Assembly: GCA_027484055.1 (NCBI GenBank)
Contig: JAIXQH010000036.1
Span: 1-64,000, forward strand
Reading direction: 5' to 3'
Source: Verrucomicrobiaceae bacterium
GTDB lineage: Bacteria; Verrucomicrobiota; Verrucomicrobiia; Verrucomicrobiales; Akkermansiaceae
Length of the DNA stretch: 64,000 nucleotides
The position numbers and the translations under genes are program-made. Below the pieces are notes generated by a model. That model had not been told where the DNA came from. It saw only the letters and a list, made by a program, of their open reading frames with translations, and did not search any database. Positions 1 through 64,000 of the stretch are shown here, in pieces (positions within the stretch are counted from its first letter, which is position 1; each line of letters begins with the position of its first letter).

Positions 1-1
1 A

Positions 2-94
2 CTGATCCGGGATCATGAAGTGAAGATTGAACACTCGGAAGCCATGATCTACCTGTCGATGAGCAAGCGAATGCTCGCAAGAATCGCGAACTAG
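2..94 (+). CDS. C-terminal end of an IS5-type DDE transposase (partial, cut by window start)
   Basis: The frame is open from the window edge to the TAG at 92-94 and encodes about 30 residues. The tail pattern HSEAMIYLSMSKRMLARIA matches the usual end of IS5-group transposases (...EAMIYLAMIRLMLRRLA), which follows the catalytic Glu helix. The catalytic residues lie outside the window, so it cannot be judged whether the element is complete. No terminal inverted repeat could be assigned between the stop and the next gene, because the other end is not visible. Confidence 0.6.
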   Translation: MIRDHEVKIEHSEAMIYLSMSKRMLARIAN

Positions 95-113
95 ATATTT
101 TTAAGACAGTCTC

Positions 114-962
114 TTAGAGAAGCTCGGCATCTGGATCTGGCTCAAGCAGGCCGCGCTCGACGAGAAAGCGGTCTGCCACCTGAATCGTGAGTTCAAAATT
201 TTTGTGACTCACATTGAAATTGAAAAAGCTGTGATCGGCACGTTCGAAGTCGATGAGCTCGCAAGAATTTCCTCTCCAGCGCAGGCTCCGGCAGAATTTT
301 CTCACCTCTTCGTATGGCGTGATGCGATCTGAAATTCCGTGAAAAAACAGCATTGGCGGCAGCTTGCGCCTAAAAAGTCGATTCGGGCTCAAGTTTTTCG
401 CCATTTTCAAACTCGGAAAACGCTCTGCCGGAGTGCCCTTTACTGCCGTATTTACCAAGGCACTGAAGAGGATAATGGCCTGTGGGAAGCAGTTGAAGCC
501 ATCCACGGGGGGCAATTGCTTTGGTCTTGGCATTGCAGCTAAAAGGGCCAGAAAAGCTCCGCCAGCAGCCCCGCCGATGGTGATTTTCTGGGGATCGATG
601 TTAAACGTATCAGCATTCGAGCGGACCCAACGGATCAAGGCACGAGCGTCCTCAATCGCCTCCAATGGGCCAGTGTCATGCTTCGCAGAAGTCCGAGTCT
701 CAGCGGCCACACAAACCGCTCCGCGACTTGCAAAATGGAGGCAATGAGGGACAAACTGAGTCGGCGTCGGCGAATCCCAGAACCCGCCATGAAAGAAAAT
801 CACAGCTGGACGTGGCGCATCAGTCGCGATTTCTGGGAGGAAAACATGGGCTAAAATGTCGCCTTCAGGTCGTTTTTCATAAACGTAGGTGCCGGCATCC
901 TTTAAAATCTCCCGATCTCGTGCTTCGCCGATTGGCGCGACTCTTTGCAAAATGCTACTCAT
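114..962 (-). CDS. Alpha/beta-hydrolase-fold esterase-like protein lacking the nucleophile Ser
   Basis: This 282-aa protein has the hormone-sensitive-lipase/acetyl-esterase layout. An oxyanion-hole HGG sits at about residues 58-60, a nucleophile-elbow segment at 130-135, and a C-terminal acid and His in HGISDRITP and ADHSFF. No signal peptide is seen, so it is probably cytoplasmic. The elbow reads GGAAGG where family members have G-D/E-S-A-G-G, so the catalytic Ser position (132) is Ala; I re-read the codons (ggc ggg gct gct ggc gga) and they support this. The Asp and His remain. It may be a non-hydrolytic member or use another mechanism. It diverges from the exported protein that starts at 1046. 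The fold is secure; no substrate can be assigned. Confidence 0.8.
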   Translation of the reverse strand: MSSILQRVAPIGEARDREILKDAGTYVYEKRPEGDILAHVFLPEIATDAPRPAVIFFHGGFWDSPTPTQFVPHCLHFASRGAVCVAAETRTSAKHDTGPLEAIEDARALIRWVRSNADTFNIDPQKITIGGAAGGAFLALLAAMPRPKQLPPVDGFNCFPQAIILFSALVNTAVKGTPAERFPSLKMAKNLSPNRLFRRKLPPMLFFHGISDRITPYEEVRKFCRSLRWRGNSCELIDFERADHSFFNFNVSHKNFELTIQVADRFLVERGLLEPDPDAELL

Positions 963-1045
963 GACTCAGATCCGGCCAAGTCCATTCAAACCGGCGTGCA
1001 ATTTGTTTGTTGTGGGAAGGGCCTTCTTGTCCAATCGTTTCGCAG

Positions 1046-1924
1046 ATGAATCGAACAATTCTCGCGATTTCCTGGGTTTTAACGACTTTTGTAGGGGCTC
1101 AGGAGAATCTACGCCCCTCGTTAGAAACGACTTACAGTGCCTGGCGGGAAGCCATGATTCGCCGTGACCCTGCGGCATGGCAACGCGTGACGGCCGAGCA
1201 CCGCCGGATCGAAGTGCGGAATCGTATCGTTTCAGAAAAACTACCATTTCCTGCTGCGGCCTTCGATTTACCGACTGCGCCGCCGTCACTGGACGGGTTG
1301 AAATTTCTAGAGGTGAAGCAGAAGGGGCCTACCGCGAAGTCCTTCTACTATGGGAAAGTTGATTTCGCCGTAGGAGGGGAGCCCACCGAAAATTTACTCG
1401 TTTTGTCATTCGTGAAAGGATCCGCTGGTTGGCTCTATGATCGGGCCGATTTCGTCAACCTCATGGCACTACCCGCCGTGAGAAAGGAACTTGCTGCAGG
1501 GAATCTCAAATACCTCAAAGAAGTCCCAGAAGCACAACCCAGTGGAACCATTCCACCGACTCCGGTCTCAGCACCAACGGCTAAATACATCGCGAAGGTC
1601 TATGTTTTTTGTCCCGGCAGAGAGGTCCAAGTGCAGATCAATAAGATCAGTCGACATCGCTTTGCGAATGCCAAAGAGGCAGAAATCATTATCGGTGGCG
1701 CCTTAGATGGTCCCAACGAAGTGCAATACAGCATCAAAAAATTGGAAGGCAGTACTGGCAAAGAGGTCATGACCATCCGCGTCTATCTGATGTCCCAAAT
1801 CAGCGGTCAGAATCCCGTCAAAGTATTTGAATACCAGATCGCTGCCGGTGAATCTCCAAAGAGCGCGTCCACCGGAACCTTCAATGTCGATTCCGCGCTG
1901 GTGGCCAAGATCGCGGGGCACTAA
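1046..1924 (+). CDS. Exported protein of unknown function
   Basis: The start at 1046 was chosen because it places a typical Sec signal peptide at the N terminus (MNRTILAISWVLTTFVGAQ, cleavage probably after VGA). The mature protein is about 275 aa and soluble-looking, with no membrane segment after the signal. A linker rich in Pro/Ala/Thr at about residues 165-185 separates two halves. The first half is alpha/beta with a Trp-rich start (YSAWREAM), and the second is beta-rich. I do not recognise a family. It diverges from the hydrolase-like gene, with an 83-base spacer that probably holds both promoters. Its location is most likely periplasmic. Confidence 0.75.
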   Translation: MNRTILAISWVLTTFVGAQENLRPSLETTYSAWREAMIRRDPAAWQRVTAEHRRIEVRNRIVSEKLPFPAAAFDLPTAPPSLDGLKFLEVKQKGPTAKSFYYGKVDFAVGGEPTENLLVLSFVKGSAGWLYDRADFVNLMALPAVRKELAAGNLKYLKEVPEAQPSGTIPPTPVSAPTAKYIAKVYVFCPGREVQVQINKISRHRFANAKEAEIIIGGALDGPNEVQYSIKKLEGSTGKEVMTIRVYLMSQISGQNPVKVFEYQIAAGESPKSASTGTFNVDSALVAKIAGH

Positions 1925-2067
1925 GTGGATCAAGGAGAGTATTAGGGGAAATCTGATCCAACTGCCAGTTTCAAAGTATTCGATTCATCATTACATATAT
2001 TGTAACAAGTTTTAACCTCGTCAACGGGGCCATCGACAAAGTCGCTCAAGAACTTAACATTTCAGCC

Positions 2068-3588
2068 ATGCACCGAATTTTCGCACCTGCTCTATTCTTC
2101 TGCCTCTCATTCTGTGGACTCCACGCTGCGGAACCGGTCACTGTCATCACGAAAAATCCTGCTGCCGCCGCAGATGCAGTCACCAAGGACAAGCCTAGTG
2201 ATCCGGTGCAGCGACATCTCTCCGTGACGATTTCCGGACAAAAAATTCCCTACCAAGTCACCACCGGGAAATTACAAATCAAGGATGACGAGGGAAAGCC
2301 ACGAGCCTCTATTTTCCACGTCAGTTATGAGCGCTCGGATCTGAAAGACCATGCCACCCGCCCCATCATGTTTGCATTCAATGGCGGTCCGGGATCGTCT
2401 GCAGTATGGCTCCATATCGGAGTGCTCGGTCCGCGGATCATTCAGCTCCCCGGTAATGGCACAGCGCCTCCTCGTCCTCCGGTGCGGATGGTGGACAATC
2501 CACTCAGTATCTTAGATGTGTGTGACCTCGTATTCATCGACCCCGTCTCCACAGGCTACAGCCGTGCGGAGAAAGACGTCAAAGCAGAGGATTTTCACGG
2601 CCTTGATGAGGACATCGAGTCTGTTGGAGATTTCATTCGGCGGTGGGTCAGTGAGCATGATCGCTGGGCTTCGCCAAAATACGTGCTCGGTGAATCTTAC
2701 GGAGGCATTCGCGCAGCTGGACTCGCCAGTCACTTGCAGTCTCGCTATGGCATGAGCATCAACGGAGTCGTGCTCCTCTCATCGCTCCTCGATTTCGCCA
2801 CCTTACAGCCAGCTCAAGGGAATGATCTCTCTTACCAAGTATATCTTCCATCATTCACAGGCACTGCCCATTTCCACAAAAAAATTCAAGGAGATCGTGA
2901 CGCGTTAGTCAAACAGAGCACCGAATTCGCCTTCGGGGAATACGCTGCGGCGCTGCTACAGGGCAATGATCTAGCTCCAGAGGCTCGTAAGACTTTGGCC
3001 GAGAAACTGGCAAGTCTCACTGGCATTAAAGCGGCGACTTGGGTCGAGCATGACTTGAGGATACCCCCCACCTTTTTCCGAAGTGAGCTATGCCGCGCTG
3101 ATGGAAAGGTCTTGGGCCGTTTTGACGGGCGCGTCGCATGGGATAGCACCAATCTCGCTGAAGACAGCCCCGACTATGACCCTTCCTACTCTCTAGCCTA
3201 CGGCGCATTTTCAACCGCCATGCTCGATTACTTAGGGCGAGAGCTCGGCTATAAAGAAGATCGCCCCTATGAAATTCTGACAGGGAAAGTCCAGCCATGG
3301 CGCTGGAACACCAGCAATGGATTTGTCAATCTGAGCAGTCGTCTCGCCGGGGCCATGCGAGACAATCCTCACCTCAAAGTCCTCATCATGGGCGGCCGCA
3401 CCGACTTAGCGACTCCACCTGAAGGTGTTGCCTATTCAGTTCGGCACATGCTCGACTTGCCTAGGGGCGTCAGAGGGAATCTATCGACCTCGTTCTATGA
3501 AGGAGGTCACATGTTCTACCTAAATCCGCCAGATCTCTTGAAATGCCGGAAGGATCTAGTCGAATTCATCCGCCTTGGAGCCCCCTAA
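2068..3588 (+). CDS. Exported serine carboxypeptidase, peptidase family S10
   Basis: The 506-aa protein starts with a signal peptide (about residues 1-21). The S10 landmarks are present in order: NGGPGSS at 105-111 (oxyanion/substrate region), the nucleophile motif GESYGG with Ser210, a late Asp in GGRTDLATPP and the catalytic His481 in EGGHMFYL. Length agrees with the bacterial S10 enzymes of Acidobacteria, Planctomycetes and Verrucomicrobia. Known family activity is removal of C-terminal amino acids from peptides at acidic pH. It probably works in the periplasm on imported peptides. It stands alone, with a 143-base upstream gap containing an AT-rich TATATT stretch and a hairpin downstream. 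Confidence 0.92.
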   Translation: MHRIFAPALFFCLSFCGLHAAEPVTVITKNPAAAADAVTKDKPSDPVQRHLSVTISGQKIPYQVTTGKLQIKDDEGKPRASIFHVSYERSDLKDHATRPIMFAFNGGPGSSAVWLHIGVLGPRIIQLPGNGTAPPRPPVRMVDNPLSILDVCDLVFIDPVSTGYSRAEKDVKAEDFHGLDEDIESVGDFIRRWVSEHDRWASPKYVLGESYGGIRAAGLASHLQSRYGMSINGVVLLSSLLDFATLQPAQGNDLSYQVYLPSFTGTAHFHKKIQGDRDALVKQSTEFAFGEYAAALLQGNDLAPEARKTLAEKLASLTGIKAATWVEHDLRIPPTFFRSELCRADGKVLGRFDGRVAWDSTNLAEDSPDYDPSYSLAYGAFSTAMLDYLGRELGYKEDRPYEILTGKVQPWRWNTSNGFVNLSSRLAGAMRDNPHLKVLIMGGRTDLATPPEGVAYSVRHMLDLPRGVRGNLSTSFYEGGHMFYLNPPDLLKCRKDLVEFIRLGAP

Positions 3589-3606
3589 GCTGAGTTACAC
3601 CAAAGC

Positions 3607-3635
3607 TTTCGTCATGATTGGAGTTCATGACGAAA
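3607..3635. terminator. Perfect 11-bp hairpin after the S10 peptidase gene
   Basis: TTTCGTCATGA (3607-3617) pairs perfectly with TCATGACGAAA (3625-3635) around a 7-base loop, 18 bases after the stop codon. No run of T follows on the + strand, so it could be an unusual terminator or a 3'-end stabilising hairpin. Confidence 0.5.
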
Positions 3636-3741
3636 TGGAAAACGCTTCACCCGCTGGGATGGATCGTTTTCAAAACTGGCAAGCCAACCGCTTTGTTAAG
3701 GATACGAACGTTATTTTGTTCGATTCAAAAACAACCTCACT

Positions 3742-4986
3742 ATGAAAACAAAAGTTGCTCTGCTTTTATCAACCGCCAGCCTGCTCCATTCAGGCACGGC
3801 CTCCGCTGAGACTGCGGATTGGCTCAGTCCCACTATCGATATTCGTGCTCGTTTCGAGTATCGCGATTTCGATGTGAAGGTCGGTAAGGATAATCTTGAC
3901 CCCTCGACGGCACTCACGACTCGTGAGCGCCTCGGAGTTAAAACGAAAGAATGGAATGGCTTCAGCGCCTTAGCCGAAGGTGAGTTCACCCAAGCAATTA
4001 TCGACGACTACAACAGCGGTGCCGGAAAATTTGCCACTCCGTTTGATCCTAAACAAACGGTTAGCTTAGACCCCGAAACTCAAGAACTCAATCAAGCCTA
4101 CCTAAAGTATTCAGGATACAACACCGTGGCCAAAGCCGGTCGCCAGCAAATTGTCTATGATAATGCAGCGTTCGTCGGAGACGTCATTTGGCGCCAGAAC
4201 CAACAGACCTATGATGGTTTCACTCTCACCAATAAATCCTTAGGGGGGTGGAACTTGAAGTATGCTTACGTGACGCAAGTCAATCGGATCTTCGGCTCCG
4301 ACGCGAAACAACCGTTGACACCAGCATTCTCTAACGTGTCTGATCTCAATGCTAGCCTGAACTTGTTCAATGCTACCTATACGGGGATCAGTAACGTCAC
4401 TCTTGGCGGTTATGCTTATTTGATGAATTTTGCTGAGCGTCCGCGGTGGGATAATGACACTTTCGGCATGTCAGCCAAGACCATCTTATCCGACGTGGCT
4501 CTTCATGGTGAGCTCGCCTATCAGGATGGTGCTGGTATCAATAATGCGGACGATGCTTGGTATAGTCACTTCATCGCGACAAAAACCTTCGGTCTGCATT
4601 CCTTGACGCTAGCAGTTGAAAGCCTCGGTGCTGGTTTCAAAACTCCGCTCGCGACTGCTCACGCATTCAACGGTTTCTCGGACTCGTTCAGCCCAGGTCG
4701 TATTGAAGGTAGCCACCATGGCTTAACCGACATTTATGCCGCATACACCTTCCCACTTGCTTGGAACGTAAAATGGATCCACACCGTTCACCTCTTGGGC
4801 GATAACGATCTCTCCGCAGGCTATGGCTGGGAATATGACTCGGTTTTGACCAAAAAGTTTAATGATAACTTCCTAGCACTCGCCAAGCTTGCCATATTTA
4901 CAACTGCAGAAAAGGATTCGTATATTAATAAGGCCGCACTTCCTTCTGTGAATCAACTCACCCTTGAGTTGAACTATCTATTCTGA
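3742..4986 (+). CDS. Outer-membrane beta-barrel porin (alginate-export/AlgE-like fold)
   Basis: The 414-aa product has a Sec signal (about residues 1-22, ending TASA). It continues in alternating amphipathic strands with many aromatic girdle residues and ends in a terminal Phe (LNYLF), which is the outer-membrane insertion signature. Phrases such as IDIRARFEYRDF near the start and the overall length resemble the alginate-export porin family. Its solute is unknown. It is transcribed towards the nitrate-type uptake genes and could supply an outer-membrane route for them, but a strong terminator (5010-5054) separates it from that locus. No clear Shine-Dalgarno sequence precedes the ATG. Confidence 0.82.
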   Translation: MKTKVALLLSTASLLHSGTASAETADWLSPTIDIRARFEYRDFDVKVGKDNLDPSTALTTRERLGVKTKEWNGFSALAEGEFTQAIIDDYNSGAGKFATPFDPKQTVSLDPETQELNQAYLKYSGYNTVAKAGRQQIVYDNAAFVGDVIWRQNQQTYDGFTLTNKSLGGWNLKYAYVTQVNRIFGSDAKQPLTPAFSNVSDLNASLNLFNATYTGISNVTLGGYAYLMNFAERPRWDNDTFGMSAKTILSDVALHGELAYQDGAGINNADDAWYSHFIATKTFGLHSLTLAVESLGAGFKTPLATAHAFNGFSDSFSPGRIEGSHHGLTDIYAAYTFPLAWNVKWIHTVHLLGDNDLSAGYGWEYDSVLTKKFNDNFLALAKLAIFTTAEKDSYINKAALPSVNQLTLELNYLF

Positions 4987-5009
4987 CGTTTGGTTTCGTC
5001 GGTTGCTGT

Positions 5010-5054
5010 AGAGCGGGTCATTTCGGTTATACGAAATGACCCGCTCTTCCTTTT
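5010..5054. terminator. Strong intrinsic terminator between convergent genes
   Basis: A perfect 16-bp stem (5010-5025 with 5032-5047), a 6-base loop GTTATA and a T-rich tail (TCCTTTT) lie between the porin stop and the convergent LysR stop. A-rich/T-rich flanks suggest that it can work in both directions. Confidence 0.88.
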
Positions 5055-5056
5055 AA

Positions 5057-5977
5057 TCACTCAGTGAGTTTAGCAGGCATCGCCGCAAATGCCATTTCAC
5101 ATAAGCCAATGAAAGCTTCCTCCACTAGACTTGGCTCACGTTTAGGCGAGTGAAAGACCCCCCACTCGCGCTCGATTCCTGGCTCATCGATATCGACCAC
5201 CTTCAGGCTATGATCGTCGATTTCTCGCGCAGCCACCCACGGAGCGACGATCCCGACTCCGATGCCAAGTTTCGCCATTTCCTTGATCGCCTGCATGTCT
5301 CCTAACACTAAAGGCTTTTTACCGCGTCCACCCTTTTGCTCTAGCCAGTCCTCAATGAGTCGGTGAGTTTCCGTGGCTTTGGCATAGATGATAAACTGCT
5401 GGTCATTGATCGTGCTCAGCATGCTAGAAGGATCAAGCGCCCATGGGTGGAACGGTGAAACCACGAAGGCTAAACGATCCCTGAACATCGGGCGGTATCC
5501 TTCATCCCCCTTCCCACGTGGTTTTAAGCCTACCACTAGATCGAGATCCACACTTGAAAGCCGATCCAGCAGCGCTGTCGTATCCCCCGCCTCAATGACA
5601 GGCTCACAGCGCGGGAAACAGTCGCGAAATTCACGCAGCACCGATGGAATTAAAAAGTGGCAGAGGCTATGAGGCGCACCAATCCGGATCCGAGTCTGCC
5701 CCCAACGGCGCAAGCCATCCAGATCGCGGCTTGCTTGCTCCAATTCAAAAAGAATTTTCTTACAGCGATTCAACAAAACCTCACCTTCTGCGGTCACCCC
5801 CACCCCTTTCCCTGTTCGATCCAGAAGCCGACACGACAACTGCTCTTCGAGGGCTCTTAAGGAATGACTTACCGCAGACTGCGTCACGAAAATTCTGCGA
5901 GCTGCTAGCGTAAAGCTCCCCTCCTCCACCACAGCGACGAATGCTCTTAACTGTCTTAAATCGGGAACCCAATCCAT
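5057..5977 (-). CDS. LysR-family transcriptional regulator
   Basis: The 306-aa protein has the standard two-part layout. An N-terminal winged HTH lies at about residues 5-65 (LRQLRAFVAVVEEGSFTLAA, then TQSAVSHSLRALEEQL), followed by a LysR substrate-binding domain at about 92-296. The gene diverges from the NasS-like sensor, and the 93-base spacer holds two palindromes of the kind LysR proteins bind. It therefore probably controls the adjacent anion-uptake operon, as NtcB or CmpR do for nitrate or bicarbonate uptake in cyanobacteria. The ligand is unknown. Gene confidence is high; the regulatory assignment is inference from position. Confidence 0.93.
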   Translation of the reverse strand: MDWVPDLRQLRAFVAVVEEGSFTLAARRIFVTQSAVSHSLRALEEQLSCRLLDRTGKGVGVTAEGEVLLNRCKKILFELEQASRDLDGLRRWGQTRIRIGAPHSLCHFLIPSVLREFRDCFPRCEPVIEAGDTTALLDRLSSVDLDLVVGLKPRGKGDEGYRPMFRDRLAFVVSPFHPWALDPSSMLSTINDQQFIIYAKATETHRLIEDWLEQKGGRGKKPLVLGDMQAIKEMAKLGIGVGIVAPWVAAREIDDHSLKVVDIDEPGIEREWGVFHSPKREPSLVEEAFIGLCEMAFAAMPAKLTE

Positions 5978-5985
5978 AATGAACC

Positions 5986-6000
5986 GCTTTCATTGAAAGC
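5986..6000. promoter_or_regulatory. Palindrome in the LysR/NasS-like divergent promoter region
   Basis: GCTTTCA-T-TGAAAGC is a perfect 7-bp inverted repeat with a single central base, 9 bases upstream of the LysR start codon. That position would suit autorepression. It is a candidate operator only. Confidence 0.5.
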
Positions 6001-6023
6001 TGGGATAAAATGAGCACGGCTTA

Positions 6024-6045
6024 TGCCAAAAAATCGTATTTGGCA
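6024..6045. promoter_or_regulatory. Candidate LysR-type box upstream of the NasS-like gene
   Basis: TGCCAAA (6024-6030) and TTTGGCA (6039-6045) form a perfect 7-bp inverted repeat separated by 8 bases. The T-N11-A core and dyad are typical of LysR recognition sites. It sits midway between the divergent starts at 5977 and 6071. Confidence 0.6.
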
Positions 6046-6070
6046 CTCCACGCGCTAATTCAACTTTCAA

Positions 6071-7108
6071 ATGCCGCATCGCGAATACCAGAAAGCACCT
6101 CCGATTCGGCTCGGATTTGTGCCATTGGCCGATTGTGCAGCAATCGCTGTAGCACGGGAGACTGGTATTTTCGAGCGCCACGGCCTCAACGTAGAGTTGT
6201 CCCGGGAATTGGGCTGGGCCAGTGTGCGGGATAAAATGTTTTATGAATCCCTTGAGGCTGCGGAAGCCATCGCTGGTATCGCATTCGCACTAGGGCTTGG
6301 ATTTAATGAACTACGCAGTGAAGTCATGGTGCCCCTTGTTCTGAACCTGCACGGAAATGCCATTACGCTCTCGGTGGCCATTCCTCATGCTCAAGTTTTG
6401 GATGGCTCGGGTCTCCGACGCTATATCAATAACCATTGGAAAAAAGACCGTCCATTTACTTTAGCCGCCACTCATCGATTTTCCTCTCATCACATCTTGC
6501 TCTATCAGTGGCTCAGGCGCCACGGGGTCTCCTGTCCCGAGGAGGTGGAAATCATTTTTCTTCCGCCACAGCTCATGCCTCGGCATCTCAAGGCGGGGCA
6601 TATTGATGGATTCTGCGTCGGAGAGCCTTGGAACTCCGAGGCCATCCTAGCTGGGACAGGTTGGTGTCCAGCCAGTTCTGCGGACATTTCTCATGGCCAC
6701 CCAGAGAAAGTGCTCCTGCTATCCGGCACTTTCCTGCATGAGCGAAAGGACGATGCTCTCGCCTTGGTCGCCGCTCTGACAGAATCTAGCAAACTCTGCC
6801 AAGATCCTAACTTCCGCAATGAACTTATCTCCATCCTCGCGCTCAAGGCCTACACCGGAGCATCCGAAGAGGTTTTAAGAAATAGTCTAGGCCCGACATT
6901 TGAGACCGGCATCGGCGCAGTGGACGCGACCTCCTTTCATGTTTTCCATGGGGAAATGGTCAATCGCCCGACCATCGACAAGGCCTCTTGGGTGCTTTCT
7001 GGCTTGCGCGAAATCGGCGCTCTCCCCGATGTGACCGTCGGCTCACTTTCGAGAATTTATCGCGAAGACCTCTTTCATGCGGCCATGTCGCCCTCTCATG
7101 ACGTATGA
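6071..7108 (+). CDS. Signal-less NrtA-like binding protein, probable nitrate/nitrite sensor (NasS type)
   Basis: This 345-aa protein belongs to the NrtA/CmpA/SsuA type-II periplasmic-binding superfamily. The N terminus (RLGFVPLADCAAIAVARETG) and the FCVGEPWN motif match NrtA closely. It has no signal peptide and is shorter than NrtA, as in cytoplasmic NasS, which binds nitrate or nitrite and controls an antiterminator. The usual partner NasT (ANTAR domain) is not present; instead a LysR gene diverges from it. The true nrtA follows 105 bases downstream, after a hairpin at 7111-7135. I infer a cytoplasmic anion sensor for the operon. An unsecreted binding-protein paralogue with no sensing role is the alternative. 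Confidence 0.8.
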   Translation: MPHREYQKAPPIRLGFVPLADCAAIAVARETGIFERHGLNVELSRELGWASVRDKMFYESLEAAEAIAGIAFALGLGFNELRSEVMVPLVLNLHGNAITLSVAIPHAQVLDGSGLRRYINNHWKKDRPFTLAATHRFSSHHILLYQWLRRHGVSCPEEVEIIFLPPQLMPRHLKAGHIDGFCVGEPWNSEAILAGTGWCPASSADISHGHPEKVLLLSGTFLHERKDDALALVAALTESSKLCQDPNFRNELISILALKAYTGASEEVLRNSLGPTFETGIGAVDATSFHVFHGEMVNRPTIDKASWVLSGLREIGALPDVTVGSLSRIYREDLFHAAMSPSHDV

Positions 7109-7110
7109 GC

Positions 7111-7135
7111 CTATTTCATCCCAACGATGAAATAG
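7111..7135 (+). promoter_or_regulatory. Leader hairpin between the NasS-like gene and nrtA
   Basis: CTATTTCATC (7111-7120) and GATGAAATAG (7126-7135) form a perfect 10-bp stem with loop CCAAC directly after the sensor stop codon. No T-tract follows, so it may be an mRNA-processing or attenuation structure rather than a plain terminator. Confidence 0.45.
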
Positions 7136-7213
7136 CATCTCCCCCAGAAATGAGGCCAAAGTCATTTTGGCATCCTTGAAGCTGAGTTGTCTTACGTCAT
7201 CTCCTATTCAATC

Positions 7214-8500
7214 ATGGAACCAATACATCCCTTATCACGTCGGAAGTTTCTTTCCGCCACCACCAAGACCACAGCTCTCGGACTACTTGCCAGTGGCCTT
7301 CCCACAGGTTGGGCAGGTGCTGTAGGTGCTTCCGAAGCTCCTGAATCACCGAACGTCAATTTCGGCATGATCGCCCTCACCGATTGTTCGCCGATCGTGA
7401 TCGCTCACGAAAAAGGTTTGTTTAAAAAGTATGGCATCTACTCCACCATCACTAAGGGTGCTAGCTGGGCAGCCATTCGTGACTCTCTGTCAAACGGTGA
7501 CATCCAAGCGACTCACATGCTGCTCGGTATGCCCATCGCCTCCACCATGGGTCTCGGCGGCTCGCCGAAAAAGGCTATGGTCGCCCCTTGGATTCTGAAT
7601 CGCAATGGCCAAGCCATCAGCCTATCCAATTCGCTAAAAGGTAAAGTCGGAGCCGATCCGAAGGCACTCAAGCCGCTCGTCGATGCTGCAAAAGCCGCCG
7701 GCAAGCCCATGCCCTTCGCCATGACCTTCCCACCTGGCACCCACGCGATGTGGCTCCGCTACTGGCTCGCCGCCGGTGGCATCAACCCCGGAAACGCATC
7801 CGGCGGTGGTGCCGATGTCTCACTCATCACCATCCCGCCTCCGCAGATGGTGGCGAACATGCAAGCCGGTAAAATGGATGGCTTCTGCGTCGGTGAGCCA
7901 TGGAATGCCAAGACCATCAAAGACGGCATCGGCTTCACCGCCATCAACACTCAGGACATCTGGAAAGATCATCCAGAGAAAGTTTGCGCCTTTACTGAAG
8001 AGTTCGCCAATAAGAATCCCAAGACCGTCAAAGCCGTCCTTAAGGCTCTCCACGAGGCCAGCGTCTGGCTCGACAACATGAGCAACCGCCCCGAAGGGGC
8101 AGGCATCGTCAGTGCCGCCACCTACATCAACTGCTCCGCAGACGCCATTCTCCCGCGTCTCCAAGGCAAGTATGACATGGGCGACGGGCGGAAATTCAAG
8201 GACTCAAACTACATGATCTTCAGCGATCGCAACTGCAACTACCCGCAGCCCAAGTATGCCAAATGGTGGCTCACCCAGCTTCGCCGTTGGGGCTTCACCG
8301 ACGGTGCACCTGACTACGAAGGTGTCACCAAGAAAGTCATGCGCGCCGATATCTACGAAGAAGCCATGAAAGAAATTGGCTACAAGCACGGCGGTCTCAG
8401 CAATGCTCCGGAGAAATTCTTCGACGGCAAGACCTTCGACCCGAAAGCCGATCTCGACGGATTCGCCAAATCCTTCTCGATCTCCGCGCTCAAAGGCTAA
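7214..8500 (+). CDS. nrtA: Nitrate-type ABC transporter substrate-binding protein (NrtA family), Tat-exported
   Basis: The start at 7214 is preferred to an in-frame TTG nine codons earlier because it begins the twin-arginine signal: SRRKFLS at about residues 8-14, then a hydrophobic stretch and an A-x-A-like site near residue 38. The mature domain carries NrtA/CmpA features, including VNFGMIALTDCSPIVIAHEKG, GTHAMWLRYW and FCVGEPWN. Length (428 aa) agrees with NrtA. It should capture nitrate (possibly nitrite or bicarbonate, which use the same fold) in the periplasm for the permease encoded next. A GC-rich hairpin follows the gene. No nitrate reductase gene lies in the window, so substrate specificity is not proven. 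Confidence 0.88.
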   Translation: MEPIHPLSRRKFLSATTKTTALGLLASGLPTGWAGAVGASEAPESPNVNFGMIALTDCSPIVIAHEKGLFKKYGIYSTITKGASWAAIRDSLSNGDIQATHMLLGMPIASTMGLGGSPKKAMVAPWILNRNGQAISLSNSLKGKVGADPKALKPLVDAAKAAGKPMPFAMTFPPGTHAMWLRYWLAAGGINPGNASGGGADVSLITIPPPQMVANMQAGKMDGFCVGEPWNAKTIKDGIGFTAINTQDIWKDHPEKVCAFTEEFANKNPKTVKAVLKALHEASVWLDNMSNRPEGAGIVSAATYINCSADAILPRLQGKYDMGDGRKFKDSNYMIFSDRNCNYPQPKYAKWWLTQLRRWGFTDGAPDYEGVTKKVMRADIYEEAMKEIGYKHGGLSNAPEKFFDGKTFDPKADLDGFAKSFSISALKG

Positions 8501-8544
8501 TCGCAAAGCGCGGACTTTACTCCGCCCCTCATTCAAATTCCCCC

Positions 8545-8575
8545 GGGGGCGGACCACACTCATCGGTCCGCCCCC
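8545..8575 (+). promoter_or_regulatory. GC-rich intercistronic hairpin between nrtA and nrtB
   Basis: GGGGGCGGACC (8545-8555) pairs perfectly with GGTCCGCCCCC (8565-8575). There is no T-tract. Such hairpins after binding-protein genes commonly protect the upstream message, giving more binding protein than permease. Confidence 0.6.
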
Positions 8576-8601
8576 AACTACAACCAGCAAACCGCATCCC
8601 G

Positions 8602-9486
8602 ATGAAACTTTTCTACAAACTCAAGCTCGACGCCGTCCTCCTGCCCACCGTCGCCATTCTCATTTGCCTTCTAGGTTGGTATGCCATCTCCGGCAGCGGT
8701 AAGACCACCACCTCCATCGACGATTTCGGCGATAAAGTGACCACCGTCGAGCGCTTCGGACTTTCAAAAAATCTCCCCTCCCCCTTGGAAACCTGGACCG
8801 CCAGCAAGCCGTACATCGTCGAGCCCTTCGCCAAGCGCGGCGAACTCGACCAAGGCATCCTCCGCTTTGCCTGGCTCTCGCTCCAGCTCGTTGCCCAAGG
8901 CTACGCCATCGCCCTCATCCTCGGCACCCCCATCGGTTTCTTCCTCGGCTTATCGAAAAATTTCACCCGCGCCTTCGACCCCATCATCCAGATCCTCCGC
9001 CCCGTCTCCCCGCTCGCTTGGCTCCCGCTCGGCATGGTCCTCTTCAGCGGCCTTCGCATCCAAGACTCCACCGGCTCCTCCGTCTTTGGCACTTCAGATG
9101 CCGCCGCCCTCTTCACCATCGCCATCTGCGCCATGTGGCCTACCGTCTTAAACACCGCCGTCGGCGTCCGCGCCGTCCCGCAGGACTACCTGAACGTCGC
9201 CAAAGTCCTCAAGCTCTCCAAGTCCAAGACCCTCTTTAAAATCCTCATCCCCTCCGCCCTCCCCTACATGTTCACCGGCTTCCGCCTCTCCCTCGGCATC
9301 GCCTGGCTCGTCATCGTCGCCGTGGAAATGCTCATCGGTAAGCCCGGCGTCGGCGGCTTCCTCTGGCAGCAATACAACGCCAACAGCTACGCCCACATCA
9401 TTCTCTCCATCCTCACCATCGGTGCCATCGGCTTCGTCCTTGATCGTGCCATGAGCCTCATCGAGGGGCGCTTCAAGTCGGCTTGA
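8602..9486 (+). CDS. nrtB: Nitrate-type ABC transporter permease (NrtB family)
   Basis: The 294-aa inner-membrane protein has one N-terminal membrane segment (about residues 11-30), a periplasmic stretch of about 60 residues and then the BPD_transp_1 domain with five or so helices. The EAA-type coupling loop is seen around VAKVLKLSKSKTLFKILIP, followed by SALPYMFTGFRLSLG. The long first periplasmic loop is somewhat larger than in cyanobacterial NrtB. It lies between nrtA and the two ATPase genes, so it should form the homodimeric channel of the same transporter. Confidence 0.9.
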   Translation: MKLFYKLKLDAVLLPTVAILICLLGWYAISGSGKTTTSIDDFGDKVTTVERFGLSKNLPSPLETWTASKPYIVEPFAKRGELDQGILRFAWLSLQLVAQGYAIALILGTPIGFFLGLSKNFTRAFDPIIQILRPVSPLAWLPLGMVLFSGLRIQDSTGSSVFGTSDAAALFTIAICAMWPTVLNTAVGVRAVPQDYLNVAKVLKLSKSKTLFKILIPSALPYMFTGFRLSLGIAWLVIVAVEMLIGKPGVGGFLWQQYNANSYAHIILSILTIGAIGFVLDRAMSLIEGRFKSA

Positions 9487-9488
9487 TG

Positions 9489-9521
9489 AAATAGGACCTA
9501 TTCGACTTATGAGACCTATTA
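9489..9521. repeat. ATAGGACCTAT-type intergenic repeat overlapping an ATPase start codon
   Basis: The stretch ATAGGACCTATTCGACTTAT and the following GAGACCTAT belong to the same repeat family as those at 11243-11273 and 20145-20185. The ATG at 9509 and the next three or four codons of the first ATPase are inside the repeat. Confidence 0.7.
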
Positions 9522-10441
9522 TTGAACTCTCCGGCGTTTCCAAATCCTTTGGCCGCGCCCACGAGCGGAACACTGTCCTGCGAGACATCAGCCTCACCAT
9601 CAATGAGGGCGACTTCGTCTCCATCATCGGCTACTCCGGCTCCGGCAAGTCCACCCTCATCAACCTCATCGCCGGCCTCCTCAAGCCAGACACCGGCACC
9701 GCCCGCATGGACGGGGAAATCATCAAAGGCCCCGGCCCCGAGCGTGGCATCGTGTTCCAGAACTACTCCCTCCTCCCCTGGCTCACCGTCACGGAAAATG
9801 TCGCCCTCGCGGTCGATCAGATTTTCCCCAACCTCAGCCCCCAAGAGCGCAGAGACCGCACTGCCGAATACATCGCCATGGTCAAGCTCACCCCCGCCGC
9901 GGGCAAGCTCCCCCGCGAGCTTTCCGGCGGCATGCGTCAGCGAGTCTCCGTCGCCCGCACCCTCGCCGTGAACCCACGCATCCTCCTGCTCGACGAGCCA
10001 CTCTCCGCCCTCGACGCCCTCACCCGCGCCACCCTCCAAGACGAAATCGCCGACATCTGGCAGCGCAATCGCACCACCGTGGTCTGGATCACCAATGACC
10101 CAGACGAGGCACTCCTCGTCGCCGACCGCGTCATCCCCCTGCTCCCCGGCGGGGCAGAAGGCTCCACCCTTGGTGAAGAAATCCCCGTCCCCATCCCCCG
10201 CCCTCGGGATCGCCGGGAAATGCTCAAAAACCCCGAGTTCAAAGCCCTCAAAATCCAGCTCGTCACCACCCTGCTCGACGCCAAGCGCGACAGCGCCCCC
10301 ACCCTCACCAAGAAACTCTCCGTCCCCGATCTCCTCCCAGAAGACCTCAGCCTCCCGCGCAACTACAGCCGCTTCAACCGCCCCCCACCGAACCGCCGCT
10401 CACGCCTCGAACGCGAAGAACTTAAAATCGAAGCCTCATGA
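9509..10441 (+). CDS. Nitrate-type ABC transporter ATPase, first subunit (H-loop His replaced by Asn)
   Basis: The 310-aa ABC ATPase has Walker [10 protein letters not shown] (about residues 46-54), Q-loop FQNYSLLPW, signature LSGGMRQRV and Walker B RILLLDEP. The switch region reads WITNDPDEA where an active H-loop has T-H-D, so the switch His is Asn. A basic, Pro-rich tail of about 50 residues follows the core. Unlike cyanobacterial NrtC there is no fused NrtA-like domain. With the second ATPase (ATGA overlap at 10438) it probably forms a heterodimer with one weakened site. Its start codon lies inside an intergenic repeat, so translation may have been altered by repeat insertion. Confidence 0.9.
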
Positions 10442-11247
10442 TTCTCCCGCCCGCGCCCATCCTTGAACTTTTCAAGCTCACCAAGTCCTACCCCTCCCCC
10501 AAGGGCCCCGCCGTCATCGTAAAAGACTTCAACCTCAACCTCGCCCCCGGTGAATTCGTCACGCTCATCGGCCACTCCGGCTGTGGGAAATCCACCGTCC
10601 TCTCTATGGTCGCCGGACTCACCGGCGTCACCGAAGGTGCCATGATCCTAGGCGGCCGCGAGACCGACCAAGCCGGCCCAGACCGCGGCGTCGTCTTCCA
10701 GTCCCCCTGCCTCCTGCCTTGGATGACCGCCTTTGAAAACGTCATGCTCGGCGTCAACCAAGTCTATTTCAACGCCCGGAAATCCGAACGCCGCGACCTC
10801 GCCGAGTATTACCTCTCCGTCGTCGGCCTCGGAAATGCCATGCACAAATACCCCGGCGAATTATCCCAAGGCATGTGCCAGCGCGTCGGCATCGCCCGTG
10901 CCTTCGCCCTCCAGCCCAAGATGCTCCTGCTAGACGAGCCCTTCGGAATGTTGGACTCTCTGACCAAAATGGAGCTCCAAGAAGTCCTGCTCGCCCTCTG
11001 GCGGCGCAACAAACTCACCACCCTCATGGTCACCCACGACGTGGACGAGGCCATTTTTCTCTCCGACCGCGTCGTCATGATGACCGACGGCCCCGCCGCC
11101 GAAGTCGGCGACATCCTAACCATCCCATTCGATCGCCCGCGTAACCGAGTCGCCATCCTCGCAGACCCCTGCTACGCCGAGTGCCGGAATCACCTGCTGA
11201 CCTTCCTTAACGAACGGTCCCACTTGCGGCCTAGCCAGGGGAAATAG
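10438..11247 (+). CDS. nrtD: Nitrate-type ABC transporter ATPase, second subunit (NrtD-like)
   Basis: The 269-aa protein has complete ABC motifs: Walker [11 protein letters not shown]-loop FQSPCLLPW, signature LSQGMCQRV (Gln for the usual first Gly), Walker [15 protein letters not shown] and switch MVTHDVDEA with the His present. Its start overlaps the stop of the first ATPase by four bases (ATGA), indicating translational coupling. It closes the nitrate-type transporter operon. The stop codon TAG is inside another ATAGG-type repeat. Pairing with the H-loop-deficient partner suggests an asymmetric ATPase dimer. Confidence 0.92.
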
Positions 11248-11273
11248 GTCTTATAGGTCCTATAGGACTTACA
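11243..11273. repeat. ATAGG-type intergenic repeat at the end of the nitrate-type operon
   Basis: AATAGGTCTTATAGGTCCTA continues to TAGGACTTA. It carries tandem and inverted copies of the ATAGG(A/T)C unit and includes the stop codon of the second ATPase. Confidence 0.7.
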
Positions 11274-11400
11274 GCGCCCGCTTTCGCCCCAACGGGGCTG
11301 CGCCATCCAGAGCCGCAACGTTTTTTATGAGGGTTACGCTTAAGGATGCGGAAAATAGATGGATCATAGCTCTATTAGCAGCTTCAACCGCTGTTCAGGA

Positions 11401-11444
11401 AGGCCGAATGCTACGATAGAACAAATTTTTGAAATATTCGGCCT
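11401..11444. repeat. 9-bp inverted repeat ahead of the arsenosugar operon
   Basis: AGGCCGAAT (11401-11409) is the exact complement of ATTCGGCCT (11436-11444), with an AT-rich 26-base loop containing ACAAATTTTTGAA. It lies 48 bases before the arsM start and may be a leader structure or operator. The rest of 11248-11491 shows no gene. Confidence 0.4.
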
Positions 11445-11491
11445 CTTCATGGCTCGTACTTTGTGAAAACGTCTACCCACCTAGATCTCCT

Positions 11492-12640
11492 ATGACCTCC
11501 GCCGAATCCGCCACTCGTGACCGCTACGCCGCCGCTGCCCTTGCTCCTGAAGCTGCCCTTTGTTGCCCAGTGGATTACGACCCACAATTTCTTAAAATCA
11601 TCCCCGCTGAAGTCATCGAAAAGGACTACGGCTGTGGCGACCCATCGAAATACCTCCATCCCGGCGAGACAGTGCTCGACCTCGGCTCCGGCACTGGGAA
11701 AATCTGCTTCATCGCGGCGCAGGTCGTCGGCCCCACGGGCAGGGTCATCGGGGTGGACATGACGGATGACATGCTGGAAGTCGCAGAGCGAAATGCTCCC
11801 ATCGTCGCCGAGCGGATCGGCTACTCGAATGTCGAGTTCCGCAAGGGCCGCATCCAAGATCTGGCGCTGGATCTGAATCTGCTCGACCAAGAACTCAAAA
11901 AGAACCCCATCTCAGACGTGGCCTCCTACCTTGCGGCCGATGCCATCGCGTCCGACCTGCGCATCAAGCAGCCACTCATCCCGAGCGATAGCATCGACGT
12001 GGTGGTATCGAACTGCGTGCTCAATCTGGTAGAGACGCCGCTCAAACGGCAGCTGTTTGAAGAAATTTTCCGAGTCTTGAAAAAGGGTGGCCGGGCGGTG
12101 ATTTCAGACATCGTTTCAGACGAGGAAATCCCGCTGCACTTGCAAAACGACGCCTACCTCTGGAGCGGCTGCATCAGTGGAGCCTACACCGAAGAAGGAT
12201 TTCTCCATGCCTTCGCGGAAGCCGGGTTTTATGGGATCGAGATCCTTAAACGTGACGATGCTCCGTGGCAGACGGTCGAGGGCATCGAGTTCCGGTCGGT
12301 CACCATTCAAGCCTGGAAAGGGAAACAGGGGCCCTGCTACGAGCGCAACCAAGCCGTCGTTTACAAAGGCCCCTTCCTCAAGGTACTCGATGATGACGGC
12401 CACGCCATGGAGCGCGGAAAACGCTACGCCGTTTGTGACAAAACCTTCAATCTCTACCAAGCCGCCCCCTACAAGCATCACTTCGCCTTCATCGAGCCAC
12501 TCACGGACATCCCCTTGGTAGAGGCCAAGCCATTCAACTGCGCAGCATCCGCCCTCCGCCACCCCAAGGAAACGAAGGGCCAAGACTACAACGCCACCAC
12601 CGTCGCCTCTGAATGCTGCGATGGCGGGAGCTGCTGCTAA
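11492..12640 (+). CDS. arsM: Arsenite S-adenosylmethionine methyltransferase ArsM
   Basis: ArsM transfers methyl groups from SAM to As(III). The start at 11492 gives a 382-aa protein of typical size. Motif I is VLDLGSGTGK at 61-70. Three cysteines lie at the ArsM arsenic-binding positions: Cys48 (DYGCGDP), Cys175 (NCVLNLV) and Cys227 (SGCISGA). The C terminus carries a Cys cluster (ECCDGGSCC) often seen in bacterial ArsM. It heads a run of genes with spacings of -4 to +12 bases that includes arsS and an arsenosugar glycosyltransferase, so its methylarsenic product should feed arsenosugar synthesis rather than simple volatilisation. No ArsR gene is present. Confidence 0.93.
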   Translation: MTSAESATRDRYAAAALAPEAALCCPVDYDPQFLKIIPAEVIEKDYGCGDPSKYLHPGETVLDLGSGTGKICFIAAQVVGPTGRVIGVDMTDDMLEVAERNAPIVAERIGYSNVEFRKGRIQDLALDLNLLDQELKKNPISDVASYLAADAIASDLRIKQPLIPSDSIDVVVSNCVLNLVETPLKRQLFEEIFRVLKKGGRAVISDIVSDEEIPLHLQNDAYLWSGCISGAYTEEGFLHAFAEAGFYGIEILKRDDAPWQTVEGIEFRSVTIQAWKGKQGPCYERNQAVVYKGPFLKVLDDDGHAMERGKRYAVCDKTFNLYQAAPYKHHFAFIEPLTDIPLVEAKPFNCAASALRHPKETKGQDYNATTVASECCDGGSCC

Positions 12641-12652
12641 CGTGATATTGAA

Positions 12653-13474
12653 ATGCCTATGAATTTCCAAAAGTGGTTTACAGGTGAGCTCGTCGGCACC
12701 TTTTTACTCGTCTTCTTCGGTTGCGGGGCAGTCGCCAGTGCTGTCACCTCGGGGGCCTTGGTGGGCTTGTTCCAAGTCGCCATCGTCTGGGGCATCGGCG
12801 TCGCCGTGGCCATCCATGTGGCGGGCTCGCTCAGCGGAGCGCATTTGAATCCTGCGGTGACCATCGCCATGGCGGTCTTCCGTGGATTTCCGAAAACTCG
12901 CGTGCTGCCCTACATCGTCGTGCAACTGCTAGGAGCCTTCCTCGCTTCTGCGGTGCTCTATCTGATTTTTTCACAGCCGCTGAAAACCTTCGAAGCCGAG
13001 CACCAGATCACCCGTGGCGCACCCGGCAGCGAAGCCAGCGCCAAGGTCTTTGGTGAATATTTCCCCAATCCCGGCCCCCAAGGACTCACGCCAGAATCTC
13101 GGACAATCATGCCCCATGTGCCCGCGTTTGCCGCGGAAGTGGTCGGCACTGCTGTGCTGTTATTGGTCGTTTTCTGCGTCACCGACCCAAAGAACACCGC
13201 CATGCCTGCCGTGCTCATCGCCCCAGCTATCGGGCTCACTGTGACCTTGTTGATCTGTCTGCTAGGGCCGCTCACCATGGCCTGTTTCAACCCCGCCCGT
13301 GACCTCGCGCCACGGATTTTTTCATCATTGGTGGGCTGGGGAAATGTCCCATTCACCGTCAATGGCAGCGGTTGGTTCACCGTTTACATCGTCGCCCCCA
13401 TTCTCGGGGCCTTGTTAGGCGGCCTCATTTACACGAAGTTGCTCAAACCCGGATACTCAGAAATCCCCTCATGA
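12653..13474 (+). CDS. Aquaporin/glycerol-facilitator (MIP) channel, probable arsenite channel
   Basis: The 273-aa protein has six membrane segments and both half-helix motifs, HLNPAVT (NPA at 66-68) and FNPARDLAPR. Arg after the second NPA and Asp next to it indicate the glyceroporin type, which also conducts arsenite. A periplasmic loop of about 45 residues between the fourth and fifth segments is rich in Pro and Gly. Placement between arsM and arsS, 12 bases after arsM and sharing ATGA with arsS, argues for movement of arsenite or small arsenic compounds rather than glycerol. That substrate is inferred from context. Confidence 0.9.
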   Translation: MPMNFQKWFTGELVGTFLLVFFGCGAVASAVTSGALVGLFQVAIVWGIGVAVAIHVAGSLSGAHLNPAVTIAMAVFRGFPKTRVLPYIVVQLLGAFLASAVLYLIFSQPLKTFEAEHQITRGAPGSEASAKVFGEYFPNPGPQGLTPESRTIMPHVPAFAAEVVGTAVLLLVVFCVTDPKNTAMPAVLIAPAIGLTVTLLICLLGPLTMACFNPARDLAPRIFSSLVGWGNVPFTVNGSGWFTVYIVAPILGALLGGLIYTKLLKPGYSEIPS

Positions 13475-14430
13475 ACCTTTTTCAAAAACACCTGCACGAC
13501 CATCAGGTCCCACTCACCCGTGGCACGTTTGAAACCCTTCAAATCAACGTCGGCCGCAAGTGCAATCAGACCTGCACCCATTGCCACGTCGATGCCGGGC
13601 CGACTCGCACCGAAATGATGAACGAGGCCACCGCGCACAAGGTCGGTGATTGGATCATCCAGCATCGCCCGAAGACCGTGGACATCACCGGTGGTGCACC
13701 GGAAATCAGCGAGTTCTTCCGCTACTTTGTCGAGATCGCGCGCTCGGTGGGATCTCACGTGATCGATCGGAATAACCTCACCATCATCGAGACCAAGACG
13801 CATGCCTACCTGCCAGAATACCTCGCCGAGCACCAAGTGGAAGTCGTCGCCTCACTGCCCTGCTACCTTGAGGACAACGTCGATTCCCAACGCGGGAACG
13901 GCGTGTTCCAGAAAAGCATCAGCGCTCTGAAAAAACTCAATGCCGTCGGTTACGGCAGCACGCTGCCTCTCACGCTCGTTTACAACCCCATCGGCGCAAA
14001 GCTCCCACCGGACCAAGCCGAGTTAGAAGCGGATTATAAAATCGAACTTAAGGCCCGCTACGGCATTGAGTTCACCCGGCTCTTCGCCATTACCAATTTA
14101 CCGATCGCCCGCTTCGCCGTCGATCTCCGTGAGAGCGGTCAATGGGACTCCTACATGGAGCTGCTCGCCAATAGCTTTAATCCCGCCACGGTCGATGGCT
14201 TGATGTGCCGCAGCACGTTGAACATCGGCTACGAAGGCGAGGTCTTTGACTGCGATTTCAACCAAATGCTCCGCATGCAGCAGCGCAACGGTAAGCCGCT
14301 CTACCTCTGGGATGTCACGCCAGAATCCATGGCGTCCCAGGCCATCCTCACCGCCAACCACTGCTTCGGCTGCACCGCAGGGGCGGGCAGCAGTTGCACC
14401 GGAGCCCTTGAAAATGCACTCGCCTCCTAA
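13471..14430 (+). CDS. arsS: Arsenosugar biosynthesis radical SAM protein ArsS
   Basis: The start at 13471 overlaps the aquaporin stop as ATGA and gives 319 aa. The radical SAM cluster motif is C31-x3-C35-x2-C38 (CNQTCTHCH), with a GGAPE motif (VDITGGAPEIS) following. The C-terminal half has the family Cys set, including DCDFNQML and FGCTAGAGSSCTG, which in this family replaces a SPASM-type region. ArsS transfers a 5'-deoxyadenosyl group to dimethylarsinous acid, giving the 5'-deoxy-5'-dimethylarsinoyl-adenosine precursor of arsenosugars. Its position directly downstream of arsM and the channel fits this. Family identity is strong. Confidence 0.92.
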   Translation: MNLFQKHLHDHQVPLTRGTFETLQINVGRKCNQTCTHCHVDAGPTRTEMMNEATAHKVGDWIIQHRPKTVDITGGAPEISEFFRYFVEIARSVGSHVIDRNNLTIIETKTHAYLPEYLAEHQVEVVASLPCYLEDNVDSQRGNGVFQKSISALKKLNAVGYGSTLPLTLVYNPIGAKLPPDQAELEADYKIELKARYGIEFTRLFAITNLPIARFAVDLRESGQWDSYMELLANSFNPATVDGLMCRSTLNIGYEGEVFDCDFNQMLRMQQRNGKPLYLWDVTPESMASQAILTANHCFGCTAGAGSSCTGALENALAS

Positions 14431-14434
14431 GCTC

Positions 14435-15184
14435 ATGAAACGCCTGATCATTTCACTCCTCATCTGCCTCGGCGCGGTTTCTGCCGTGCAAGCCTTCGAC
14501 CACTCGCATGCCGTGTTAGACGGGGTGTTGGGTCAAACTGTGAACGCCTCTGGCGTGAATTACGCCAAGTTAAAAAACGACAGCGCCCCGCTGAATTCCT
14601 ACCTCGACTCCCTCGCCGCAGTCAAAGAGGCAGAGTTCAAAGGCTTCACCAAGGATCAGCAAATGGCCCTCCTCATCAACCTCTACAATGCCGCCACGCT
14701 CAAACTCGTGGCGGATCACTATCCGGTGAAAAGCATCAAGGACATTTCCGCTTCCGCTGGTGGCCCGTGGAAGCAGCCCGTGATCAAGTGGTTAGGGAAA
14801 TCCATCACCCTCGATGCGTTAGAAAACGAGATTCTCCGCCCGACCTTTCAAGACCCGCGCGTCCATTTTGCCATCAATTGTGCATCGATCGGCTGCCCAG
14901 CCCTGAGAAATCAGGCCTTCCAAGCCGAGAAACTCCAAACCCAGCTCGACGAGCAAACCCGCGCATTTCTCAAGGACCGCTCAAAAAATCGCCTCGATGC
15001 GAAAACCAAAACGCTCTACCTCTCGTCCATTTTCGACTGGTTCAAAGCCGACTTCGTAAACAAGTTCGGGAGTGTCGAAAAATTCATCGCGCCGTTCGTC
15101 GATGCGAATGACCGTGCGGTGATCGAGAAAGGCGGGCTGACCCTAAAGAGCACCGACTACAGTTGGAGCCTGAATCAACAGTGA
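14435..15184 (+). CDS. Exported DUF547 protein of the arsenosugar operon
   Basis: The start at 14435 gives a 249-aa protein with a signal peptide (residues 1-20, ending VQA). The DUF547 signatures are LLINLYNAATLKLV, WLGKSITLDALEN and FAINCASIGCPAL with its paired Cys. The molecular role of DUF547 is not established, although it occurs repeatedly beside arsS-type genes. It lies 4 bases after arsS, and its stop overlaps the GTG start of the next gene. The Cys pair could bind a metalloid in the periplasm, which is speculation. Confidence 0.88.
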   Translation: MKRLIISLLICLGAVSAVQAFDHSHAVLDGVLGQTVNASGVNYAKLKNDSAPLNSYLDSLAAVKEAEFKGFTKDQQMALLINLYNAATLKLVADHYPVKSIKDISASAGGPWKQPVIKWLGKSITLDALENEILRPTFQDPRVHFAINCASIGCPALRNQAFQAEKLQTQLDEQTRAFLKDRSKNRLDAKTKTLYLSSIFDWFKADFVNKFGSVEKFIAPFVDANDRAVIEKGGLTLKSTDYSWSLNQQ

Positions 15185-15807
15185 ACCCCGCCAAGTCGCA
15201 GCTGCTCGTCTTCACCCGCCTCCCATGCGAGGGGCGTAACAAGACCCGTCTCATCCCAGCGCTAGGAGCCGCAGGGGCCGCGCGGTTTCATGATCGACTC
15301 GCCCGCCACACCCTCCAGCGGGCGGATGCTTTTTGCCGGACCGCTGAGGGGGTGGAAATGGTCATCCGTTTGGACGGTGGCACGCCGGGAGAGGGTCACG
15401 CGTGGTTAGGAAATTATGAATTCCGCGAGCAAGGTGGGGGCGATCTGGGCGAGCGCCTCGAACGTGCGGTGCGGGATGCCTTCGCTGAAGGTGCAAGAAA
15501 AGTGCTCGTCATCGGCACGGATTGCCCGGACTTGACGGCGACCCATCTCGTGGGGGCCATGGAACTCTTAAATCAGCATCCACTCGTCTTCGGCCCAGCC
15601 CATGACGGCGGCTATTATCTGGTCGGTCTCACACAAGAATGCCCGCAGATTTTCCACAACATCGCATGGGGCGGGGCTGCGGTGCTTTCAGAATCACTCG
15701 CTGCCGCCGAGCAGGCAGGACTCGGTGTCGGCCTCTTGGAAACCCTTTCGGACGTGGATGTGCCGGCGGATTTACCCGCCGCTGAAATCGCCTTGAGTCG
15801 ATCATGA
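15181..15807 (+). CDS. Arsenosugar-type glycosyltransferase (TIGR04282/DUF2064 family)
   Basis: The GTG at 15181, overlapping the upstream stop as GTGA, is chosen; it gives 208 aa. GT-A-like motifs are present: LLVFTRLPCEGRNKTRLIPALG near the start, VIGTDCPDL (DxD-like) and FGPAHDGGYYLVGL. The family is annotated as arsenosugar biosynthesis glycosyltransferase because it lies next to arsS in many genomes. It probably attaches or matures the sugar part of the arsenosugar in the cytoplasm. Its stop overlaps the next start as ATGA. Confidence 0.87.
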   Translation: MNPAKSQLLVFTRLPCEGRNKTRLIPALGAAGAARFHDRLARHTLQRADAFCRTAEGVEMVIRLDGGTPGEGHAWLGNYEFREQGGGDLGERLERAVRDAFAEGARKVLVIGTDCPDLTATHLVGAMELLNQHPLVFGPAHDGGYYLVGLTQECPQIFHNIAWGGAAVLSESLAAAEQAGLGVGLLETLSDVDVPADLPAAEIALSRS

Positions 15808-17120
15808 ACACCGCCCGACTGCGGCTGCGATTCGGGGACTGCTCCATGGCCACGGCGGCTTGTGCGCTCCTGCTGCTGCTCGGCTCCCTATTTCTCACCC
15901 ACCTAGGCGGTGAGTCCGGCCCCACGCCGATTTTACCCTGGCTGGTGACCCTCGCAGGATTGTCGTTGGTGTGGTTGATATCTCTCGGCAGCAAGTCCCC
16001 TTCCCCGCTGTGGCTCATGGGGATCGCGCTTGGGATTCGAGTCATTTTCCTGACCATGCCGACCGGTTACGATACGTATCGCTACGTGTGGGAGGGAAAT
16101 GTCCTGCTAAACGGCTTCAATCCCTTCATTCACCCGCCAGATGATCCCTTGCTGCAAGGACTGCGGGACCGCGCATGGGATTCCATCGGCCTCCGTGGGG
16201 CGACAGCCATTTACCCGCCCTTAATCGAGTGGCTTTTCGCCAGCCTCTCCGCATGCGGCCTCGGGGTCTGGGGCTTTAAACTCATTTTCACGATCGCGGA
16301 TCTCACGCTGTGTTGGGTTTTACTGAAAAACTTCGGCGCCAAGGCCGCCCGCATCTATGCGTGGAATCCCCTCGCCGCGCTGAGCTTCGCCGGTGGGGGG
16401 CACTATGACAGTCTATTCATGCTCGCCATGATCGTGGCCTGGCTGGCCTATCAGCGAGAGCTGGGATTTCCGTTTCGGGCCACAGGGTTGATCGGGATCG
16501 CCATCGGCTTAAAATGGGTGGCGCTGCCCATCGGGTTCTGGCTGCTACTCCGCGAGTTCCGGCAGCGAGGCCTGAGAAGCGCCTTCTACGCGGGGCTTCT
16601 TGTCGCGGCACCAGTGCTGCTAGCCTACCTCGCCCTCTCGCTGTGGACTGGAGAATGGACGTTGCAACTCATGCCCCCCGTGTTTTCCCGCACGGCTCGC
16701 AGCATGGAGTTTTTACCCATCATCTTCGACTACTTGGGCCGGGTGGGGCACTTGGACAATCGGCTTTATTTTCTCTTCCTCGTCGCCGTCTGGGTTGTGG
16801 TGGCACTTCGCGCTCGCAACTTTCTCGAAGCGACCGAGTGGAGTTTTTTCGCCACTTACCTGCTCTCCCCGATGCTGCATGCTTGGTATCTGGTTTGGAT
16901 TTTACCCTTCGCCGTGAAATCCAGAAATCCCGGCACCATCGCGCTGGCCGCAAGTGGGGTTGGCTATTTCATGGTCCATCAGAACATGGAACTCGGCATG
17001 ACTTGGACCTTCACGGGCTGGCAACGCACCATCATCTGGCTTCCATTGATCCTTGGTTTCATCTGGCATCAGCGGCGACGCGTCAGCGGTGAGTGGGATA
17101 CCGTGAACACTAAATCGTAA
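15804..17120 (+). CDS. Multi-pass GT-C type glycosyltransferase at the end of the arsenosugar operon
   Basis: The 438-aa membrane protein has about 10-12 hydrophobic segments. Between the second and third is a conserved acidic loop, YDTYRYVWEGN, followed by NPFIHPP, typical of polyprenol-phosphate-sugar-dependent mannosyltransferases (GT87/DUF2029-like). The start at 15804 overlaps the upstream stop (ATGA), so it is translationally coupled to the soluble glycosyltransferase. A lipid-linked arsenosugar (arsenosugar phospholipid) pathway would explain the pairing. That role is inference; the fold class is reasonably clear. Confidence 0.82.
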   Translation: MNTARLRLRFGDCSMATAACALLLLLGSLFLTHLGGESGPTPILPWLVTLAGLSLVWLISLGSKSPSPLWLMGIALGIRVIFLTMPTGYDTYRYVWEGNVLLNGFNPFIHPPDDPLLQGLRDRAWDSIGLRGATAIYPPLIEWLFASLSACGLGVWGFKLIFTIADLTLCWVLLKNFGAKAARIYAWNPLAALSFAGGGHYDSLFMLAMIVAWLAYQRELGFPFRATGLIGIAIGLKWVALPIGFWLLLREFRQRGLRSAFYAGLLVAAPVLLAYLALSLWTGEWTLQLMPPVFSRTARSMEFLPIIFDYLGRVGHLDNRLYFLFLVAVWVVVALRARNFLEATEWSFFATYLLSPMLHAWYLVWILPFAVKSRNPGTIALAASGVGYFMVHQNMELGMTWTFTGWQRTIIWLPLILGFIWHQRRRVSGEWDTVNTKS

Positions 17121-17207
17121 AAATCCTGTCTCGACTGATTTTCTGGTTGTCAAAGTTCGGGCAGCCACTCTTACTGCCGCCCCCGCCCGCAAGGGCACTC
17201 AGGGAAT

Positions 17208-17280
17208 GGCCCGATAGCTCAGTCGGTAGAGCAGTGGATTGAAAATTCACGTGTCGGCGGTTCAAATCCGTCTCGGGCCA
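17208..17280 (+). tRNA. tRNA-Phe (GAA)
   Basis: A complete cloverleaf is visible. The acceptor GGCCCGA (17208-17214) pairs with TCGGGCC (17273-17279). The D-arm is GCTC...GAGC, the anticodon loop TTGAAAA has GAA at 17241-17243, and the T-arm is GGCGGTTCAAATCCGTC. The discriminator is A17280; the genomic 3' end reads CCT, so the full CCA is not encoded. Confidence 0.97.
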
Positions 17281-17397
17281 CCTTTCCTCTGCTTGTGTTG
17301 TTTCCGCCGTTCGGAAATGACTAGGAAAATTTCCTTTCCCCAATGGATACAGCGTTTCACGCGTCCTGTCGCTCCACTCGGCGCAACTCCATAAAAT

Positions 17398-17463
17398 AGG
17401 CGGTCCGCCTGATCATCCTTCTGGAAAACCCATTAACCATCAGGCATCTCAGGCGAACCGCCT
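17398..17463. repeat. 15-bp imperfect inverted repeat downstream of tRNA-Phe
   Basis: AGGCGGTCCGCCTGA (17398-17412) and TCAGGCGAACCGCCT (17449-17463) are complementary at 14 of 15 positions around a 36-base loop. It lies between the tRNA and the 3' end of xylR. It could be a MITE-like remnant or a termination structure. Nothing else is recognised in 17281-17540. Confidence 0.45.
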
Positions 17464-17540
17464 TGTCTTGCGACATGATGACTATACCGCACTTCTGGCG
17501 TGTGTCTTTCAGAAATTTCAATTTCCCAGCGACAAATTTG

Positions 17541-18704
17541 TCACCGAGGAATTCTTTGCCCAGACTTTTCACGAGACTTCGTCCGGTAGCTAGACGGCGG
17601 CACCCCCACGATGTCTTTGAAATTCACCGACAGCCGCTCGTTGCTCTGAAATCCACAACGCTCGGCGATGGTGCTGACCGGCAAATCGGTGGTGGAAAGC
17701 AGATTCTTGGCGCGTTCGATCCGTTCGTGCTGGATCATGGCTAGAGGTGTGCGCCCAAGCGCATTCACAAACCGACGCTCTAAAACTCGCCGCGACACCC
17801 CGATTTTGGCCGCCCACTCCTCCACGGAAAGAAGCGTGGAAACCTGCTCCACCAGATACTGCATCGCCCGCCTGACGATGAGATCGCTCACGGCCTCATA
17901 GGAACTGGACCCGCGAGCAACCACTTCCAGCGGTTGGACTAGAATCGGTCCTCGTGGTGGCTTCCCGGACCAGATTTTTTCCAAGCTCCACACCACTTCT
18001 GCCGCCAGTGAGCGCCACGGCATGCGAATGCTCGAAAGCGCCGGACGCGCCATCTCGCAGACCGTTTCATCGTCATTAGCGGAAATCACCCCCACTGCGA
18101 AGGGCACTTCGAGTCTCGCTTGGGCCGCAGCCTCTAAAACATGCCGTCCGGTCGGATCGTGCGCAGTGAAAATCCCGATGGGCCTCGGCAAGTCTGCCAA
18201 CCAGCCGACCATGTCCTCATCTGGATCACGCCAGTATTCATCATAAGCCCGCCAATCTCTAAATTCTTCCCAATAGGCGCGGACGGGACCGACGACGGAT
18301 TGGAACCCCTCAAACCGCTGTTTCGCATAGTGGGCATCGCCGCGCCCGACGAAGGCAAACTCCCGGTATCCTCGCGCGATCAAGTGCTCCGCCGCCAGCC
18401 GTCCGATGGCGATGTCGTCGATGTCCACACTGAATACCCCAGCGACTGGCTCGTCCGAGGGCACAAGGATGACCGGGCATCCCAGTTCCACGAGAGCTTC
18501 CGTCAGCCCCGGAAGCCACTCCGTCACAATGGCACTCGGCTTCCACTCTTTTAAACTCGCGAGCAGTAGGTCCCGCTGCCGGTAGAGGTCGATGATCCAA
18601 AAATCGTAGCCCATCTCGGCAAACGGCGCGAGCCCCGGCGTGAGGCGTCGGACATTCACGGACGACTGGACGACGGCGATTCGGTGAGAAGTCATTTGTC
18701 GCAT
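17541..18704 (-). CDS. xylR: XylR-type transcriptional regulator (LacI-like sensor plus AraC HTH)
   Basis: The 387-aa protein has a periplasmic-binding-protein-like sugar-sensing domain at about residues 5-275 ([28 protein letters not shown] is its start region; later [21 protein letters not shown]). An AraC-type double HTH follows at about 285-380 ([10 protein letters not shown] and [23 protein letters not shown]). This architecture is that of E. coli XylR, the xylose-responsive activator. It diverges from xylA, and the short spacer holds a perfect 8-bp dyad. A second ATG three codons in is an alternative start. Confidence 0.92.
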
Positions 18705-18715
18705 TTCATCAAGAG

Positions 18716-18736
18716 GCTACCGCTATTTGCGGTAGC
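18716..18736. promoter_or_regulatory. Candidate XylR operator between xylR and xylA
   Basis: GCTACCGC-TATTT-GCGGTAGC is a perfect 8-bp inverted repeat 12 bases upstream of the xylR ATG and about 80 bases before the xylA start. Its position suits control of both genes. Confidence 0.55.
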
Positions 18737-18818
18737 GAATCCAGCAGATTATCCGCTAATTTTCTCAATGAGCAGCACTTACCTGCGGCTTGTTCCAGAA
18801 CCCACACCATTTAGCACC

Positions 18819-20123
18819 ATGTCCAAATTCCCTTGTGATGCCGTGTCCTACGAAGGACCGAGCTCGAAAAACCCACTCTCTTTCAAACATTACAACACCA
18901 CCGAAGTCGTCGCCGGCAAAACGATGGCCGAGTGGTTCCGCTTCGGCTGCGCCTATTGGCACACCATGCGCGGCACCGGTGCGGATCCCTTCGGCGCAGG
19001 CACGGCCGCCCACCCTTGGGACGACGGGTCGGACTCCATCGCCAACGCCCAAAACCGCGCCCGCGTATTCTTCGACTTCATGGAAAAAGTCGGCCTCGAC
19101 TACTACTGCTTTCACGACCGCGATGTCGCCCCCGAAATGGGCAATCTCGCCGAGTCCAACAAGGCCTTGGACGCTGTGGCAGACGTGCTCGAAGAAGAGC
19201 AAAAACGCACGGGCAAGAAACTCCTATGGGGCACCGCCTGCCTGTTTTCCCACCCGCGCTATCAGCAAGGCGCCGCCACCAGCCCGAACGCGCAGGTCTA
19301 TGCCTACGCCGCCGCTCAGGTGAAAAAGGCCATGGAAGTCACTCACCGTCTCGGCGGTGAGGGCTACACCTTCTGGGGTGGCCGCGAGGGCTACACCACG
19401 CTGCTTAACACCAACATGAAGCGCGAGCTCGACCACCTCGCCCGCTTCCTCCACATGGCAGTGGATTATAAAAAAGAAATCGGCTTCACCGGCCAATTTT
19501 ACATCGAGCCAAAGCCGCAAGAGCCGACGACTCATCAATACGATTCGGACTCCGCCGCCTGCCTCAATTTCCTCCGCGAGTATGACCTGCTGGAGCATTT
19601 CAAACTCAACATCGAGACCAACCACGCCACCCTCGCTGGCCACACGATGGAGCACGAACTCACCGTCGCCTTCGAAGCGGGCGCACTCGGCAGCATCGAC
19701 GCCAACATGGGCACGCCGAACGTCGGCTGGGACACTGACCAGTTCCCGACCGATCTCTATCTCACGACTCACACCATGCTCGTGCTCATGAAAATGGGCG
19801 GATTCACCACCGGCGGACTCAACTTCGACGCCAAGCGCCGCCGCGAGTCCTGGGAGCCGATCGACCTCGTGCACGCCCACGTCGTCGGCATGGACGCCTT
19901 CGCCCGTGGCTTGAAAACCGCCGCCGCGATTCGTGCGGACGGTCGCTTGGACCGCTTCATCGTGGAGCGTTACAGCACCTTCGACAGTGGTGTGGGTTCT
20001 GAAATCGAAGCCGGTAAAACCACTCTCGCGGATCTGGAAACATATGCCCTCGCCCATGGTGAACCCATGGTCGCCAGCGGACGCCAGGAAATGATCGAAG
20101 GACTCTTCAACGAGTTCATCTAA
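18819..20123 (+). CDS. xylA: Xylose isomerase
   Basis: XylA interconverts D-xylose and D-xylulose using two divalent metals. From the ATG at 18819 it is 434 aa, the usual class II length; an in-frame ATG at 18768 would add 17 non-conserved residues. The catalytic His99/Asp102 pair lies in [10 protein letters not shown]. Metal-site segments include [34 protein letters not shown] and GGLNFDAK. It diverges from xylR. No xylulokinase follows; the next gene is convergent purB, so the kinase must be elsewhere. Confidence 0.97.
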
Positions 20124-20144
20124 TTTCCCCTAAAGAGGTTTCTT

Positions 20145-20185
20145 ACTAAGTCCTATGGGTCTCATAGGACTTATAGGACCTATTT
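20145..20185. repeat. ATAGG-type intergenic repeat between xylA and purB
   Basis: TAAGTCCTATGGGTCTCATA continues into GGACTTATAGGACCTAT. It is the longest copy of the repeat family also found at 9489 and 11243. It sits between convergent genes and contains several dyads that could fold as a bidirectional terminator. Confidence 0.75.
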
Positions 20186-21603
20186 CAGAGAATTGTCCCC
20201 GGCGCATAGGCCGCCGCTTCCGGGCTGGCGGATTCCAAGTGCTTCACCGCCGCAGAAAAAGCCGCGATCTGCGCTTGAGCAGCACCCGATTCACGATCTC
20301 CCTTGGCGAGGATGGAGTCGAGAATTTCGCGGGATAGACCGAGGCGTGAGTCCTGGGCGAGGCGCTTAATGAGGTCGTTCTTGTCGATTTTTCCAGCCCG
20401 CAGGTCATTCACCGTGGCGACGGCATGCTCCTTGATGGCGTGGTGCGCTGTCTCGCGGCCAACGCCGGATTTCACCGCTTCCATCATGATCGTGGTGGTC
20501 ATGAGGAATGGCAGGTAGTGGGCCGTTTCCGCCGCGATGACAGCATCGTAGGCGTCCATTTGATCGAGCACAGTGAGGAAAGTTTCAAAAAGGCCGTCGA
20601 TGGTGTAGAAGGAATCCGGCAGCATGATGCGGCGGACGACAGAGCAGGAAACGTCTCCCTCATTCCATTGATCGCCCGCCAGACCGGCAGCCATCGCGAG
20701 ATAGCCTTTTAAAATCACGTGGAAGCCATTCACCCGTTCGCAGGAGCGGGAATTCATCTTATGCGGCATGGCGCTGGAACCGGTTTGGCCGGGGGCGAAG
20801 CCTTCACTCGCAGTTTCATTTCCGGCCATGAGGCGCAGGGTTTTACAAAACGATGATGGCCCAGACGCCAGATCCGTCAGCGCCGCCACCACCCGGAAGT
20901 CCAACGAACGCGGATAGACCTGCCCGACATTGGTCCACACGGCGGGCATCTCGAGGTGGGCGACTACGCGCTTTTCTAGCTCGGCGACTTTTACCGCATT
21001 TCCTTCAAACAACGAGAGCTGGTCCATCTGCGTGCCGACCGCGCCCTTCAACCCACGCACGGAATACTGGGCGATTACCGCATCGAGTGCGTGCAGGGCG
21101 CTGAGCAGCTCCTCGCCAAACATCGCAATGCGTTTGCCGAAGGTCGTCGGTTGAGCCGCGACGTTGTGCGTGCGAGCGGTTAAAATGAGCTCGGACCATT
21201 GCTCGGAACGTTCGCGAAAACGGCGGAGCGTAGCGACCGTCTTGGCACGGATGATCTGTAGTGAACGATAAACTTGAAGCTGCTCCACGTTTTCCGTCAG
21301 GTCGCGCGAGGTCATGCCTTTATGCACCTGCTCGTGCCCGGCGAGATCGTTGAATTCCTCGATGCGTGCTTTCACGTCGTGACGGCTGATTTTTTCCCGC
21401 GCCATGATCGATGCAGTATCCACATCCCCTTTCACCGCCTCGTATGCGAGAATCGCCTCTTCGGGCACATCCAGCCCCAGGTCACGCTGGGATTTCATCA
21501 CGGCGATCCAGAATTCGCGCTCTAGCACGATCCGCCCTTCAGCGGACCAGATGGCTTGGAGGGCAGGCGAGGCGTAGCGTTCAGCGAGGACATTTGGAAT
21601 CAC
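20185..21603 (-). CDS. purB: Adenylosuccinate lyase
   Basis: PurB cleaves SAICAR and adenylosuccinate in purine synthesis. The fumarase-superfamily signature GSSAMPHKMN is present, with the catalytic-His segment HNVAAQPTTFGKR and HKGMTSRDLTENVEQL upstream. I favour the GTG at 21603 (first residues VIPNVLAERYAS), which gives 472 aa as in related enzymes; the frame remains open to 21708, but the extra 35 residues look non-coding. It is followed by an ATAGG repeat and converges on xylA. It shares strand with the carbohydrate operon upstream but is separated from it by 105 bases. Confidence 0.94.
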   Translation of the reverse strand: MIPNVLAERYASPALQAIWSAEGRIVLEREFWIAVMKSQRDLGLDVPEEAILAYEAVKGDVDTASIMAREKISRHDVKARIEEFNDLAGHEQVHKGMTSRDLTENVEQLQVYRSLQIIRAKTVATLRRFRERSEQWSELILTARTHNVAAQPTTFGKRIAMFGEELLSALHALDAVIAQYSVRGLKGAVGTQMDQLSLFEGNAVKVAELEKRVVAHLEMPAVWTNVGQVYPRSLDFRVVAALTDLASGPSSFCKTLRLMAGNETASEGFAPGQTGSSAMPHKMNSRSCERVNGFHVILKGYLAMAAGLAGDQWNEGDVSCSVVRRIMLPDSFYTIDGLFETFLTVLDQMDAYDAVIAAETAHYLPFLMTTTIMMEAVKSGVGRETAHHAIKEHAVATVNDLRAGKIDKNDLIKRLAQDSRLGLSREILDSILAKGDRESGAAQAQIAAFSAAVKHLESASPEAAAYAPGTIL

Positions 21604-21708
21604 GCGCGCAGCTTGTGGGTCAGCCAAATGATGTTTCAAGAGCCAATTGCCGGGCAGCAAGTGAAAGCAGGATGGTGGAAAGGAAGTTTTTATGTGAAAA
21701 AAATCCAC

Positions 21709-22593
21709 CTAGCGAAGCTCCAGCGTGAGCGACCAGTGGCGTCTTTCCCCAGCGTGCAGCCTCAAGGCGGAGCCATCCCCGGTGGCGTCTGCGAGAGAGT
21801 CATGCGGTGAGGTGGTCGGCTCGATCCCGAGGTTGAAATAGCAAGGGGAACCACAACCGGACCAAGCCCCCAGATTCAACCAAAGCCCGAGATGGGGAAT
21901 CTCACGGCTGTCCCAGCTCAGCTCGATGGCCGAGCCATCTGGATGCCGGAGGCCGACGCGATACAGCGAACCGGCTGGGGAGAACCGCTTGCAGGCGAAG
22001 GGCTGGAAATCCGGAGCATGGAAATCGGGAATCCGTCCGAGGAAGCTCGCAGGCTTTCCGATTTCGGCCGCCGTGTGGAAATGAACGCCATTCGTCCCGG
22101 TGATTTCCATCCCAGGTTCCAAGGCGAACAAGGGATGAGCCGCCCACAGATAAGGAACGTCGCGGTCGGCTAGAGACACCACGGTGTAGTGAATTTTTAG
22201 TTGCGGGCCATCCAAGCGCAGCTCCCGGGTGAAACGCAGTGGCAGTGAACGCAGATCCGTGGAAAGGACGAGCTGATCCTGCGTCGCGGCGACAACCGTT
22301 GCCGGCAGGCAGACAATGTCGCCGTGATCCGGAATCGCGCTTCCGTCAGACAAGTCGCAGGGCGAGACGGATGGCAGGATTTCATCCCAGCCGCCGCCAT
22401 CGAGTTTCTCCGTGTAGGATTCTCCAAAAACAGGCGGTCGCGGAGCCAGATAAGGATTTTCCCACAACCACTCCCGGCCACTGCGACGATCAACAAGCGA
22501 AGTCATCCTCCCGCCCAGATCGGGTCGCACGATGAGGCGGACAAAGGGTGATTCGAGAATGATGGGCTGCGTGGTTTCGGACGAGGTTCTCAA
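21709..22593 (-). CDS. Aldose 1-epimerase-like (galactose mutarotase superfamily) protein
   Basis: The 294-aa all-beta protein resembles the mutarotase fold. The N terminus IILESPFVRLIVRPDLGGRMTSLV is the first beta-layer typical of aldose-epimerase-like sugar-binding domains, and the central region has YLWAAHPLFAL with the His-containing motif. No signal peptide is seen. The start is TTG at 22593; no better ATG exists before the conserved region. It lies 9 bases after the DUF5107 protein, so it belongs to the same operon and probably handles the sugar taken up by the MFS porter. Its exact substrate is unknown. Confidence 0.8.
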   Translation of the reverse strand: MRTSSETTQPIILESPFVRLIVRPDLGGRMTSLVDRRSGREWLWENPYLAPRPPVFGESYTEKLDGGGWDEILPSVSPCDLSDGSAIPDHGDIVCLPATVVAATQDQLVLSTDLRSLPLRFTRELRLDGPQLKIHYTVVSLADRDVPYLWAAHPLFALEPGMEITGTNGVHFHTAAEIGKPASFLGRIPDFHAPDFQPFACKRFSPAGSLYRVGLRHPDGSAIELSWDSREIPHLGLWLNLGAWSGCGSPCYFNLGIEPTTSPHDSLADATGDGSALRLHAGERRHWSLTLELR

Positions 22594-22602
22594 GAGGTCA
22601 GG

Positions 22603-25600
22603 TCAGACGGATTGAATTCTGTAAATCGATGATTGTGCGAGTTCCCGTTGCAGATCCGCAGCGCGTTGATCGGCACAGGTGAAGGACAGGATCTTTGCCA
22701 GTGTGGAGCGGGCGGCATCCGTTTCGCCGAGGCCGTGATGAGCCAGCGCCAGTAGCAAGTAGTTTTCCGCATCGCGCCGGGCTTGCAGGTCCTCATCGAA
22801 CACCAACAGGTTGGGCAGCGAGGTGGCGAAGTAGTCGATCTTCGCGATTTCCTTGAGCTTGGTTTCAGCAAACGCCTTGAGGTCCAAGAAGATGGCACGC
22901 GAGCCATCCTCATTTCCCAACTCTCTCAATGAAAGCCCGCGAAAATAGCTCAACGGGCTGTGCGCGGTGACCGCCATGTCCGAGAAATCTCCAGCCTCAT
23001 TCGCGGACTGCATGAAGTAATCCCCGGCCTCGTCGCCCCGACCAAGAGCTTTGAGCGCTTTGCCGATCCAGTAGTTTACATCCGCCTTCGCCTGAAGAAG
23101 GTGATAGGCCTCGCCCAAGCTTTCCGGCGTGTCCATCGCTCCGGTAAAGTGCCTCAGCGCGTCCGCAGCCTCGCCAGCATCCAGCTTCTTGCGACCCATG
23201 AGCAGATGCGCGGTGGTGAATTGTCGGAGCACGCTTCCCTCCCCGCCTTCCCAGGGATGGAAACGACGCGACGTCATGATTTCCAACGCCCGTTCCGGGT
23301 TGCCGGTCAGGTTATACAACGTTGCCAGAGCCACGGTGCAATCGTCGCGCTGCAAGACCCGTTCCATCCGCTCTTCGAGAAATGCGAGACGCTCCACCAG
23401 GGGATCGTTCACCTTCGAGCGGAATTGATCATACTCGGAAACCAGCCTTGGATCGCGCGCATCCAGCTCCAAGGCGCGCAGATAGAAACTCCGCGCGGCA
23501 TCGACATCGCGTTTCAGATTCCAGGTCGCGATGCCGAGATTTCGGAACACCGTGGCAAATGACGCGCCGTCCCCGACCGCACGCTGCCAGACGGTGATCG
23601 CGTCTTGATGACGCTTCAAATCATAGAAATAATTTCCCAAGCCATAAGCCGCCACAGGGTCTTTGCCGGGTTGTTGCAGCGCCCATTCCAGCACGATCTG
23701 CTCGTGGCAGCGCGACGGGAAAAAGTAGTCCGGCGATTGCGTGCGGGCCTCGGCCAGCAGCTTCACGTCCTTTTTCAACCAAGCCAGCACATAGAGGCAC
23801 ATGGCGCTGCGCGACAAGGGATTCGGCACCGCGCAGTCCGCCACCGGCTGGGCGAGATGCCTTTCCAACAGCTTTGCCGCATCCTCGTTGAATCCGGCGT
23901 CAGCATAGTCGAAGACGAGATCCAGAACGGTCTGCGCGTCATTGCGAGATACTTTCAGGTAGTCTTCCTTGGAAACCAAACCACATGCCGTGCCCTCGTA
24001 GCGCGCCCAGTGGTCGAGCGGATCCATCTCCAACACATCGGCCAGCAGCTCCGCCGCGGCATCCGAATCTTCCGAGTGACGCGCGATCACCGCTTGCAGA
24101 ACCATCGCCTTGGTGTGGTCGCCATTCGTCGCCAACGACTCGTCAAGATGTCGCAACGCGGTGTCGAAATCAAACTTCCGGCAATCGAGGCAGGCGAGTT
24201 GATAGAACGCCGCCGCCCGCCAGGCCTGATTCCAGGTGGCTTTGTAAAACAACGGATAAGCGGCTGCGAACTCGCCTTTGAAAACGAGCGTCAAGCCGAG
24301 GAAATAATGCGCCTCGCCGGTTTCCGGATTTGGATGACGGCGGGTCAACCGTGCGATGGCTTTTTGGAAATGCGCTTCGGCAGCATCCCAGCGGCCTTGT
24401 TTCAGCGCCCGGCGCCCCATGCCGATATTGCAGCGGGCGTCGCCGGGATCGCGGCTCAGGGCCTCGTTCCAATACAACTCGGGCGACTGCGTGGCATGGC
24501 GGTATTGGTCGAGGTGCTCGCCGGTGAAGTAGAGTTCATCGGAAGAAGCGATTTCTTCGGGCGCGGGTGGTTCGGTCGCGACCTCGCGATTCCGGCTAAT
24601 CCGGCTTTCATCGACCGGCCGATAGGTGAGCAGGCATTCGCCCTCCTCATTGAAAATCGCAGCCAGCAGTTCCGTGGGATCTTCTCCCGCGAATTTCAGC
24701 CCGCTGTGTGTCCAGCATTTTCCGGGTTTCAGTGAGAATGTTTTTTCCACTAACACCTCAACACCCCGTGTCACCACCAGTCGCGCGTTCGGAACGGATT
24801 CGGAAACACAAACCCCGAGATCGATCATGCGGTCCTCTCCCACCACCATCCGCAACGCTGCCTTTTCCGTCGCCTGCTGGACCGGGCCGATCCCTTGAAT
24901 CGGCCACCAAAATTGCGAAAACGTCTTGGTTTCGTAGGGCGTGAGATACGAAAAATCCGGTTGATTGTCGGTGTAAACGCCGGCCATTAATTCGATGTAA
25001 GGGCCATTCGCATCCGTCAACTCGCGATCCCACGCATGACCGAACGCATGATCGCCCCACGTCCATTGTTTCTTGCCCGGCGCGACATGGCGGTCCGCCA
25101 CATGCACGAATCCCCCGCCCGCTTTGAAATCATAACCACCGAAGAAATCGAACTGCGTCTGGCAGACCATATAACTCGTCGGCACCGGGATGTTCTTATA
25201 CCAACTTAGGTCGTTTGCATCGGGACGATTCTGATAGTCCACGCCGTAATACGGATTCATTGCCTGCGGAAACGATGACATCGCCCGCACCGCGTGGTCC
25301 GCTACGTAGCGGACGTCCGGTGGGAAGAACGATTGATATTGCTCATGCACCATCGCCGCCACATTCGCCCACCACAGGAAAGTCTGGGTGAATGGAGTCC
25401 TGTTATACAATCGCGCCCGCAGCTCGATCAGCGACGACCCCGGCCGCAGACGGATGCCGTGCATGCCCTTGAGTCGGTTGAGCGGATCATGTTCGCTGAA
25501 CCATACCGTGCGCACTCCATCCTCTTCCTCTTCAATGAACACATCCGCCGGCATGAAAGTCCCGGGGCGGTGGTGCTGCGGCCAATTGAACTCAACGCCA

Positions 25601-25938
25601 CCGGAAATCCACGGCCCTGCCAGGCCAACCAGCGCCGGCTTGATCACATCCTGGCGGTAAAAGAAATCGTAGTCGTGGTTTGTCTTGTCCTGGCCGATGA
25701 AAATCCGCCCGCCGATTTCCGGCAACATCACTAGGCGCACGAACTCGTTTTCCAAACGCGCGGACTGGTAGGAAACCGGCTGCGGCTCATCGAACACCTT
25801 GTCGATGAACGGCACGGGATACACCTTGCCGGAAGACCCCTGATAGACGCGCTTCTCGAAGAACACCGGGTTCTTCTCCGGCGCGCCGACCGGATAGGTT
25901 GGAATGACGCGGGGTTCCAGTTTTGCGATGACGGACAT
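22603..25938 (-). CDS. DUF5107 and tetratricopeptide-repeat protein
   Basis: This 1111-aa cytoplasmic-looking protein starts with a DUF5107 domain (about residues 30-350: VRLVMLPEIGGRIFIGQDKT, GGVEFNWPQHHRPGTF). That domain has a mutarotase-like beta fold found in carbohydrate-use operons. From about residue 480 to 1100 it consists of TPR-type helical repeats (for example RCNIGMGRRALKQGRWDAAE). The conserved His/Asp/Glu-rich N-terminal part could be a carbohydrate-active site; no activity is assigned here. It lies between an MFS sugar porter (38 bases upstream) and a mutarotase-like protein (9 bases downstream), with an AraC regulator diverging. A role in intracellular sugar or oligosaccharide processing is inferred. 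Confidence 0.88.
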   Translation of the reverse strand: MSVIAKLEPRVIPTYPVGAPEKNPVFFEKRVYQGSSGKVYPVPFIDKVFDEPQPVSYQSARLENEFVRLVMLPEIGGRIFIGQDKTNHDYDFFYRQDVIKPALVGLAGPWISGGVEFNWPQHHRPGTFMPADVFIEEEEDGVRTVWFSEHDPLNRLKGMHGIRLRPGSSLIELRARLYNRTPFTQTFLWWANVAAMVHEQYQSFFPPDVRYVADHAVRAMSSFPQAMNPYYGVDYQNRPDANDLSWYKNIPVPTSYMVCQTQFDFFGGYDFKAGGGFVHVADRHVAPGKKQWTWGDHAFGHAWDRELTDANGPYIELMAGVYTDNQPDFSYLTPYETKTFSQFWWPIQGIGPVQQATEKAALRMVVGEDRMIDLGVCVSESVPNARLVVTRGVEVLVEKTFSLKPGKCWTHSGLKFAGEDPTELLAAIFNEEGECLLTYRPVDESRISRNREVATEPPAPEEIASSDELYFTGEHLDQYRHATQSPELYWNEALSRDPGDARCNIGMGRRALKQGRWDAAEAHFQKAIARLTRRHPNPETGEAHYFLGLTLVFKGEFAAAYPLFYKATWNQAWRAAAFYQLACLDCRKFDFDTALRHLDESLATNGDHTKAMVLQAVIARHSEDSDAAAELLADVLEMDPLDHWARYEGTACGLVSKEDYLKVSRNDAQTVLDLVFDYADAGFNEDAAKLLERHLAQPVADCAVPNPLSRSAMCLYVLAWLKKDVKLLAEARTQSPDYFFPSRCHEQIVLEWALQQPGKDPVAAYGLGNYFYDLKRHQDAITVWQRAVGDGASFATVFRNLGIATWNLKRDVDAARSFYLRALELDARDPRLVSEYDQFRSKVNDPLVERLAFLEERMERVLQRDDCTVALATLYNLTGNPERALEIMTSRRFHPWEGGEGSVLRQFTTAHLLMGRKKLDAGEAADALRHFTGAMDTPESLGEAYHLLQAKADVNYWIGKALKALGRGDEAGDYFMQSANEAGDFSDMAVTAHSPLSYFRGLSLRELGNEDGSRAIFLDLKAFAETKLKEIAKIDYFATSLPNLLVFDEDLQARRDAENYLLLALAHHGLGETDAARSTLAKILSFTCADQRAADLQRELAQSSIYRIQSV

Positions 25939-25976
25939 GGTTCTTTATTTTGAGATTTAGAATCCGATTTAAAGCT

Positions 25977-27419
25977 TCAATCGACCAGCTGGCGCTCGAT
26001 TTGTTCGAGACTCTTGCCCTTGGTTTCTGGGAGACCGAAAAACACCAACAGGAAGCCGCCGACACAAATGACCGCGTAGGTCCAGAAGGTATTACCCGCG
26101 CCGAACTTCTCGTTGAGGATCGGGAAGGTATAAGTCAGGATGAAACACGCCAGCCACAGGAAGAACACCGAGGTGGACATGGCAGCGCCCCGGATGCGGT
26201 TCGGGAAAATTTCGGAAATCACCACCCAAGTCACCGGCGCCAGCGTGGCGGCATAACAACCGATCGCGCCGAGAACCAAACCCAGCACCGGACCACCGAG
26301 AATCGAGCGGTGATAGCAATAACCGACCAGCGCATAGATGACCGCCAGACCCGCCGCTCCGAATAACATCAGCGGTCGGCGTCCGAGCTTGTCCACCACC
26401 GCCATCGCCAAGAGGGTGAAAACCAGATTCACCGATCCCGTCCAGGCGATGTTCTCCAGAGTGTCCTCGATGCTGTATCCGGCGGATTTGAAGATCTCGC
26501 CTGCGTAGTTGAAAATCACGTTGATGCCGCACCATTGCTGAAACACCGCGAGGCCGATGCCCAGCAGGAGAATTTTAAAAGTCCGCCGCTCGAACAAGGC
26601 TCCGAAATTCACGCGCCCACTCGTGTCGTGCTCAAGTGTGGACTCAATGGACGCCAACACGTGACGCGCGTATTCCTCACCGCCGATTTTCGCCAGAATG
26701 CGCGACGCTTTCTCCGAATGGCCGTTTTTCACCAGCCAGCGCGGGCTTTCCGGCACGACCAGCATTCCTAGCAAAAACATCACCGAGGGAATCGCCGTGA
26801 CGCCGAACATCCAGCGCCAGCCACTCGCTTCATTCCACGCCAGCAATCCATCCGGCGCGGTGACCCAGCCCATCCAATGCGGAAACTGCTTTGCGATCAC
26901 CAAGTTCACCACCTGCGCCAGCAACACGCCAATCACGATGGTGAACTGGTTGAGCGAAACCAACCTCCCACGCATCGCCGAAGGGGAAATCTCCGCGATA
27001 TACATCGGTGATAGATTCGATGCCAGACCGATCGCCACCCCGCCGAGAATCCGCCATATCACAAAATGGTCGAATGAGCCCGCCATACCGGTGCCGATGG
27101 ACGAGACAGCGAAAATCACGGCGGATAGAAACAACAGCCGCTTGCGTCCGAATCGATCGCTCAAACCGCCCGACATCAGCGCTCCGACCAAGCAGCCGAT
27201 CAGCGCGCAACTCTGCGCCCAGCCTTTGTCCGAGGCATTTGCCAGCGAAAAAAATTTCTCATAGAACGGTGCCGCGCCGCCGATGACGACCCAGTCGTAA
27301 CCAAACAACAATCCGCCAAGCGCGGCGGTCGCGGCGATGAGCCAGAGATAGCCGCCATGATGGGCTGCGGGTGCGACGGGGTCCTCTCCGCCAGACGCGG
27401 TGGTGGTGATGATGGCCAT
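25977..27419 (-). CDS. MFS sugar porter (XylE/GalP-like sugar:H+ symporter)
   Basis: Starting at the ATG at 27419 the protein has 480 aa and 12 membrane helices. Sugar-porter family motifs are present: GGLLFGYDWVVIGGA in the first helix, RFGRKR between helices 2 and 3, PESPRWL after helix 6, KLGRRP between helices 8 and 9, and PETKGKS at the end. These are the signatures of the family that includes XylE and GLUTs. It is the first gene of the operon with the DUF5107 protein and the mutarotase, divergent from an AraC regulator. The sugar is probably a monosaccharide; xylose is possible since xylA lies 6 kb away. Confidence 0.93.
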   Translation of the reverse strand: MAIITTTASGGEDPVAPAAHHGGYLWLIAATAALGGLLFGYDWVVIGGAAPFYEKFFSLANASDKGWAQSCALIGCLVGALMSGGLSDRFGRKRLLFLSAVIFAVSSIGTGMAGSFDHFVIWRILGGVAIGLASNLSPMYIAEISPSAMRGRLVSLNQFTIVIGVLLAQVVNLVIAKQFPHWMGWVTAPDGLLAWNEASGWRWMFGVTAIPSVMFLLGMLVVPESPRWLVKNGHSEKASRILAKIGGEEYARHVLASIESTLEHDTSGRVNFGALFERRTFKILLLGIGLAVFQQWCGINVIFNYAGEIFKSAGYSIEDTLENIAWTGSVNLVFTLLAMAVVDKLGRRPLMLFGAAGLAVIYALVGYCYHRSILGGPVLGLVLGAIGCYAATLAPVTWVVISEIFPNRIRGAAMSTSVFFLWLACFILTYTFPILNEKFGAGNTFWTYAVICVGGFLLVFFGLPETKGKSLEQIERQLVD

Positions 27420-27552
27420 GGGTATTTGGGGTGGTTTAGCGGATGCCGCTGGTTGGATTTCCCGAACCTTAGCCAGAAACCCGGGGCTGAGACCATGGAA
27501 CATCGAAGGAAATGCATGGACATTCCTCGGTTTCCGCCCTGTCCTACCGACC
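27420..27552. promoter_or_regulatory. Divergent promoter region of the MFS-porter operon and the AraC regulator
   Basis: This is a 133-base spacer between divergent starts at 27419 and 27553. AGCGG-ATG-CCGCT at 27438-27450 is a short perfect dyad and a weak operator candidate. No convincing -35/-10 pair was identified. Confidence 0.35.
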
Positions 27553-28443
27553 ATGAAGGCTGCACCACCGCAAAAACGTCACGAAGGCTTCCCGGGGCAG
27601 CGGTTGGTGATCATTCCGCCCGCCATCGCCATTGAGGCATGCCGCAAGCCGGTCACCCGCGATCTCTGCGTCACCCACATCGGCACCTTTGTGGCGGCGG
27701 GAGGGCATTACGTCGAGCGCCCGCACGGCACCTCACAGCACATCCTAATCGCCTGCATTTCGGGCAACGGTTCCTGCACGCTCGCCGGACGGGAGTGGAA
27801 ACTGGAACCCGGCGACCTCTTGTTTCTTCCACCCCGCGAGCACCACGTTTACAGTGCCAACCCACGCGCGCCATGGACGATCTTCTGGATGCACTTCCGC
27901 GGACTTCGCGCCGCCGACCATCTCGAAAACCTCGGTGCCTCCATCACCAATCCCATCGTTTCAGTGGATGACACTGCGGTGTTGATCGAGGCGTTTGAAG
28001 ACAGCTTCCGCCACGCCACCCATGGCTTCAGCGAGGCGGCGATGACCGGACTCTCGACCGCATTCGGCCGTTTGCTAGGTCTGGCGAAAGTCCACCAACG
28101 CGCGCCCGGCAACCGATCCCGCCGCGCTGAAAACCGTCTGCTCAAGGTTCTCGCAAAGATGCGCGATGACCTGGCCCACCCGTGGACGCTTGAGGAGCTC
28201 GCCCGTGAATCCCGCCTCAGCATCCCTCATTTCACCGAACTATGCCGCCGGCAGACCGGATTGCCACCGCTCGGTCTGTTGATCCGATTGCGGCTTCAAC
28301 GGGCGATGGACCTTCTTCAGCAACGAAGTCACAACGTGGCCGAAGCGGCACTCGCCGTAGGATACGATGATCCGTTCTATTTCTCGCGATTGTTCCGGAA
28401 ACACATGGGTGTTCCCCCATCATCCTGCCTTCATGGCCCGTGA
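27553..28443 (+). CDS. AraC-family transcriptional regulator
   Basis: The ATG at 27553 gives 296 aa with an N-terminal cupin-like arabinose-binding-type domain (about residues 25-165: SGNGSCTLAGREWKLEPGDLLFLPP, then HVYSANP) and a C-terminal AraC HTH pair (about 195-290: HPWTLEELARESRLSIPHFTELC and NVAEAALAVGYDDPFYFSRLF). This is the standard layout of sugar-responsive AraC activators. It diverges from the MFS-DUF5107-mutarotase operon, which it most likely controls. Confidence 0.93.
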   Translation: MKAAPPQKRHEGFPGQRLVIIPPAIAIEACRKPVTRDLCVTHIGTFVAAGGHYVERPHGTSQHILIACISGNGSCTLAGREWKLEPGDLLFLPPREHHVYSANPRAPWTIFWMHFRGLRAADHLENLGASITNPIVSVDDTAVLIEAFEDSFRHATHGFSEAAMTGLSTAFGRLLGLAKVHQRAPGNRSRRAENRLLKVLAKMRDDLAHPWTLEELARESRLSIPHFTELCRRQTGLPPLGLLIRLRLQRAMDLLQQRSHNVAEAALAVGYDDPFYFSRLFRKHMGVPPSSCLHGP

Positions 28444-28493
28444 CTACCGATCTCAAGGGTGCACCGGAATCGACATAACACCCTCAAAGAGAG

Positions 28494-28570
28494 TGGTCGG
28501 GGCGGCCAGATTCGAACTGACGACATCTGCGTCCCAAACGCAGCGCTCTACCAGGCTGAGCTACGCCCCG
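28494..28570 (-). tRNA. tRNA-Pro (TGG)
   Basis: On the minus strand the acceptor CGGGGCG (from 28570) pairs with CGCCCCG, with discriminator A at 28497 and an encoded CCA (28494-28496). The anticodon arm CTGCG-TTTGGGA-CGCAG carries TGG, and the T-arm holds GTTCGAATC. The structure is complete. Confidence 0.97.
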
Positions 28571-28719
28571 TGCACGGGCGGAACCTCATGAATTCTTCCG
28601 AGCGACGCAAGAACTTCCTTAACTAAAATTTCATTTTCTTAAATTCCCCGCCAAATCCCTAGCTAGAACCGACACTTCTCCCTTGGCACAGCTCCGATTC
28701 ATGGCCATTGTCTCATCAA

Positions 28720-28816
28720 CGACAGGGGTGCTTCATGATCGAGAAGCCGAGATTTTCCGACGCACGGGAAAGACCCTCCGAACCTGACGCGGGTCATGCC
28801 GCCGTAGGAAGTCGAA
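28720..28816 (+). promoter_or_regulatory. TPP riboswitch (THI element) upstream of thiC
   Basis: The conserved aptamer segments are in order: ACAGGGGTGC at 28722 onward, GCCGAGATT (the CUGAGA-type region), then ACCCTCCGAACCTGACGCGG and GTCATGCCGCCGTAGGAAGT. This is a class with a normal P3 stem. It is followed by an intrinsic terminator and then thiC, so thiamine pyrophosphate should stop transcription. Confidence 0.95.
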
Positions 28817-28839
28817 ACCCTTCACCGTTTCACTTCCCC

Positions 28840-28867
28840 GGCCGTGCCTCATCCGCACGGCCTTTTT
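28840..28867 (+). terminator. Riboswitch-controlled intrinsic terminator before thiC
   Basis: GGCCGTGC (28840-28847) pairs with GCACGGCC (28855-28862), followed by TTTTT. It lies between the TPP aptamer and the thiC start and is the expected expression platform. Confidence 0.9.
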
Positions 28868-28893
28868 CTTACCTTTTAACCAATAACCTCTAA

Positions 28894-30894
<2,001 letters not shown>

Positions 30895-30900
30895 CGAACG

Positions 30901-31656
30901 ATGAACGAAGCCAACCGCATAGAAGCAGGCACCAGAGCCTTTGAAATCCTCACTGAAATTCTAGAGGAACATGAGGACGTGTATGTTAGTCTGGCTTGCA
31001 CGGGCCGGCTTCTAGCTCACGGCGCTACTGCGGTTGTCAGCGAGGTTGCGAAAGCCATTGAAGACCTAAGGAGCAAGGATCCGGAGGAATTGATAGACTT
31101 GGTGGATTTGCTGCCGAGCAATGCTTTCGTCGCACTTGCACGAGCCGAACCTTCCCAAGTATTCGTGAAGGTGGAGCGCCAAATGTCTATTTCCGCATTG
31201 ATCACGGCGCATGCATTCTTTGAGTCCGTTATAAAAGACCTGCTCAGGATTACGATTTTATGCGATCGAGAACGCTGGTTGGCCGACATCTCGGGTAAGA
31301 GCCTCGTGTTTGGGGAAGCTGCATCAAAGGACCTCGATGCCTGCGCTGACGACCTCTTCGAAAAGGAATTGAAAAAGCTCAGCCTAGCGGGAATGCCTGG
31401 GCTTGTTGCGAAGCTGCTGGGATTCTGCAAGGGAAACGTCACCACAAAAAGCATCTTCAATAACTATCAACTCGACCTCAGTCGCCTCAAAACCCTCGAC
31501 CAACTGCGTCACAATTACGCGCATCGCCGTACAAAAGCTCCTTACTCCATGCGAGAAGCTGAGGTCGATCTCCGGTTCTTGACCATAACAGCAGTCCATT
31601 TGGTGACCTGCATCATGGAAGCGTTTGGCCTTAAGGGACAGCACAGGAAGACGTGA
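30901..31656 (+). CDS. HEPN-like protein of unknown function
   Basis: The 251-aa protein begins 6 bases after thiC. It is largely alpha-helical. Near the C terminus is LDQLRHNYAHRRT, giving R203-x4-H208, the RX4-6H arrangement of HEPN RNases and nucleotide-modifying proteins, in a helix after NNYQLDLSRLK as in RiboL/MAE-type HEPN families. Another helical stretch (ISALITAHAFFESVIKDLL) resembles the first HEPN helix pair. Codons are more AT-rich than in thiC, suggesting acquisition at the edge of the accessory region. The HEPN assignment rests on the motif and helical context only. It may be a defence or toxin-type RNase. Confidence 0.65.
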   Translation: MNEANRIEAGTRAFEILTEILEEHEDVYVSLACTGRLLAHGATAVVSEVAKAIEDLRSKDPEELIDLVDLLPSNAFVALARAEPSQVFVKVERQMSISALITAHAFFESVIKDLLRITILCDRERWLADISGKSLVFGEAASKDLDACADDLFEKELKKLSLAGMPGLVAKLLGFCKGNVTTKSIFNNYQLDLSRLKTLDQLRHNYAHRRTKAPYSMREAEVDLRFLTITAVHLVTCIMEAFGLKGQHRKT

Positions 31657-31720
31657 ATTGATTCAACTGATGGAGTAGACGGGTTGGAGTGCCTTCGAGC
31701 TTGGGATTTGTTGGGTGAAA

Positions 31721-31830
31721 CAAGGAGTGGCGATCTCCGAATCGCCTGCCCATGTATGGACAATGAAGAGCGGTTTCCTCTGCTCATTGGCTTTTCATGG
31801 GCTTGGCGGATCGGAGTCCGCCACTCCTTG
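31721..31830. repeat. REP-like repeat unit, left of the RAYT gene
   Basis: Two 6-bp stem hairpins, GGCGAT-CTCCGA-ATCGCC (31729-31746) and GGCGGA-TCGGAG-TCCGCC (31805-31822), are joined by a conserved spacer (CGGTTTCCTCTGCTCATTGG and neighbours) and bounded by CAAGGAGTGG and CCACTCCTTG, which are complementary to each other. The copy at 32558-32669 is similar along its whole length. Confidence 0.82.
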
Positions 31831-31854
31831 GGGCTTGTTTCGGCGCGGTGGCGA

Positions 31855-31892
31855 TTCATTGTCTGGGGCGATTCGGAGATCGCCTCCCCTTG
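31855..31892. repeat. Inverted partial REP-like unit next to the RAYT start
   Basis: GGCGAT-TCGGAG-ATCGCC (31867-31884) is the first hairpin of the repeat in opposite orientation, followed by TCCCCTTG. ATTGTC just before it is the complement of the GACAAT in the left unit. Confidence 0.65.
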
Positions 31893-31897
31893 ATGTT

Positions 31898-32557
31898 ATG
31901 GAACCCGACTCATCCGCCTATCCGACTTTGAAATTTCTCAACGAGTTCGCGGAGATTCAGAAGACCGGAAACCGCCTCCCGCACTGGCAACAGGACAAGG
32001 CCACGTATTTCCTCACCTTTCGCCTCGCGGATTCGATCCCGGTCAGCCTACTCAACGAGTGGCGGGAGGAAAGAAATCACTGGCAGACGAATCGTCCGAA
32101 ACCTTGGTCACCTGAAACAGAAGCCGAATATCACAAGCTCTTCTCCGCCAGGATCGATCAATTCCTCGACCAAGGTTTGGGCTCCTGCCTGCTCGGTGAT
32201 TCCGCGAATGCCGCCACTGTGGCCGGCGCATTCCAACATTTCGACCACACCCGCTACCTGATCCATGCGTGGGTCATAATGCCAAACCACGTTCATCTTC
32301 TGCTTTCGCTAGGTGAGTCCATCGATTTGGGGGAAACCGTGGCCAGTTGGAAACGCTTCACTGCTACGAAGATCAACCGGGTGGATCACGGCTCAGGGCC
32401 GGTCTGGCAGAAGGATTACTTTGATCGGTTGATCCGCGATTGGAATCATTTCATGAATGTCGCGCGGTACATCCGGAGGAATCCGATCAAGGCAAAGCTG
32501 CCGGTGGGGTCGTTCGTGGTTTATGAAGCTCCCTGGGTGGAGCGTCTGCTCTCGTAA
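31898..32557 (+). CDS. REP-associated tyrosine transposase (RAYT, IS200/Y1-type)
   Basis: The ATG at 31898 gives 219 aa, standard for RAYT proteins. Y1-transposase features: MPNHVHLLL (the HUH-type His pair) in the middle, WQKDYFDRLIRD (catalytic Tyr in the YFDR context) and ARYIRRNPIKAKL at the end. RAYTs act as single copies and mobilise short palindromic REP elements. The gene is bracketed by two nearly identical REP-like units, and the right one begins directly after the stop codon, so this is a complete REPtron-like locus. An open frame continues upstream to 31715 but runs through the repeat. Confidence 0.9.
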   Translation: MEPDSSAYPTLKFLNEFAEIQKTGNRLPHWQQDKATYFLTFRLADSIPVSLLNEWREERNHWQTNRPKPWSPETEAEYHKLFSARIDQFLDQGLGSCLLGDSANAATVAGAFQHFDHTRYLIHAWVIMPNHVHLLLSLGESIDLGETVASWKRFTATKINRVDHGSGPVWQKDYFDRLIRDWNHFMNVARYIRRNPIKAKLPVGSFVVYEAPWVERLLS

Positions 32558-32669
32558 CAAGGAACGGCGATCTCCGAATCGCAGAGGCCCATGGGTGGAC
32601 AATCAGAAGCGGTTTCCTCAGTTCATTGGCTTTTCATAGGCATGGCGGATCGGAGTCCGCCACTCCTTG
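32558..32669. repeat. REP-like repeat unit, right of the RAYT gene
   Basis: A direct copy of the left unit. GGCGAT-CTCCGA-ATCGC and GGCGGA-TCGGAG-TCCGCC are separated by the same spacer (CGGTTTCCTCAGTTCATTGG). It starts at the base after the transposase TAA and ends in CCACTCCTTG. Confidence 0.82.
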
Positions 32670-32734
32670 ATAGAAAAGCACCTCCTCGCCCGATCGCCGG
32701 AGAGTGAACGGCCCGGATTTTCATGCGATTTTTC

Positions 32735-32887
32735 TTACGGCATCCGGCTGGCCCTCAGCTCGGCGATCCCGGATTCGAGGCTGGCGAGTCGCGCTTCGAT
32801 GGCCCAAACCGCTCGGTCGATGGCCCAAATCACTCGGTCGATGGCCCAAATCACTCGGTCGAGGGTCCAAATCTCCTGTGAATGGAG
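32735..32887 (-). pseudogene. Remnant encoding a heptad-repeat coiled coil
   Basis: An open minus-strand frame without a usable start codon encodes three copies of a seven-residue unit (DRVIWAI, DRVIWAI, DRAVWAI). These run into a coiled-coil-like tail, EARLASLESGIAELRASRMP, before a TAA at 32735-32737. The heptad length matches a coiled coil, so the 21-bp DNA repeat has protein-level meaning. It appears to be the 3' end of a lost gene. Confidence 0.45.
32799..32881. repeat. 21-bp tandem repeat, three units and a degenerate fourth
   Basis: The unit ATGGCCCAAATCACTCGGTC plus G occurs at 32799-32819, 32820-32840 and 32841-32861. A diverged copy starts AGGGTCCAAATCTCC at 32862. Units 2 and 3 are identical; unit 1 differs at two bases. 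Confidence 0.9.
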
Positions 32888-33264
32888 TCATGAATCTTCG
32901 CTCGTCTCATTGGCCGCAGATGGGCACGGCGGACAGAATCCGCCGCTCCTTGGGGGCTTTGGGATTGGTGGCGAGGTTTCCTCTTATGGCGCGGGGGGGC
33001 GAAGCGATAGAAGGCTTTGCCGGGTGGCGGGAGGCGGTCGATGATGGTGATCGTGTCGCCGTTATCCACCACGAGAACCTGGGCGCTGTTGAAGGTGTAG
33101 GCGGTGCCGTCGAAGCGGAAGATTTCCGTGAAACTGCCGGACTGGAGCGTGGTGCTGCGGGTGATGATCCAGCGCGTGCCGGCGGTGAACCCGGCGTTCA
33201 CGCCGAAGGTGACCTGCGGGCGGCCCAGGTCGTCGATGACATCGGCGGGGGCAGTCCTCGCATT
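32851..33264 (-). pseudogene. 3' fragment of a large secreted/repeat protein gene
   Basis: The minus-strand frame is open from 33264 with only a GTG at 33201 as possible start. It reads as beta-rich sequence typical of the end of a surface protein: GRPQVTFGVNAGF, TEIFRFDGTAYTFNSAQVL, and a natural-looking end near FYRFAPP. After that (below about 32990) the frame runs into the REP-like unit and loses protein character. I interpret it as a truncated gene whose end was altered near the REP unit. No family is assigned. Confidence 0.4.
32905..32953. repeat. Diverged REP-like unit
   Basis: GGCGGA-CAGAA-TCCGCC (32928-32944) is followed by GCTCCTTGG and preceded by CTCATTGGC, in the order seen in the units flanking the RAYT gene. 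It is a more decayed copy. Confidence 0.6.
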
Positions 33265-33400
33265 TCAACATCCGAGAGCAGAATTGTTTCATTTTAGCTT
33301 ACTCCCCCACCCCAGCACCGCTGCCACCATGAATCATGCGGATGTGCCCCGGCGGGTCGGAATCGGGCGAAGCAGAAGATGGACTGGATTTAGGAGAGGT

Positions 33401-33703
33401 TCAAAAATTCCCCGACGGGAGGTGGGATTTCAGGTCCATAGCTGAATGCAAGACTCGGGCGATTTCGAGGGACTCTTTACTGGCGCGGAAGAGGTGGATA
33501 TGGCGGCCTTCGGAGGCGATGCGACAACCGGGAAAGAGATCTTCGCGGAGTCGATAACGAAAGGGATCACTGCGAATTGCTTCGATCCGCGACCAAATCT
33601 TGTCGAGGTAGATCTCCTCTTGCTCGGTTCCCCACGTTTAAAGGGTGTAGGCACGGATCGATCGGAGATCTTCGAGCGCAGCCTCGGTGAGAGCGAGTTT
33701 CAT
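33401..33703 (-). pseudogene. parE: ParE/RelE-type toxin gene broken by an in-frame stop
   Basis: Read from the ATG at 33703 the frame gives MKLALTEAALEDLRSIRAYTL, then TAA, then a continuous in-frame remainder beginning TWGTEQEEIYLDKIW and including GCRIASEGRHIHLFRA and EIARVLHSAMD, to TGA at 33401. The two parts together are a normal-length (about 100 aa) ParE toxin with the conserved I-R-x-Y-T...W start and the R-V-L-H end. A single T-to-A change would restore Lys (TAA to AAA). The antitoxin stop overlaps this start (ATGA). The toxin is therefore probably inactive. Confidence 0.85.
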
Positions 33704-33939
33704 GCCTTGCCCCGGACCAAGTCTTTGAAATGCTTCTCAGACCGGACTTCAACGATCTGGCCCGATTCAAGTTGGGCGAAGCCAATGGCGGCTTCTCTTG
33801 CGAGCCATTGGTTTTCTTGCTCCCGATTGAGTGATTGCCTTAGGGCTTCGCGGATGACCTCGCTGGCATTGTTGTAAAGCCCGCTGGCTACCTTGCTTTT
33901 CACCGCGTTTTCCAATTCGGGAGTGAGTGAAATGTGCAT
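33700..33939 (-). CDS. parD: ParD-type antitoxin
   Basis: The 79-aa protein has the ParD/CopG-like ribbon-helix-helix at the N terminus (MHISLTPELENAVKSKVASG, then SEVIREALRQ) and an acidic/amphipathic C-terminal tail that would wrap the toxin. It normally neutralises ParE and represses the operon. Its reading frame is intact, while the toxin encoded directly behind it (4-base overlap) carries a premature stop. It may persist as an orphan antitoxin. Confidence 0.9.
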   Translation of the reverse strand: MHISLTPELENAVKSKVASGLYNNASEVIREALRQSLNREQENQWLAREAAIGFAQLESGQIVEVRSEKHFKDLVRGKA

Positions 33940-34071
33940 GCTTCAAAGCTACAAAGATTGCCAAACCTTGTCAAAGGTCTTCCTCGAAAGGGTAAGTCCC
34001 AACTACCGAGCACTTGATGAATCACCTTTGACCATCCGTCTTCGCGAGGCTTGCCGTCGTGCCTCAGTTTT

Positions 34072-34692
34072 TCAATTGGAAGCGACTCGCCCGAAGGGCG
34101 GGATGCCGAGGGAGATGCGTTTCGCGCGGACGGCTGAGGGCGCGAGGTCGAGGGCGGCTGCGGCTGCGGCGTCGGTCATTTTGCCAAGGACGGCGATCTC
34201 TTTGCGGGTCCAGTCGGTGAGAAGTTTTTTCGGGCGCTTTTGGGTGAAGGATGGGATGTTGAGTTTGCAGCGTTTCCAATAGACGGAGGCTTTGTTGATT
34301 CCGGTTCTGAGGGCGACATCGCCGTCGGGCATTTTTCCGAGGAGGGCGATTTCCTTTTTCGTCCAGTAGTGCCAAGTCTTGGATTTACGGGCGTAGCACT
34401 GGATGCCGCGAGAGACCCGCTTCTGCTGAACGCTGAGGATGTTCATGCCGTAGGTTTTGGCGATTTCGCCATCGGGAACCTTGCCTAGCAAGGCGATGAT
34501 GGCAGGGGTCCAATTGATGGTCTTAGGAGGGCGCGATGCGGTGATGCCGAGTTTTTGGCGTTTTTTGAGAACGGTGCTGACATGTAAGCCTAGTTTTCTA
34601 GCGAGGGCGGCATCGGGTATCTTTCCGAGCATGGAGATTTGCCGACGGGTCCAGGGGTACGGTATTCCAGTGGGTGATGGCTGGGGATTCAT
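34072..34692 (-). CDS. Four-repeat Myb/SANT- or homeodomain-like DNA-binding protein
   Basis: From the ATG at 34692 the protein has 206 aa (a TTG at 34737 would add 15). It is made of four tandem units of about 45-50 residues, each reading W-T/P-x3-I-A-L/V-L-G-K-x-P/T-D followed by a helix and a Val/Ala-x-x-K-R-x-x-L-x-I turn (examples: WTPAIIALLGKVPDGEIAKT, YWTKKEIALLGKMPDGDVAL, WTRKEIAVLGKMTDAAAAAA). The Trp-started helix plus HTH spacing looks like Myb/SANT or homeodomain-like repeats. The protein is strongly basic, consistent with DNA binding. Its targets are unknown, and no partner gene is adjacent. Confidence 0.7.
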   Translation of the reverse strand: MNPQPSPTGIPYPWTRRQISMLGKIPDAALARKLGLHVSTVLKKRQKLGITASRPPKTINWTPAIIALLGKVPDGEIAKTYGMNILSVQQKRVSRGIQCYARKSKTWHYWTKKEIALLGKMPDGDVALRTGINKASVYWKRCKLNIPSFTQKRPKKLLTDWTRKEIAVLGKMTDAAAAAALDLAPSAVRAKRISLGIPPFGRVASN

Positions 34693-35041
34693 GGTTGATG
34701 TGGCCGAAGTCCTCGCAGAAATGGGGCCGGGGTGCAAATTCTGACTAAAATGAACTCAATGGGGACATTGATTACGGATTCACGTGGATGAATCGCGGGG
34801 GCTGCGAGTCGCGCTTCGCTGGCGGCACACCAATCGTTTTCCGCTCGGTTGGCGGAGGCGGACGGGCGGTCCGCAGCAGCAGGACGGTGAGGCTGGATTG
34901 TTATTTCTTGAGGGCGTGAAAGCAGCAGCCGCAGAAGGTAAATTCCCGGATTCGATAAAGAAATACTGTGCATTCTCTCCTGCTTTCCTAGTCTTCCCAG
35001 TAGCCAGAATCGGCTAGATCAACGCCTCACCCATCCATCCA
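34693..35041. other. Intergenic region without a supported gene
   Basis: The only structure seen is GATTCA-CGTGGA-TGAATC (34777-34794). Codon use and lengths of the open frames here do not suggest a gene. A segment around 34802 (GCGAGTCGCGCTTCG) recurs near 32784, which points to shared repeated debris in this accessory stretch. Confidence 0.5.
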
Positions 35042-36004
35042 TTGAGCAGCCAACCGCATAACGTCGCTTCCCAGTGGTTCAAAGCCACCGAAGGACTTGG
35101 CGATTTCATGGGCATCCGCTACGGCCGCATCCCCCACGGGTCCGATGAACCCGAGTGGCTCCATGTCTCACATGTCGAGTGTGATGGCCTCGGTGGTTTT
35201 GCCCGACTGCTCCGCCAACGAGGTGCCACGATCGACCAACTCCCCACGACCAAAAGCCACTGCCGCCGCGTCATCGGGCCGCTCTGGAACCTTTGGCGAA
35301 ATAGCCGCACAGCCCCACCGTGCGCCAAACGCAACGATTGGCTACGCGGGCAGGAACCGCAAAGCGGCCCACCCAAAAATGTCGCATGGCACTTGTTCAG
35401 TGAGCAGGAAACCAGACGCCTGCTCGACACCTGCCGAAACCAAAAAATCACCGTCAATAGCATGCTGCTCAAACATCTCGATACCGCCGTTCGCACAGAG
35501 TTGAATCTCGGTGAAGCTCTGCTGCCTTGGATGATCCCGATCAATCTGCGGCACGAAAAAAAGGCCGACGACGACACCACCAACCAAGTGAGTTGCGTAG
35601 AACCACTCATTGCTCCGGATGACAGCGTGCAGGCAGTTCATCAGCAAATTCTCAGGCGGCTCGCAGACGGCGAACATCGTGCAAATTTCCTGCTAATGGC
35701 GCTTGGTAAATTTCTAAGCCACGATTGGAAAAAGCTCATCCTCGCCCGCAGCCGTGCCCAGCCAGCAGGCAATATCGGATCGTTTTCCAACCTCGGTTCT
35801 TGGGACCCTCACAAGCAGATCGACACTCAGGATGCCTGGCTCTTCTGTCCGCCCGTGGTCACGGGTCAGCTCCTGTCAGCGGGGTGTATCACCTTTCAGA
35901 ACCGTCTAAGTCTAATGCTGCAAGCCCATCTCGATCTCTCAGGATCGCCTGATTTTACCAAGTGCTGGATGGAGCGCTGGGTCGATCAAACCCGTGGATT
36001 CTAA
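35042..36004 (+). CDS. Condensation-domain-like CoA/acyl transferase (CAT superfamily), orphan
   Basis: The 320-aa protein (TTG start) resembles the chloramphenicol-acetyltransferase/condensation fold. HVECDGLGGF near residue 41-50 matches the H-x3-D-G catalytic motif, and the later LPWMIPINLRHE and NIGSFSNLG fit the second conserved strand set of C-domain/PapA/wax-synthase-like enzymes. The N-terminal part ahead of the His motif is shorter than in most relatives, so the gene may be trimmed at the 5' end. No carrier protein or NRPS is nearby. A cytoplasmic acyl transfer role is likely; the substrate is unknown. Confidence 0.6.
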   Translation: MSSQPHNVASQWFKATEGLGDFMGIRYGRIPHGSDEPEWLHVSHVECDGLGGFARLLRQRGATIDQLPTTKSHCRRVIGPLWNLWRNSRTAPPCAKRNDWLRGQEPQSGPPKNVAWHLFSEQETRRLLDTCRNQKITVNSMLLKHLDTAVRTELNLGEALLPWMIPINLRHEKKADDDTTNQVSCVEPLIAPDDSVQAVHQQILRRLADGEHRANFLLMALGKFLSHDWKKLILARSRAQPAGNIGSFSNLGSWDPHKQIDTQDAWLFCPPVVTGQLLSAGCITFQNRLSLMLQAHLDLSGSPDFTKCWMERWVDQTRGF

Positions 36005-36054
36005 AAACAGCTCGGAGGCAGTGCTCGGATTTCGGCACGCGGCTGGAGGTGACT

Positions 36055-36068
36055 CAAGGAGTGGCGAT
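36055..36068. repeat. Fragment of the REP-like unit
   Basis: CAAGGAGTGGCGAT is identical to the first 14 bases of the repeat at 31721. It may mark the far edge of the repeat-rich stretch. Confidence 0.35.
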
Positions 36069-36147
36069 GATTCGTGGGAGGACCGTGAAACCGACTCCCT
36101 AGCATCCTTGCTTGCCCTCATTCGACCCAAGTCGCACGATCCCAGAC

Positions 36148-36927
36148 GTGATTCAGTTTGCGGTGCTAGGCAGTGGAAGTGGTGGAAATGCGGCAGTCGT
36201 CGAGTCTGGTGGACTGCGCTTGATGATCGATGCTGGCTTGAGCGCCAAGCAGTTATGCATGAGGCTCCAAGCTGTGGGGGTCGAGCCGGGGTCTTTAGAC
36301 GGGATTTTACTAACCCATGAGCATGGTGACCATGTGCGTGGGCTGAAGGTCTTTCTCAAGCAGCATCCGGTCCCCGTTTTCACGACCCCGGCCACGGGTC
36401 GTGTGGTGCGGGAGGCGGGTATCGAGGGTGGGACTTGGAAGTATTTTGAAGCAGGTCAGGTTTTTGGGATCGGCGCACTCACGGTGGAAACCTTCGCGAT
36501 CCAGCACGATGCGGTGGATCCTGTGGGTTTTGTGATCGGCCACGGGCAGCGGCGACTTGGCTTCCTCTCCGACGCTGGATTTGTCACCCGCAGCATGACC
36601 GAGCGCCTCCGCGGCTTGGCCGGGCTGTTTTGCGAGGCGAACTATGACAGCGAACTGCTCGAAGCCGACACCAAGCGCCCATGGTCCATCAAGCAGCGGA
36701 TCAGCTCGCGGCACGGCCATTTATCCAACGAGCAGGTGACCGAGCTGATTCGAGAAATCGCCCATGCGGACTTGGGGCGGATCGTGCTCGGGCATTTGAG
36801 CTCAGATTGTAATAGTCCTGAGATGATTTTAGCGAAGCTTCGCACATGCCTAAATGAGCTCGGTCACCCTCACGTGGACTTGCATTGCGCGGGTCAGGAT
36901 GCGCCCACCGATTGGTTTGGATTTTAA
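36148..36927 (+). CDS. MBL-fold metallo-hydrolase (YycJ/WalJ-like)
   Basis: The GTG at 36148 begins the usual N terminus of the family (VIQFAVLGSGSGGNAAVV) and gives 259 aa. An upstream TTG at 36112 would add non-conserved residues. Zn-binding motif HEHGDH is present, followed by the later His/Asp positions in FLSDAGFV and GHLSSDCN. YycJ-type enzymes are metal-dependent 5' exonucleases/phosphodiesterases. The gene precedes the exported methyltransferase with 28 bases between. Confidence 0.88.
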   Translation: MIQFAVLGSGSGGNAAVVESGGLRLMIDAGLSAKQLCMRLQAVGVEPGSLDGILLTHEHGDHVRGLKVFLKQHPVPVFTTPATGRVVREAGIEGGTWKYFEAGQVFGIGALTVETFAIQHDAVDPVGFVIGHGQRRLGFLSDAGFVTRSMTERLRGLAGLFCEANYDSELLEADTKRPWSIKQRISSRHGHLSNEQVTELIREIAHADLGRIVLGHLSSDCNSPEMILAKLRTCLNELGHPHVDLHCAGQDAPTDWFGF

Positions 36928-36955
36928 CGGCGGTTCTGCCACCTTTGGCCAGCCC

Positions 36956-37690
36956 ATGAAATCCATCCCCATCACACTGAGCCTACTTTTACTGCTTCCT
37001 GTCCTCCATGGTGAGGATGAGCACCCCGCAGTAGCTGACAAAAATGCCCCATCCACTCAAGGCCAGGCCTCACCGGATGGGATTGGTAAATTTTTCCACG
37101 GTCGTGAAATCGCCAAGGTCATGGGCCACCCGGCGATCGGTTGGTTGGAACGGGATGAACGTGAGCGGGAAGAAGCGCCGACTCGGGTGATTGAAGCGTT
37201 AGCCCTCGCTCCGAATGCCGTCATCGCAGACATCGGCGCAGGCTCGGGCTATTACAGCTTCCGGATCGCGCCGAAGATCCCCTTTGGCAAGGTCATCGCC
37301 ATCGATATCCAACCGGAAATGCTGGAGTATTTAGAAAAGAAATCCGCTGAGCTGAAGCTGACGAATGTATCACCGCATCTCGGTGCGATCGACGACATCA
37401 AGCTAGCGGCGGAATCGATCGATGCCGCCTTGATGGTCGATGCATATCATGAATTTTCCCACCCGGCGGAGATGCTAGCGTCGCTGGTCAAGGCTCTGAA
37501 GCCAGGCGGAAAAGTGTTTCTCGTCGAGTATCGCGCGGAGGACCCGGAAGTCCCGATCAAGCGCTTGCACAAGATGACCGCCGCCCAGGCGAAGCTGGAG
37601 TTGGAATCTGCGGGGCTACGACTCAGCGCGAACCAAACTTGGCTGCCGTGGCAGCATTTTATGATTTTCGAAAAACCCATACAGCCCTAA
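36956..37690 (+). CDS. Exported class I SAM-dependent methyltransferase-like protein
   Basis: The start at 36956 opens with a signal peptide (MKSIPITLSLLLLLPVLHG, about 19 residues) and gives 244 aa. The mature domain has a Rossmann methyltransferase core with ADIGAGSGYYSFRIA (motif I), VIAIDIQPEML (motif II) and MVDAYHEF, followed by LKPGGKVFLVEY. A SAM-dependent enzyme in the periplasm is unexpected because SAM is cytosolic. Either the protein is a membrane-tethered cytoplasmic enzyme or it has another function. Related exported methyltransferase-like proteins occur in Planctomycetes and Verrucomicrobia. Its stop overlaps that of the convergent gene. Confidence 0.83.
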   Translation: MKSIPITLSLLLLLPVLHGEDEHPAVADKNAPSTQGQASPDGIGKFFHGREIAKVMGHPAIGWLERDEREREEAPTRVIEALALAPNAVIADIGAGSGYYSFRIAPKIPFGKVIAIDIQPEMLEYLEKKSAELKLTNVSPHLGAIDDIKLAAESIDAALMVDAYHEFSHPAEMLASLVKALKPGGKVFLVEYRAEDPEVPIKRLHKMTAAQAKLELESAGLRLSANQTWLPWQHFMIFEKPIQP

Positions 37691-38427
37691 CGCATGAGCA
37701 CCGGCAGGGGGGCTCCAGGGTTCACCTTGAGGGGCGGCTCGATGCTGAATGAGCCAACATTTCCTAGCGGATAAAGCCCGTAAGCGATCGGCGCGACCGT
37801 GAGTATCAGCGCGGTTTCTCCATCCTCAACGACTGTCGAGCAATGGATCACCACCGCACAGTTCGGGCTTTTTTTAATGCTCAAGGTCTCGCCTACCTTG
37901 AATGCTGCGGCTTTATCCACCTGAGCGGTGGGGAAAAGATACTCGACCCACACCGGGTAAGGCATCGGCTTGGTGAAATCATCTGGACTGACTAGCGCCT
38001 GCGCGCGGACGACGATTCCCTGTTGGAAAAAATCCTGCGGCGTCATTTTACGCGCCTCCTTGATTTGGAAGTCTCCTTCCACATAGGTGATGTAAAGGGG
38101 ACGATCGAAATTCGTTAGGTAGTTCCGCATGAGCAAGGCATTCGCCTGTGCTTGCTGAGTCTTGGTGTAGCCAAAGTATTTCCGGTAAAGTTCTTTAGGT
38201 GCTAGGGCATTACCGGTGGGCACATCCACCACGCTGTAGCGCTTCATCACGGGCAGACGCCCGAGTTTACCAAGAATCGCGTAATTTCTGGGGATTTCCG
38301 GGTTCCCGAAAACGTCTAGGCAGACGACCCAACTGATGATTGCGAAGCACAGCGCAAGTGCGTTCGCAAGGAGCCACCAAAAGTAGGCCGGGCGGCTGGG
38401 TGCTGGCTCTTCGACGTTACGAGGCAC
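37687..38427 (-). CDS. Membrane-anchored protein of unknown function
   Basis: The 246-aa protein starts at GTG 38427. One N-terminal transmembrane helix (WWLLANALALCFAIISWVVCL, about residues 17-38) is followed by a soluble extracytoplasmic domain of about 200 residues of mixed alpha/beta character with many aromatic residues. I do not recognise a family. The neighbour upstream on the same strand is an IscA-type protein 16 bases away, so they may be cotranscribed. Confidence 0.7.
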   Translation of the reverse strand: MPRNVEEPAPSRPAYFWWLLANALALCFAIISWVVCLDVFGNPEIPRNYAILGKLGRLPVMKRYSVVDVPTGNALAPKELYRKYFGYTKTQQAQANALLMRNYLTNFDRPLYITYVEGDFQIKEARKMTPQDFFQQGIVVRAQALVSPDDFTKPMPYPVWVEYLFPTAQVDKAAAFKVGETLSIKKSPNCAVVIHCSTVVEDGETALILTVAPIAYGLYPLGNVGSFSIEPPLKVNPGAPLPVLMR

Positions 38428-38443
38428 GATGATTCAGGAAAAA

Positions 38444-38824
38444 TTAATGGCTACCACAGGCTTCGCCATCCGGCACGGTTTCCGCTCCGCTGGGTTCTTC
38501 CACGCTTTCAAAGGATGTGCCACACCCGCAAGAGCGGGCGGCTTTGGGGTTGTGAATTTTAAATCCCGCATCCGTTAAATCATCTGAATAATCGACTTCG
38601 CAGCCCGCAAGCCGATCAAGGCTGTCGGCGGCCACGATCACTCGCGCGGCACCAGATTCCACCACCACGTCGCCGGGCTCCGGCAGTTCCACTTTCATCT
38701 CATACTGCCACCCGGCACAGCCGCCGCGGCGGACTGCGAGGCGCAAACCAGATTCGGGTGACGGTGCGCGACTGGCTAGAAGCTTGCCGAGCTCTTCGAT
38801 TGCCTTGGGAGTGAGTGTGATCAT
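38444..38824 (-). CDS. IscA/ErpA-type iron-sulfur carrier (HesB-like)
   Basis: The ATG at 38824 gives 126 aa. The HesB/IscA pattern is visible: MITLTPKAIEELGKLL start, the first Cys in RRGGCAGWQYEM and the C-terminal Cys pair in RSCGCGTSF. These three Cys normally bind the Fe-S cluster or iron. A C-terminal extension of about 20 acidic residues including another Cys (EACGSH) follows the usual end. It probably delivers Fe-S clusters in the cytoplasm. The window holds several Fe-S proteins that would need this. Confidence 0.92.
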   Translation of the reverse strand: MITLTPKAIEELGKLLASRAPSPESGLRLAVRRGGCAGWQYEMKVELPEPGDVVVESGAARVIVAADSLDRLAGCEVDYSDDLTDAGFKIHNPKAARSCGCGTSFESVEEPSGAETVPDGEACGSH

Positions 38825-39059
38825 GCTGCGGCAGAAGCTTACGGGTGTTCTTCTAAATTTGACACTGGAAATCTCAATCTGACTCAATTCTGCGAATTTC
38901 CCGGTGAACGATGATTTCTCCGGCCACCATTTTGGAAAAAGAAAGAACTTGACCAGACATCGCTTCAACTCTTCAGTCCGCCCCGCCCGTGATTTTTTCG
39001 CAGAGCCCGTAGGCTAGGTGGAGTGTCTCCTAATTTTTGATTTCAGCGTCTTTTATTCC

Positions 39060-41132
39060 ATGTCATCATCCAATTCTCCTTCAAAAAAAGCCATTGTGAA
39101 ACCTAAGGTCAAGGTTCCAAGCGTCCAAACTCCGAAGGAGAAATCCAAGACCGATCTACCCGAGGCGAAAGCCACCAAGGCCACCAAGACCAAGAAGCCC
39201 GCAGTCGTCGTCCCGACGATTGAAGCCCTCGTTAAGGCTGCCAGCGCGAAAGAGAAGCCCGCTGCCGTCACCAAGCCCGCGCCTGCGGTGAAAGCCCCCG
39301 TCAAGGCTGCGGTCAAAACACCCGCAAAACCCGCCGAGAAGGCTCCCGCAAAACCTACCGAGAAGGCACCTGCAAAATCCGCCGCGACAGCACCCGTTAA
39401 AGCCGCTGTCGAGCTTAAGCCAAAAGCCGCGAAACCCGCCCCTGCGGCTCCAGTCGCCGCCAAGCCGAAAGAGATCAAGGAAACCAAAGCTGTCGTCAAA
39501 GCACCAGAGACCCCAAAACGCCGGATCGACACCCCTGAAATCCAGGAAAAAATCCGCGAACTCATCAAGCTCGCCAAGGAACAGGACTACCTGACCTACG
39601 ACGACATCAACGAAATCCTCCCCAACGATCTCGTCGATCCCGATGACGTGGAAGCCATCATGGAGCGCCTGCGCAACATGGAGTTCGACATCATCGACGC
39701 CTCCGAAGTGGACCGCTACAAGGACAAGAAGCGCGACGAGGGAGACGGCGACGAAGAAGACGTCAAAGCCGACCAGAAGCTCGACATCCTCGACGACCCC
39801 GTCCGGATGTATCTCAAACAAATGGGCCAAGTCCCCCTGCTCACCCGCGAGCAGGAAGTGGAAATTTCCAAACGCATCGAAGACGCCGAGATCGAAGTGG
39901 CCAAGCACCTTCACCTCTTCGGTTTTGTGACCGACTCCTACCTCGAACTCGCCGACAAGCTCAACAAAGGCAAAGAACGCTTCGACCGCGTCATTCTCGA
40001 CAAGAAAATCGAATCCCGCGAGCGTTACATGAAGGGTCTGCCCAAGCTCTGCGATCAGCTCAAAGTCCTCCACGCCGAGAACGAAGATCTTTTCCGCCAG
40101 CTTACCGTCAAAAACCCCAGAGGGAAAAAGAAGCTCGAAGAAGAGTTCCAAAAGAACCTCCAGACCCTCAACCGCGTCTTTACCCGCTTCTACTACAAGC
40201 AAAAAGTCGTGGAAGACTTCTGCGAGCAAGTGGACGAGTACATGCAGAAATTCTGGAAATACGGTCGCAAGCTACAAACCGATCCCGAGGATAAAGAATT
40301 TCAAACCAAACTGCGCGAGATCCAACAACGCACTTGGCACACCCTCGAGTCCTTCGAGGCCGCTAACAAACTGCTCCGTCATTGGCTCAAGGAAGCCCTC
40401 AAGGCCAAGACCGAAATGGTCGAGGCGAACCTTCGCCTCGTCATTTCGATCGCCAAAAAATACACCAACCGCGGACTCTCGTTCCTCGACCTCATCCAAG
40501 AAGGCAACATGGGTCTCATGAAGGCGGTCGAGAAATTCGAATACCGCCGCGGCTACAAGTTTTCCACCTACGCCACCTGGTGGATTCGCCAAGCCATCAC
40601 CCGTTCCATCGCTGACCAAGCGCGGACGATCCGCATCCCGGTCCACATGATCGAGACGATCAACAAGCTGATGCGCGTGCAAAAGCAGCTCGTCCAAGAA
40701 TACGGTCGCGAACCATCCCCGGAAGAAATCGCCGAGGAAATCCACCTTCCCGTCGAGCGGGTCCGCGCGGTCCTGAAAATGGCCCAACAGCCGATTTCAC
40801 TCCAAGCCCCTGTTGGCGACTCGGACGACACCTCGTTTGGTGATTTCATCGAAGACAAAGCCGCCGACAACCCGATGGAAGAAGCCGGCTTCTCCATGCT
40901 CAAGGACAAGATCAAGGACGTGCTCGACACCCTAACCGAGCGCGAACGCGAAGTCCTCGAGCAACGCTTCGGCCTCAAGGACGGCTACAGCCGCACTCTC
41001 GAAGAAGTCGGTCGCCAGTTCCAAGTCACCCGCGAACGGATTCGTCAAATCGAAGCCAAAGCCCTCCGGAAAATGCGTCACCCTACCCGGATTCGCAAAC
41101 TCGAAGGCTTCATTGAGCTGCCTGGAGCTTAA
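39060..41132 (+). CDS. rpoD: Primary RNA polymerase sigma-70 factor RpoD
   Basis: The ATG at 39060 gives 690 aa. Residues 1 to about 150 form a low-complexity Lys/Ala/Pro-rich stretch ([18 protein letters not shown] type), then region 1.1-like helices. Region 1.2 begins [17 protein letters not shown]; region 2 holds [20 protein letters not shown] and the -10 helix [14 protein letters not shown]. Region 3 follows, and region 4 is the [24 protein letters not shown] charged spacer of about 120-130 residues between 1.2 and 2 is the non-conserved region. It is the housekeeping sigma factor; the basic N-terminal tail is unusual outside Verrucomicrobiota-like genomes. Confidence 0.97.
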
Positions 41133-41196
41133 GATTCTCCGTCCAAAGGGCTTCTAAATCCGTCGTCACCTTCAAGCTTGTCTCGGAAAGGTGAAT

Positions 41197-42777
41197 ATGC
41201 AGAGTGAGCGGGTGATTCGCTGTCTCATCCCGCTGCTGCTCGCTCTCCTGACCCCAGTGGGTTACGCAGGGATGAGTGCAACTCAAGTCACCAGCGTGCT
41301 CATCCAAGCCATTTCCCGGGCCCGGATGATTGAGCCGAAAGCCGTCATCGCGGTGGTGGACAGTGAGGGCTACGTGCTCTGTGTCTGGAGTGTGGACGGA
41401 GCACCAGATGCCAATGCGGTGCTGGACGCCATCACCAAAGCGGGATCAGCAGCTTTTTTGAGCAGTGATCAGAATGCGTTCACCTCGCGCACGGCGGGTT
41501 TCATTGTGCAGCAGCATTTCCCACCAGGGATTAAAAATCGCCCGAACGGCCCGCTCGTCGGGGTGAATTTCTCGAACCTCGCCTTCACCGATGTGAATCG
41601 CTTTAAAAATCCAAACTCGGGATACATCGCCAATTTCACCAGCGGGATCAATGGTGACCCTATCGTTGGGCCAGCTCCCCTGACTGGCCTTGCAGGATCT
41701 CCGGGCGGGGTGCCCTTATACAGCGGCGGGAAACTCATCGGCGGCGTGGGCGTGGCGGGACAGACACGTGCACCCGCGGGTAGCGTTTTCTCTGCCCTAG
41801 CTGACATTCAAACTCAGAGCTCGCAACGCTATGACCCTGACGAAGATGTCGCACTTGCAGGGCAGGTCGGGTTCCAGCCCACAGCCTCGATTTTTGGGTC
41901 TAACGTTTTGATCGATGGCATCCGCGTGCCGTACACCATCGGCAGCACTCGCCTTGGCACCTTGCAGCCACTTGGTACGGTCGGCAGTTTTGTTCCTCCT
42001 TATGGGTTGGTGAGTTCCCCGGTCGTCGCCTACCCGACTGGTTCCTTCGGTGGGCAAGTCTGTGAAATCCGCTCACCCATTATCGCGGATCCGCTCGGCG
42101 GCTTGATCAGCGGCCAGCCTCGCTTGTCCGCGAGTGAGGTGACGGACATCCTTTCCAAGGCATCCGCTCGCGCGAAAATCACTCGTGCGGGGATACGTTT
42201 ACCTGCCGGAAAGGCCGCGCAGACCTTCATCACGGTGGTGAATTGTCCTGGGACAGCGGGACAGGCACCCGCCATTCTTGGGACGCTTCGCACACCGGGA
42301 GCGACCGTTTTCAGTTGGGACGTCGCAACTCAAAAGGCACGCACGGCGGTATTCTTTTCGACGAACACCCAAGCATTTTCATCCCGCACGGTCGGCTACC
42401 TGTCCCAACAATTTTTCCCACCTGGGATCGCCAACACGGCGCCTGGGCCGTTTTATCAATTGCAGGAACGGTTTTCGCTGCTCCCAGTTGGAGTGCCAAA
42501 TCCTCTCAATGGAGTATCACTCACTAGCGCCCTAACCGTTCCAAATCCGAATCTACCCAATAGCATGACCATCTTTCCCGGGGGCTTTCCGCTCTATCGG
42601 AATGGGGTTTTAATCGGTGCGATAGGCGTCAGCGGAGATGGGATTGATCAAGACGACCTCATCGCCGCAGCAGGCACGGTTGGATTTCTACCGCCAGATG
42701 GGATTCGTGCCGACCGGCAGCAGTATAAAGGCGCTCGTCTGCCTTACGCGAAATTTCCCCGCAACCCAGACCTCTGA
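41197..42777 (+). CDS. Exported protein with two GlcG/HbpS (DUF336) domains
   Basis: The ATG at 41197 follows a good ribosome site (GGAAAGG at 41185-41191) and begins with a signal peptide (about residues 1-25, ending GYAG). Two DUF336 units follow, at about 30-215 and 305-520. Each starts with S-A-T/S-x-V-T-x-(V/I)-L and includes a V-D-x-E-G or similar strand, a SRTAGF/SRTVGY motif before QQxFPPGI, and a GGVPLY/GGFPLYRNG end before a GVGV/IGVSG strand. Single-domain members bind haem (HbpS) or act in glycolate use; the double form has no known role. Periplasmic location is likely. Confidence 0.85.
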   Translation: MQSERVIRCLIPLLLALLTPVGYAGMSATQVTSVLIQAISRARMIEPKAVIAVVDSEGYVLCVWSVDGAPDANAVLDAITKAGSAAFLSSDQNAFTSRTAGFIVQQHFPPGIKNRPNGPLVGVNFSNLAFTDVNRFKNPNSGYIANFTSGINGDPIVGPAPLTGLAGSPGGVPLYSGGKLIGGVGVAGQTRAPAGSVFSALADIQTQSSQRYDPDEDVALAGQVGFQPTASIFGSNVLIDGIRVPYTIGSTRLGTLQPLGTVGSFVPPYGLVSSPVVAYPTGSFGGQVCEIRSPIIADPLGGLISGQPRLSASEVTDILSKASARAKITRAGIRLPAGKAAQTFITVVNCPGTAGQAPAILGTLRTPGATVFSWDVATQKARTAVFFSTNTQAFSSRTVGYLSQQFFPPGIANTAPGPFYQLQERFSLLPVGVPNPLNGVSLTSALTVPNPNLPNSMTIFPGGFPLYRNGVLIGAIGVSGDGIDQDDLIAAAGTVGFLPPDGIRADRQQYKGARLPYAKFPRNPDL

Positions 42778-42782
42778 ATTTC

Positions 42783-43136
42783 TCAGGACATCATTCCGAA
42801 GGCGAGGACGATCACATAGCCAAGTTTACACATCAAGTGAAGACTCTGGTCGGTCACATAGCCAAACTTACCTTCGCCTTTTCCGAGATCAATCAGCCAG
42901 TGCAGACAGAGTTCAACGACACCGAGCACTACACTGCCAGAAACGAACCAGACACCACCGGCTTGGACGAGTGAATGAGCCGTTAGGGCGATGAACCATT
43001 CGGAAGCATTGCCTGCCTGACTCCGGCACTTCATGCGCGCTAGGTAATCCCCTTGTAGCGGGTAGTCTGCAAGCGCATGGGCGATCGCAAATGCGAAAAA
43101 TAAAGCAAAGGGGCCTGAATCAGTGAGGATATGCAC
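42783..43136 (-). CDS. DUF3307 integral membrane protein
   Basis: The 117-aa protein starts at GTG 43136. Three or four short hydrophobic segments carry the family pattern: AIAHALADYPLQGDYLA, then ALTAHSLVQAG and ELCLHWLIDLGKGEG. His and Asp residues in these segments are conserved in DUF3307. No function is established for the family. It converges on the DUF336 gene with a five-base gap. Confidence 0.82.
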   Translation of the reverse strand: MHILTDSGPFALFFAFAIAHALADYPLQGDYLARMKCRSQAGNASEWFIALTAHSLVQAGGVWFVSGSVVLGVVELCLHWLIDLGKGEGKFGYVTDQSLHLMCKLGYVIVLAFGMMS

Positions 43137-43294
43137 TCGTGGGTTTTCTATGAATCATGAAACAACTGCATCTCCTGATGACCGACCATCGGTAATTCGC
43201 GCGGAAGAGATGACATGCTCATGGCACTATGTGATGAATGTGATCGCTAGACCTTGGCATGACCAGTCAGAAAATCGAGCACTGAAAAGTTGCC

Positions 43295-45256
43295 TCACTT
43301 CGTCGTCATCACGATGGCTCCCTCTGCATCCCGCTCGAATGACCTGAGATGATTTAAAACCACTTCTTCGTCCCCAATCCCGAACAACCGAACCGCATTC
43401 CGCCGTCCCTTGACTCGGACCTCGCCTAGATCTATCGCACCATCCTCTAAGCCAGAGGCTCGTTTCACCTCTTCCGAATAGATCACCTCGCAATGGAAAG
43501 CCTTGGTCAAGCCCTCTAGCCGGGAGGCGAGATTCACTGTGTCCCCGATGACTCCAAATTCGGTCCGCTCAGGTGAGCCAATCTCGCCCGCGATGGCTTC
43601 TCCTAGATGCAGTCCCACTCCAATTTGAAATGGTGACTTCCCCGCCGCTAGCCAAGTCGCATTCATTTGGGCAAGCACCCCGATCATGTCCCGCGCGGCC
43701 AAAATCGCTTTACGTGCATGGTCCTCTTCATTTCCACCGCCCAACGCCCCCCAGTGCGCCATCACCGCATCACCGATGAATTTGTCCAACGTTCCCCCAT
43801 GACGGAAGATCACCTCGACCATGCGGGTGAGGTATTCATTAAGCTGTTTCACAAGTTCCCCGGGATCGGTCTGCTCGGAGCGCTCGGTGAAGCCGCGGAC
43901 GTCTGAAAATAGCACGACGACCCGCCGTTTCACTCCCGCCGCCGTCACCTGCCAGTCATCCTGCTGGTCAATCATCGCATCCGCCACATCCCGCGACACA
44001 AAACGCCGGAAGTCCCGCCGCAAGCGTCCTTTCTCCAGTCGCTCTGTCACCATTTCAAACGACTGCGCGACCAACCAGCCGACGACTAGAGACAAGATTC
44101 CACCCGAGATGAGCAGCAGTAGCGAAAACGAAGTTCCCGCCCAGAGCGCGAGTCCAGCCACACAACAAATCATCCCCATCAACCCAAAGACAGATAGCAC
44201 AGGACGCCTCACCCACCGGGTCCATGCGAGGGCGAGAAGGCCAAGTAGAATCATTCCCGGCCAAGGACTGCTCACGCGGTGAATGAATGCCTTATCAATT
44301 CCGCAAGCGATTGCCTGCAAATGGAGCTGCGGCCCAGTGATTGGCCCCATCGGCGTATTATGGAGATCGTGGAACCTCGGAGCCACCGGACCGATCATGA
44401 CCACCTTATCCCGGAAAAATTTGCCACCCTTGTAATTCAGGGCCCAATATTTTTCCGAGAAAATCTCAAAGATGCTTCTAGGCGCATAAAGTTCTAACGC
44501 ACCCGTTTCCCTGTTGCCTGCTAGACGTAATTCTTGATCACCTGTCGGCACTTCCAAGCCCATCGCATGGATCACTTCCGCCGCGAGTGAGCGATATTCC
44601 CGCTCGCCATTGAGGCGCGCTCCATTGTTTTCGATGCCTTGGGTCGTCGTGTAGCGAGCGCTCCTTACCAAGCCGTCGTTAGGATCTAATTTGAAATTTG
44701 AAAACCCAACACGAGGCTCAGTCTCACCATCCAGGAATGCACGATAGGGCTCGATAAGGCTGTATTCATTACCATGCTCCTCTGCCCCGCCTTGACTGAA
44801 GGTGGAAACCAGCACGACCCGACCTGGATAGCGCTGGATCGCCGCCGCAAGCTCCGCATCGGCCTCTGGCTCACTGGCACTCGAAAAAATGAGGTCTAAA
44901 ATGATCAATTTCGCTCCAGCACCCGCTAGACGGTCGATCGCTTGTGCCCATACCCTTCGGTCCCAAGGGAAGCGCGTGCTCATCATCGACAAGGTCGGAC
45001 TCGCCGCGACCTCTGCAGGATCGAGCGCATCCAGCGCCAGACTGGCTTCATCAATGCCCAGCAGCACCAACTCCTTCTTCTCTGGCGGACCGCTCGTGTT
45101 GCGTATGATCCAATCACCCAGCGCACGATCTGTCCGATCAATTAAGGCCCGACCGACCGGGAAAACCCCGAACCCCAGCATCACCACCGCGATGCCTACG
45201 AGGCAGGCCAAACTCTTGCGCCAAGGTTTTAAGAGGGTCAAAGTAGTGCTTGTCAT
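43295..45256 (-). CDS. CHASE2-domain adenylate/guanylate cyclase
   Basis: The ATG at 45256 gives 653 aa (a GTG ten codons upstream is possible). An N-terminal transmembrane helix (about 12-32) precedes an extracytoplasmic CHASE2 domain (about 35-310: FPWDRRVWAQAIDRLAGAG, DGLVRSARYTT, KVVMIGPVAP). Three further membrane helices (about 325-400) and a class III cyclase domain (about 450-620) follow. The cyclase has the metal-binding VVLFSDVRGFT and KFIGDAVMAHW. It diverges from an outer-membrane barrel gene and a FecR gene. It may make the cyclic nucleotide that the nearby cNMP-binding Fe-S protein could sense. Confidence 0.93.
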   Translation of the reverse strand: MTSTTLTLLKPWRKSLACLVGIAVVMLGFGVFPVGRALIDRTDRALGDWIIRNTSGPPEKKELVLLGIDEASLALDALDPAEVAASPTLSMMSTRFPWDRRVWAQAIDRLAGAGAKLIILDLIFSSASEPEADAELAAAIQRYPGRVVLVSTFSQGGAEEHGNEYSLIEPYRAFLDGETEPRVGFSNFKLDPNDGLVRSARYTTTQGIENNGARLNGEREYRSLAAEVIHAMGLEVPTGDQELRLAGNRETGALELYAPRSIFEIFSEKYWALNYKGGKFFRDKVVMIGPVAPRFHDLHNTPMGPITGPQLHLQAIACGIDKAFIHRVSSPWPGMILLGLLALAWTRWVRRPVLSVFGLMGMICCVAGLALWAGTSFSLLLLISGGILSLVVGWLVAQSFEMVTERLEKGRLRRDFRRFVSRDVADAMIDQQDDWQVTAAGVKRRVVVLFSDVRGFTERSEQTDPGELVKQLNEYLTRMVEVIFRHGGTLDKFIGDAVMAHWGALGGGNEEDHARKAILAARDMIGVLAQMNATWLAAGKSPFQIGVGLHLGEAIAGEIGSPERTEFGVIGDTVNLASRLEGLTKAFHCEVIYSEEVKRASGLEDGAIDLGEVRVKGRRNAVRLFGIGDEEVVLNHLRSFERDAEGAIVMTTK

Positions 45257-45291
45257 CTTAATTTTAGATAGGTAAGCATGCCTCACTAGAT

Positions 45292-46233
45292 ATGAAAAAC
45301 CCCTATCTCGCTCTATTTCCCGTTTTATTATGCACCCCTGTCAATGCGGATGTTTTGACAAATCTGAATTCATTTTTCGGCTCATCTCGTCCTGATTACG
45401 ATTCTGCGTCCATTCAGCCAACCTCCGCCGCAGGGAAACCCGGCTATGCTCCATTTTCACCCGCAGACTCGGATTTTGGTGTGCAGCAGGTTCTTGGTTC
45501 CTACAACGGACTGCCTCCGGTCAACGTCACCTTCAACACCAGCGTCAATTACACCAATAACGCACCCGGTCAGACGGCCTTCGATGATGATGCCGCTTGG
45601 TTTTCCGCGAGCCGTCTCGCCGCTTCGTGGCGCCCTAAAATCACTCATGGCTGGTACGCTGACCTTGGACTTTCGCAGGAGGCTTTACTGTTTGAAGGCA
45701 ATAAAGCCGTCGATTTCGAAAATTTCCAGCCTTACGCCGGAGTGGTCAAATCCATCCCTGATCTCGACGACTTGGTCATCTTCACCCGCTACGAATACCA
45801 GCGGATCACCACCGGTAGCATCTCGGACAGCAGCTACAGCGCCCAGCGAATCCGGGCCGGACTCCAAAAAGATCTGATTCTAACTTCCCGTTATCAGTTG
45901 TCCGCAGGAATAGACGCCGCCTTCGATTTAGAGGCCGATGCCGAGAGCCAGCAGCGCAATACCTACTCGGCTGACGTCAGCTTCACCTACTGGCTCGCAG
46001 ACCACCTCAGCTCTACTGCTTCCTACACCGCAGCGCAGTGGGACTTTAACAATGGCGGGCGTGAAGACTGGAATCACATCCTCGGCGTAGAACTCACTTG
46101 GACCCCACGCGAGAACTTAAGCATCTATGCAAATCTGGTCTATTCCAACCACGACTCGAACTCAGCCTTCGGGGCAAACGACTTTGAAGCATGGCAATCT
46201 GGAATCGGATTTGGCCTCAACTACTCATTCTAA
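45292..46233 (+). CDS. Outer-membrane beta-barrel protein
   Basis: The 313-aa protein has a signal peptide (about 1-19, ending VNA), no internal membrane helix, and alternating amphipathic strands through to the terminal Phe (GLNYSF). The region VNVTFNTSVNYTNNAPGQ and the repeated aromatic turns fit a 12- to 14-stranded barrel. It starts 35 bases from the divergent CHASE2 cyclase and is followed after 5 bases by a FecR-domain gene. A cyclase-barrel-FecR set suggests envelope sensing. No specific family is recognised. Confidence 0.75.
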   Translation: MKNPYLALFPVLLCTPVNADVLTNLNSFFGSSRPDYDSASIQPTSAAGKPGYAPFSPADSDFGVQQVLGSYNGLPPVNVTFNTSVNYTNNAPGQTAFDDDAAWFSASRLAASWRPKITHGWYADLGLSQEALLFEGNKAVDFENFQPYAGVVKSIPDLDDLVIFTRYEYQRITTGSISDSSYSAQRIRAGLQKDLILTSRYQLSAGIDAAFDLEADAESQQRNTYSADVSFTYWLADHLSSTASYTAAQWDFNNGGREDWNHILGVELTWTPRENLSIYANLVYSNHDSNSAFGANDFEAWQSGIGFGLNYSF

Positions 46234-46238
46234 CTCCT

Positions 46239-47027
46239 ATGAAATTCTTCATTCCACTCTTCGCCCTCATTCTCCCCGCTGCTGCCGACTCACTGCGCAC
46301 TGCAAGTGTGACCGCATCGATCAATGACGTGCAGATTTTTCCAGGTTCACGTGCTGCCCATGCGGCGACAGTCGGAGAAAAAGTCAGCACCCCGTCGTCG
46401 GTGCAAACTGGACGACTCTCCCGCACCGAACTCACGTTCAATGACAACACCATCACCCGCCTAGGTCAGAACTCTATTTTTAGTTTCCATGAAGGCGGTC
46501 GTAACGTGGAGCTAAAACAAGGCTCCGTCTTGCTCCAAGTCCCTAAAAATGCGGGGGGCGCCACCATCCGCACGGCGACAGTGACCGCTGCCATCACCGG
46601 GACTACCGTGATGTTTGAATACGGCCCCGGAGGCTGGATTAAGCTGCTCACACTCGAAGGAACCCAGAAGCTCTCGGTCAACGGCAGTAAAATCAGCGTC
46701 TCTGTCCCAGCAGGCAAAATGATCATCATGAATGCAAATGCCACGGTGATTCCTGAGCCAGTCACCATCGACATCGCCAAGCTCATCGCCACCTCGCCGC
46801 TTGCAGGCGAAGGCACCTTCGGGCCACTGCCCGCGAACGTCCGGGAATTGATTGAAAGAACAATCCAAGAGCAGTTGGTCGCGAAACGTGAGGGCGATCT
46901 ACTCCCCACAAACTACATCATTATCGGCACTGGTAGCCGCACCTCAGAAACCGTCGTTGGTTTCAGCCAAGACTCACGCCAAAATGGCTTTAGTTTCACA
47001 GATAACCCTGGCACACCACGGCCCTAA
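46239..47027 (+). CDS. FecR-domain exported protein
   Basis: The ATG at 46239 follows the barrel gene by 5 bases and gives 262 aa with a signal peptide (about 1-16). The FecR core (PF04773) spans about 25-150: VGEKVSTPSSVQTGRLSRTE, LTFNDNTITRLGQNSIFSFH and ELKQGSVLLQVPKNAGGA, with TATVTAAITGTTVMFEY. Classic FecR spans the membrane and signals to a sigma factor; this one is fully exported and lacks that helix. FecR proteins of this type often neighbour CHASE2 cyclases. It is probably a periplasmic scaffold or sensor partner. Confidence 0.88.
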   Translation: MKFFIPLFALILPAAADSLRTASVTASINDVQIFPGSRAAHAATVGEKVSTPSSVQTGRLSRTELTFNDNTITRLGQNSIFSFHEGGRNVELKQGSVLLQVPKNAGGATIRTATVTAAITGTTVMFEYGPGGWIKLLTLEGTQKLSVNGSKISVSVPAGKMIIMNANATVIPEPVTIDIAKLIATSPLAGEGTFGPLPANVRELIERTIQEQLVAKREGDLLPTNYIIIGTGSRTSETVVGFSQDSRQNGFSFTDNPGTPRP

Positions 47028-47085
47028 GCAATTCCAGTCTCTGGCCGAAACCGGACTGAAGCGTGTCTGCTAACAACGACTTTTG

Positions 47086-48798
47086 CTAGGGTGTGTGCAG
47101 CGGAGTGAGTTTTTCGAGAGCAGGTGAAAGCGGTGCTGGCTGATCGTTATGGAAGGTGTGGCAGCGGATGCATCGGTGGTCGATCCCACCCTGAGGGCTG
47201 TGACAATCGACGCAGGACTTGATCGAAGGCAAGTTGAGATCACGGGTGAGTTCACTGGTCATCACGTTATGACAATCCAGGCAACTTAGACCCTTCTGGT
47301 GCATCTCGTGATTGAATTTTCCAAGTGTCATCCAGCGGTCCGGGACAGAGACTTTTTTGATTTCCGGCGTCGCATTGTCACTCTTCGGTTCTGACACTTC
47401 ATGGCAAGTTGCGCAGCCTGCAAAGGGTGCGCGGAGGCCACCAGGGATTTCTCCTTTCATATCGGCAAAAAAGACGGAGCGCTCGAGTTGCTCACCGGTT
47501 TGATAGAGCTTTTCGATGGAGATTTTTTTCTCACTCACATAAGCTGTGAGCTCATCTCGACGGGTTATGCCTTCATGACTGCGGGCATATTCTTCGTATT
47601 GAATGTTCAAGCTACGCAGGAAGGCGCGCACGTAGTAGGGATCACCGTGTGGTAAATAGATGCCTGGCTTGTCCTTTTCCGCAGGTGTGTCTGGATCGAA
47701 CTGGAGAGTATGGCATTCCATGCAGTGCTTCTCGTAAGTGATGGGAGCTTGGTATTCGCCGTTAGTATCCCGTTCGTGGCAGTCGCTGCAATTGAGCGTT
47801 CTCGGGATTTTACCGGTTTTCAAGTGGACGGCGTGATTGAACTTGAGCGAATTCTCATCCTGGATGCCTTCACGAATTTGCTGGAACTCGGGGTGATCGG
47901 TGGAGAAGCCGGTGATGACTTGCGTGTAGCCTTTTTCCGGACGGGGCCGGGCTTGGATTTTCAGTTTGGAGTCGAGGGTGGGAAATGCGTGTGGATCCAT
48001 TTGGCTCCCCTTGGCGGCGGAAGCAGCCATGAGCTCGGCGGAACCGTGACATGAGGTGCATGAGGCACTATCCACTTCCCGCATGAATCCGCTGCCTTGA
48101 TGCTCCTTGTGGCATTCCTGACAGGCGAATTCCATGGCCATGTTCGGCTGATGAAACTTTTTGCCCTCATGGCAGGCCAGGCAATTCGCATCCATCGCAG
48201 AGGCTTGAAGTGGCCCTTTCTTGATTAGATCGGTGGGAGTTAGCCCAAGTTTAAACGCGTCAAAAGCCTTGGTGGGCCAAGTTTCCAAGCCCTGCTGAGG
48301 CCCATCATGACATGCGGCGCATTGGCTCGCCTCTGCGCCTACTTGCTTCTTATGGATTTCTGCAAACGTCGCACTTGCGTGAACGTTAGAGAGGGGGCCG
48401 GGGTTGGTGAATGAGTCGCGAAACTGGCCGCTGATGCCGACAAATAGAATCAGAAAACTCACGATCACCGTGAAGGCGACGACACGCGACCGGATGGAGC
48501 GGAGAGTCCTGCGCGGCTGGCATTTAGGAATCGCGTTGCAGCAAGTCCCATCAGGCAATGGCCCGTTTTCGCATTTGCCACCGCCGGTTTTGGGGCGGGT
48601 GCAGAGCCAGTGTCCTTTTACCTCACCTGGTTTTAAGTCCAAGCGTGGCGAGCACTCGTAGGTCGCCCGGCATTTGCCTTTCGGGGAGGGGCCGATCCGG
48701 CAAGGGCAGCCCTGACACAAATGACCGCATTCCCAATTGAGATTGGGACGAACATACTCCTTGGAGGGAAATGCCGGTGAATGCTGAGGGTCTTTCAT
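47086..48798 (-). CDS. Membrane-anchored decahaem c-type cytochrome with Cys-rich cytoplasmic head
   Basis: The ATG at 48798 overlaps the upstream stop (ATGA) and gives 570 aa. Residues 1 to about 100 carry at least 11 Cys in clusters such as CGHLCQGCPC and CENGPLPDGTCC, before a single membrane helix (VVAFTVIVSFLILFVGI, about 105-125). The rest is extracytoplasmic with ten CxxCH haem sites: CAACH, CLACH, CQECH, CTSCH, CSDCH, CMECH, CATCH, CLDCH, CVDCH and CIRCH. It is the last gene of the leftward electron-transfer operon and probably carries electrons from the membrane complex into the periplasm. The N-terminal cluster may bind Fe-S or zinc. Confidence 0.93.
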   Translation of the reverse strand: MKDPQHSPAFPSKEYVRPNLNWECGHLCQGCPCRIGPSPKGKCRATYECSPRLDLKPGEVKGHWLCTRPKTGGGKCENGPLPDGTCCNAIPKCQPRRTLRSIRSRVVAFTVIVSFLILFVGISGQFRDSFTNPGPLSNVHASATFAEIHKKQVGAEASQCAACHDGPQQGLETWPTKAFDAFKLGLTPTDLIKKGPLQASAMDANCLACHEGKKFHQPNMAMEFACQECHKEHQGSGFMREVDSASCTSCHGSAELMAASAAKGSQMDPHAFPTLDSKLKIQARPRPEKGYTQVITGFSTDHPEFQQIREGIQDENSLKFNHAVHLKTGKIPRTLNCSDCHERDTNGEYQAPITYEKHCMECHTLQFDPDTPAEKDKPGIYLPHGDPYYVRAFLRSLNIQYEEYARSHEGITRRDELTAYVSEKKISIEKLYQTGEQLERSVFFADMKGEIPGGLRAPFAGCATCHEVSEPKSDNATPEIKKVSVPDRWMTLGKFNHEMHQKGLSCLDCHNVMTSELTRDLNLPSIKSCVDCHSPQGGIDHRCIRCHTFHNDQPAPLSPALEKLTPLHTP

Positions 48799-49631
48799 GA
48801 GGCGGCTCCGGAAAACGCGTGAACGAGGATGATGTGTAACACGCTGAATATCAGCAACGAATAGCTGAGTGGGATATGCGCGAACAGCCACAAGCGGAGT
48901 GTGGATTGCAACGTATATTGGTAGTCGAGCAGGTGCTTCTGGGTGACGAGATCCCGCAATTTTTCAATGAGCTCATGCTCGCCTTTCTTGGCATAGCGTT
49001 GAATCTCGTCAAATTCGGAAGTGTGCGCCGCATGCGGAGCGCGTGACTGGCGGAGGTGCGCCCACCGGTTGCAGGGTTTTGTGAAAAACAATCCCAATCG
49101 TTTCGTGTAAAATTCGGCAACCACGGACGAGGTCTGCCCGTCTACTCCAGCTAGAACGAGGGCTTCCGCCTCTGCGCGTAAGCTACGCCGTGCATAAGGA
49201 ATTCTCTCGTAAGGCGTTTCGTAGCCCGCGACGGTGAGCATTCTTGGGAAGGCACGGCTGATCCATAACCCAACTACTCCAGTTAAGAAGACCACGATAT
49301 AACACCAGGCGAGCAGTTGATGAAAAATTCCAGCAGGCCAAGAACCACTGATGTGGACGAAGAATAACGCACCCGAGAAGACACCCACGTAAAGGTGCAG
49401 TTGCAACCAGAAACGGGTACTCCCGAGACGCAGAAAAGGAACCCGCTTTCTCAAGTTGAAGAAAGTTAGAAACAACATCGCCGCGAAAAGAACCCAACCA
49501 CTCAAATACGCATGACGTGGAAACAAAGGCGCGTATTGGTCATAGGCCACCACAGCCAAGACCACGGCCAAGGTGGTCAGGAGAATACTGATCACCCGCC
49601 GGCGTTTGAGTTCTATTTCCTTTTTAGCCAC
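48795..49631 (-). CDS. Cytochrome-b-like integral membrane protein of the electron-transfer operon
   Basis: The 278-aa protein starts at GTG 49631, overlapping the upstream gene by 19 bases. It has five or six hydrophobic segments. His residues are placed in helices in the way of haem-b ligands: LHLYVGVFSGALFFVH and FHQLLAW, then AHIPLSYSLLIFSVLHIILVH. A cytoplasmic loop of about 90 residues lies between the fourth and fifth segments. It resembles ferric-reductase/cytochrome b561-like membrane domains and should pass electrons from the cytoplasmic Fe-S protein to the decahaem cytochrome. Haem binding is inferred from His positions. Confidence 0.8.
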   Translation of the reverse strand: MAKKEIELKRRRVISILLTTLAVVLAVVAYDQYAPLFPRHAYLSGWVLFAAMLFLTFFNLRKRVPFLRLGSTRFWLQLHLYVGVFSGALFFVHISGSWPAGIFHQLLAWCYIVVFLTGVVGLWISRAFPRMLTVAGYETPYERIPYARRSLRAEAEALVLAGVDGQTSSVVAEFYTKRLGLFFTKPCNRWAHLRQSRAPHAAHTSEFDEIQRYAKKGEHELIEKLRDLVTQKHLLDYQYTLQSTLRLWLFAHIPLSYSLLIFSVLHIILVHAFSGAAS

Positions 49632-51382
49632 TGTGTAAGGGAGGTTACCCGGGTTAAATCGGTCCGGCTAAGAGCGTCATGTGGGCAGGCGTTCAAGCAG
49701 GCAGGGCCGCTGAGTTGCTCCACACACAAATCACACTTGGTTGCTTTCAAAATAGGCTGAAACTCTTCATCGACCAAGAATTCACCTTGGCTGGATCTCA
49801 CCTCGACCATGCGGATCGAGTCATACGGACAATTCGCCGCACAGGTGCCACAGCCGATGCAGGAGGCTGGATTGATCACGACTTCCCCACCAAAGCTGGT
49901 CCGGTGAATCGCACCGGTGGGACAGCCGATCATGCACACAGGGTCCACGCAGTGCATGCAGGCGTTCGCGATCATCAGATTGTCAATCATCGGCCCATGC
50001 CGTAAGAAGCGTGGGTTCCCGTCGTGAGTCGAAGCACAAGCGCGGACGCAATCGTCGCAACGGGTACAGCGGTCCATGTCGATGACCATGGACTTGGTAC
50101 CATTGAAAAAGCGATGCTCCGCCATGAACTCCATGAGGCTAGCAGATGGAGCCTCGTCCGCTTCAACCAGCCCCGTATTCTCCGAGTCTGACTTGAACTG
50201 GGGAACGGTGATGGTTGGGAACTCAGCTTCAGATAAGCCCCGATTGGCAAATTTTTCCAATGCAGCGGTGGGGATGAAAATGAGGTGAGCATATCCTAAT
50301 GAGCGCAAGGTATACAGAGACTGCATCTCTTGGTTAGGATTTTTCCAATACTTCGCGATTTCTTCATAGCCGAAAACGCTGCCAGCTCCAATGTAGTTCA
50401 AGGTGCGTTCGCCACTACCGTATTTCTGACTGACGCGGCAGAATCCAGCTCGAATCATGTAGATCCCGTTACTATACTCCCCTTCTTTCACAATGAGTGG
50501 CTCACTCGCGAATGTCGTCGAGTCACCATCCGCCGCTAGCTTGCGGTAAGCACCAGACCAGTTATAGTCACCAAAGGTTTCCAACTGGGCCTCTTCACAC
50601 AACTGAACGAAATCTTTCTCCGCTAGATGACTGAAAAGCCGGTGATTGCTAAGGAAGTTTTTCAGAGAATTCTCACGATAGATGGTATCGATCTGCTTCT
50701 TCAGCGCCGCATCATAGCGCATGATATCTCGCAACCCTTCCCAACTGAATTCCAACAAACTAGCCTGCGCCGTAGCAGCTACCACGGTGGCAGTTCTCGG
50801 CATCCGACTGAGCGCAGAAATCTCGCCAAACATCTGCCCCTTTTTTAGCGCAACCGTCTGCGCTTCTGACACGATCTGCGGGTAATCCTGTAAATAGACA
50901 GAATTGATTTTCTTGCTGATAGAACCTTTATTCTTATCGCTAGCACGCGGAGATTTTTTACTCCAGCCCTCGGGTTCAGGGTTGTTGTTCCAGAGTTGAC
51001 CGATGCGAGCCATCAAGCCTTTTTTCACCTTCGGCGCACGTCCCAAAAGCTGGGGATCAAGGTCAGAGCGCAGGATGACATCCACTTCTCCCTCCAAGAC
51101 TAAAAATGCCGAGGTTCCGTAGTCATCCTTACGCAGAATGATTTCGCCAATGGTGTAATGACGAACGGCCGAGTCAGCCCTCAAGATTTCCCGTAGCGGA
51201 GTGCCGGCAGGAAATGCGGACTGATTCATACTGGCAAATGGCTCGGTGGCCAGCAGCCTGTCCAAGGTGGCGTCAGTCATCGCCGGATCAAGCGGGTCAT
51301 CCCAGCGTTTAGGACGGGTGGCTTTGCGAGTGAGACTTTCGAGAGTTGTTCCGGTAGTTGCCATAGGTTGAGCGTTAGGCAT
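49613..51382 (-). CDS. Cyclic-nucleotide-binding and four-[4Fe-4S] ferredoxin fusion protein
   Basis: The 589-aa protein is cytoplasmic. The first cNMP domain (about 60-225) has an intact phosphate-binding cassette, FGEISALSRMPRTATV at 185-200 with Arg196, and an insertion of about 70 residues after the early beta strands. A second, degenerate cNMP domain lies at about 245-410. The C-terminal part (about 430-580) holds four Cys quartets in DMSO-reductase-B style, including CTRCDDCVRAC, CMHCVDPVCMIGCP, CIGCGTCAANCP and CDLC...CLNACP. It would relay electrons from the NqrF-like reductase to the membrane protein, possibly gated by cAMP. ATG 51382 is chosen for a GGTGAT ribosome site; ATG 51364 is the alternative. 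Confidence 0.93.
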   Translation of the reverse strand: MPNAQPMATTGTTLESLTRKATRPKRWDDPLDPAMTDATLDRLLATEPFASMNQSAFPAGTPLREILRADSAVRHYTIGEIILRKDDYGTSAFLVLEGEVDVILRSDLDPQLLGRAPKVKKGLMARIGQLWNNNPEPEGWSKKSPRASDKNKGSISKKINSVYLQDYPQIVSEAQTVALKKGQMFGEISALSRMPRTATVVAATAQASLLEFSWEGLRDIMRYDAALKKQIDTIYRENSLKNFLSNHRLFSHLAEKDFVQLCEEAQLETFGDYNWSGAYRKLAADGDSTTFASEPLIVKEGEYSNGIYMIRAGFCRVSQKYGSGERTLNYIGAGSVFGYEEIAKYWKNPNQEMQSLYTLRSLGYAHLIFIPTAALEKFANRGLSEAEFPTITVPQFKSDSENTGLVEADEAPSASLMEFMAEHRFFNGTKSMVIDMDRCTRCDDCVRACASTHDGNPRFLRHGPMIDNLMIANACMHCVDPVCMIGCPTGAIHRTSFGGEVVINPASCIGCGTCAANCPYDSIRMVEVRSSQGEFLVDEEFQPILKATKCDLCVEQLSGPACLNACPHDALSRTDLTRVTSLTQWLKRK

Positions 51383-52661
51383 CAATCACCATTTTGCCCT
51401 TTGGACGGCAGATGCAGGTCAAACAACTTCCCTCTTCCGGCTCGTTTCCAGGTTCTCCCACATATTCTACGCTGCCTTCCTTGATCGCCACGACACAACT
51501 GCCACAGCTCCCTGAGCGGCAGCCTGCATCAATGCTGGTGATCCCATTGGCTTCAGCGAAATCGAGCAGATTCGCGACGGCAGGGTCCCAGAAGACTTTT
51601 TTCCCGGAGCGGGCAAATTCAATTTCTACCGTTGCTTGCGATGGGGTGTTTGAAGGCAGCTCGGGTTCTTTCGGCTTGGTGCTAACGGTTGCTGGCCCGA
51701 ATGCTTCGAACTTCACATCCTTTTTCGGAACACCCCATTCATATAGCCCGTTCACCAAGCTATCCATGAACGGCCCGGGACCACATAGATAATACTCGTA
51801 ATTGCTAGATGGCAAAACTGATTTCATCAGCTCCACCGTCACCCGACTGTGGTGGTTGTATGACACACCTAGTAAATCCTCGTCTAGCGGACGACTGTAG
51901 CAAATGTGCAGTCGAAGGTTTGGATTCTTTTTCTGTAACTCAATCACCTCGTCACGGAACATGTGGTCCATGTTGTTCCGGCAACCGAAGAAAAAATAAA
52001 TCTCCCGTCGATCCTGGATATGCGTCAAGACACGCGCCATCGCTAACATCGGCGTAATGCCGATTCCTCCGGAAATCAGTACGACAGGACGCTCGACTTC
52101 GACATCGAGAAAAAACTTACCACTCGGTGCCTTCACATCGAGAATATCACCTTCTTTCACATGATCCGCGAAGTAGTTCGAAACCGCGCCCGGCTGCCCG
52201 TCGGCACGGGTGTAACGTTTGATCGTGACTCGATAATGATCATCGCTAATCGAGCCATCAGACAGTGAGTAACACCGCACCTGAGGTTTTGGCTCATTCG
52301 GGAATTTTACTTCAAACGTCAGGTATTGACCGGGTTTGAACTTGGGTAGTGGCTTGCCGTTATGAGGCGTGAGATAGTAGGAATAGGTGTCCTCGCATTC
52401 TTCAACTTTCTTGGAGACGGTGAATTTCCGACAGCCGTTCCACGCCACTTCCGGGGCGGCTTGGGCCTTCAGGTTGAGAATTTCGATTTTTTTACTGAGC
52501 GCATCAAGTTCGAGACGGTTCCGCTGAGACTCAAAGCGATACCGCGCGCCAACAACCCACCACTGAGTTGCGATGTATCCCAGCGTCAAAAAGCCACCAC
52601 CTAGACCGATCGTAAGGAGTGGGCTCTGTAGCAACAAAGTCAGTAAGATCTCGTGATTCAC
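51375..52661 (-). CDS. NqrF-like FAD/NAD(P)H reductase with a 2Fe-2S domain
   Basis: The 428-aa protein begins at GTG 52661 with one membrane helix (about 10-35) and a short coiled region. The FAD-binding ferredoxin-reductase core follows: RCYSLSDGS (FAD), ISGGIGITPMLAMARVL (NAD/NADP) and YYLCGPGPFMDSLV. At the C terminus is a plant-type 2Fe-2S domain with the Cys set DAGCRSGSCGSC...CLTC. The domain order (helix, reductase, C-terminal 2Fe-2S) differs from NqrF, where the 2Fe-2S is N-terminal. It is the first gene of the leftward operon and probably brings in electrons from NADH or NADPH. Confidence 0.92.
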   Translation of the reverse strand: MNHEILLTLLLQSPLLTIGLGGGFLTLGYIATQWWVVGARYRFESQRNRLELDALSKKIEILNLKAQAAPEVAWNGCRKFTVSKKVEECEDTYSYYLTPHNGKPLPKFKPGQYLTFEVKFPNEPKPQVRCYSLSDGSISDDHYRVTIKRYTRADGQPGAVSNYFADHVKEGDILDVKAPSGKFFLDVEVERPVVLISGGIGITPMLAMARVLTHIQDRREIYFFFGCRNNMDHMFRDEVIELQKKNPNLRLHICYSRPLDEDLLGVSYNHHSRVTVELMKSVLPSSNYEYYLCGPGPFMDSLVNGLYEWGVPKKDVKFEAFGPATVSTKPKEPELPSNTPSQATVEIEFARSGKKVFWDPAVANLLDFAEANGITSIDAGCRSGSCGSCVVAIKEGSVEYVGEPGNEPEEGSCLTCICRPKGKMVIDA

Positions 52662-52791
52662 ATTATCAGTTCAATTCAAAAAGCAAGGTCACTGCTGCAT
52701 TGAAAGGATTTATCGGGGTTTTACTAGCAAGAATTTCGACTTCGTGCGTGGCTAGCATATTGGCTTGCCACCCTTCAACCCAAAACCTTAC

Positions 52792-53946
52792 ATGGTCTTA
52801 CGTGTGAAGGAGAGGCTGCTATTTTTAGGATTTGTGATCGCATTTTGCCTCTCGCAAAGTGGCATGGGGCAGCCTCTGGAAGCCGAAAAAGCGCTGGGTT
52901 CCCAAACGTGCATGACCAGTGGTTGCCATGGTGGAGCAGGGCCGGGCCGCGGCGCTTATACCATTTGGAAACAGTATGACCCCCATTTCGACGCTGCTGC
53001 CACCCTGACAAACGGCCGCTCTCGGGCGATGGCCAGACAGCTCGGCCTCGACAATGCGGCGGAAGCCCAAAGTTGCACCGTCTGCCACTCCCCGCTGCGT
53101 CAAATCGCACCGAGCGAGCTCCCGGCACCGCCGGAAGGTCACAAGCGCGACAGCGGTGTCTCCTGCGCAAGTTGTCACGGGCCTGCGGACCAATGGCTAC
53201 TTTCTCACACTCGCCCGGATTATCCGCAAGCCGCGCTGGCTCGCCTCGGGATGCGGCAGCTTGCCACTTCATACCAGCGGGCTAACAATTGCGTCGCTTG
53301 CCACCAGAATCTGAGCAATGAGCTTGTGGAGGCTAGGCACCCTCCTCTCGTCTTTGAGCTAGATGGTCTCATGGTGGCTGAGCCGAAACATTGGCGCGAA
53401 GAAGAGGGCTTTTCTCATGTGAAATCATGGTTGGTGGGGCAAGCCGTGGCACTGCGTGAAACAGCGGCACAGGCCAGTCGCGAACCGGGCCCACGCAGAA
53501 CTGCGGAAATCGAAGCAATTCGAGCCTTGCTGAATGCGACAGCCACAGGCTGGAACGACTCCACTCAAAATCTCGTGCGCTCGGCGGATGATTTTGCCAA
53601 ACAAATTTCAGAGTCCCCCATGAGTCAGGAGCAAAGTCGTGCGATCTTGCTCAAACTGATTCGCAACCGAACTCCATTCCAAACCGATGCATTCGCCCAA
53701 GTCGCTGCGGACTATCGTTTGTGGTCGATCGGTTATTACGCAGAGCGCCTCACATTGGCGATTGATCGCCTCAACCAATCGCTCATTTCTTCCGGACAAA
53801 GCGGAATGTTTGCAGAGGATTTCCTAAACGCGTTGTTCGATGCGGCGAAACCTCCCGAAAGCTTTGATGCCGCGACCACCGAAGCTTTCGTAAAACAATT
53901 GGATCGATTGAAAATGGCAGCACTCGATCTGGAAAAAGCCCGATAA
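52792..53946 (+). CDS. Periplasmic tetrahaem cytochrome c (c554-like)
   Basis: The ATG at 52792 gives 384 aa with a signal peptide (about 1-27, ending GMGQ). Haem sites are CMTSGCH (CxxxxCH), CTVCH, CASCH and CVACH, all in the first 190 residues. The order and spacing (KALGSQTCMTSGCHGG, then SPLRQ, then GPADQW) resemble the cytochrome c554 family. The C-terminal half is helical and haem-free. It diverges from the reductase operon with a 130-base spacer and leads the rightward operon. It probably shuttles electrons between the decahaem membrane cytochrome and the outer-membrane complex. Confidence 0.92.
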   Translation: MVLRVKERLLFLGFVIAFCLSQSGMGQPLEAEKALGSQTCMTSGCHGGAGPGRGAYTIWKQYDPHFDAAATLTNGRSRAMARQLGLDNAAEAQSCTVCHSPLRQIAPSELPAPPEGHKRDSGVSCASCHGPADQWLLSHTRPDYPQAALARLGMRQLATSYQRANNCVACHQNLSNELVEARHPPLVFELDGLMVAEPKHWREEEGFSHVKSWLVGQAVALRETAAQASREPGPRRTAEIEAIRALLNATATGWNDSTQNLVRSADDFAKQISESPMSQEQSRAILLKLIRNRTPFQTDAFAQVAADYRLWSIGYYAERLTLAIDRLNQSLISSGQSGMFAEDFLNALFDAAKPPESFDAATTEAFVKQLDRLKMAALDLEKAR

Positions 53947-53972
53947 CCCCCATCCATGAACATCGTAAAAAA

Positions 53973-56396
53973 ATGATCTGTGGATACTTAAAAAGGGGAG
54001 CCCGCTTCCTAGCCTCCTCATCGTGTTTGCTACTAACGACCTGTTATCACCCACCTCACAAGCGGACGGCAGAATGGGATTTGGCTAGCGGAGAAGAGCG
54101 CCCAGATCGCCTCACTGCTCAGCAACGTTTGGCCGAGACGACGCCAGAAAGTCCGGCTTCTTTCTCACCGGACCCGACTGTGAATCCTCCGCTGGACGCA
54201 CCCATACCGGAGTATGAAATACGGGCTAAGACGACCCTCACCGATGAAACTTTACTCCCGCCCACGCTCTTCAATCCCGACCCTGGAATGTCCGGCCCGG
54301 TAAACATCCAGGAAATCCCAAGCGAGATCGCCCTCCCCCAAGACAGCGGCCGATTCTTCAAAGATGATCTCAACACTCGCGATGATCGCTTTTTCAGTAG
54401 AGATCCAGGCTTTCCGAAAGAGTTCCCCAAATTCAACCCCACGATCCCCGGTGAGCTGCTGTTGCCGCGCCAAGGGGTGGAGCAGCGATACATTGAGGCG
54501 GTGCTGGCCGCAAACTCGGGATTATTTGACCGATACCAGCCAAAAATCGATCCTTCCTTGATGCTTCCTCGGACAGGTGTCCGCTACGAGGAACACATCT
54601 ACGAACACTGGCATGCAGGCCATCACGAACATGCAGACGCCCCGCCTAACGCCACCGTCATCGAAGACCGCTACCGGATTCCACCGGGACAGTGGGACCG
54701 TTACCTGAATAACCGTGGTGCAGAAACTCCTTACGGGAGAAAAACACCTTACCTCTGGCACCCCTACTATCAGAGTGTCTTAAAAGGTGACATTCCGGTC
54801 CGTGGCCAGGACATTTTCGCTTCGCTGACTTTACAAAATGCCACCGAGATTGAGGTTCACGACATCCCGATTCCATCGGGCGTTAGTAGCGCACGGCCGG
54901 ACAGTTCAGAGTTTTTCGGTCGGGGGGATCAGACCGTCATCAATACCAACACCAGCCTGACTTTCGACCTATTCAAGGGAGAGACTTCCTTCAAGCCGGT
55001 TGAGTGGCTGTTCCGTATACAGCCGGTTTTTAACACCAATTTCGTTTCCGGATATGAGGCCAACGTGATTTCACCAGACCCACGTGGACTCGATCAATCC
55101 ACCGGAAATCCTCCAGACAATTCAGGAATTACGAATCCCGGCGATCTCGGCGGATTGTTTGATCCCGCACCTAGCGACAAGAAAAATAGCCGCGCCACCG
55201 AACGTTTCGAGAATCAAGTCGCCTTGCAGCAGTTGTTTTTTGAAACGCACCTACTGGACTTATCCGAGAACTACGACTTTGCAGCATTGCGAGCGGGCAC
55301 CCAGTCCTTCAATGCCGATTTCCGTGGCCATGTCTTCACCGACTCAAACTGGGGATATCGACTCTTCGGAAATCTTCAGAAGAATCGCATCCAGTATAAT
55401 TTGGCATGGTTCGATCTCTTCGAGAAAGAATCATTTTCCGAACTTAACACCTTCGATGACCGCCACCAGAACGTCTTCGTGGCGAATGTCTATTTCCAAG
55501 ACTTTCTGACAGAAGGCTACACCGCCGAATTGAGTTTCCTTGCGAACTGGGACCAAGGAAACGCGAGCGGCCTCGTCTACGATAGCGCGGGAAACATTGT
55601 CCGCCCATCCCCCATCGGCACAGTCGCCCCTCACGATCTACAGGCCTATTATCTCGGTTGGAATGGTGAGGGCCACATCGGCCGGGCTAACATCAGCCAT
55701 TCACTCTACCATGTGTTCGGACAAGATGACTTAAATGGCGTGGCTGGCCAAGCGGTGGACATCAGCGCGTGGATGGCTGCCATGGAAATTTCCGTAGATA
55801 CTAACTGGATGCGTCATAAATTCGTCCTGTTCTATGGCTCTGGGGATGACGATGCCACTGACAACCAAGCGACTGGCTGGGATGCCATCGTGGACAACCC
55901 GAACTTCATCGGCCCCTTCAGCTACTGGCAACGCCAGGGCATGAATCTTGGCGGAACTGCGGTGGCTCTCAAGCAGCGCCTGAGCCTGATCCCCGAGCTG
56001 GGGTCTAATAAGTTTCTGGGGCAGTCCAATTTCGTCAACCCCGGCATCTTCATCGCAGGACTTGGAGAAGAATGGGAACTCACACCGCGCCTGCGTGCGT
56101 TCGCTAACTTAAATTATTTATTGTTTATGGATACGAACACCCTCGCCACGTCACTTCTCACCGGTGACATCAACCGAGACATCGGCTGGGACATTAGCTT
56201 CGGCGTGGAATACAGACCCCTCCTCACAGAAAATTTAAAACTCAATTTCGGGATCGGCATGCTACTTCCCGGTCAAGGTTTCAAAGACATTTACAGCAAC
56301 GCCACCACCGATGTGCCTGGCTACACACCTTCGGGCTCTGGAGGCGTGAGCGATGTCTTTTATAGCTGCTTCTTCACTGCGAACATGACATTTTGA
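53973..56396 (+). CDS. Large outer-membrane beta-barrel with periplasmic N-terminal region
   Basis: The 807-aa protein begins with a hydrophobic signal that ends in LLTTC (a possible lipobox). Residues about 30-300 are Pro- and charge-rich and probably periplasmic. From about 330 onward alternating amphipathic strands, including FRIQPVFNTNFVSGYEANVI, run to the terminal Phe (FFTANMTF). The span fits a barrel of some 20 strands, the size needed to enclose a cytochrome as MtrB/PioB do. It sits between the tetrahaem and the decahaem-propeller genes with 26 and 2 bases. No direct MtrB motif (CxxC) is seen, so it would be a new type of porin-cytochrome sheath. Confidence 0.85.
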   Translation: MICGYLKRGARFLASSSCLLLTTCYHPPHKRTAEWDLASGEERPDRLTAQQRLAETTPESPASFSPDPTVNPPLDAPIPEYEIRAKTTLTDETLLPPTLFNPDPGMSGPVNIQEIPSEIALPQDSGRFFKDDLNTRDDRFFSRDPGFPKEFPKFNPTIPGELLLPRQGVEQRYIEAVLAANSGLFDRYQPKIDPSLMLPRTGVRYEEHIYEHWHAGHHEHADAPPNATVIEDRYRIPPGQWDRYLNNRGAETPYGRKTPYLWHPYYQSVLKGDIPVRGQDIFASLTLQNATEIEVHDIPIPSGVSSARPDSSEFFGRGDQTVINTNTSLTFDLFKGETSFKPVEWLFRIQPVFNTNFVSGYEANVISPDPRGLDQSTGNPPDNSGITNPGDLGGLFDPAPSDKKNSRATERFENQVALQQLFFETHLLDLSENYDFAALRAGTQSFNADFRGHVFTDSNWGYRLFGNLQKNRIQYNLAWFDLFEKESFSELNTFDDRHQNVFVANVYFQDFLTEGYTAELSFLANWDQGNASGLVYDSAGNIVRPSPIGTVAPHDLQAYYLGWNGEGHIGRANISHSLYHVFGQDDLNGVAGQAVDISAWMAAMEISVDTNWMRHKFVLFYGSGDDDATDNQATGWDAIVDNPNFIGPFSYWQRQGMNLGGTAVALKQRLSLIPELGSNKFLGQSNFVNPGIFIAGLGEEWELTPRLRAFANLNYLLFMDTNTLATSLLTGDINRDIGWDISFGVEYRPLLTENLKLNFGIGMLLPGQGFKDIYSNATTDVPGYTPSGSGGVSDVFYSCFFTANMTF

Positions 56397-56398
56397 CC

Positions 56399-59300
56399 AT
56401 GAATCGAGCCCTGATCTATCTCCGTATCGCCTGCATGCTGACCGCCATCCTCATGGCTTCCTCAGGTCATGCCGAGCAGACATCCAGCATTTTCGGCCCA
56501 CCTGTCGCCGCCGCCGAATCACCCGTTAGTAATACCACCATCCCGAAGTCTAACAATTTCGACCAATCCAAAGAAGCCGTCATGCTGAAAAGCCGCGGCT
56601 GTATCACCTGTCATGAAACCTCGAAAGATCCGCACGCCAGCGACTTTGTCCGACTCGGCTGCACCGACTGCCATGGTGGCGATCCCACACCAGGTCTCAC
56701 CATGCGCCAAGCCCACCCAGAACCGCGCAATCCTGTTTTCTTTGAAAGTTCCGCAAACCCAAGCGCCAGCGATGTGCTGCTCAATCACGAATCTCCAGAA
56801 TACATTCAATTCGTCAACCCAGGTGACCTACGCGTGGCCCAGAAAACCTGCGGTGACTGCCATGCGGAGTCCGTCGATCACGTCAACCACAGCATGATGC
56901 GTCACGGTGCCATGCTCTGGGGTGCCGCCGCTTATAACAACGGTGCCTACCCGCTCAAAGATTCCATTTTCGGCCAAGCCTACGGCGCGAACGGCGTTTC
57001 ACTTGCCCTGCAAAGCCCCATCAAGGTGACGCTAGAAATGCAAAGAACCATGGGCATCGTCCAAGAGGTTTTCCCGCTCCCACGCTTCAACATCTCTCAG
57101 CCTGGAAATATTTTCCGGATCTTCGAAAAAGGGGGCAGCAAACTCGGAGAACTCGGCACCCCCGATCCGAACGAAGCACCCGGAAAACCCTTCCGCCGCC
57201 TCGGAGAGCGCGGGCTTGGCACCTTTTCCCGGGTCGATCCCGTCATCATCGGCGCTCACAAGACTCGTCTCCACGATCCCCTGCTAGACTTCTTCGGCTC
57301 AAACGACCGCCCCGGCGACTACCGCTCCAGCGGCTGCACCGCCTGCCACGTCGTCTATGCGAACGACCGCTCACCTTCTAACTCCGGCTGGTATAGCGCT
57401 TATGGAAATCAGGGCCTCTCCTTCAATCCTGACCCCATGATTTCCAAGAAGGAAAAAGGTCACCCCATTGAACATAAATTCACCCGCAGCATCCCATCCA
57501 GCCAGTGCATGACCTGCCACATGCATCAAGGAAATCTCTTCGTAAACCCCTATCTCGGTTACACCTGGTGGGACCAAGAATCCGACGCGGAGTTCATGTA
57601 TCCCAAGGAACAAAAAAATCCCAGCGACGAAGAAATGACCCAGTCGCTGAGGAAAAACCCAGAAGCAGCCGCCGCGCGTGGACTCTGGGGAGATATCAAT
57701 TTCCTCGAAAAAACCGCCGAGCTAAATCCCAAACTCAAGCAGACCCAGTTCGCCGACTACCACGGCCACGGCTGGGTCTTCCGCGCCGTGTTCAAAAAAG
57801 ACCGTGAAGGCAATCTCCTCACCCTCAAGGACGAGAAAATTCCTCACGACGACCCCGACAAATTCAAAAAAGCCGTCCACCTCAAAGACATCCACCTCGC
57901 ACGCGGCATGCAGTGCGTGGATTGCCATTTCCTCAATGATTCCCATGGCAACGGACTGCTCCACGTCGAGCCACGCGCCGCCACTGCCATCACCTGCATC
58001 GACTGCCACGGCACCGTGAGCCAGCACACCACCCTCCTCACTTCCGGCAAGGGCGGCACCTTGTCTAAGGAAGGGAAAATCGACCCCATCAATCTCCGCG
58101 AAAGCAACACCCCCTTTGGCCCCCGTTTCAGTTGGAGCGCGGATGGCAAGCGCTTGATGCAACAGTCCTCCATGGAGCCAAACCTCAAGTGGGAAGTCCC
58201 TCAAACGCTAGACACCGTCACCCCCGGCTCGGACCACTATAACGTCATGAGCGCCTATGCGAAGACTCTCAAGCGCGACGGGAAAAACTGGGGCTCTGTC
58301 CCGGATGATCCAAAAAACTGCGCTAAAGAGCTCGCCCATAGCAACGACGCCATGGACTGCCAGACCTGCCACACCGCGTGGGCCACCAGTTGCTTCGGCT
58401 GCCATATTCCCATGGAGGCAAATCATAAAATGGCAGCTAACAAATTTGAAGGAACCACCACCCGCAACTTCAGCTCCTACAATCCTCAAGTCGTCCGCGA
58501 CGACGTCTTCATGCTCGGCAAAGACAGCACGGCTAAAGGAAATCGCCTGGCTGTCCTGCGCTCATCCAGTGCCATGGTCGTCGGCTCGCAAGGCGCGAAC
58601 CGCGAGTGGTTCTACACCCAGCAGCAGACGGTCTCCTCCGAGGGCTACTCCGGCCAAGCCTTCAACCCCCACTTCGCCCACACCACCAGCGGCGTCGGCA
58701 CCACCAAGAACTGCACCGACTGCCACGTCTCTGCGGAAAATGACAACAATGCGATCATGACCCAGCTCCTCGGCTTCGGCACCGGTACGGTCAACTTTTT
58801 CGGTAGATATAGCTACGTCGGCACCGACGATCACGGCCTGCACGGCATCGCCTGGACCGAGCGCACCGAGCCGCAAGCCGCCATCGGCAGCCACCTCCAT
58901 CGCATCGCTTACCCATCTAACTACAAGGATCACCTCGCGACCAACTCCATCCTCAAAACCGCCTATCACCACGAAGCCAAAGGAGGCGGCGTACTCGATC
59001 TCCAAGCGCGCGGCGAATACCTCTACGCCGCTCTCGGTAAAAATGGCTTCGGCGTTTTTGACATTGCGAACATCGACAACAAAAACTTTTCCGAGCGCAT
59101 CATTAGCACCCCCGTCTCCTCTATCGGCCAAACTACCTTTATCAAAACCGCAAACGCCACCTCCGTCACTCTCCCGAGCACCCTGATTAACGATCCTAAC
59201 CGCAACCGCCTCCCGCAAAACGAAGAGCGGCCCATCGCCACCTATCATGGTTATGCCTTCGTCACCGATCTCGAAGAGGGCCTCATCGTCGTGGATGTCG

Positions 59301-60262
59301 CGACTTTACTCGATGGAAATCCAGACAACAATTTCCTCAAACGCGCCGCCACCTTTAATCCAGACGGGAAACTCACCGGAGCCCGTCACGCCTGGATGGC
59401 CGGCCAATGGCTCTACATCACCACCGCGCAGGGGCTCGCTGTTGTCGATGCCGTGAACCCCACAGCCCCCACCTTTGCAGGCGGCTATTCCGGCTCCTTC
59501 CTGCGAGGTGCCCGCCAATCCACCGTGCAATGGCACTACTGCTTCGTTACCGACGAGGAGGGCGTGAAAGTTTTCGATATTTCAAATCCCACAAGGCCCA
59601 CCCCCATCCCCGGTGCCTCCGTTCCACTTAAAAATGCTGACGGCCTCTACATCGCCCGAACCTACCTCTACGTCGCCGACGGCGCGGCTGGCCTAGCGAT
59701 CGTCGATGTGAAAAACCCAGAAAAACCGCACGTCCTCACCCATTTCACGGCAGGTGGAAAACTCAACGATGTTCGCGACGTGCAAGTCGGCTCCGTCAGC
59801 GCCTCGATGTATGCGCTCGTCGCAGATGGTCACAACGGCATGCGCGTCATCCAGCTCATTTCCCCCGAGAACGTGCCCGGCCACATGGGCTTCTCGCCCA
59901 AACCCGAGCCAAAACTCATCGCCACCTACCCCACCGAAGGCGCCGCCGTATCTGTCTCCCGCGGCCTCGACCGCGACCGCGTCGTGGACGAGAGTGGTCA
60001 CCAAACGGTCGTCTTCGGTCGCCGTGGCTCAGGCCCGCTCAGCCTGCAAGACATGACTGCCTTTTACCGTAGCTCCAGCGGCTCGATTTATAAAGTTTCC
60101 GATGTCAAACACGGCGACAATGACACCCTGCTCGACACCTTCGGCAAAACGCTGCTACCCGCTCCCGACTTCACCTCTCCAAAGTCCGCAGAACGCGAAG
60201 AACCCGCACCTTATCGAGGGCGTTTGAGACAGCGCAGAGAACCTGTCGGTCTTAACCGATGA
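56399..60262 (+). CDS. Decahaem c-type cytochrome fused to an LVIVD beta-propeller
   Basis: The ATG at 56399 lies two bases after the barrel stop and gives 1287 aa with a signal peptide (about 1-26, ending GHA). Ten CxxCH sites span about residues 68-775: CITCH, CTDCH, CGDCH, CTACH, CMTCH, CVDCH, CIDCH, CQTCH, CFGCH and CTDCH. From about 840 to 1170 come LVIVD-type propeller blades (LIVVDVATLL, LAVVDAVNPTAP, VKVFDISNPTRP, LAIVDVKNPEKP). A basic tail ends the protein. It probably forms the terminal electron-exchange element in or outside the outer membrane. The partner barrel is directly upstream. Confidence 0.92.
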   Translation: MNRALIYLRIACMLTAILMASSGHAEQTSSIFGPPVAAAESPVSNTTIPKSNNFDQSKEAVMLKSRGCITCHETSKDPHASDFVRLGCTDCHGGDPTPGLTMRQAHPEPRNPVFFESSANPSASDVLLNHESPEYIQFVNPGDLRVAQKTCGDCHAESVDHVNHSMMRHGAMLWGAAAYNNGAYPLKDSIFGQAYGANGVSLALQSPIKVTLEMQRTMGIVQEVFPLPRFNISQPGNIFRIFEKGGSKLGELGTPDPNEAPGKPFRRLGERGLGTFSRVDPVIIGAHKTRLHDPLLDFFGSNDRPGDYRSSGCTACHVVYANDRSPSNSGWYSAYGNQGLSFNPDPMISKKEKGHPIEHKFTRSIPSSQCMTCHMHQGNLFVNPYLGYTWWDQESDAEFMYPKEQKNPSDEEMTQSLRKNPEAAAARGLWGDINFLEKTAELNPKLKQTQFADYHGHGWVFRAVFKKDREGNLLTLKDEKIPHDDPDKFKKAVHLKDIHLARGMQCVDCHFLNDSHGNGLLHVEPRAATAITCIDCHGTVSQHTTLLTSGKGGTLSKEGKIDPINLRESNTPFGPRFSWSADGKRLMQQSSMEPNLKWEVPQTLDTVTPGSDHYNVMSAYAKTLKRDGKNWGSVPDDPKNCAKELAHSNDAMDCQTCHTAWATSCFGCHIPMEANHKMAANKFEGTTTRNFSSYNPQVVRDDVFMLGKDSTAKGNRLAVLRSSSAMVVGSQGANREWFYTQQQTVSSEGYSGQAFNPHFAHTTSGVGTTKNCTDCHVSAENDNNAIMTQLLGFGTGTVNFFGRYSYVGTDDHGLHGIAWTERTEPQAAIGSHLHRIAYPSNYKDHLATNSILKTAYHHEAKGGGVLDLQARGEYLYAALGKNGFGVFDIANIDNKNFSERIISTPVSSIGQTTFIKTANATSVTLPSTLINDPNRNRLPQNEERPIATYHGYAFVTDLEEGLIVVDVATLLDGNPDNNFLKRAATFNPDGKLTGARHAWMAGQWLYITTAQGLAVVDAVNPTAPTFAGGYSGSFLRGARQSTVQWHYCFVTDEEGVKVFDISNPTRPTPIPGASVPLKNADGLYIARTYLYVADGAAGLAIVDVKNPEKPHVLTHFTAGGKLNDVRDVQVGSVSASMYALVADGHNGMRVIQLISPENVPGHMGFSPKPEPKLIATYPTEGAAVSVSRGLDRDRVVDESGHQTVVFGRRGSGPLSLQDMTAFYRSSSGSIYKVSDVKHGDNDTLLDTFGKTLLPAPDFTSPKSAEREEPAPYRGRLRQRREPVGLNR

Positions 60263-61329
60263 AACATCCAAAATCCAACATGCGTCATCCATTCTTCCTC
60301 GCACCACTCGCACTCTGCATCCTCAGCTCTTGCAAGGATGATGAAATCCGCACCTACCGCGTCGCCACGGAGCCTACTTCGGCAAGTCCCGTGGCGCCTG
60401 CCGCTGCAGCCAGTGAGCCGACTCAGAAGCAAGTCACTAACCCTTCCGGGGCGGTTGGGTGGTTGGCTCCTCCCGATTGGATCGTCGAGAAACCCACTCA
60501 ATTTCTCACCGCTGCCTACACTCTGCCCACGGGCGGCCGCGTCACCGTATCCAAACTCGGAGGTGACGGTGGCGGGCTCGCCGCAAACGTCAATCGCTGG
60601 CGGGGCCAGGTCGGACTCAAGCCACTCGCAGATCAGGAAGTAAAGGGTCAGCCGCTCAAGCTCCCAGACTCCCAAGTCGAGATGCAGCTCTTCAATCTCA
60701 CCACCGCAGACTCCGCCCCGGAGGTGGAGGGAATCCTTGCTGGCGTACTGCCGTTGCCGACAGAAACCTGGTATTTCAAATTCAGTGGTCCCACAGGAGT
60801 TCTCAGAAAAGGCGAGGGCATCTTCGCCGAGTTCCTGCGCAGTGTCCGCATCGGCGGAAGTTCGAAAAGTGCCCCCACAACTGCCCCGACTGCGGCAAAG
60901 AAAATCAACGTCACTCCACCCGCTGGCTGGACCGCCAGCACAGGCAGCTCGATGCGGGCCGCCAGCTTTTCCATCGCCGGGCCAGAGGGCAGCTCGGCGG
61001 ATGTCTCCGTCATCCCCATCCCGGGGGATTCCGGCAGTGTGCTCGACAACGTCAACCGTTGGCGCGCTCAGCTCAAGCTCGCGCCCCTCGCTTCGGCAGA
61101 TGACCCGGCGCTCGGTAAAAAGGCGGAAATTCCCGCCGGCGAAATTTTCACCAGCCACATAACCAGCACCGAGCCGATCGTGAACGGAAAAAAAGCCGCC
61201 ATGGGCACCGCCATCCTCAAGCGCCCCGGCATGACTTGGTTTTTTAAAATCACGGGCAACGCCACTCTCGTGGAAGCGAACCTCGAAAAATTCGACACCT
61301 TCGTCCGTTCCGCCACCTTCCCTGAGTAA
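60259..61329 (+). CDS. Lipoprotein with two copies of an unknown domain
   Basis: The ATG at 60259 overlaps the cytochrome stop (ATGA) and gives 356 aa. The lipobox is LSSC, with the mature protein starting CKDDEIRT. Two related domains of about 130-140 residues follow, each with a Trp-rich start (VGWLAPPDWIVEKPTQF and PAGWTASTGSSMRAASF), an N-V-N-R-W-R-x-Q-(V/L)-x-L-(K/A)-P-L core (NVNRWRGQVGLKPLAD and NVNRWRAQLKLAPLAS) and a T-W-(Y/F)-F-K end. No family is recognised. As part of the cytochrome operon it may help assemble or anchor the outer-membrane complex. Confidence 0.82.
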   Translation: MKHPKSNMRHPFFLAPLALCILSSCKDDEIRTYRVATEPTSASPVAPAAAASEPTQKQVTNPSGAVGWLAPPDWIVEKPTQFLTAAYTLPTGGRVTVSKLGGDGGGLAANVNRWRGQVGLKPLADQEVKGQPLKLPDSQVEMQLFNLTTADSAPEVEGILAGVLPLPTETWYFKFSGPTGVLRKGEGIFAEFLRSVRIGGSSKSAPTTAPTAAKKINVTPPAGWTASTGSSMRAASFSIAGPEGSSADVSVIPIPGDSGSVLDNVNRWRAQLKLAPLASADDPALGKKAEIPAGEIFTSHITSTEPIVNGKKAAMGTAILKRPGMTWFFKITGNATLVEANLEKFDTFVRSATFPE

Positions 61330-61335
61330 GACCCC

Positions 61336-62493
61336 GTGCCCATTTTCAAGTTCCTCAGCTCCCTTCGCCTGACCGTCTCCCTGCTGGGTTTTGGTATGGT
61401 GCTGATCTTCGTGGCCACCATCACCCAAGTCGAGCTGGGCATCCACGAGGTGCAGGCCCAGTTTTTCCGCTCATGGATTGCCTGGTGGGATGTCATGCCC
61501 GGCGAGACAAAGTTCCCCATCCCCATCCCCGGCGGCACCTTGCTCGGGCTGCTTCTCATCATCAACCTGCTCGCCGCCCACACCGCACGCTTCAAGCTCA
61601 GCTGGAACAAGGCTGGCATGATCGTCATCCACAGCGGCATCCTGCTGATGCTGGTGGGAGAAATTTTCACCGGTCTGCTCGGACGCGAGGCGCAGATGGT
61701 CATTCGTGAAGGGGAAATCCTGAACTATTCCAGCTTCCCCCGCGAGGTCGAGTTGGTCGTGATCCGTCCTGATGCCGATGGCTTGGAAACCGTCACCGCC
61801 ATCCCGCAGTCCCGCTTGAAAGACGGTGCGCAATTCCCGTTTGGAGGCTTCACGGTGAACGTCCACCGCTATTTCCCCAATAGCGAAATCCTCCCAGAAG
61901 CCGATGCCTCCCCTGCCTTCGACCCCGTCCGCGCCACCGACGGATCAGGAAAAGGCTACGCCGCCCGCCGCATGCCACTTGAGGCCGCTGATAACCGCCG
62001 CGATCTCGCCACGGCCTTTGTCGAGATCATCCCGGACAGCGGGAAATCCCAGGGCACCTGGCTGCTCTCAAATGCCTTCAAAGGCGAGCAATCCTTCACC
62101 GCCGCAGGTCGATCTTGGAAAATGGCCATCCGCCCGCGCCGTCTCTATCATCCGTTTTCGATCAAGCTGATCGATTTCAGCCACGACCGCTACCTCGGCA
62201 CCGATGTCCCTAAAAATTTCTCCAGCAAAATCAAAATCCTCAATCCCGACACCGGGGAAAATCGTGAGGACCTCCTCTACATGAACCACCCACTGCGCTA
62301 CGGCGGACTGACCTTCTATCAGGCGGGGTTTGAAAATAACGACACCACCTCCATTTTCCAAGTTGTCCGCAATCCCGTCTGGACCCTGCCCTACATCTCC
62401 TGCGCCATGGTCGGATTCGGCCTGCTCTGGGTCTTTTCCCAGCACCTCATCAAGGCCATCTCCCGCCGGAACAAGCCCTCCCCCGCCCCATGA
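61336..62493 (+). CDS. ResB/CcsB-like cytochrome c biogenesis protein
   Basis: The 385-aa protein starts at GTG 61336, seven bases after the lipoprotein. It has four membrane helices: about 10-30 (SLRLTVSLLGFGMVLIFVAT), 60-80, 90-110 near FKLSWNKAGMIVIHSGILLM, and 350-370. Between the third and fourth is a large extracytoplasmic ResB domain including MNHPLRYGGLTFYQAGFE. The conserved His in the third helix and before the last helix fit haem handling. It is shorter than ResB of Bacillus (about 540 aa). With the next gene it forms a system II haem-attachment pair needed for the multihaem cytochromes here. Confidence 0.9.
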   Translation: MPIFKFLSSLRLTVSLLGFGMVLIFVATITQVELGIHEVQAQFFRSWIAWWDVMPGETKFPIPIPGGTLLGLLLIINLLAAHTARFKLSWNKAGMIVIHSGILLMLVGEIFTGLLGREAQMVIREGEILNYSSFPREVELVVIRPDADGLETVTAIPQSRLKDGAQFPFGGFTVNVHRYFPNSEILPEADASPAFDPVRATDGSGKGYAARRMPLEAADNRRDLATAFVEIIPDSGKSQGTWLLSNAFKGEQSFTAAGRSWKMAIRPRRLYHPFSIKLIDFSHDRYLGTDVPKNFSSKIKILNPDTGENREDLLYMNHPLRYGGLTFYQAGFENNDTTSIFQVVRNPVWTLPYISCAMVGFGLLWVFSQHLIKAISRRNKPSPAP

Positions 62494-64000
62494 GCCGCTT
62501 CCAGAAAATCACCGCGTGGCTCATCCCCGCGCTCTGCCTGCTTTACATCGCGATTGCCGCGATCCGTGCCACGCGGCCAGCCACTGGGTTTGATTTTAAA
62601 ACATTCAGCAGCCTCCCCGTGGTCTCGAACGGCCGCATCCAGCCGCTCGATTCCCTTGCCCGAAATGCTCTGCTTTCCATCCATGGCAAACAACGCGTCC
62701 CCGGCGACGACGCGCCCGCCACCCCTGCCGCGTGGCTCGCTGAGCTCAATTTCCAGCCCGCCCGTGCTGATACCCGGAAAATTTTCCTCATCCATCACGA
62801 CGACCTGCTCGGTCTCACCAAGCTCACCCCGAGCGAAGGGAAATCCTACTCTTACGCCCAGCTCCTCCCCTCCTTCGCCGCCCTTCAGCCAGAAGCCAGA
62901 CGCATCGGTAACGCCGACTCAAAAACCTGGTCGCCTTACGAAAAAGCGCTGATGTCGCTCACCCGCAACCTCACCCTCTACAATCAGCTCAAGCACGCCC
63001 TCGCCCTGCCCGGGCAAGACCACCTCGAGTCCGAGTTCACCCAGTTTCTCAGCACCATCGCCAGCGCTCTGGCCGAGGAGGAAAATCAAAGCCGCGGCCA
63101 AGCATTTAGCCAAAGCGCCATCGACGCCGCCTCCGCGCCCATGACCACCGTGCTCGATTGGACACCGATGACGGAGGTTTACACCACCCCGTCCGGCAGC
63201 GGCCCAGACGCTTGGAAAAAACTACCCGATTCCCTGCTAGAATCGGTCGAGAAAAAGCAAGCCCTTCACCCCGCCACCCTCGCCTACGCCCGCTTGGGAG
63301 ATGCCTACCGCGCCCAAGACATCACCGCGTTCAACTCCGCTCTCACCGACTACCGCACCTGGCTCGCCGCCCAGCGCCCGGAGCTTTTGAAAAAAGCGAC
63401 TTCCGAAACTTTCTTCAACGCCATCGCACCCTTTTACCTCTGCATGGTGCTCTACGTCGTCGCCTTCGTCTGCGCCATCGTTTCTTGGCTCTGGAACGGC
63501 AGCACCTTCCGCAGCGCCGCCTTCCGAGTCCTGCTCATCGGCCTCAGCCTCCACACCCTCGGCCTGATCACCCGCATGCTGCTAGAGGGCCGCCCGCCAG
63601 TGACGAATCTCTATTCATCCGCCATCTTCATCGGCTGGGGTGCCATCCTGCTCAGCACCGTGCTCGAACTTTTTCACCGCAATGCCATCGGCACCGCCGT
63701 CGCCGCCGTGGTCGGTTTCGCCACCTTGCTCATCGCCCACCACCTCTCACTCTCCGGTGACACCTTGGAAATGATGCGCGCCGTGCTCGATACGAATTTC
63801 TGGCTCGCCACCCACGTCGTCGTCATCACCCTCGGCTACTCCGCCACCTTTCTCGCAGGCACCATCGCCATCGTCTATCTGCTCCGCCGCGCCTTCGGCA
63901 GCATCCCCAAGTCCACCGCCACCTCACTGCGCGGCATGGTCTATGGCGTCATCTGCTTTGCCACCCTCGCCAGCTTCGTCGGCACCGTGCTCGGCGGCAT
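62490..64000 (+). CDS. ccsA: CcsA/ResC-type cytochrome c assembly protein (3' end outside the window)
   Basis: The ATG at 62490 overlaps the ResB stop (ATGA). About 503 codons are present before the window end, and the frame is still open. One N-terminal helix (about 10-27) precedes a long extracytoplasmic part containing SNGRIQPLDSLARNALLSIHG, a motif seen in fused CcsBA proteins of Bacteroidetes-like bacteria. From about residue 310 the CcsA domain starts with helices and the loop GRPPVTNLYSSAIFIGWG. The WWD motif should follow outside the window. It exports haem and attaches it to CxxCH sites. Confidence 0.9.
   Translation, partial: MSRFQKITAWLIPALCLLYIAIAAIRATRPATGFDFKTFSSLPVVSNGRIQPLDSLARNALLSIHGKQRVPGDDAPATPAAWLAELNFQPARADTRKIFLIHHDDLLGLTKLTPSEGKSYSYAQLLPSFAALQPEARRIGNADSKTWSPYEKALMSLTRNLTLYNQLKHALALPGQDHLESEFTQFLSTIASALAEEENQSRGQAFSQSAIDAASAPMTTVLDWTPMTEVYTTPSGSGPDAWKKLPDSLLESVEKKQALHPATLAYARLGDAYRAQDITAFNSALTDYRTWLAAQRPELLKKATSETFFNAIAPFYLCMVLYVVAFVCAIVSWLWNGSTFRSAAFRVLLIGLSLHTLGLITRMLLEGRPPVTNLYSSAIFIGWGAILLSTVLELFHRNAIGTAVAAVVGFATLLIAHHLSLSGDTLEMMRAVLDTNFWLATHVVVITLGYSATFLAGTIAIVYLLRRAFGSIPKSTATSLRGMVYGVICFATLASFVGTVLGG

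Follow-up and report, generated by a model that had tools for sequence, protein, structure and literature searches.

The question raised by this locus is whether two divergent operons could carry electrons from NAD(P)H in the cytoplasm to an acceptor outside the cell, as the initial annotation had proposed for positions 46239-64000 of the window (the whole stretch of 64,000 nucleotides analysed here). Judged from sequence, the gene set, with F, G and a third protein, X, at its proposed outer end, looks like a so far undescribed family of electron-export systems. A trans-envelope electron-export chain running from NAD(P)H through D, C, B, A, E and the F/G/X unit to an acceptor at or beyond the surface is held with moderate confidence, a little to the favourable side of even. 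Within this chain, an NAD(P)H-fed outward flow as far as the outer membrane is likely, and passage of electrons beyond it is perhaps the case. If true, this would be a sequence-distinct trans-envelope electron family, unnamed until now, in Verrucomicrobiota and Sphingomonads, and it would make NAD(P)H a direct source of electrons for the outer membrane, apparently under the control of a cyclic nucleotide. To our knowledge, the known Gram-negative conduits are fed from quinols.

Organisation of the locus

All genes named in the initial annotation, A to G and the haem-attachment genes, were present as open frames (Table 1). However, the proposed span did not cover the whole system, as the core gene X lies outside it and had been missed. 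The start of A is most likely the ATG at 48798 (570 aa) and not that of the longest frame. ATGA-type coupling was present at B/A, G/H and ResB/CcsA but not at F/G, where the ATG begins 2 bases after the F stop, and the D/C overlap sequence is ATGCCTAA. Both ResB and CcsA were backed by Pfam, the latter after completion of its frame from the contig.

Gene neighbourhoods were compared in 80 loci, taken as the best of 464 relatives; some are near-duplicates, either of each other or of the genomes numbered with G (such as G307). The gene order DCBA was found in 21/21 of these loci holding all four genes, and D and E were divergent neighbours in 22/22 loci holding both; genome G307 was an exception, with D and E apart on one strand. 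Relatives of the FecR-domain gene were near G in only 6 of the best 80 loci, which indicates that this gene is not a constant part of the set. H had no Pfam match, and in strain IMCC26134 (L062, G140) relatives of H and ResB also lie near another, octahaem-like gene, at a distance of about 2.3 kb. H and ResB/CcsA were therefore dropped as members of the set and treated as haem-attachment helpers.

Table 1. Predicted features of the locus, with positions in the window
Feature	Position	Strand	Basis
X: secreted double HbpS/GlcG-like protein (predicted)	41197..42777	+	Pfam HbpS-like, 2 stretches
CHASE2 - adenylate/guanylate cyclase	43295..45286	-	Pfam CHASE2 117.6 bits, Guanylate_cyc 74.8 bits
FecR-domain gene	46191-47027		FecR domain
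A: inner-membrane-anchored decahaem cytochrome c	47086..48798	-	10 CXXCH, one helix
B: membrane protein, putative di-haem b	48795..49631	-	two conserved His pairs
C: cNMP-binding domains and four-cluster ferredoxin domain	49613..51382	-	family matches, Cys motifs by reading
D: FAD/NAD(P)H reductase, C-terminal [2Fe-2S] domain	51375..52661	-	family matches
Divergent control region between D and E	52662..52791	.	layout usually conserved
E: four-haem cytochrome, cytochrome c554-like, predicted periplasmic	52792..53946	+	3 CXXCH and 1 CX4CH
F: outer-membrane barrel (predicted)	53973..56396	+	AlphaFold2 model, fold searches
G: decahaem cytochrome, C-terminal LVIVD propeller	56399..60262	+	haem motifs, Pfam
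H: lipoprotein (lipobox by reading) beside ResB/CcsA	60259..61329	+	
ResB-type cytochrome c maturation protein	61336..62493	+	Pfam ResB 73.9 bits
CcsA-type haem-attachment protein	62490..64000, on to contig position 64310	+	Pfam Cytochrom_C_asm 77.2 bits (full frame, L182)

Proposed outer-membrane proteins F, G and X

F (807 aa) had been annotated as an outer-membrane barrel and was modelled as one. The AlphaFold2 model, a prediction and not a structure, has about 18 strands at residues 281-806, mostly with high pLDDT, and a long, mostly disordered N-terminal region. The alignment of F comprised 62 of 64 homologues and the window. No Pfam match was found for F, and its profile gave nothing at E≤1 against PDB sequences. 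The fold search showed likeness to AlgE (Z 28.8, rmsd 2.8 over 355 residues, 14% identity), OccK (Z 25-26) and OprD (Z about 22); MtrB was absent among the best 50 fold matches listed, an absence that does not exclude likeness. F differs from the AlgE alginate exporter, whose barrel fold it resembles, by its N-terminal region and its co-inheritance with a decahaem cytochrome. The MtrB barrel has 26 strands, and the calculated width between backbones was 32-36 Angstrom for 18 strands vs 46-52 Angstrom for 26 strands, so that a decahaem protein may not fit through F. A narrow barrel with a solute-porin fold, which the initial annotation had named as contrary to its reading, was thus found in part: the modelled barrel is of AlgE/Occ type and narrower than MtrB.

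The description of G as a 1287-aa decahaem-propeller cytochrome was borne out by 10 CXXCH motifs (vs 0.02 expected from shuffles) and a match with the LVIVD repeat (PF08309; 83.1 bits, cut-off 20.2). All ten haem motifs and 11 further His, candidate distal ligands, were invariant in 60/60 aligned rows, which comprised the window and a subset of 59 among the 77 homologues; such constancy would be expected of an electron wire. The G profile gave nothing at E≤0.1 against PDB sequences. The structure model (mean pLDDT 55) was too poor for tracing haem positions, and its Foldseek matches, mainly beta-propellers with cytochrome cd1 entries included, were not used for any inference. By reading, the N-terminus of G in the window is export-signal-like and SPase I-like with no lipobox, so that this G could be wholly periplasmic. 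A lipobox-like tetrad was present in 10/76 N-terminal stretches of G homologues, in some cases upstream of the likely start.

The signal of G and the fold of F, which is that of solute or polymer channels, both agree with an alternative in which the chain ends on G as a periplasmic terminal reductase, F being a channel for the entry of a soluble acceptor or the exit of a product, and no electrons cross the outer membrane. A precedent is Geobacter ExtI, which lies beside cytochromes and may, according to its authors, be a channel for selenite or tellurite (PMC5877670). However, no substrate-type haem site is evident in G, where the conserved His suffice for all ten haems, and the co-inheritance of a large cytochrome with one barrel (11/11 genomes) is the pattern of a conduit too. 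This alternative survives better than the others and is considered unlikely.

X met the HbpS-like family (PF03928) at 84.8 bits (cut-off 25) over two stretches. X, a core partner of F and G, is the neighbour of F in both Sphingobium and Sphingopyxis, and by reading its Sphingobium form resembles a lipoprotein. By family name X has haem-handling relatives, and its role could thus lie in the metabolism of iron or haem instead of in export.

Input module and predicted periplasmic cytochrome

D, earlier labelled NqrF-like, is an FAD/NAD(P)H reductase whose [2Fe-2S] domain stands at the C-terminus. Its likeness to flavohaemoprotein-type reductases (262.7 bits, cut-off 432) exceeds that to NqrF (93.4 bits, cut-off 295). 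A hydrophobic stretch was present at the N-terminus. C, annotated as an Fe-S relay, does have a ferredoxin domain with four [4Fe-4S] clusters by reading of Cys motifs, but its cyclic-nucleotide-binding domains had been overlooked; one of them carries an FGE...PR cassette in 11/11 aligned rows. No membrane helix was found in C by hydropathy scan.

In B, H79, H93, H252 and H266 were kept in 8/8 aligned rows (alignment A3) and form two His pairs with a spacing of 14 residues, for which the NADPH oxidase-type transmembrane reductases provide the comparison. These pairs fit the haem-b-like membrane protein first proposed, and B would hold two b haems. The hydropathy scan showed four separate hydrophobic segments, and a fifth at about 76-95 was recognised by reading, giving four to five helices. 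B had no Pfam match and its profile gave nothing at E≤1 against PDB sequences, while the B of Sphingobium showed weak likeness to cytochrome b561 (22.1 bits vs cut-off 30.1). The best family matches of C were ferredoxin beta subunits of the DmsB/HybA/FDH-beta kind, the same kind as in the known pairs with a cytochrome b. The module differs from these pairs and from the NADPH oxidase types in that it goes with a decahaem cytochrome and with a flavin reductase, either fused or as a protein of its own, and in that B lacks a Pfam match.

A was confirmed as a membrane-anchored decahaem cytochrome with 10 CXXCH (vs 0.08 expected from shuffles) and a single hydrophobic helix at about 106-124. The N-terminal domain preceding this helix has nine invariant Cys (alignment A2) and would be cytoplasmic. 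The A profile gave four weak short matches against PDB sequences, including 6r2q_A, and A scored 33.9 bits against the DmsE family (cut-off 192.2). Finally, E has 3 CXXCH (0.005 expected from shuffles), one CX4CH and a signal-like N-terminal helix, in agreement with the proposed tetrahaem cytochrome, whose periplasmic location is predicted.

Distribution and linkage

F, G and X were found in the same 11 of the 387 genomes of the phylum (F with G: Fisher p ~1.6e-21, relatedness not corrected for); G162 and G349, where the G match was limited to the propeller, were left out of the 11. A B-type protein (E≤1e-5) was found in 17/387 genomes, namely all 11 F-G genomes (three with distant relatives) and 6/376 others, which indicates that the input module can serve other ends. 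Within the F-G genomes B was linked or unlinked to F-G. D-C-B-A was near F-G in 7/10 relatives and not in the other three.

Among the best 80 of 464 relatives, F was adjacent to G in 64/71 loci with at least 1 kb upstream of G, the 9/80 loci with <1 kb being excluded from this count. The seven remaining loci comprised L050 with F 727 bases off, L099 with an incomplete G, and five truly without an adjacent F, in all of which (5/5) F was elsewhere in the genome. No B had been found in 56 loci; for 37 of these the search was extended outside the fetched G stretch, where B was present in 34/37 genomes (20 close and 14 distant relatives). Overall, the expectation that the seven genes stay together was supported by co-occurrence and by linkage in two phyla, but not by the three relatives with D-C-B-A away from F-G or by the genomes with the input module alone. 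The range first given, Verrucomicrobiota, was too narrow, as the set also occurs in Alphaproteobacteria. F, G and X together would provide a clean three-gene survey marker. Record titles for the Verrucomicrobiota carriers point to lakes, ponds, bogs and soils.

F, X and a near-full-length G were found in the same 13 of 72,556 plasmid records, all from Sphingobium or Sphingopyxis, soil bacteria without close kinship to Verrucomicrobiota, and E homologues were present in both genera. The plasmid pMSHV of Sphingobium herbicidovorans MH holds E-X-F-G and A-B-C within about 16 kb, and the Sphingobium A homologues likewise have 10 CXXCH. The C of strain MH is fused to an unrelated NAD(P)H-type flavin domain of the pyridine nucleotide-disulphide type, so that two unrelated NAD(P)H-type modules, this domain and the D of the window, stand beside the same chain. 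As strain MH is cultured and its genes are on a plasmid, ordinary gene deletion can test the system. Sphingobium is regarded as aerobic and therefore has no obvious need for Fe(III) respiration. Sphingopyxis indica has E-X-F-G with A, B and C absent from the 32-kb stretch, and A had no match in its plasmid record; this, together with the input module occurring elsewhere in genomes that lack F-G, is an observation against export.

Comparison with known conduits

F and G had been described as unlike known conduits, and no curated conduit family was reached among the families testable. F had no match with the MtrB/PioB family TIGR03509 at E≤0.01 (NCBIfam), and a scan of the 11 F-G genomes with this model at E≤0.001 gave a match in G160 alone, at a different locus; the other ten, among them the genome of the window, had none. 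G had no match with the OmcA/MtrC decahaem family TIGR03507 at E≤0.01, and its best NCBIfam match, ExtM (NF040943), scored 53.8 bits against a curated cut-off of 800. These family-model scores ruled out F and G as members of MtrB/PioB, OmcA/MtrC or ExtM. MtrCAB, PioAB and MtoAB are alike in having a barrel and multihaem cytochromes that join inner membrane and outside, but differ from F in its modelled strand number and lack of MtrB/PioB match.

The Geobacter OmcBC/Ext conduits are closer in barrel class, as ExtB is predicted with 18 transmembrane domains and, like F, stands beside multihaem cytochromes (PMC6148476). In the conduits listed there, the outer cytochromes are mostly lipoproteins, extHIJKL being without one, whereas the G of the window has no lipobox. 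Of the conduit parts given there, the periplasmic multihaem cytochrome corresponds to E (location predicted) and the integral outer-membrane beta protein to the F model, and no outer-membrane lipoprotein with a redox cofactor was recognised in G of the window.

He et al. 2017 described a Verrucomicrobial porin beside a periplasmic octahaem cytochrome and named strain IMCC26134 (PMC5615132), which also holds F-G. The two systems are alike in phylum and in a barrel beside multihaem cytochrome genes, but the octahaem gene is adjacent to the porin, whereas the multihaem genes seen next to F encode E (4 haems), G (10) or A (10). The genome of IMCC26134 has, at about 166 kb from F-G, an octahaem-like gene (7 CXXCH) and after it a 775-aa frame that lacks a Pfam match; the F, G and A-E models matched neither. 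From this layout the two genes would be the published cluster, with the 775-aa frame as its barrel. F-G was rejected as that system on the same layout, and the porin-octahaem system looks separate from it.

No account of this gene set was found in the text of the open-access literature searched, nor any paper there pairing LVIVD with a multihaem cytochrome or joining alginate export with multihaem. The term 'LVIVD repeat' was mentioned once in the available text of PMC6315138, a Methanosarcina paper, and 'cyclic nucleotide-binding' and 'Sphingobium' were absent among the literature matches listed.

Proposed electron path and alternatives

The cofactors can be arranged from NAD(P)H outward as first proposed; protein contacts, transfer order, cNMP gating and outward direction are what we infer from this arrangement. 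NAD(P)H would reduce D in the cytoplasm, at FAD and then at [2Fe-2S], and D would hand the electrons on to the C clusters; the cNMP domain of C probably acts as a switch here. From C the electrons would reach the two b haems of B, cross the inner membrane and enter the ten c haems of A. E would then shuttle them over the periplasm to F, G and X, which would form a unit in the outer membrane. There the haem chain of G, held by barrel F, may reduce an acceptor located at the cell surface or farther out, such as Fe(III), humics or another oxidant. Through a di-haem b path the membrane potential can drive electrons outward, and no ion pump was seen in the gene set; the outward direction is therefore favoured on energetic grounds.

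An extended form of this export chain can be offered only tentatively. It would be a cyclic-nucleotide-gated, NADPH-oxidase-like wire through the whole Gram-negative envelope, common to Verrucomicrobiota and aerobic Sphingomonads. Electrons of NAD(P)H would bypass the quinone pool and leave the cell via a decahaem-propeller cytochrome that sits on an AlgE-type barrel and has an HbpS-like protein as partner. The wire would not be for respiration; it would provide a regulated outlet for redox equivalents or a reductant outside the cell, for example for Fe(III), humics or oxidative biopolymer breakdown.

Electron uptake, with extracellular Fe(II), humics or some other donor feeding the chain in the inward direction, has parallels in the porin-cytochromes PioAB (PMC6831781) and MtoAB (PMC12016527), both of which can run inward. 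However, the chain here has an NAD(P)H-type reductase as its inner end, no energy-coupled pump was seen among the genes, and electrons flowing in to NAD(P)+ would have to move uphill against the membrane potential, which makes uptake improbable. Equally doubtful is iron or haem acquisition, in which F, G and X would bind or release ferric iron or haem at the outer membrane while the chain served as assimilatory reductase: the HbpS-like stretches of X and the ShlB/FhaC-type two-partner secretion genes near the Sphingobium locus, one annotated heme:hemopexin-binding, fit it, but no TonB-dependent receptor or haem transporter was recognised among representatives of the recurring neighbour families listed (at least 5 loci each; best 80 of 464 relatives), a weak point made by reading.

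For the export chain, the CHASE2 cyclase of the window is a possible source, by association, of the nucleotide for C. A related cyclase was present in 8/80 loci (best 80 of 464 relatives), and one Sphingobium record has a gene annotated as cAMP phosphodiesterase CpdA.

Gene set in the window

The window sequence contained the frames, haem motifs and membrane helices listed in the initial annotation, together with most of the listed overlaps. The inner-membrane decahaem cytochrome A and the decahaem cytochrome with an LVIVD propeller, G, each had 10 CXXCH motifs compared with 0.08 and 0.02, respectively, in shuffled sequences. The start of A was corrected to a probable position of 48798 and its N-terminal domain was Cys-rich. 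Protein C was found to contain cNMP domains in addition to Cys motifs read as four [4Fe-4S] clusters. The reductase D had been described as NqrF-like, but family models showed that flavohaemoprotein-type reductases were more similar to it than NqrF. The homologues in a 60-row alignment with 80-86% identity to G were from MAGs with the titles Akkermansiaceae, Akkermansia, Verrucomicrobiaceae, Verrucomicrobiales and Verrucomicrobiae.

Neighbourhood clustering of 80 named loci, the best 80 of the 464 relatives matched by the G profile, produced two more recurring families. X, a predicted secreted double HbpS-like protein, was present in 40 of these 80 loci. Y is an NHL propeller protein encoded directly after G in 27 of them, and it had no match within the window. 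The MAG contig titles 'Proteobacteria' and 'Akkermansia muciniphila' at L070, L110, L039, L052, L088, L095 and L106 look like loose naming. Relatives of both the CHASE2-cyclase and the FecR-domain gene were found near F-G, the outer-membrane barrel gene and G, in loci L042, L063, L087, L097 and L109.

Coordinates of features in the window and in fetched loci (L numbers)
Feature	Location	Remark
ABC transporter operon	window 6071-11244	NrtA-like binding proteins, permease and two ATPases, named by reading the sequence
X	window 41197-42777	about 10 kb upstream of E; core gene absent from the initial annotation
CHASE2-cyclase gene	window 43295-45286	adjoins the set
FecR-domain gene	window 46191-47027	adjoins the set
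Y	L040 13810-15150	example
Second cytochrome locus of strain IMCC26134 (genome G140)	L168 5408-10268	NapC/NirT-like cytochrome, 274-aa cytochrome with 7 CXXCH, 775-aa frame
MtrB/PioB-family barrel	L181 6503-9208	genome G160, contig C140; above curated cut-off
Sphingobium A	L195 19862-21658	FHA/YscD-like domain, below cut-off

Linkage and co-inheritance

The expectation that the seven genes stay together in Verrucomicrobiota held for F and G, which were adjacent in 10/10 fetched relatives, and only partly for D-C-B-A, which was near F-G in 7/10; in six of these seven, D-C-B-A-F-G formed a single co-directional run. F was adjacent to G in 64 of the 71 loci with room upstream of G, and the five genomes with G truly without an F neighbour all had F elsewhere. 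Among 37 genomes with no gene for the di-haem b membrane protein B at the fetched G locus, 34 had B outside the fetched stretch (20 close, 14 distant), in at least one case just a few kb beyond it; small assemblies (2.2 and 1.7 Mb) are among the three without any B match. The order D-C-B-A was kept in 21/21 loci carrying all four genes, and D and the tetrahaem cytochrome gene E were divergent neighbours in 22/22 loci. Genome G307 broke the latter pattern, with D and E apart on the same strand.

Co-occurrence was scored in a single sample of 387 genomes from the phylum (first-look candidates per genome: two for G and F, three for X, up to six for B). Full-length G (E≤1e-10), F (E≤1e-5) and X (E≤1e-20) were each found in 11 genomes, and the three sets were identical; two more genomes had a propeller-only match to G. 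B-type proteins (E≤1e-5) were found in 17 genomes, namely all 11 F-G genomes and six others. In three F-G genomes (G013, G166 and G257) B was a distant relative, adjoined by decahaem A-like proteins and, in two of them, also by a C-like protein. Fisher's test gave very small values; since related genomes are dependent samples, weight was put on consistency across families instead of the p value. Six loci (L171, L172, L173, L174, L175 and L176) from genomes lacking F, G and X matches also carried the D-C-B-A input module; four of them had an E-like cytochrome, and C of L175 had an FHA domain.

Proposed electron path

Read from cofactors and gene order, electrons would pass from NAD(P)H to the FAD and [2Fe-2S] of D, to the [4Fe-4S] clusters of C, to the two b haems of B, to the ten c haems of A, and then by the four haems of E to the ten haems of G at the outer membrane. 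Two points favour outward flow: no pump was seen for uphill transfer to NAD(P)+, and the membrane potential drives electrons out. The ten haem sites of G and 11 further His were invariant in 60/60 aligned rows, so each haem could have two His ligands, which would be wire-like rather than enzyme-like. The FGE...PR cassette of the first cNMP domain of C was kept in 11/11 aligned rows, and together with the cyclase gene beside the set and cyclase relatives in 8 of the best 80 of 464 G loci, this suggests that cyclic nucleotides may gate the chain.

Outer-membrane step

The model of F was good over most of the barrel (residues 271-807) and 18 long strands were counted. The nearest solved folds were AlgE (Z 28.8, rmsd 2.8, 355 residues) and the Occ/OprD porins (Z about 22-26). 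The width of a barrel can be calculated from its strand number, giving 32-36 Angstrom at the backbone for F compared with 46-52 for 26 strands; as modelled, the barrel is narrow for a decahaem protein. A narrow barrel with a solute-porin fold had been named as evidence against a conduit, and the 18-strand AlgE/Occ-like model goes part of the way towards it. However, 18 strands are also predicted for Geobacter ExtB, whose cluster has been examined as an outer-membrane conduit in deletion studies (PMC6148476), so the narrowness of F is not decisive. No lipobox was found in the G of the window. Electrons may cross the outer membrane through F-G, or G may meet a soluble acceptor admitted by F.

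Comparison with known electron conduits

Searches with F, G and A gave no match reaching any tested family of known conduits. A porin-octahaem system of Verrucomicrobia was described in 2017 (PMC5615132); in IMCC26134 it appears as a locus separate from F-G, unmatched by the F and G models, and from its layout this locus would be the published cluster. ResB relatives and relatives of the lipoprotein H were found upstream of its cytochrome genes, and its 775-aa frame may be a barrel. Judged on its sequences, its gene order and a single predicted barrel, the gene set probably functions in the manner of a porin-cytochrome electron system; the lack of matches to the tested families and the separate porin-octahaem locus keep it apart from the named systems, and it is not assigned to any of them. 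Ten of the 11 F-G genomes gave no MtrB/PioB-type gene at E≤0.001. A barrel of this family was seen in the F-G genome G160, which belongs to the same class.

Sphingobium and Sphingopyxis plasmids

Beyond the phylum, a search of 72,556 plasmid records found near-full-length G in 13 records, and F and X in the same 13; two Gloeothece records matched part of the propeller only. These were 12 Sphingobium records, 11 of them from similarly named 'Tom' strains and thus not independent, and one Sphingopyxis record. A was present in all 12 Sphingobium records and had no match in the Sphingopyxis record. The window B as a single sequence had no match among the 72,556 records; the B and C profiles matched relatives in both Sphingobium loci scanned and had no match in the Sphingopyxis stretch scanned. 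In plasmid pMSHV of S. herbicidovorans MH, E, X, F and G shared one strand, and C, B and A lay on the opposite one. A metallophosphoesterase gene adjoined A, and the counterpart of this gene in a second strain carries the annotation cAMP phosphodiesterase CpdA. The C of this strain had an N-terminal pyridine nucleotide-disulphide oxidoreductase domain of a different Pfam family from those of Verrucomicrobial D, and the D profile had no match in the 32-kb stretch. These domain assignments suggest that one NAD(P)H-oxidising module was swapped for another, a point in favour of NAD(P)H as the electron source at the inner end of the chain. The Sphingobium A of L195 opened with an FHA/YscD-like domain instead of the Cys-rich domain; the N-terminal region of A thus seems to be exchangeable.
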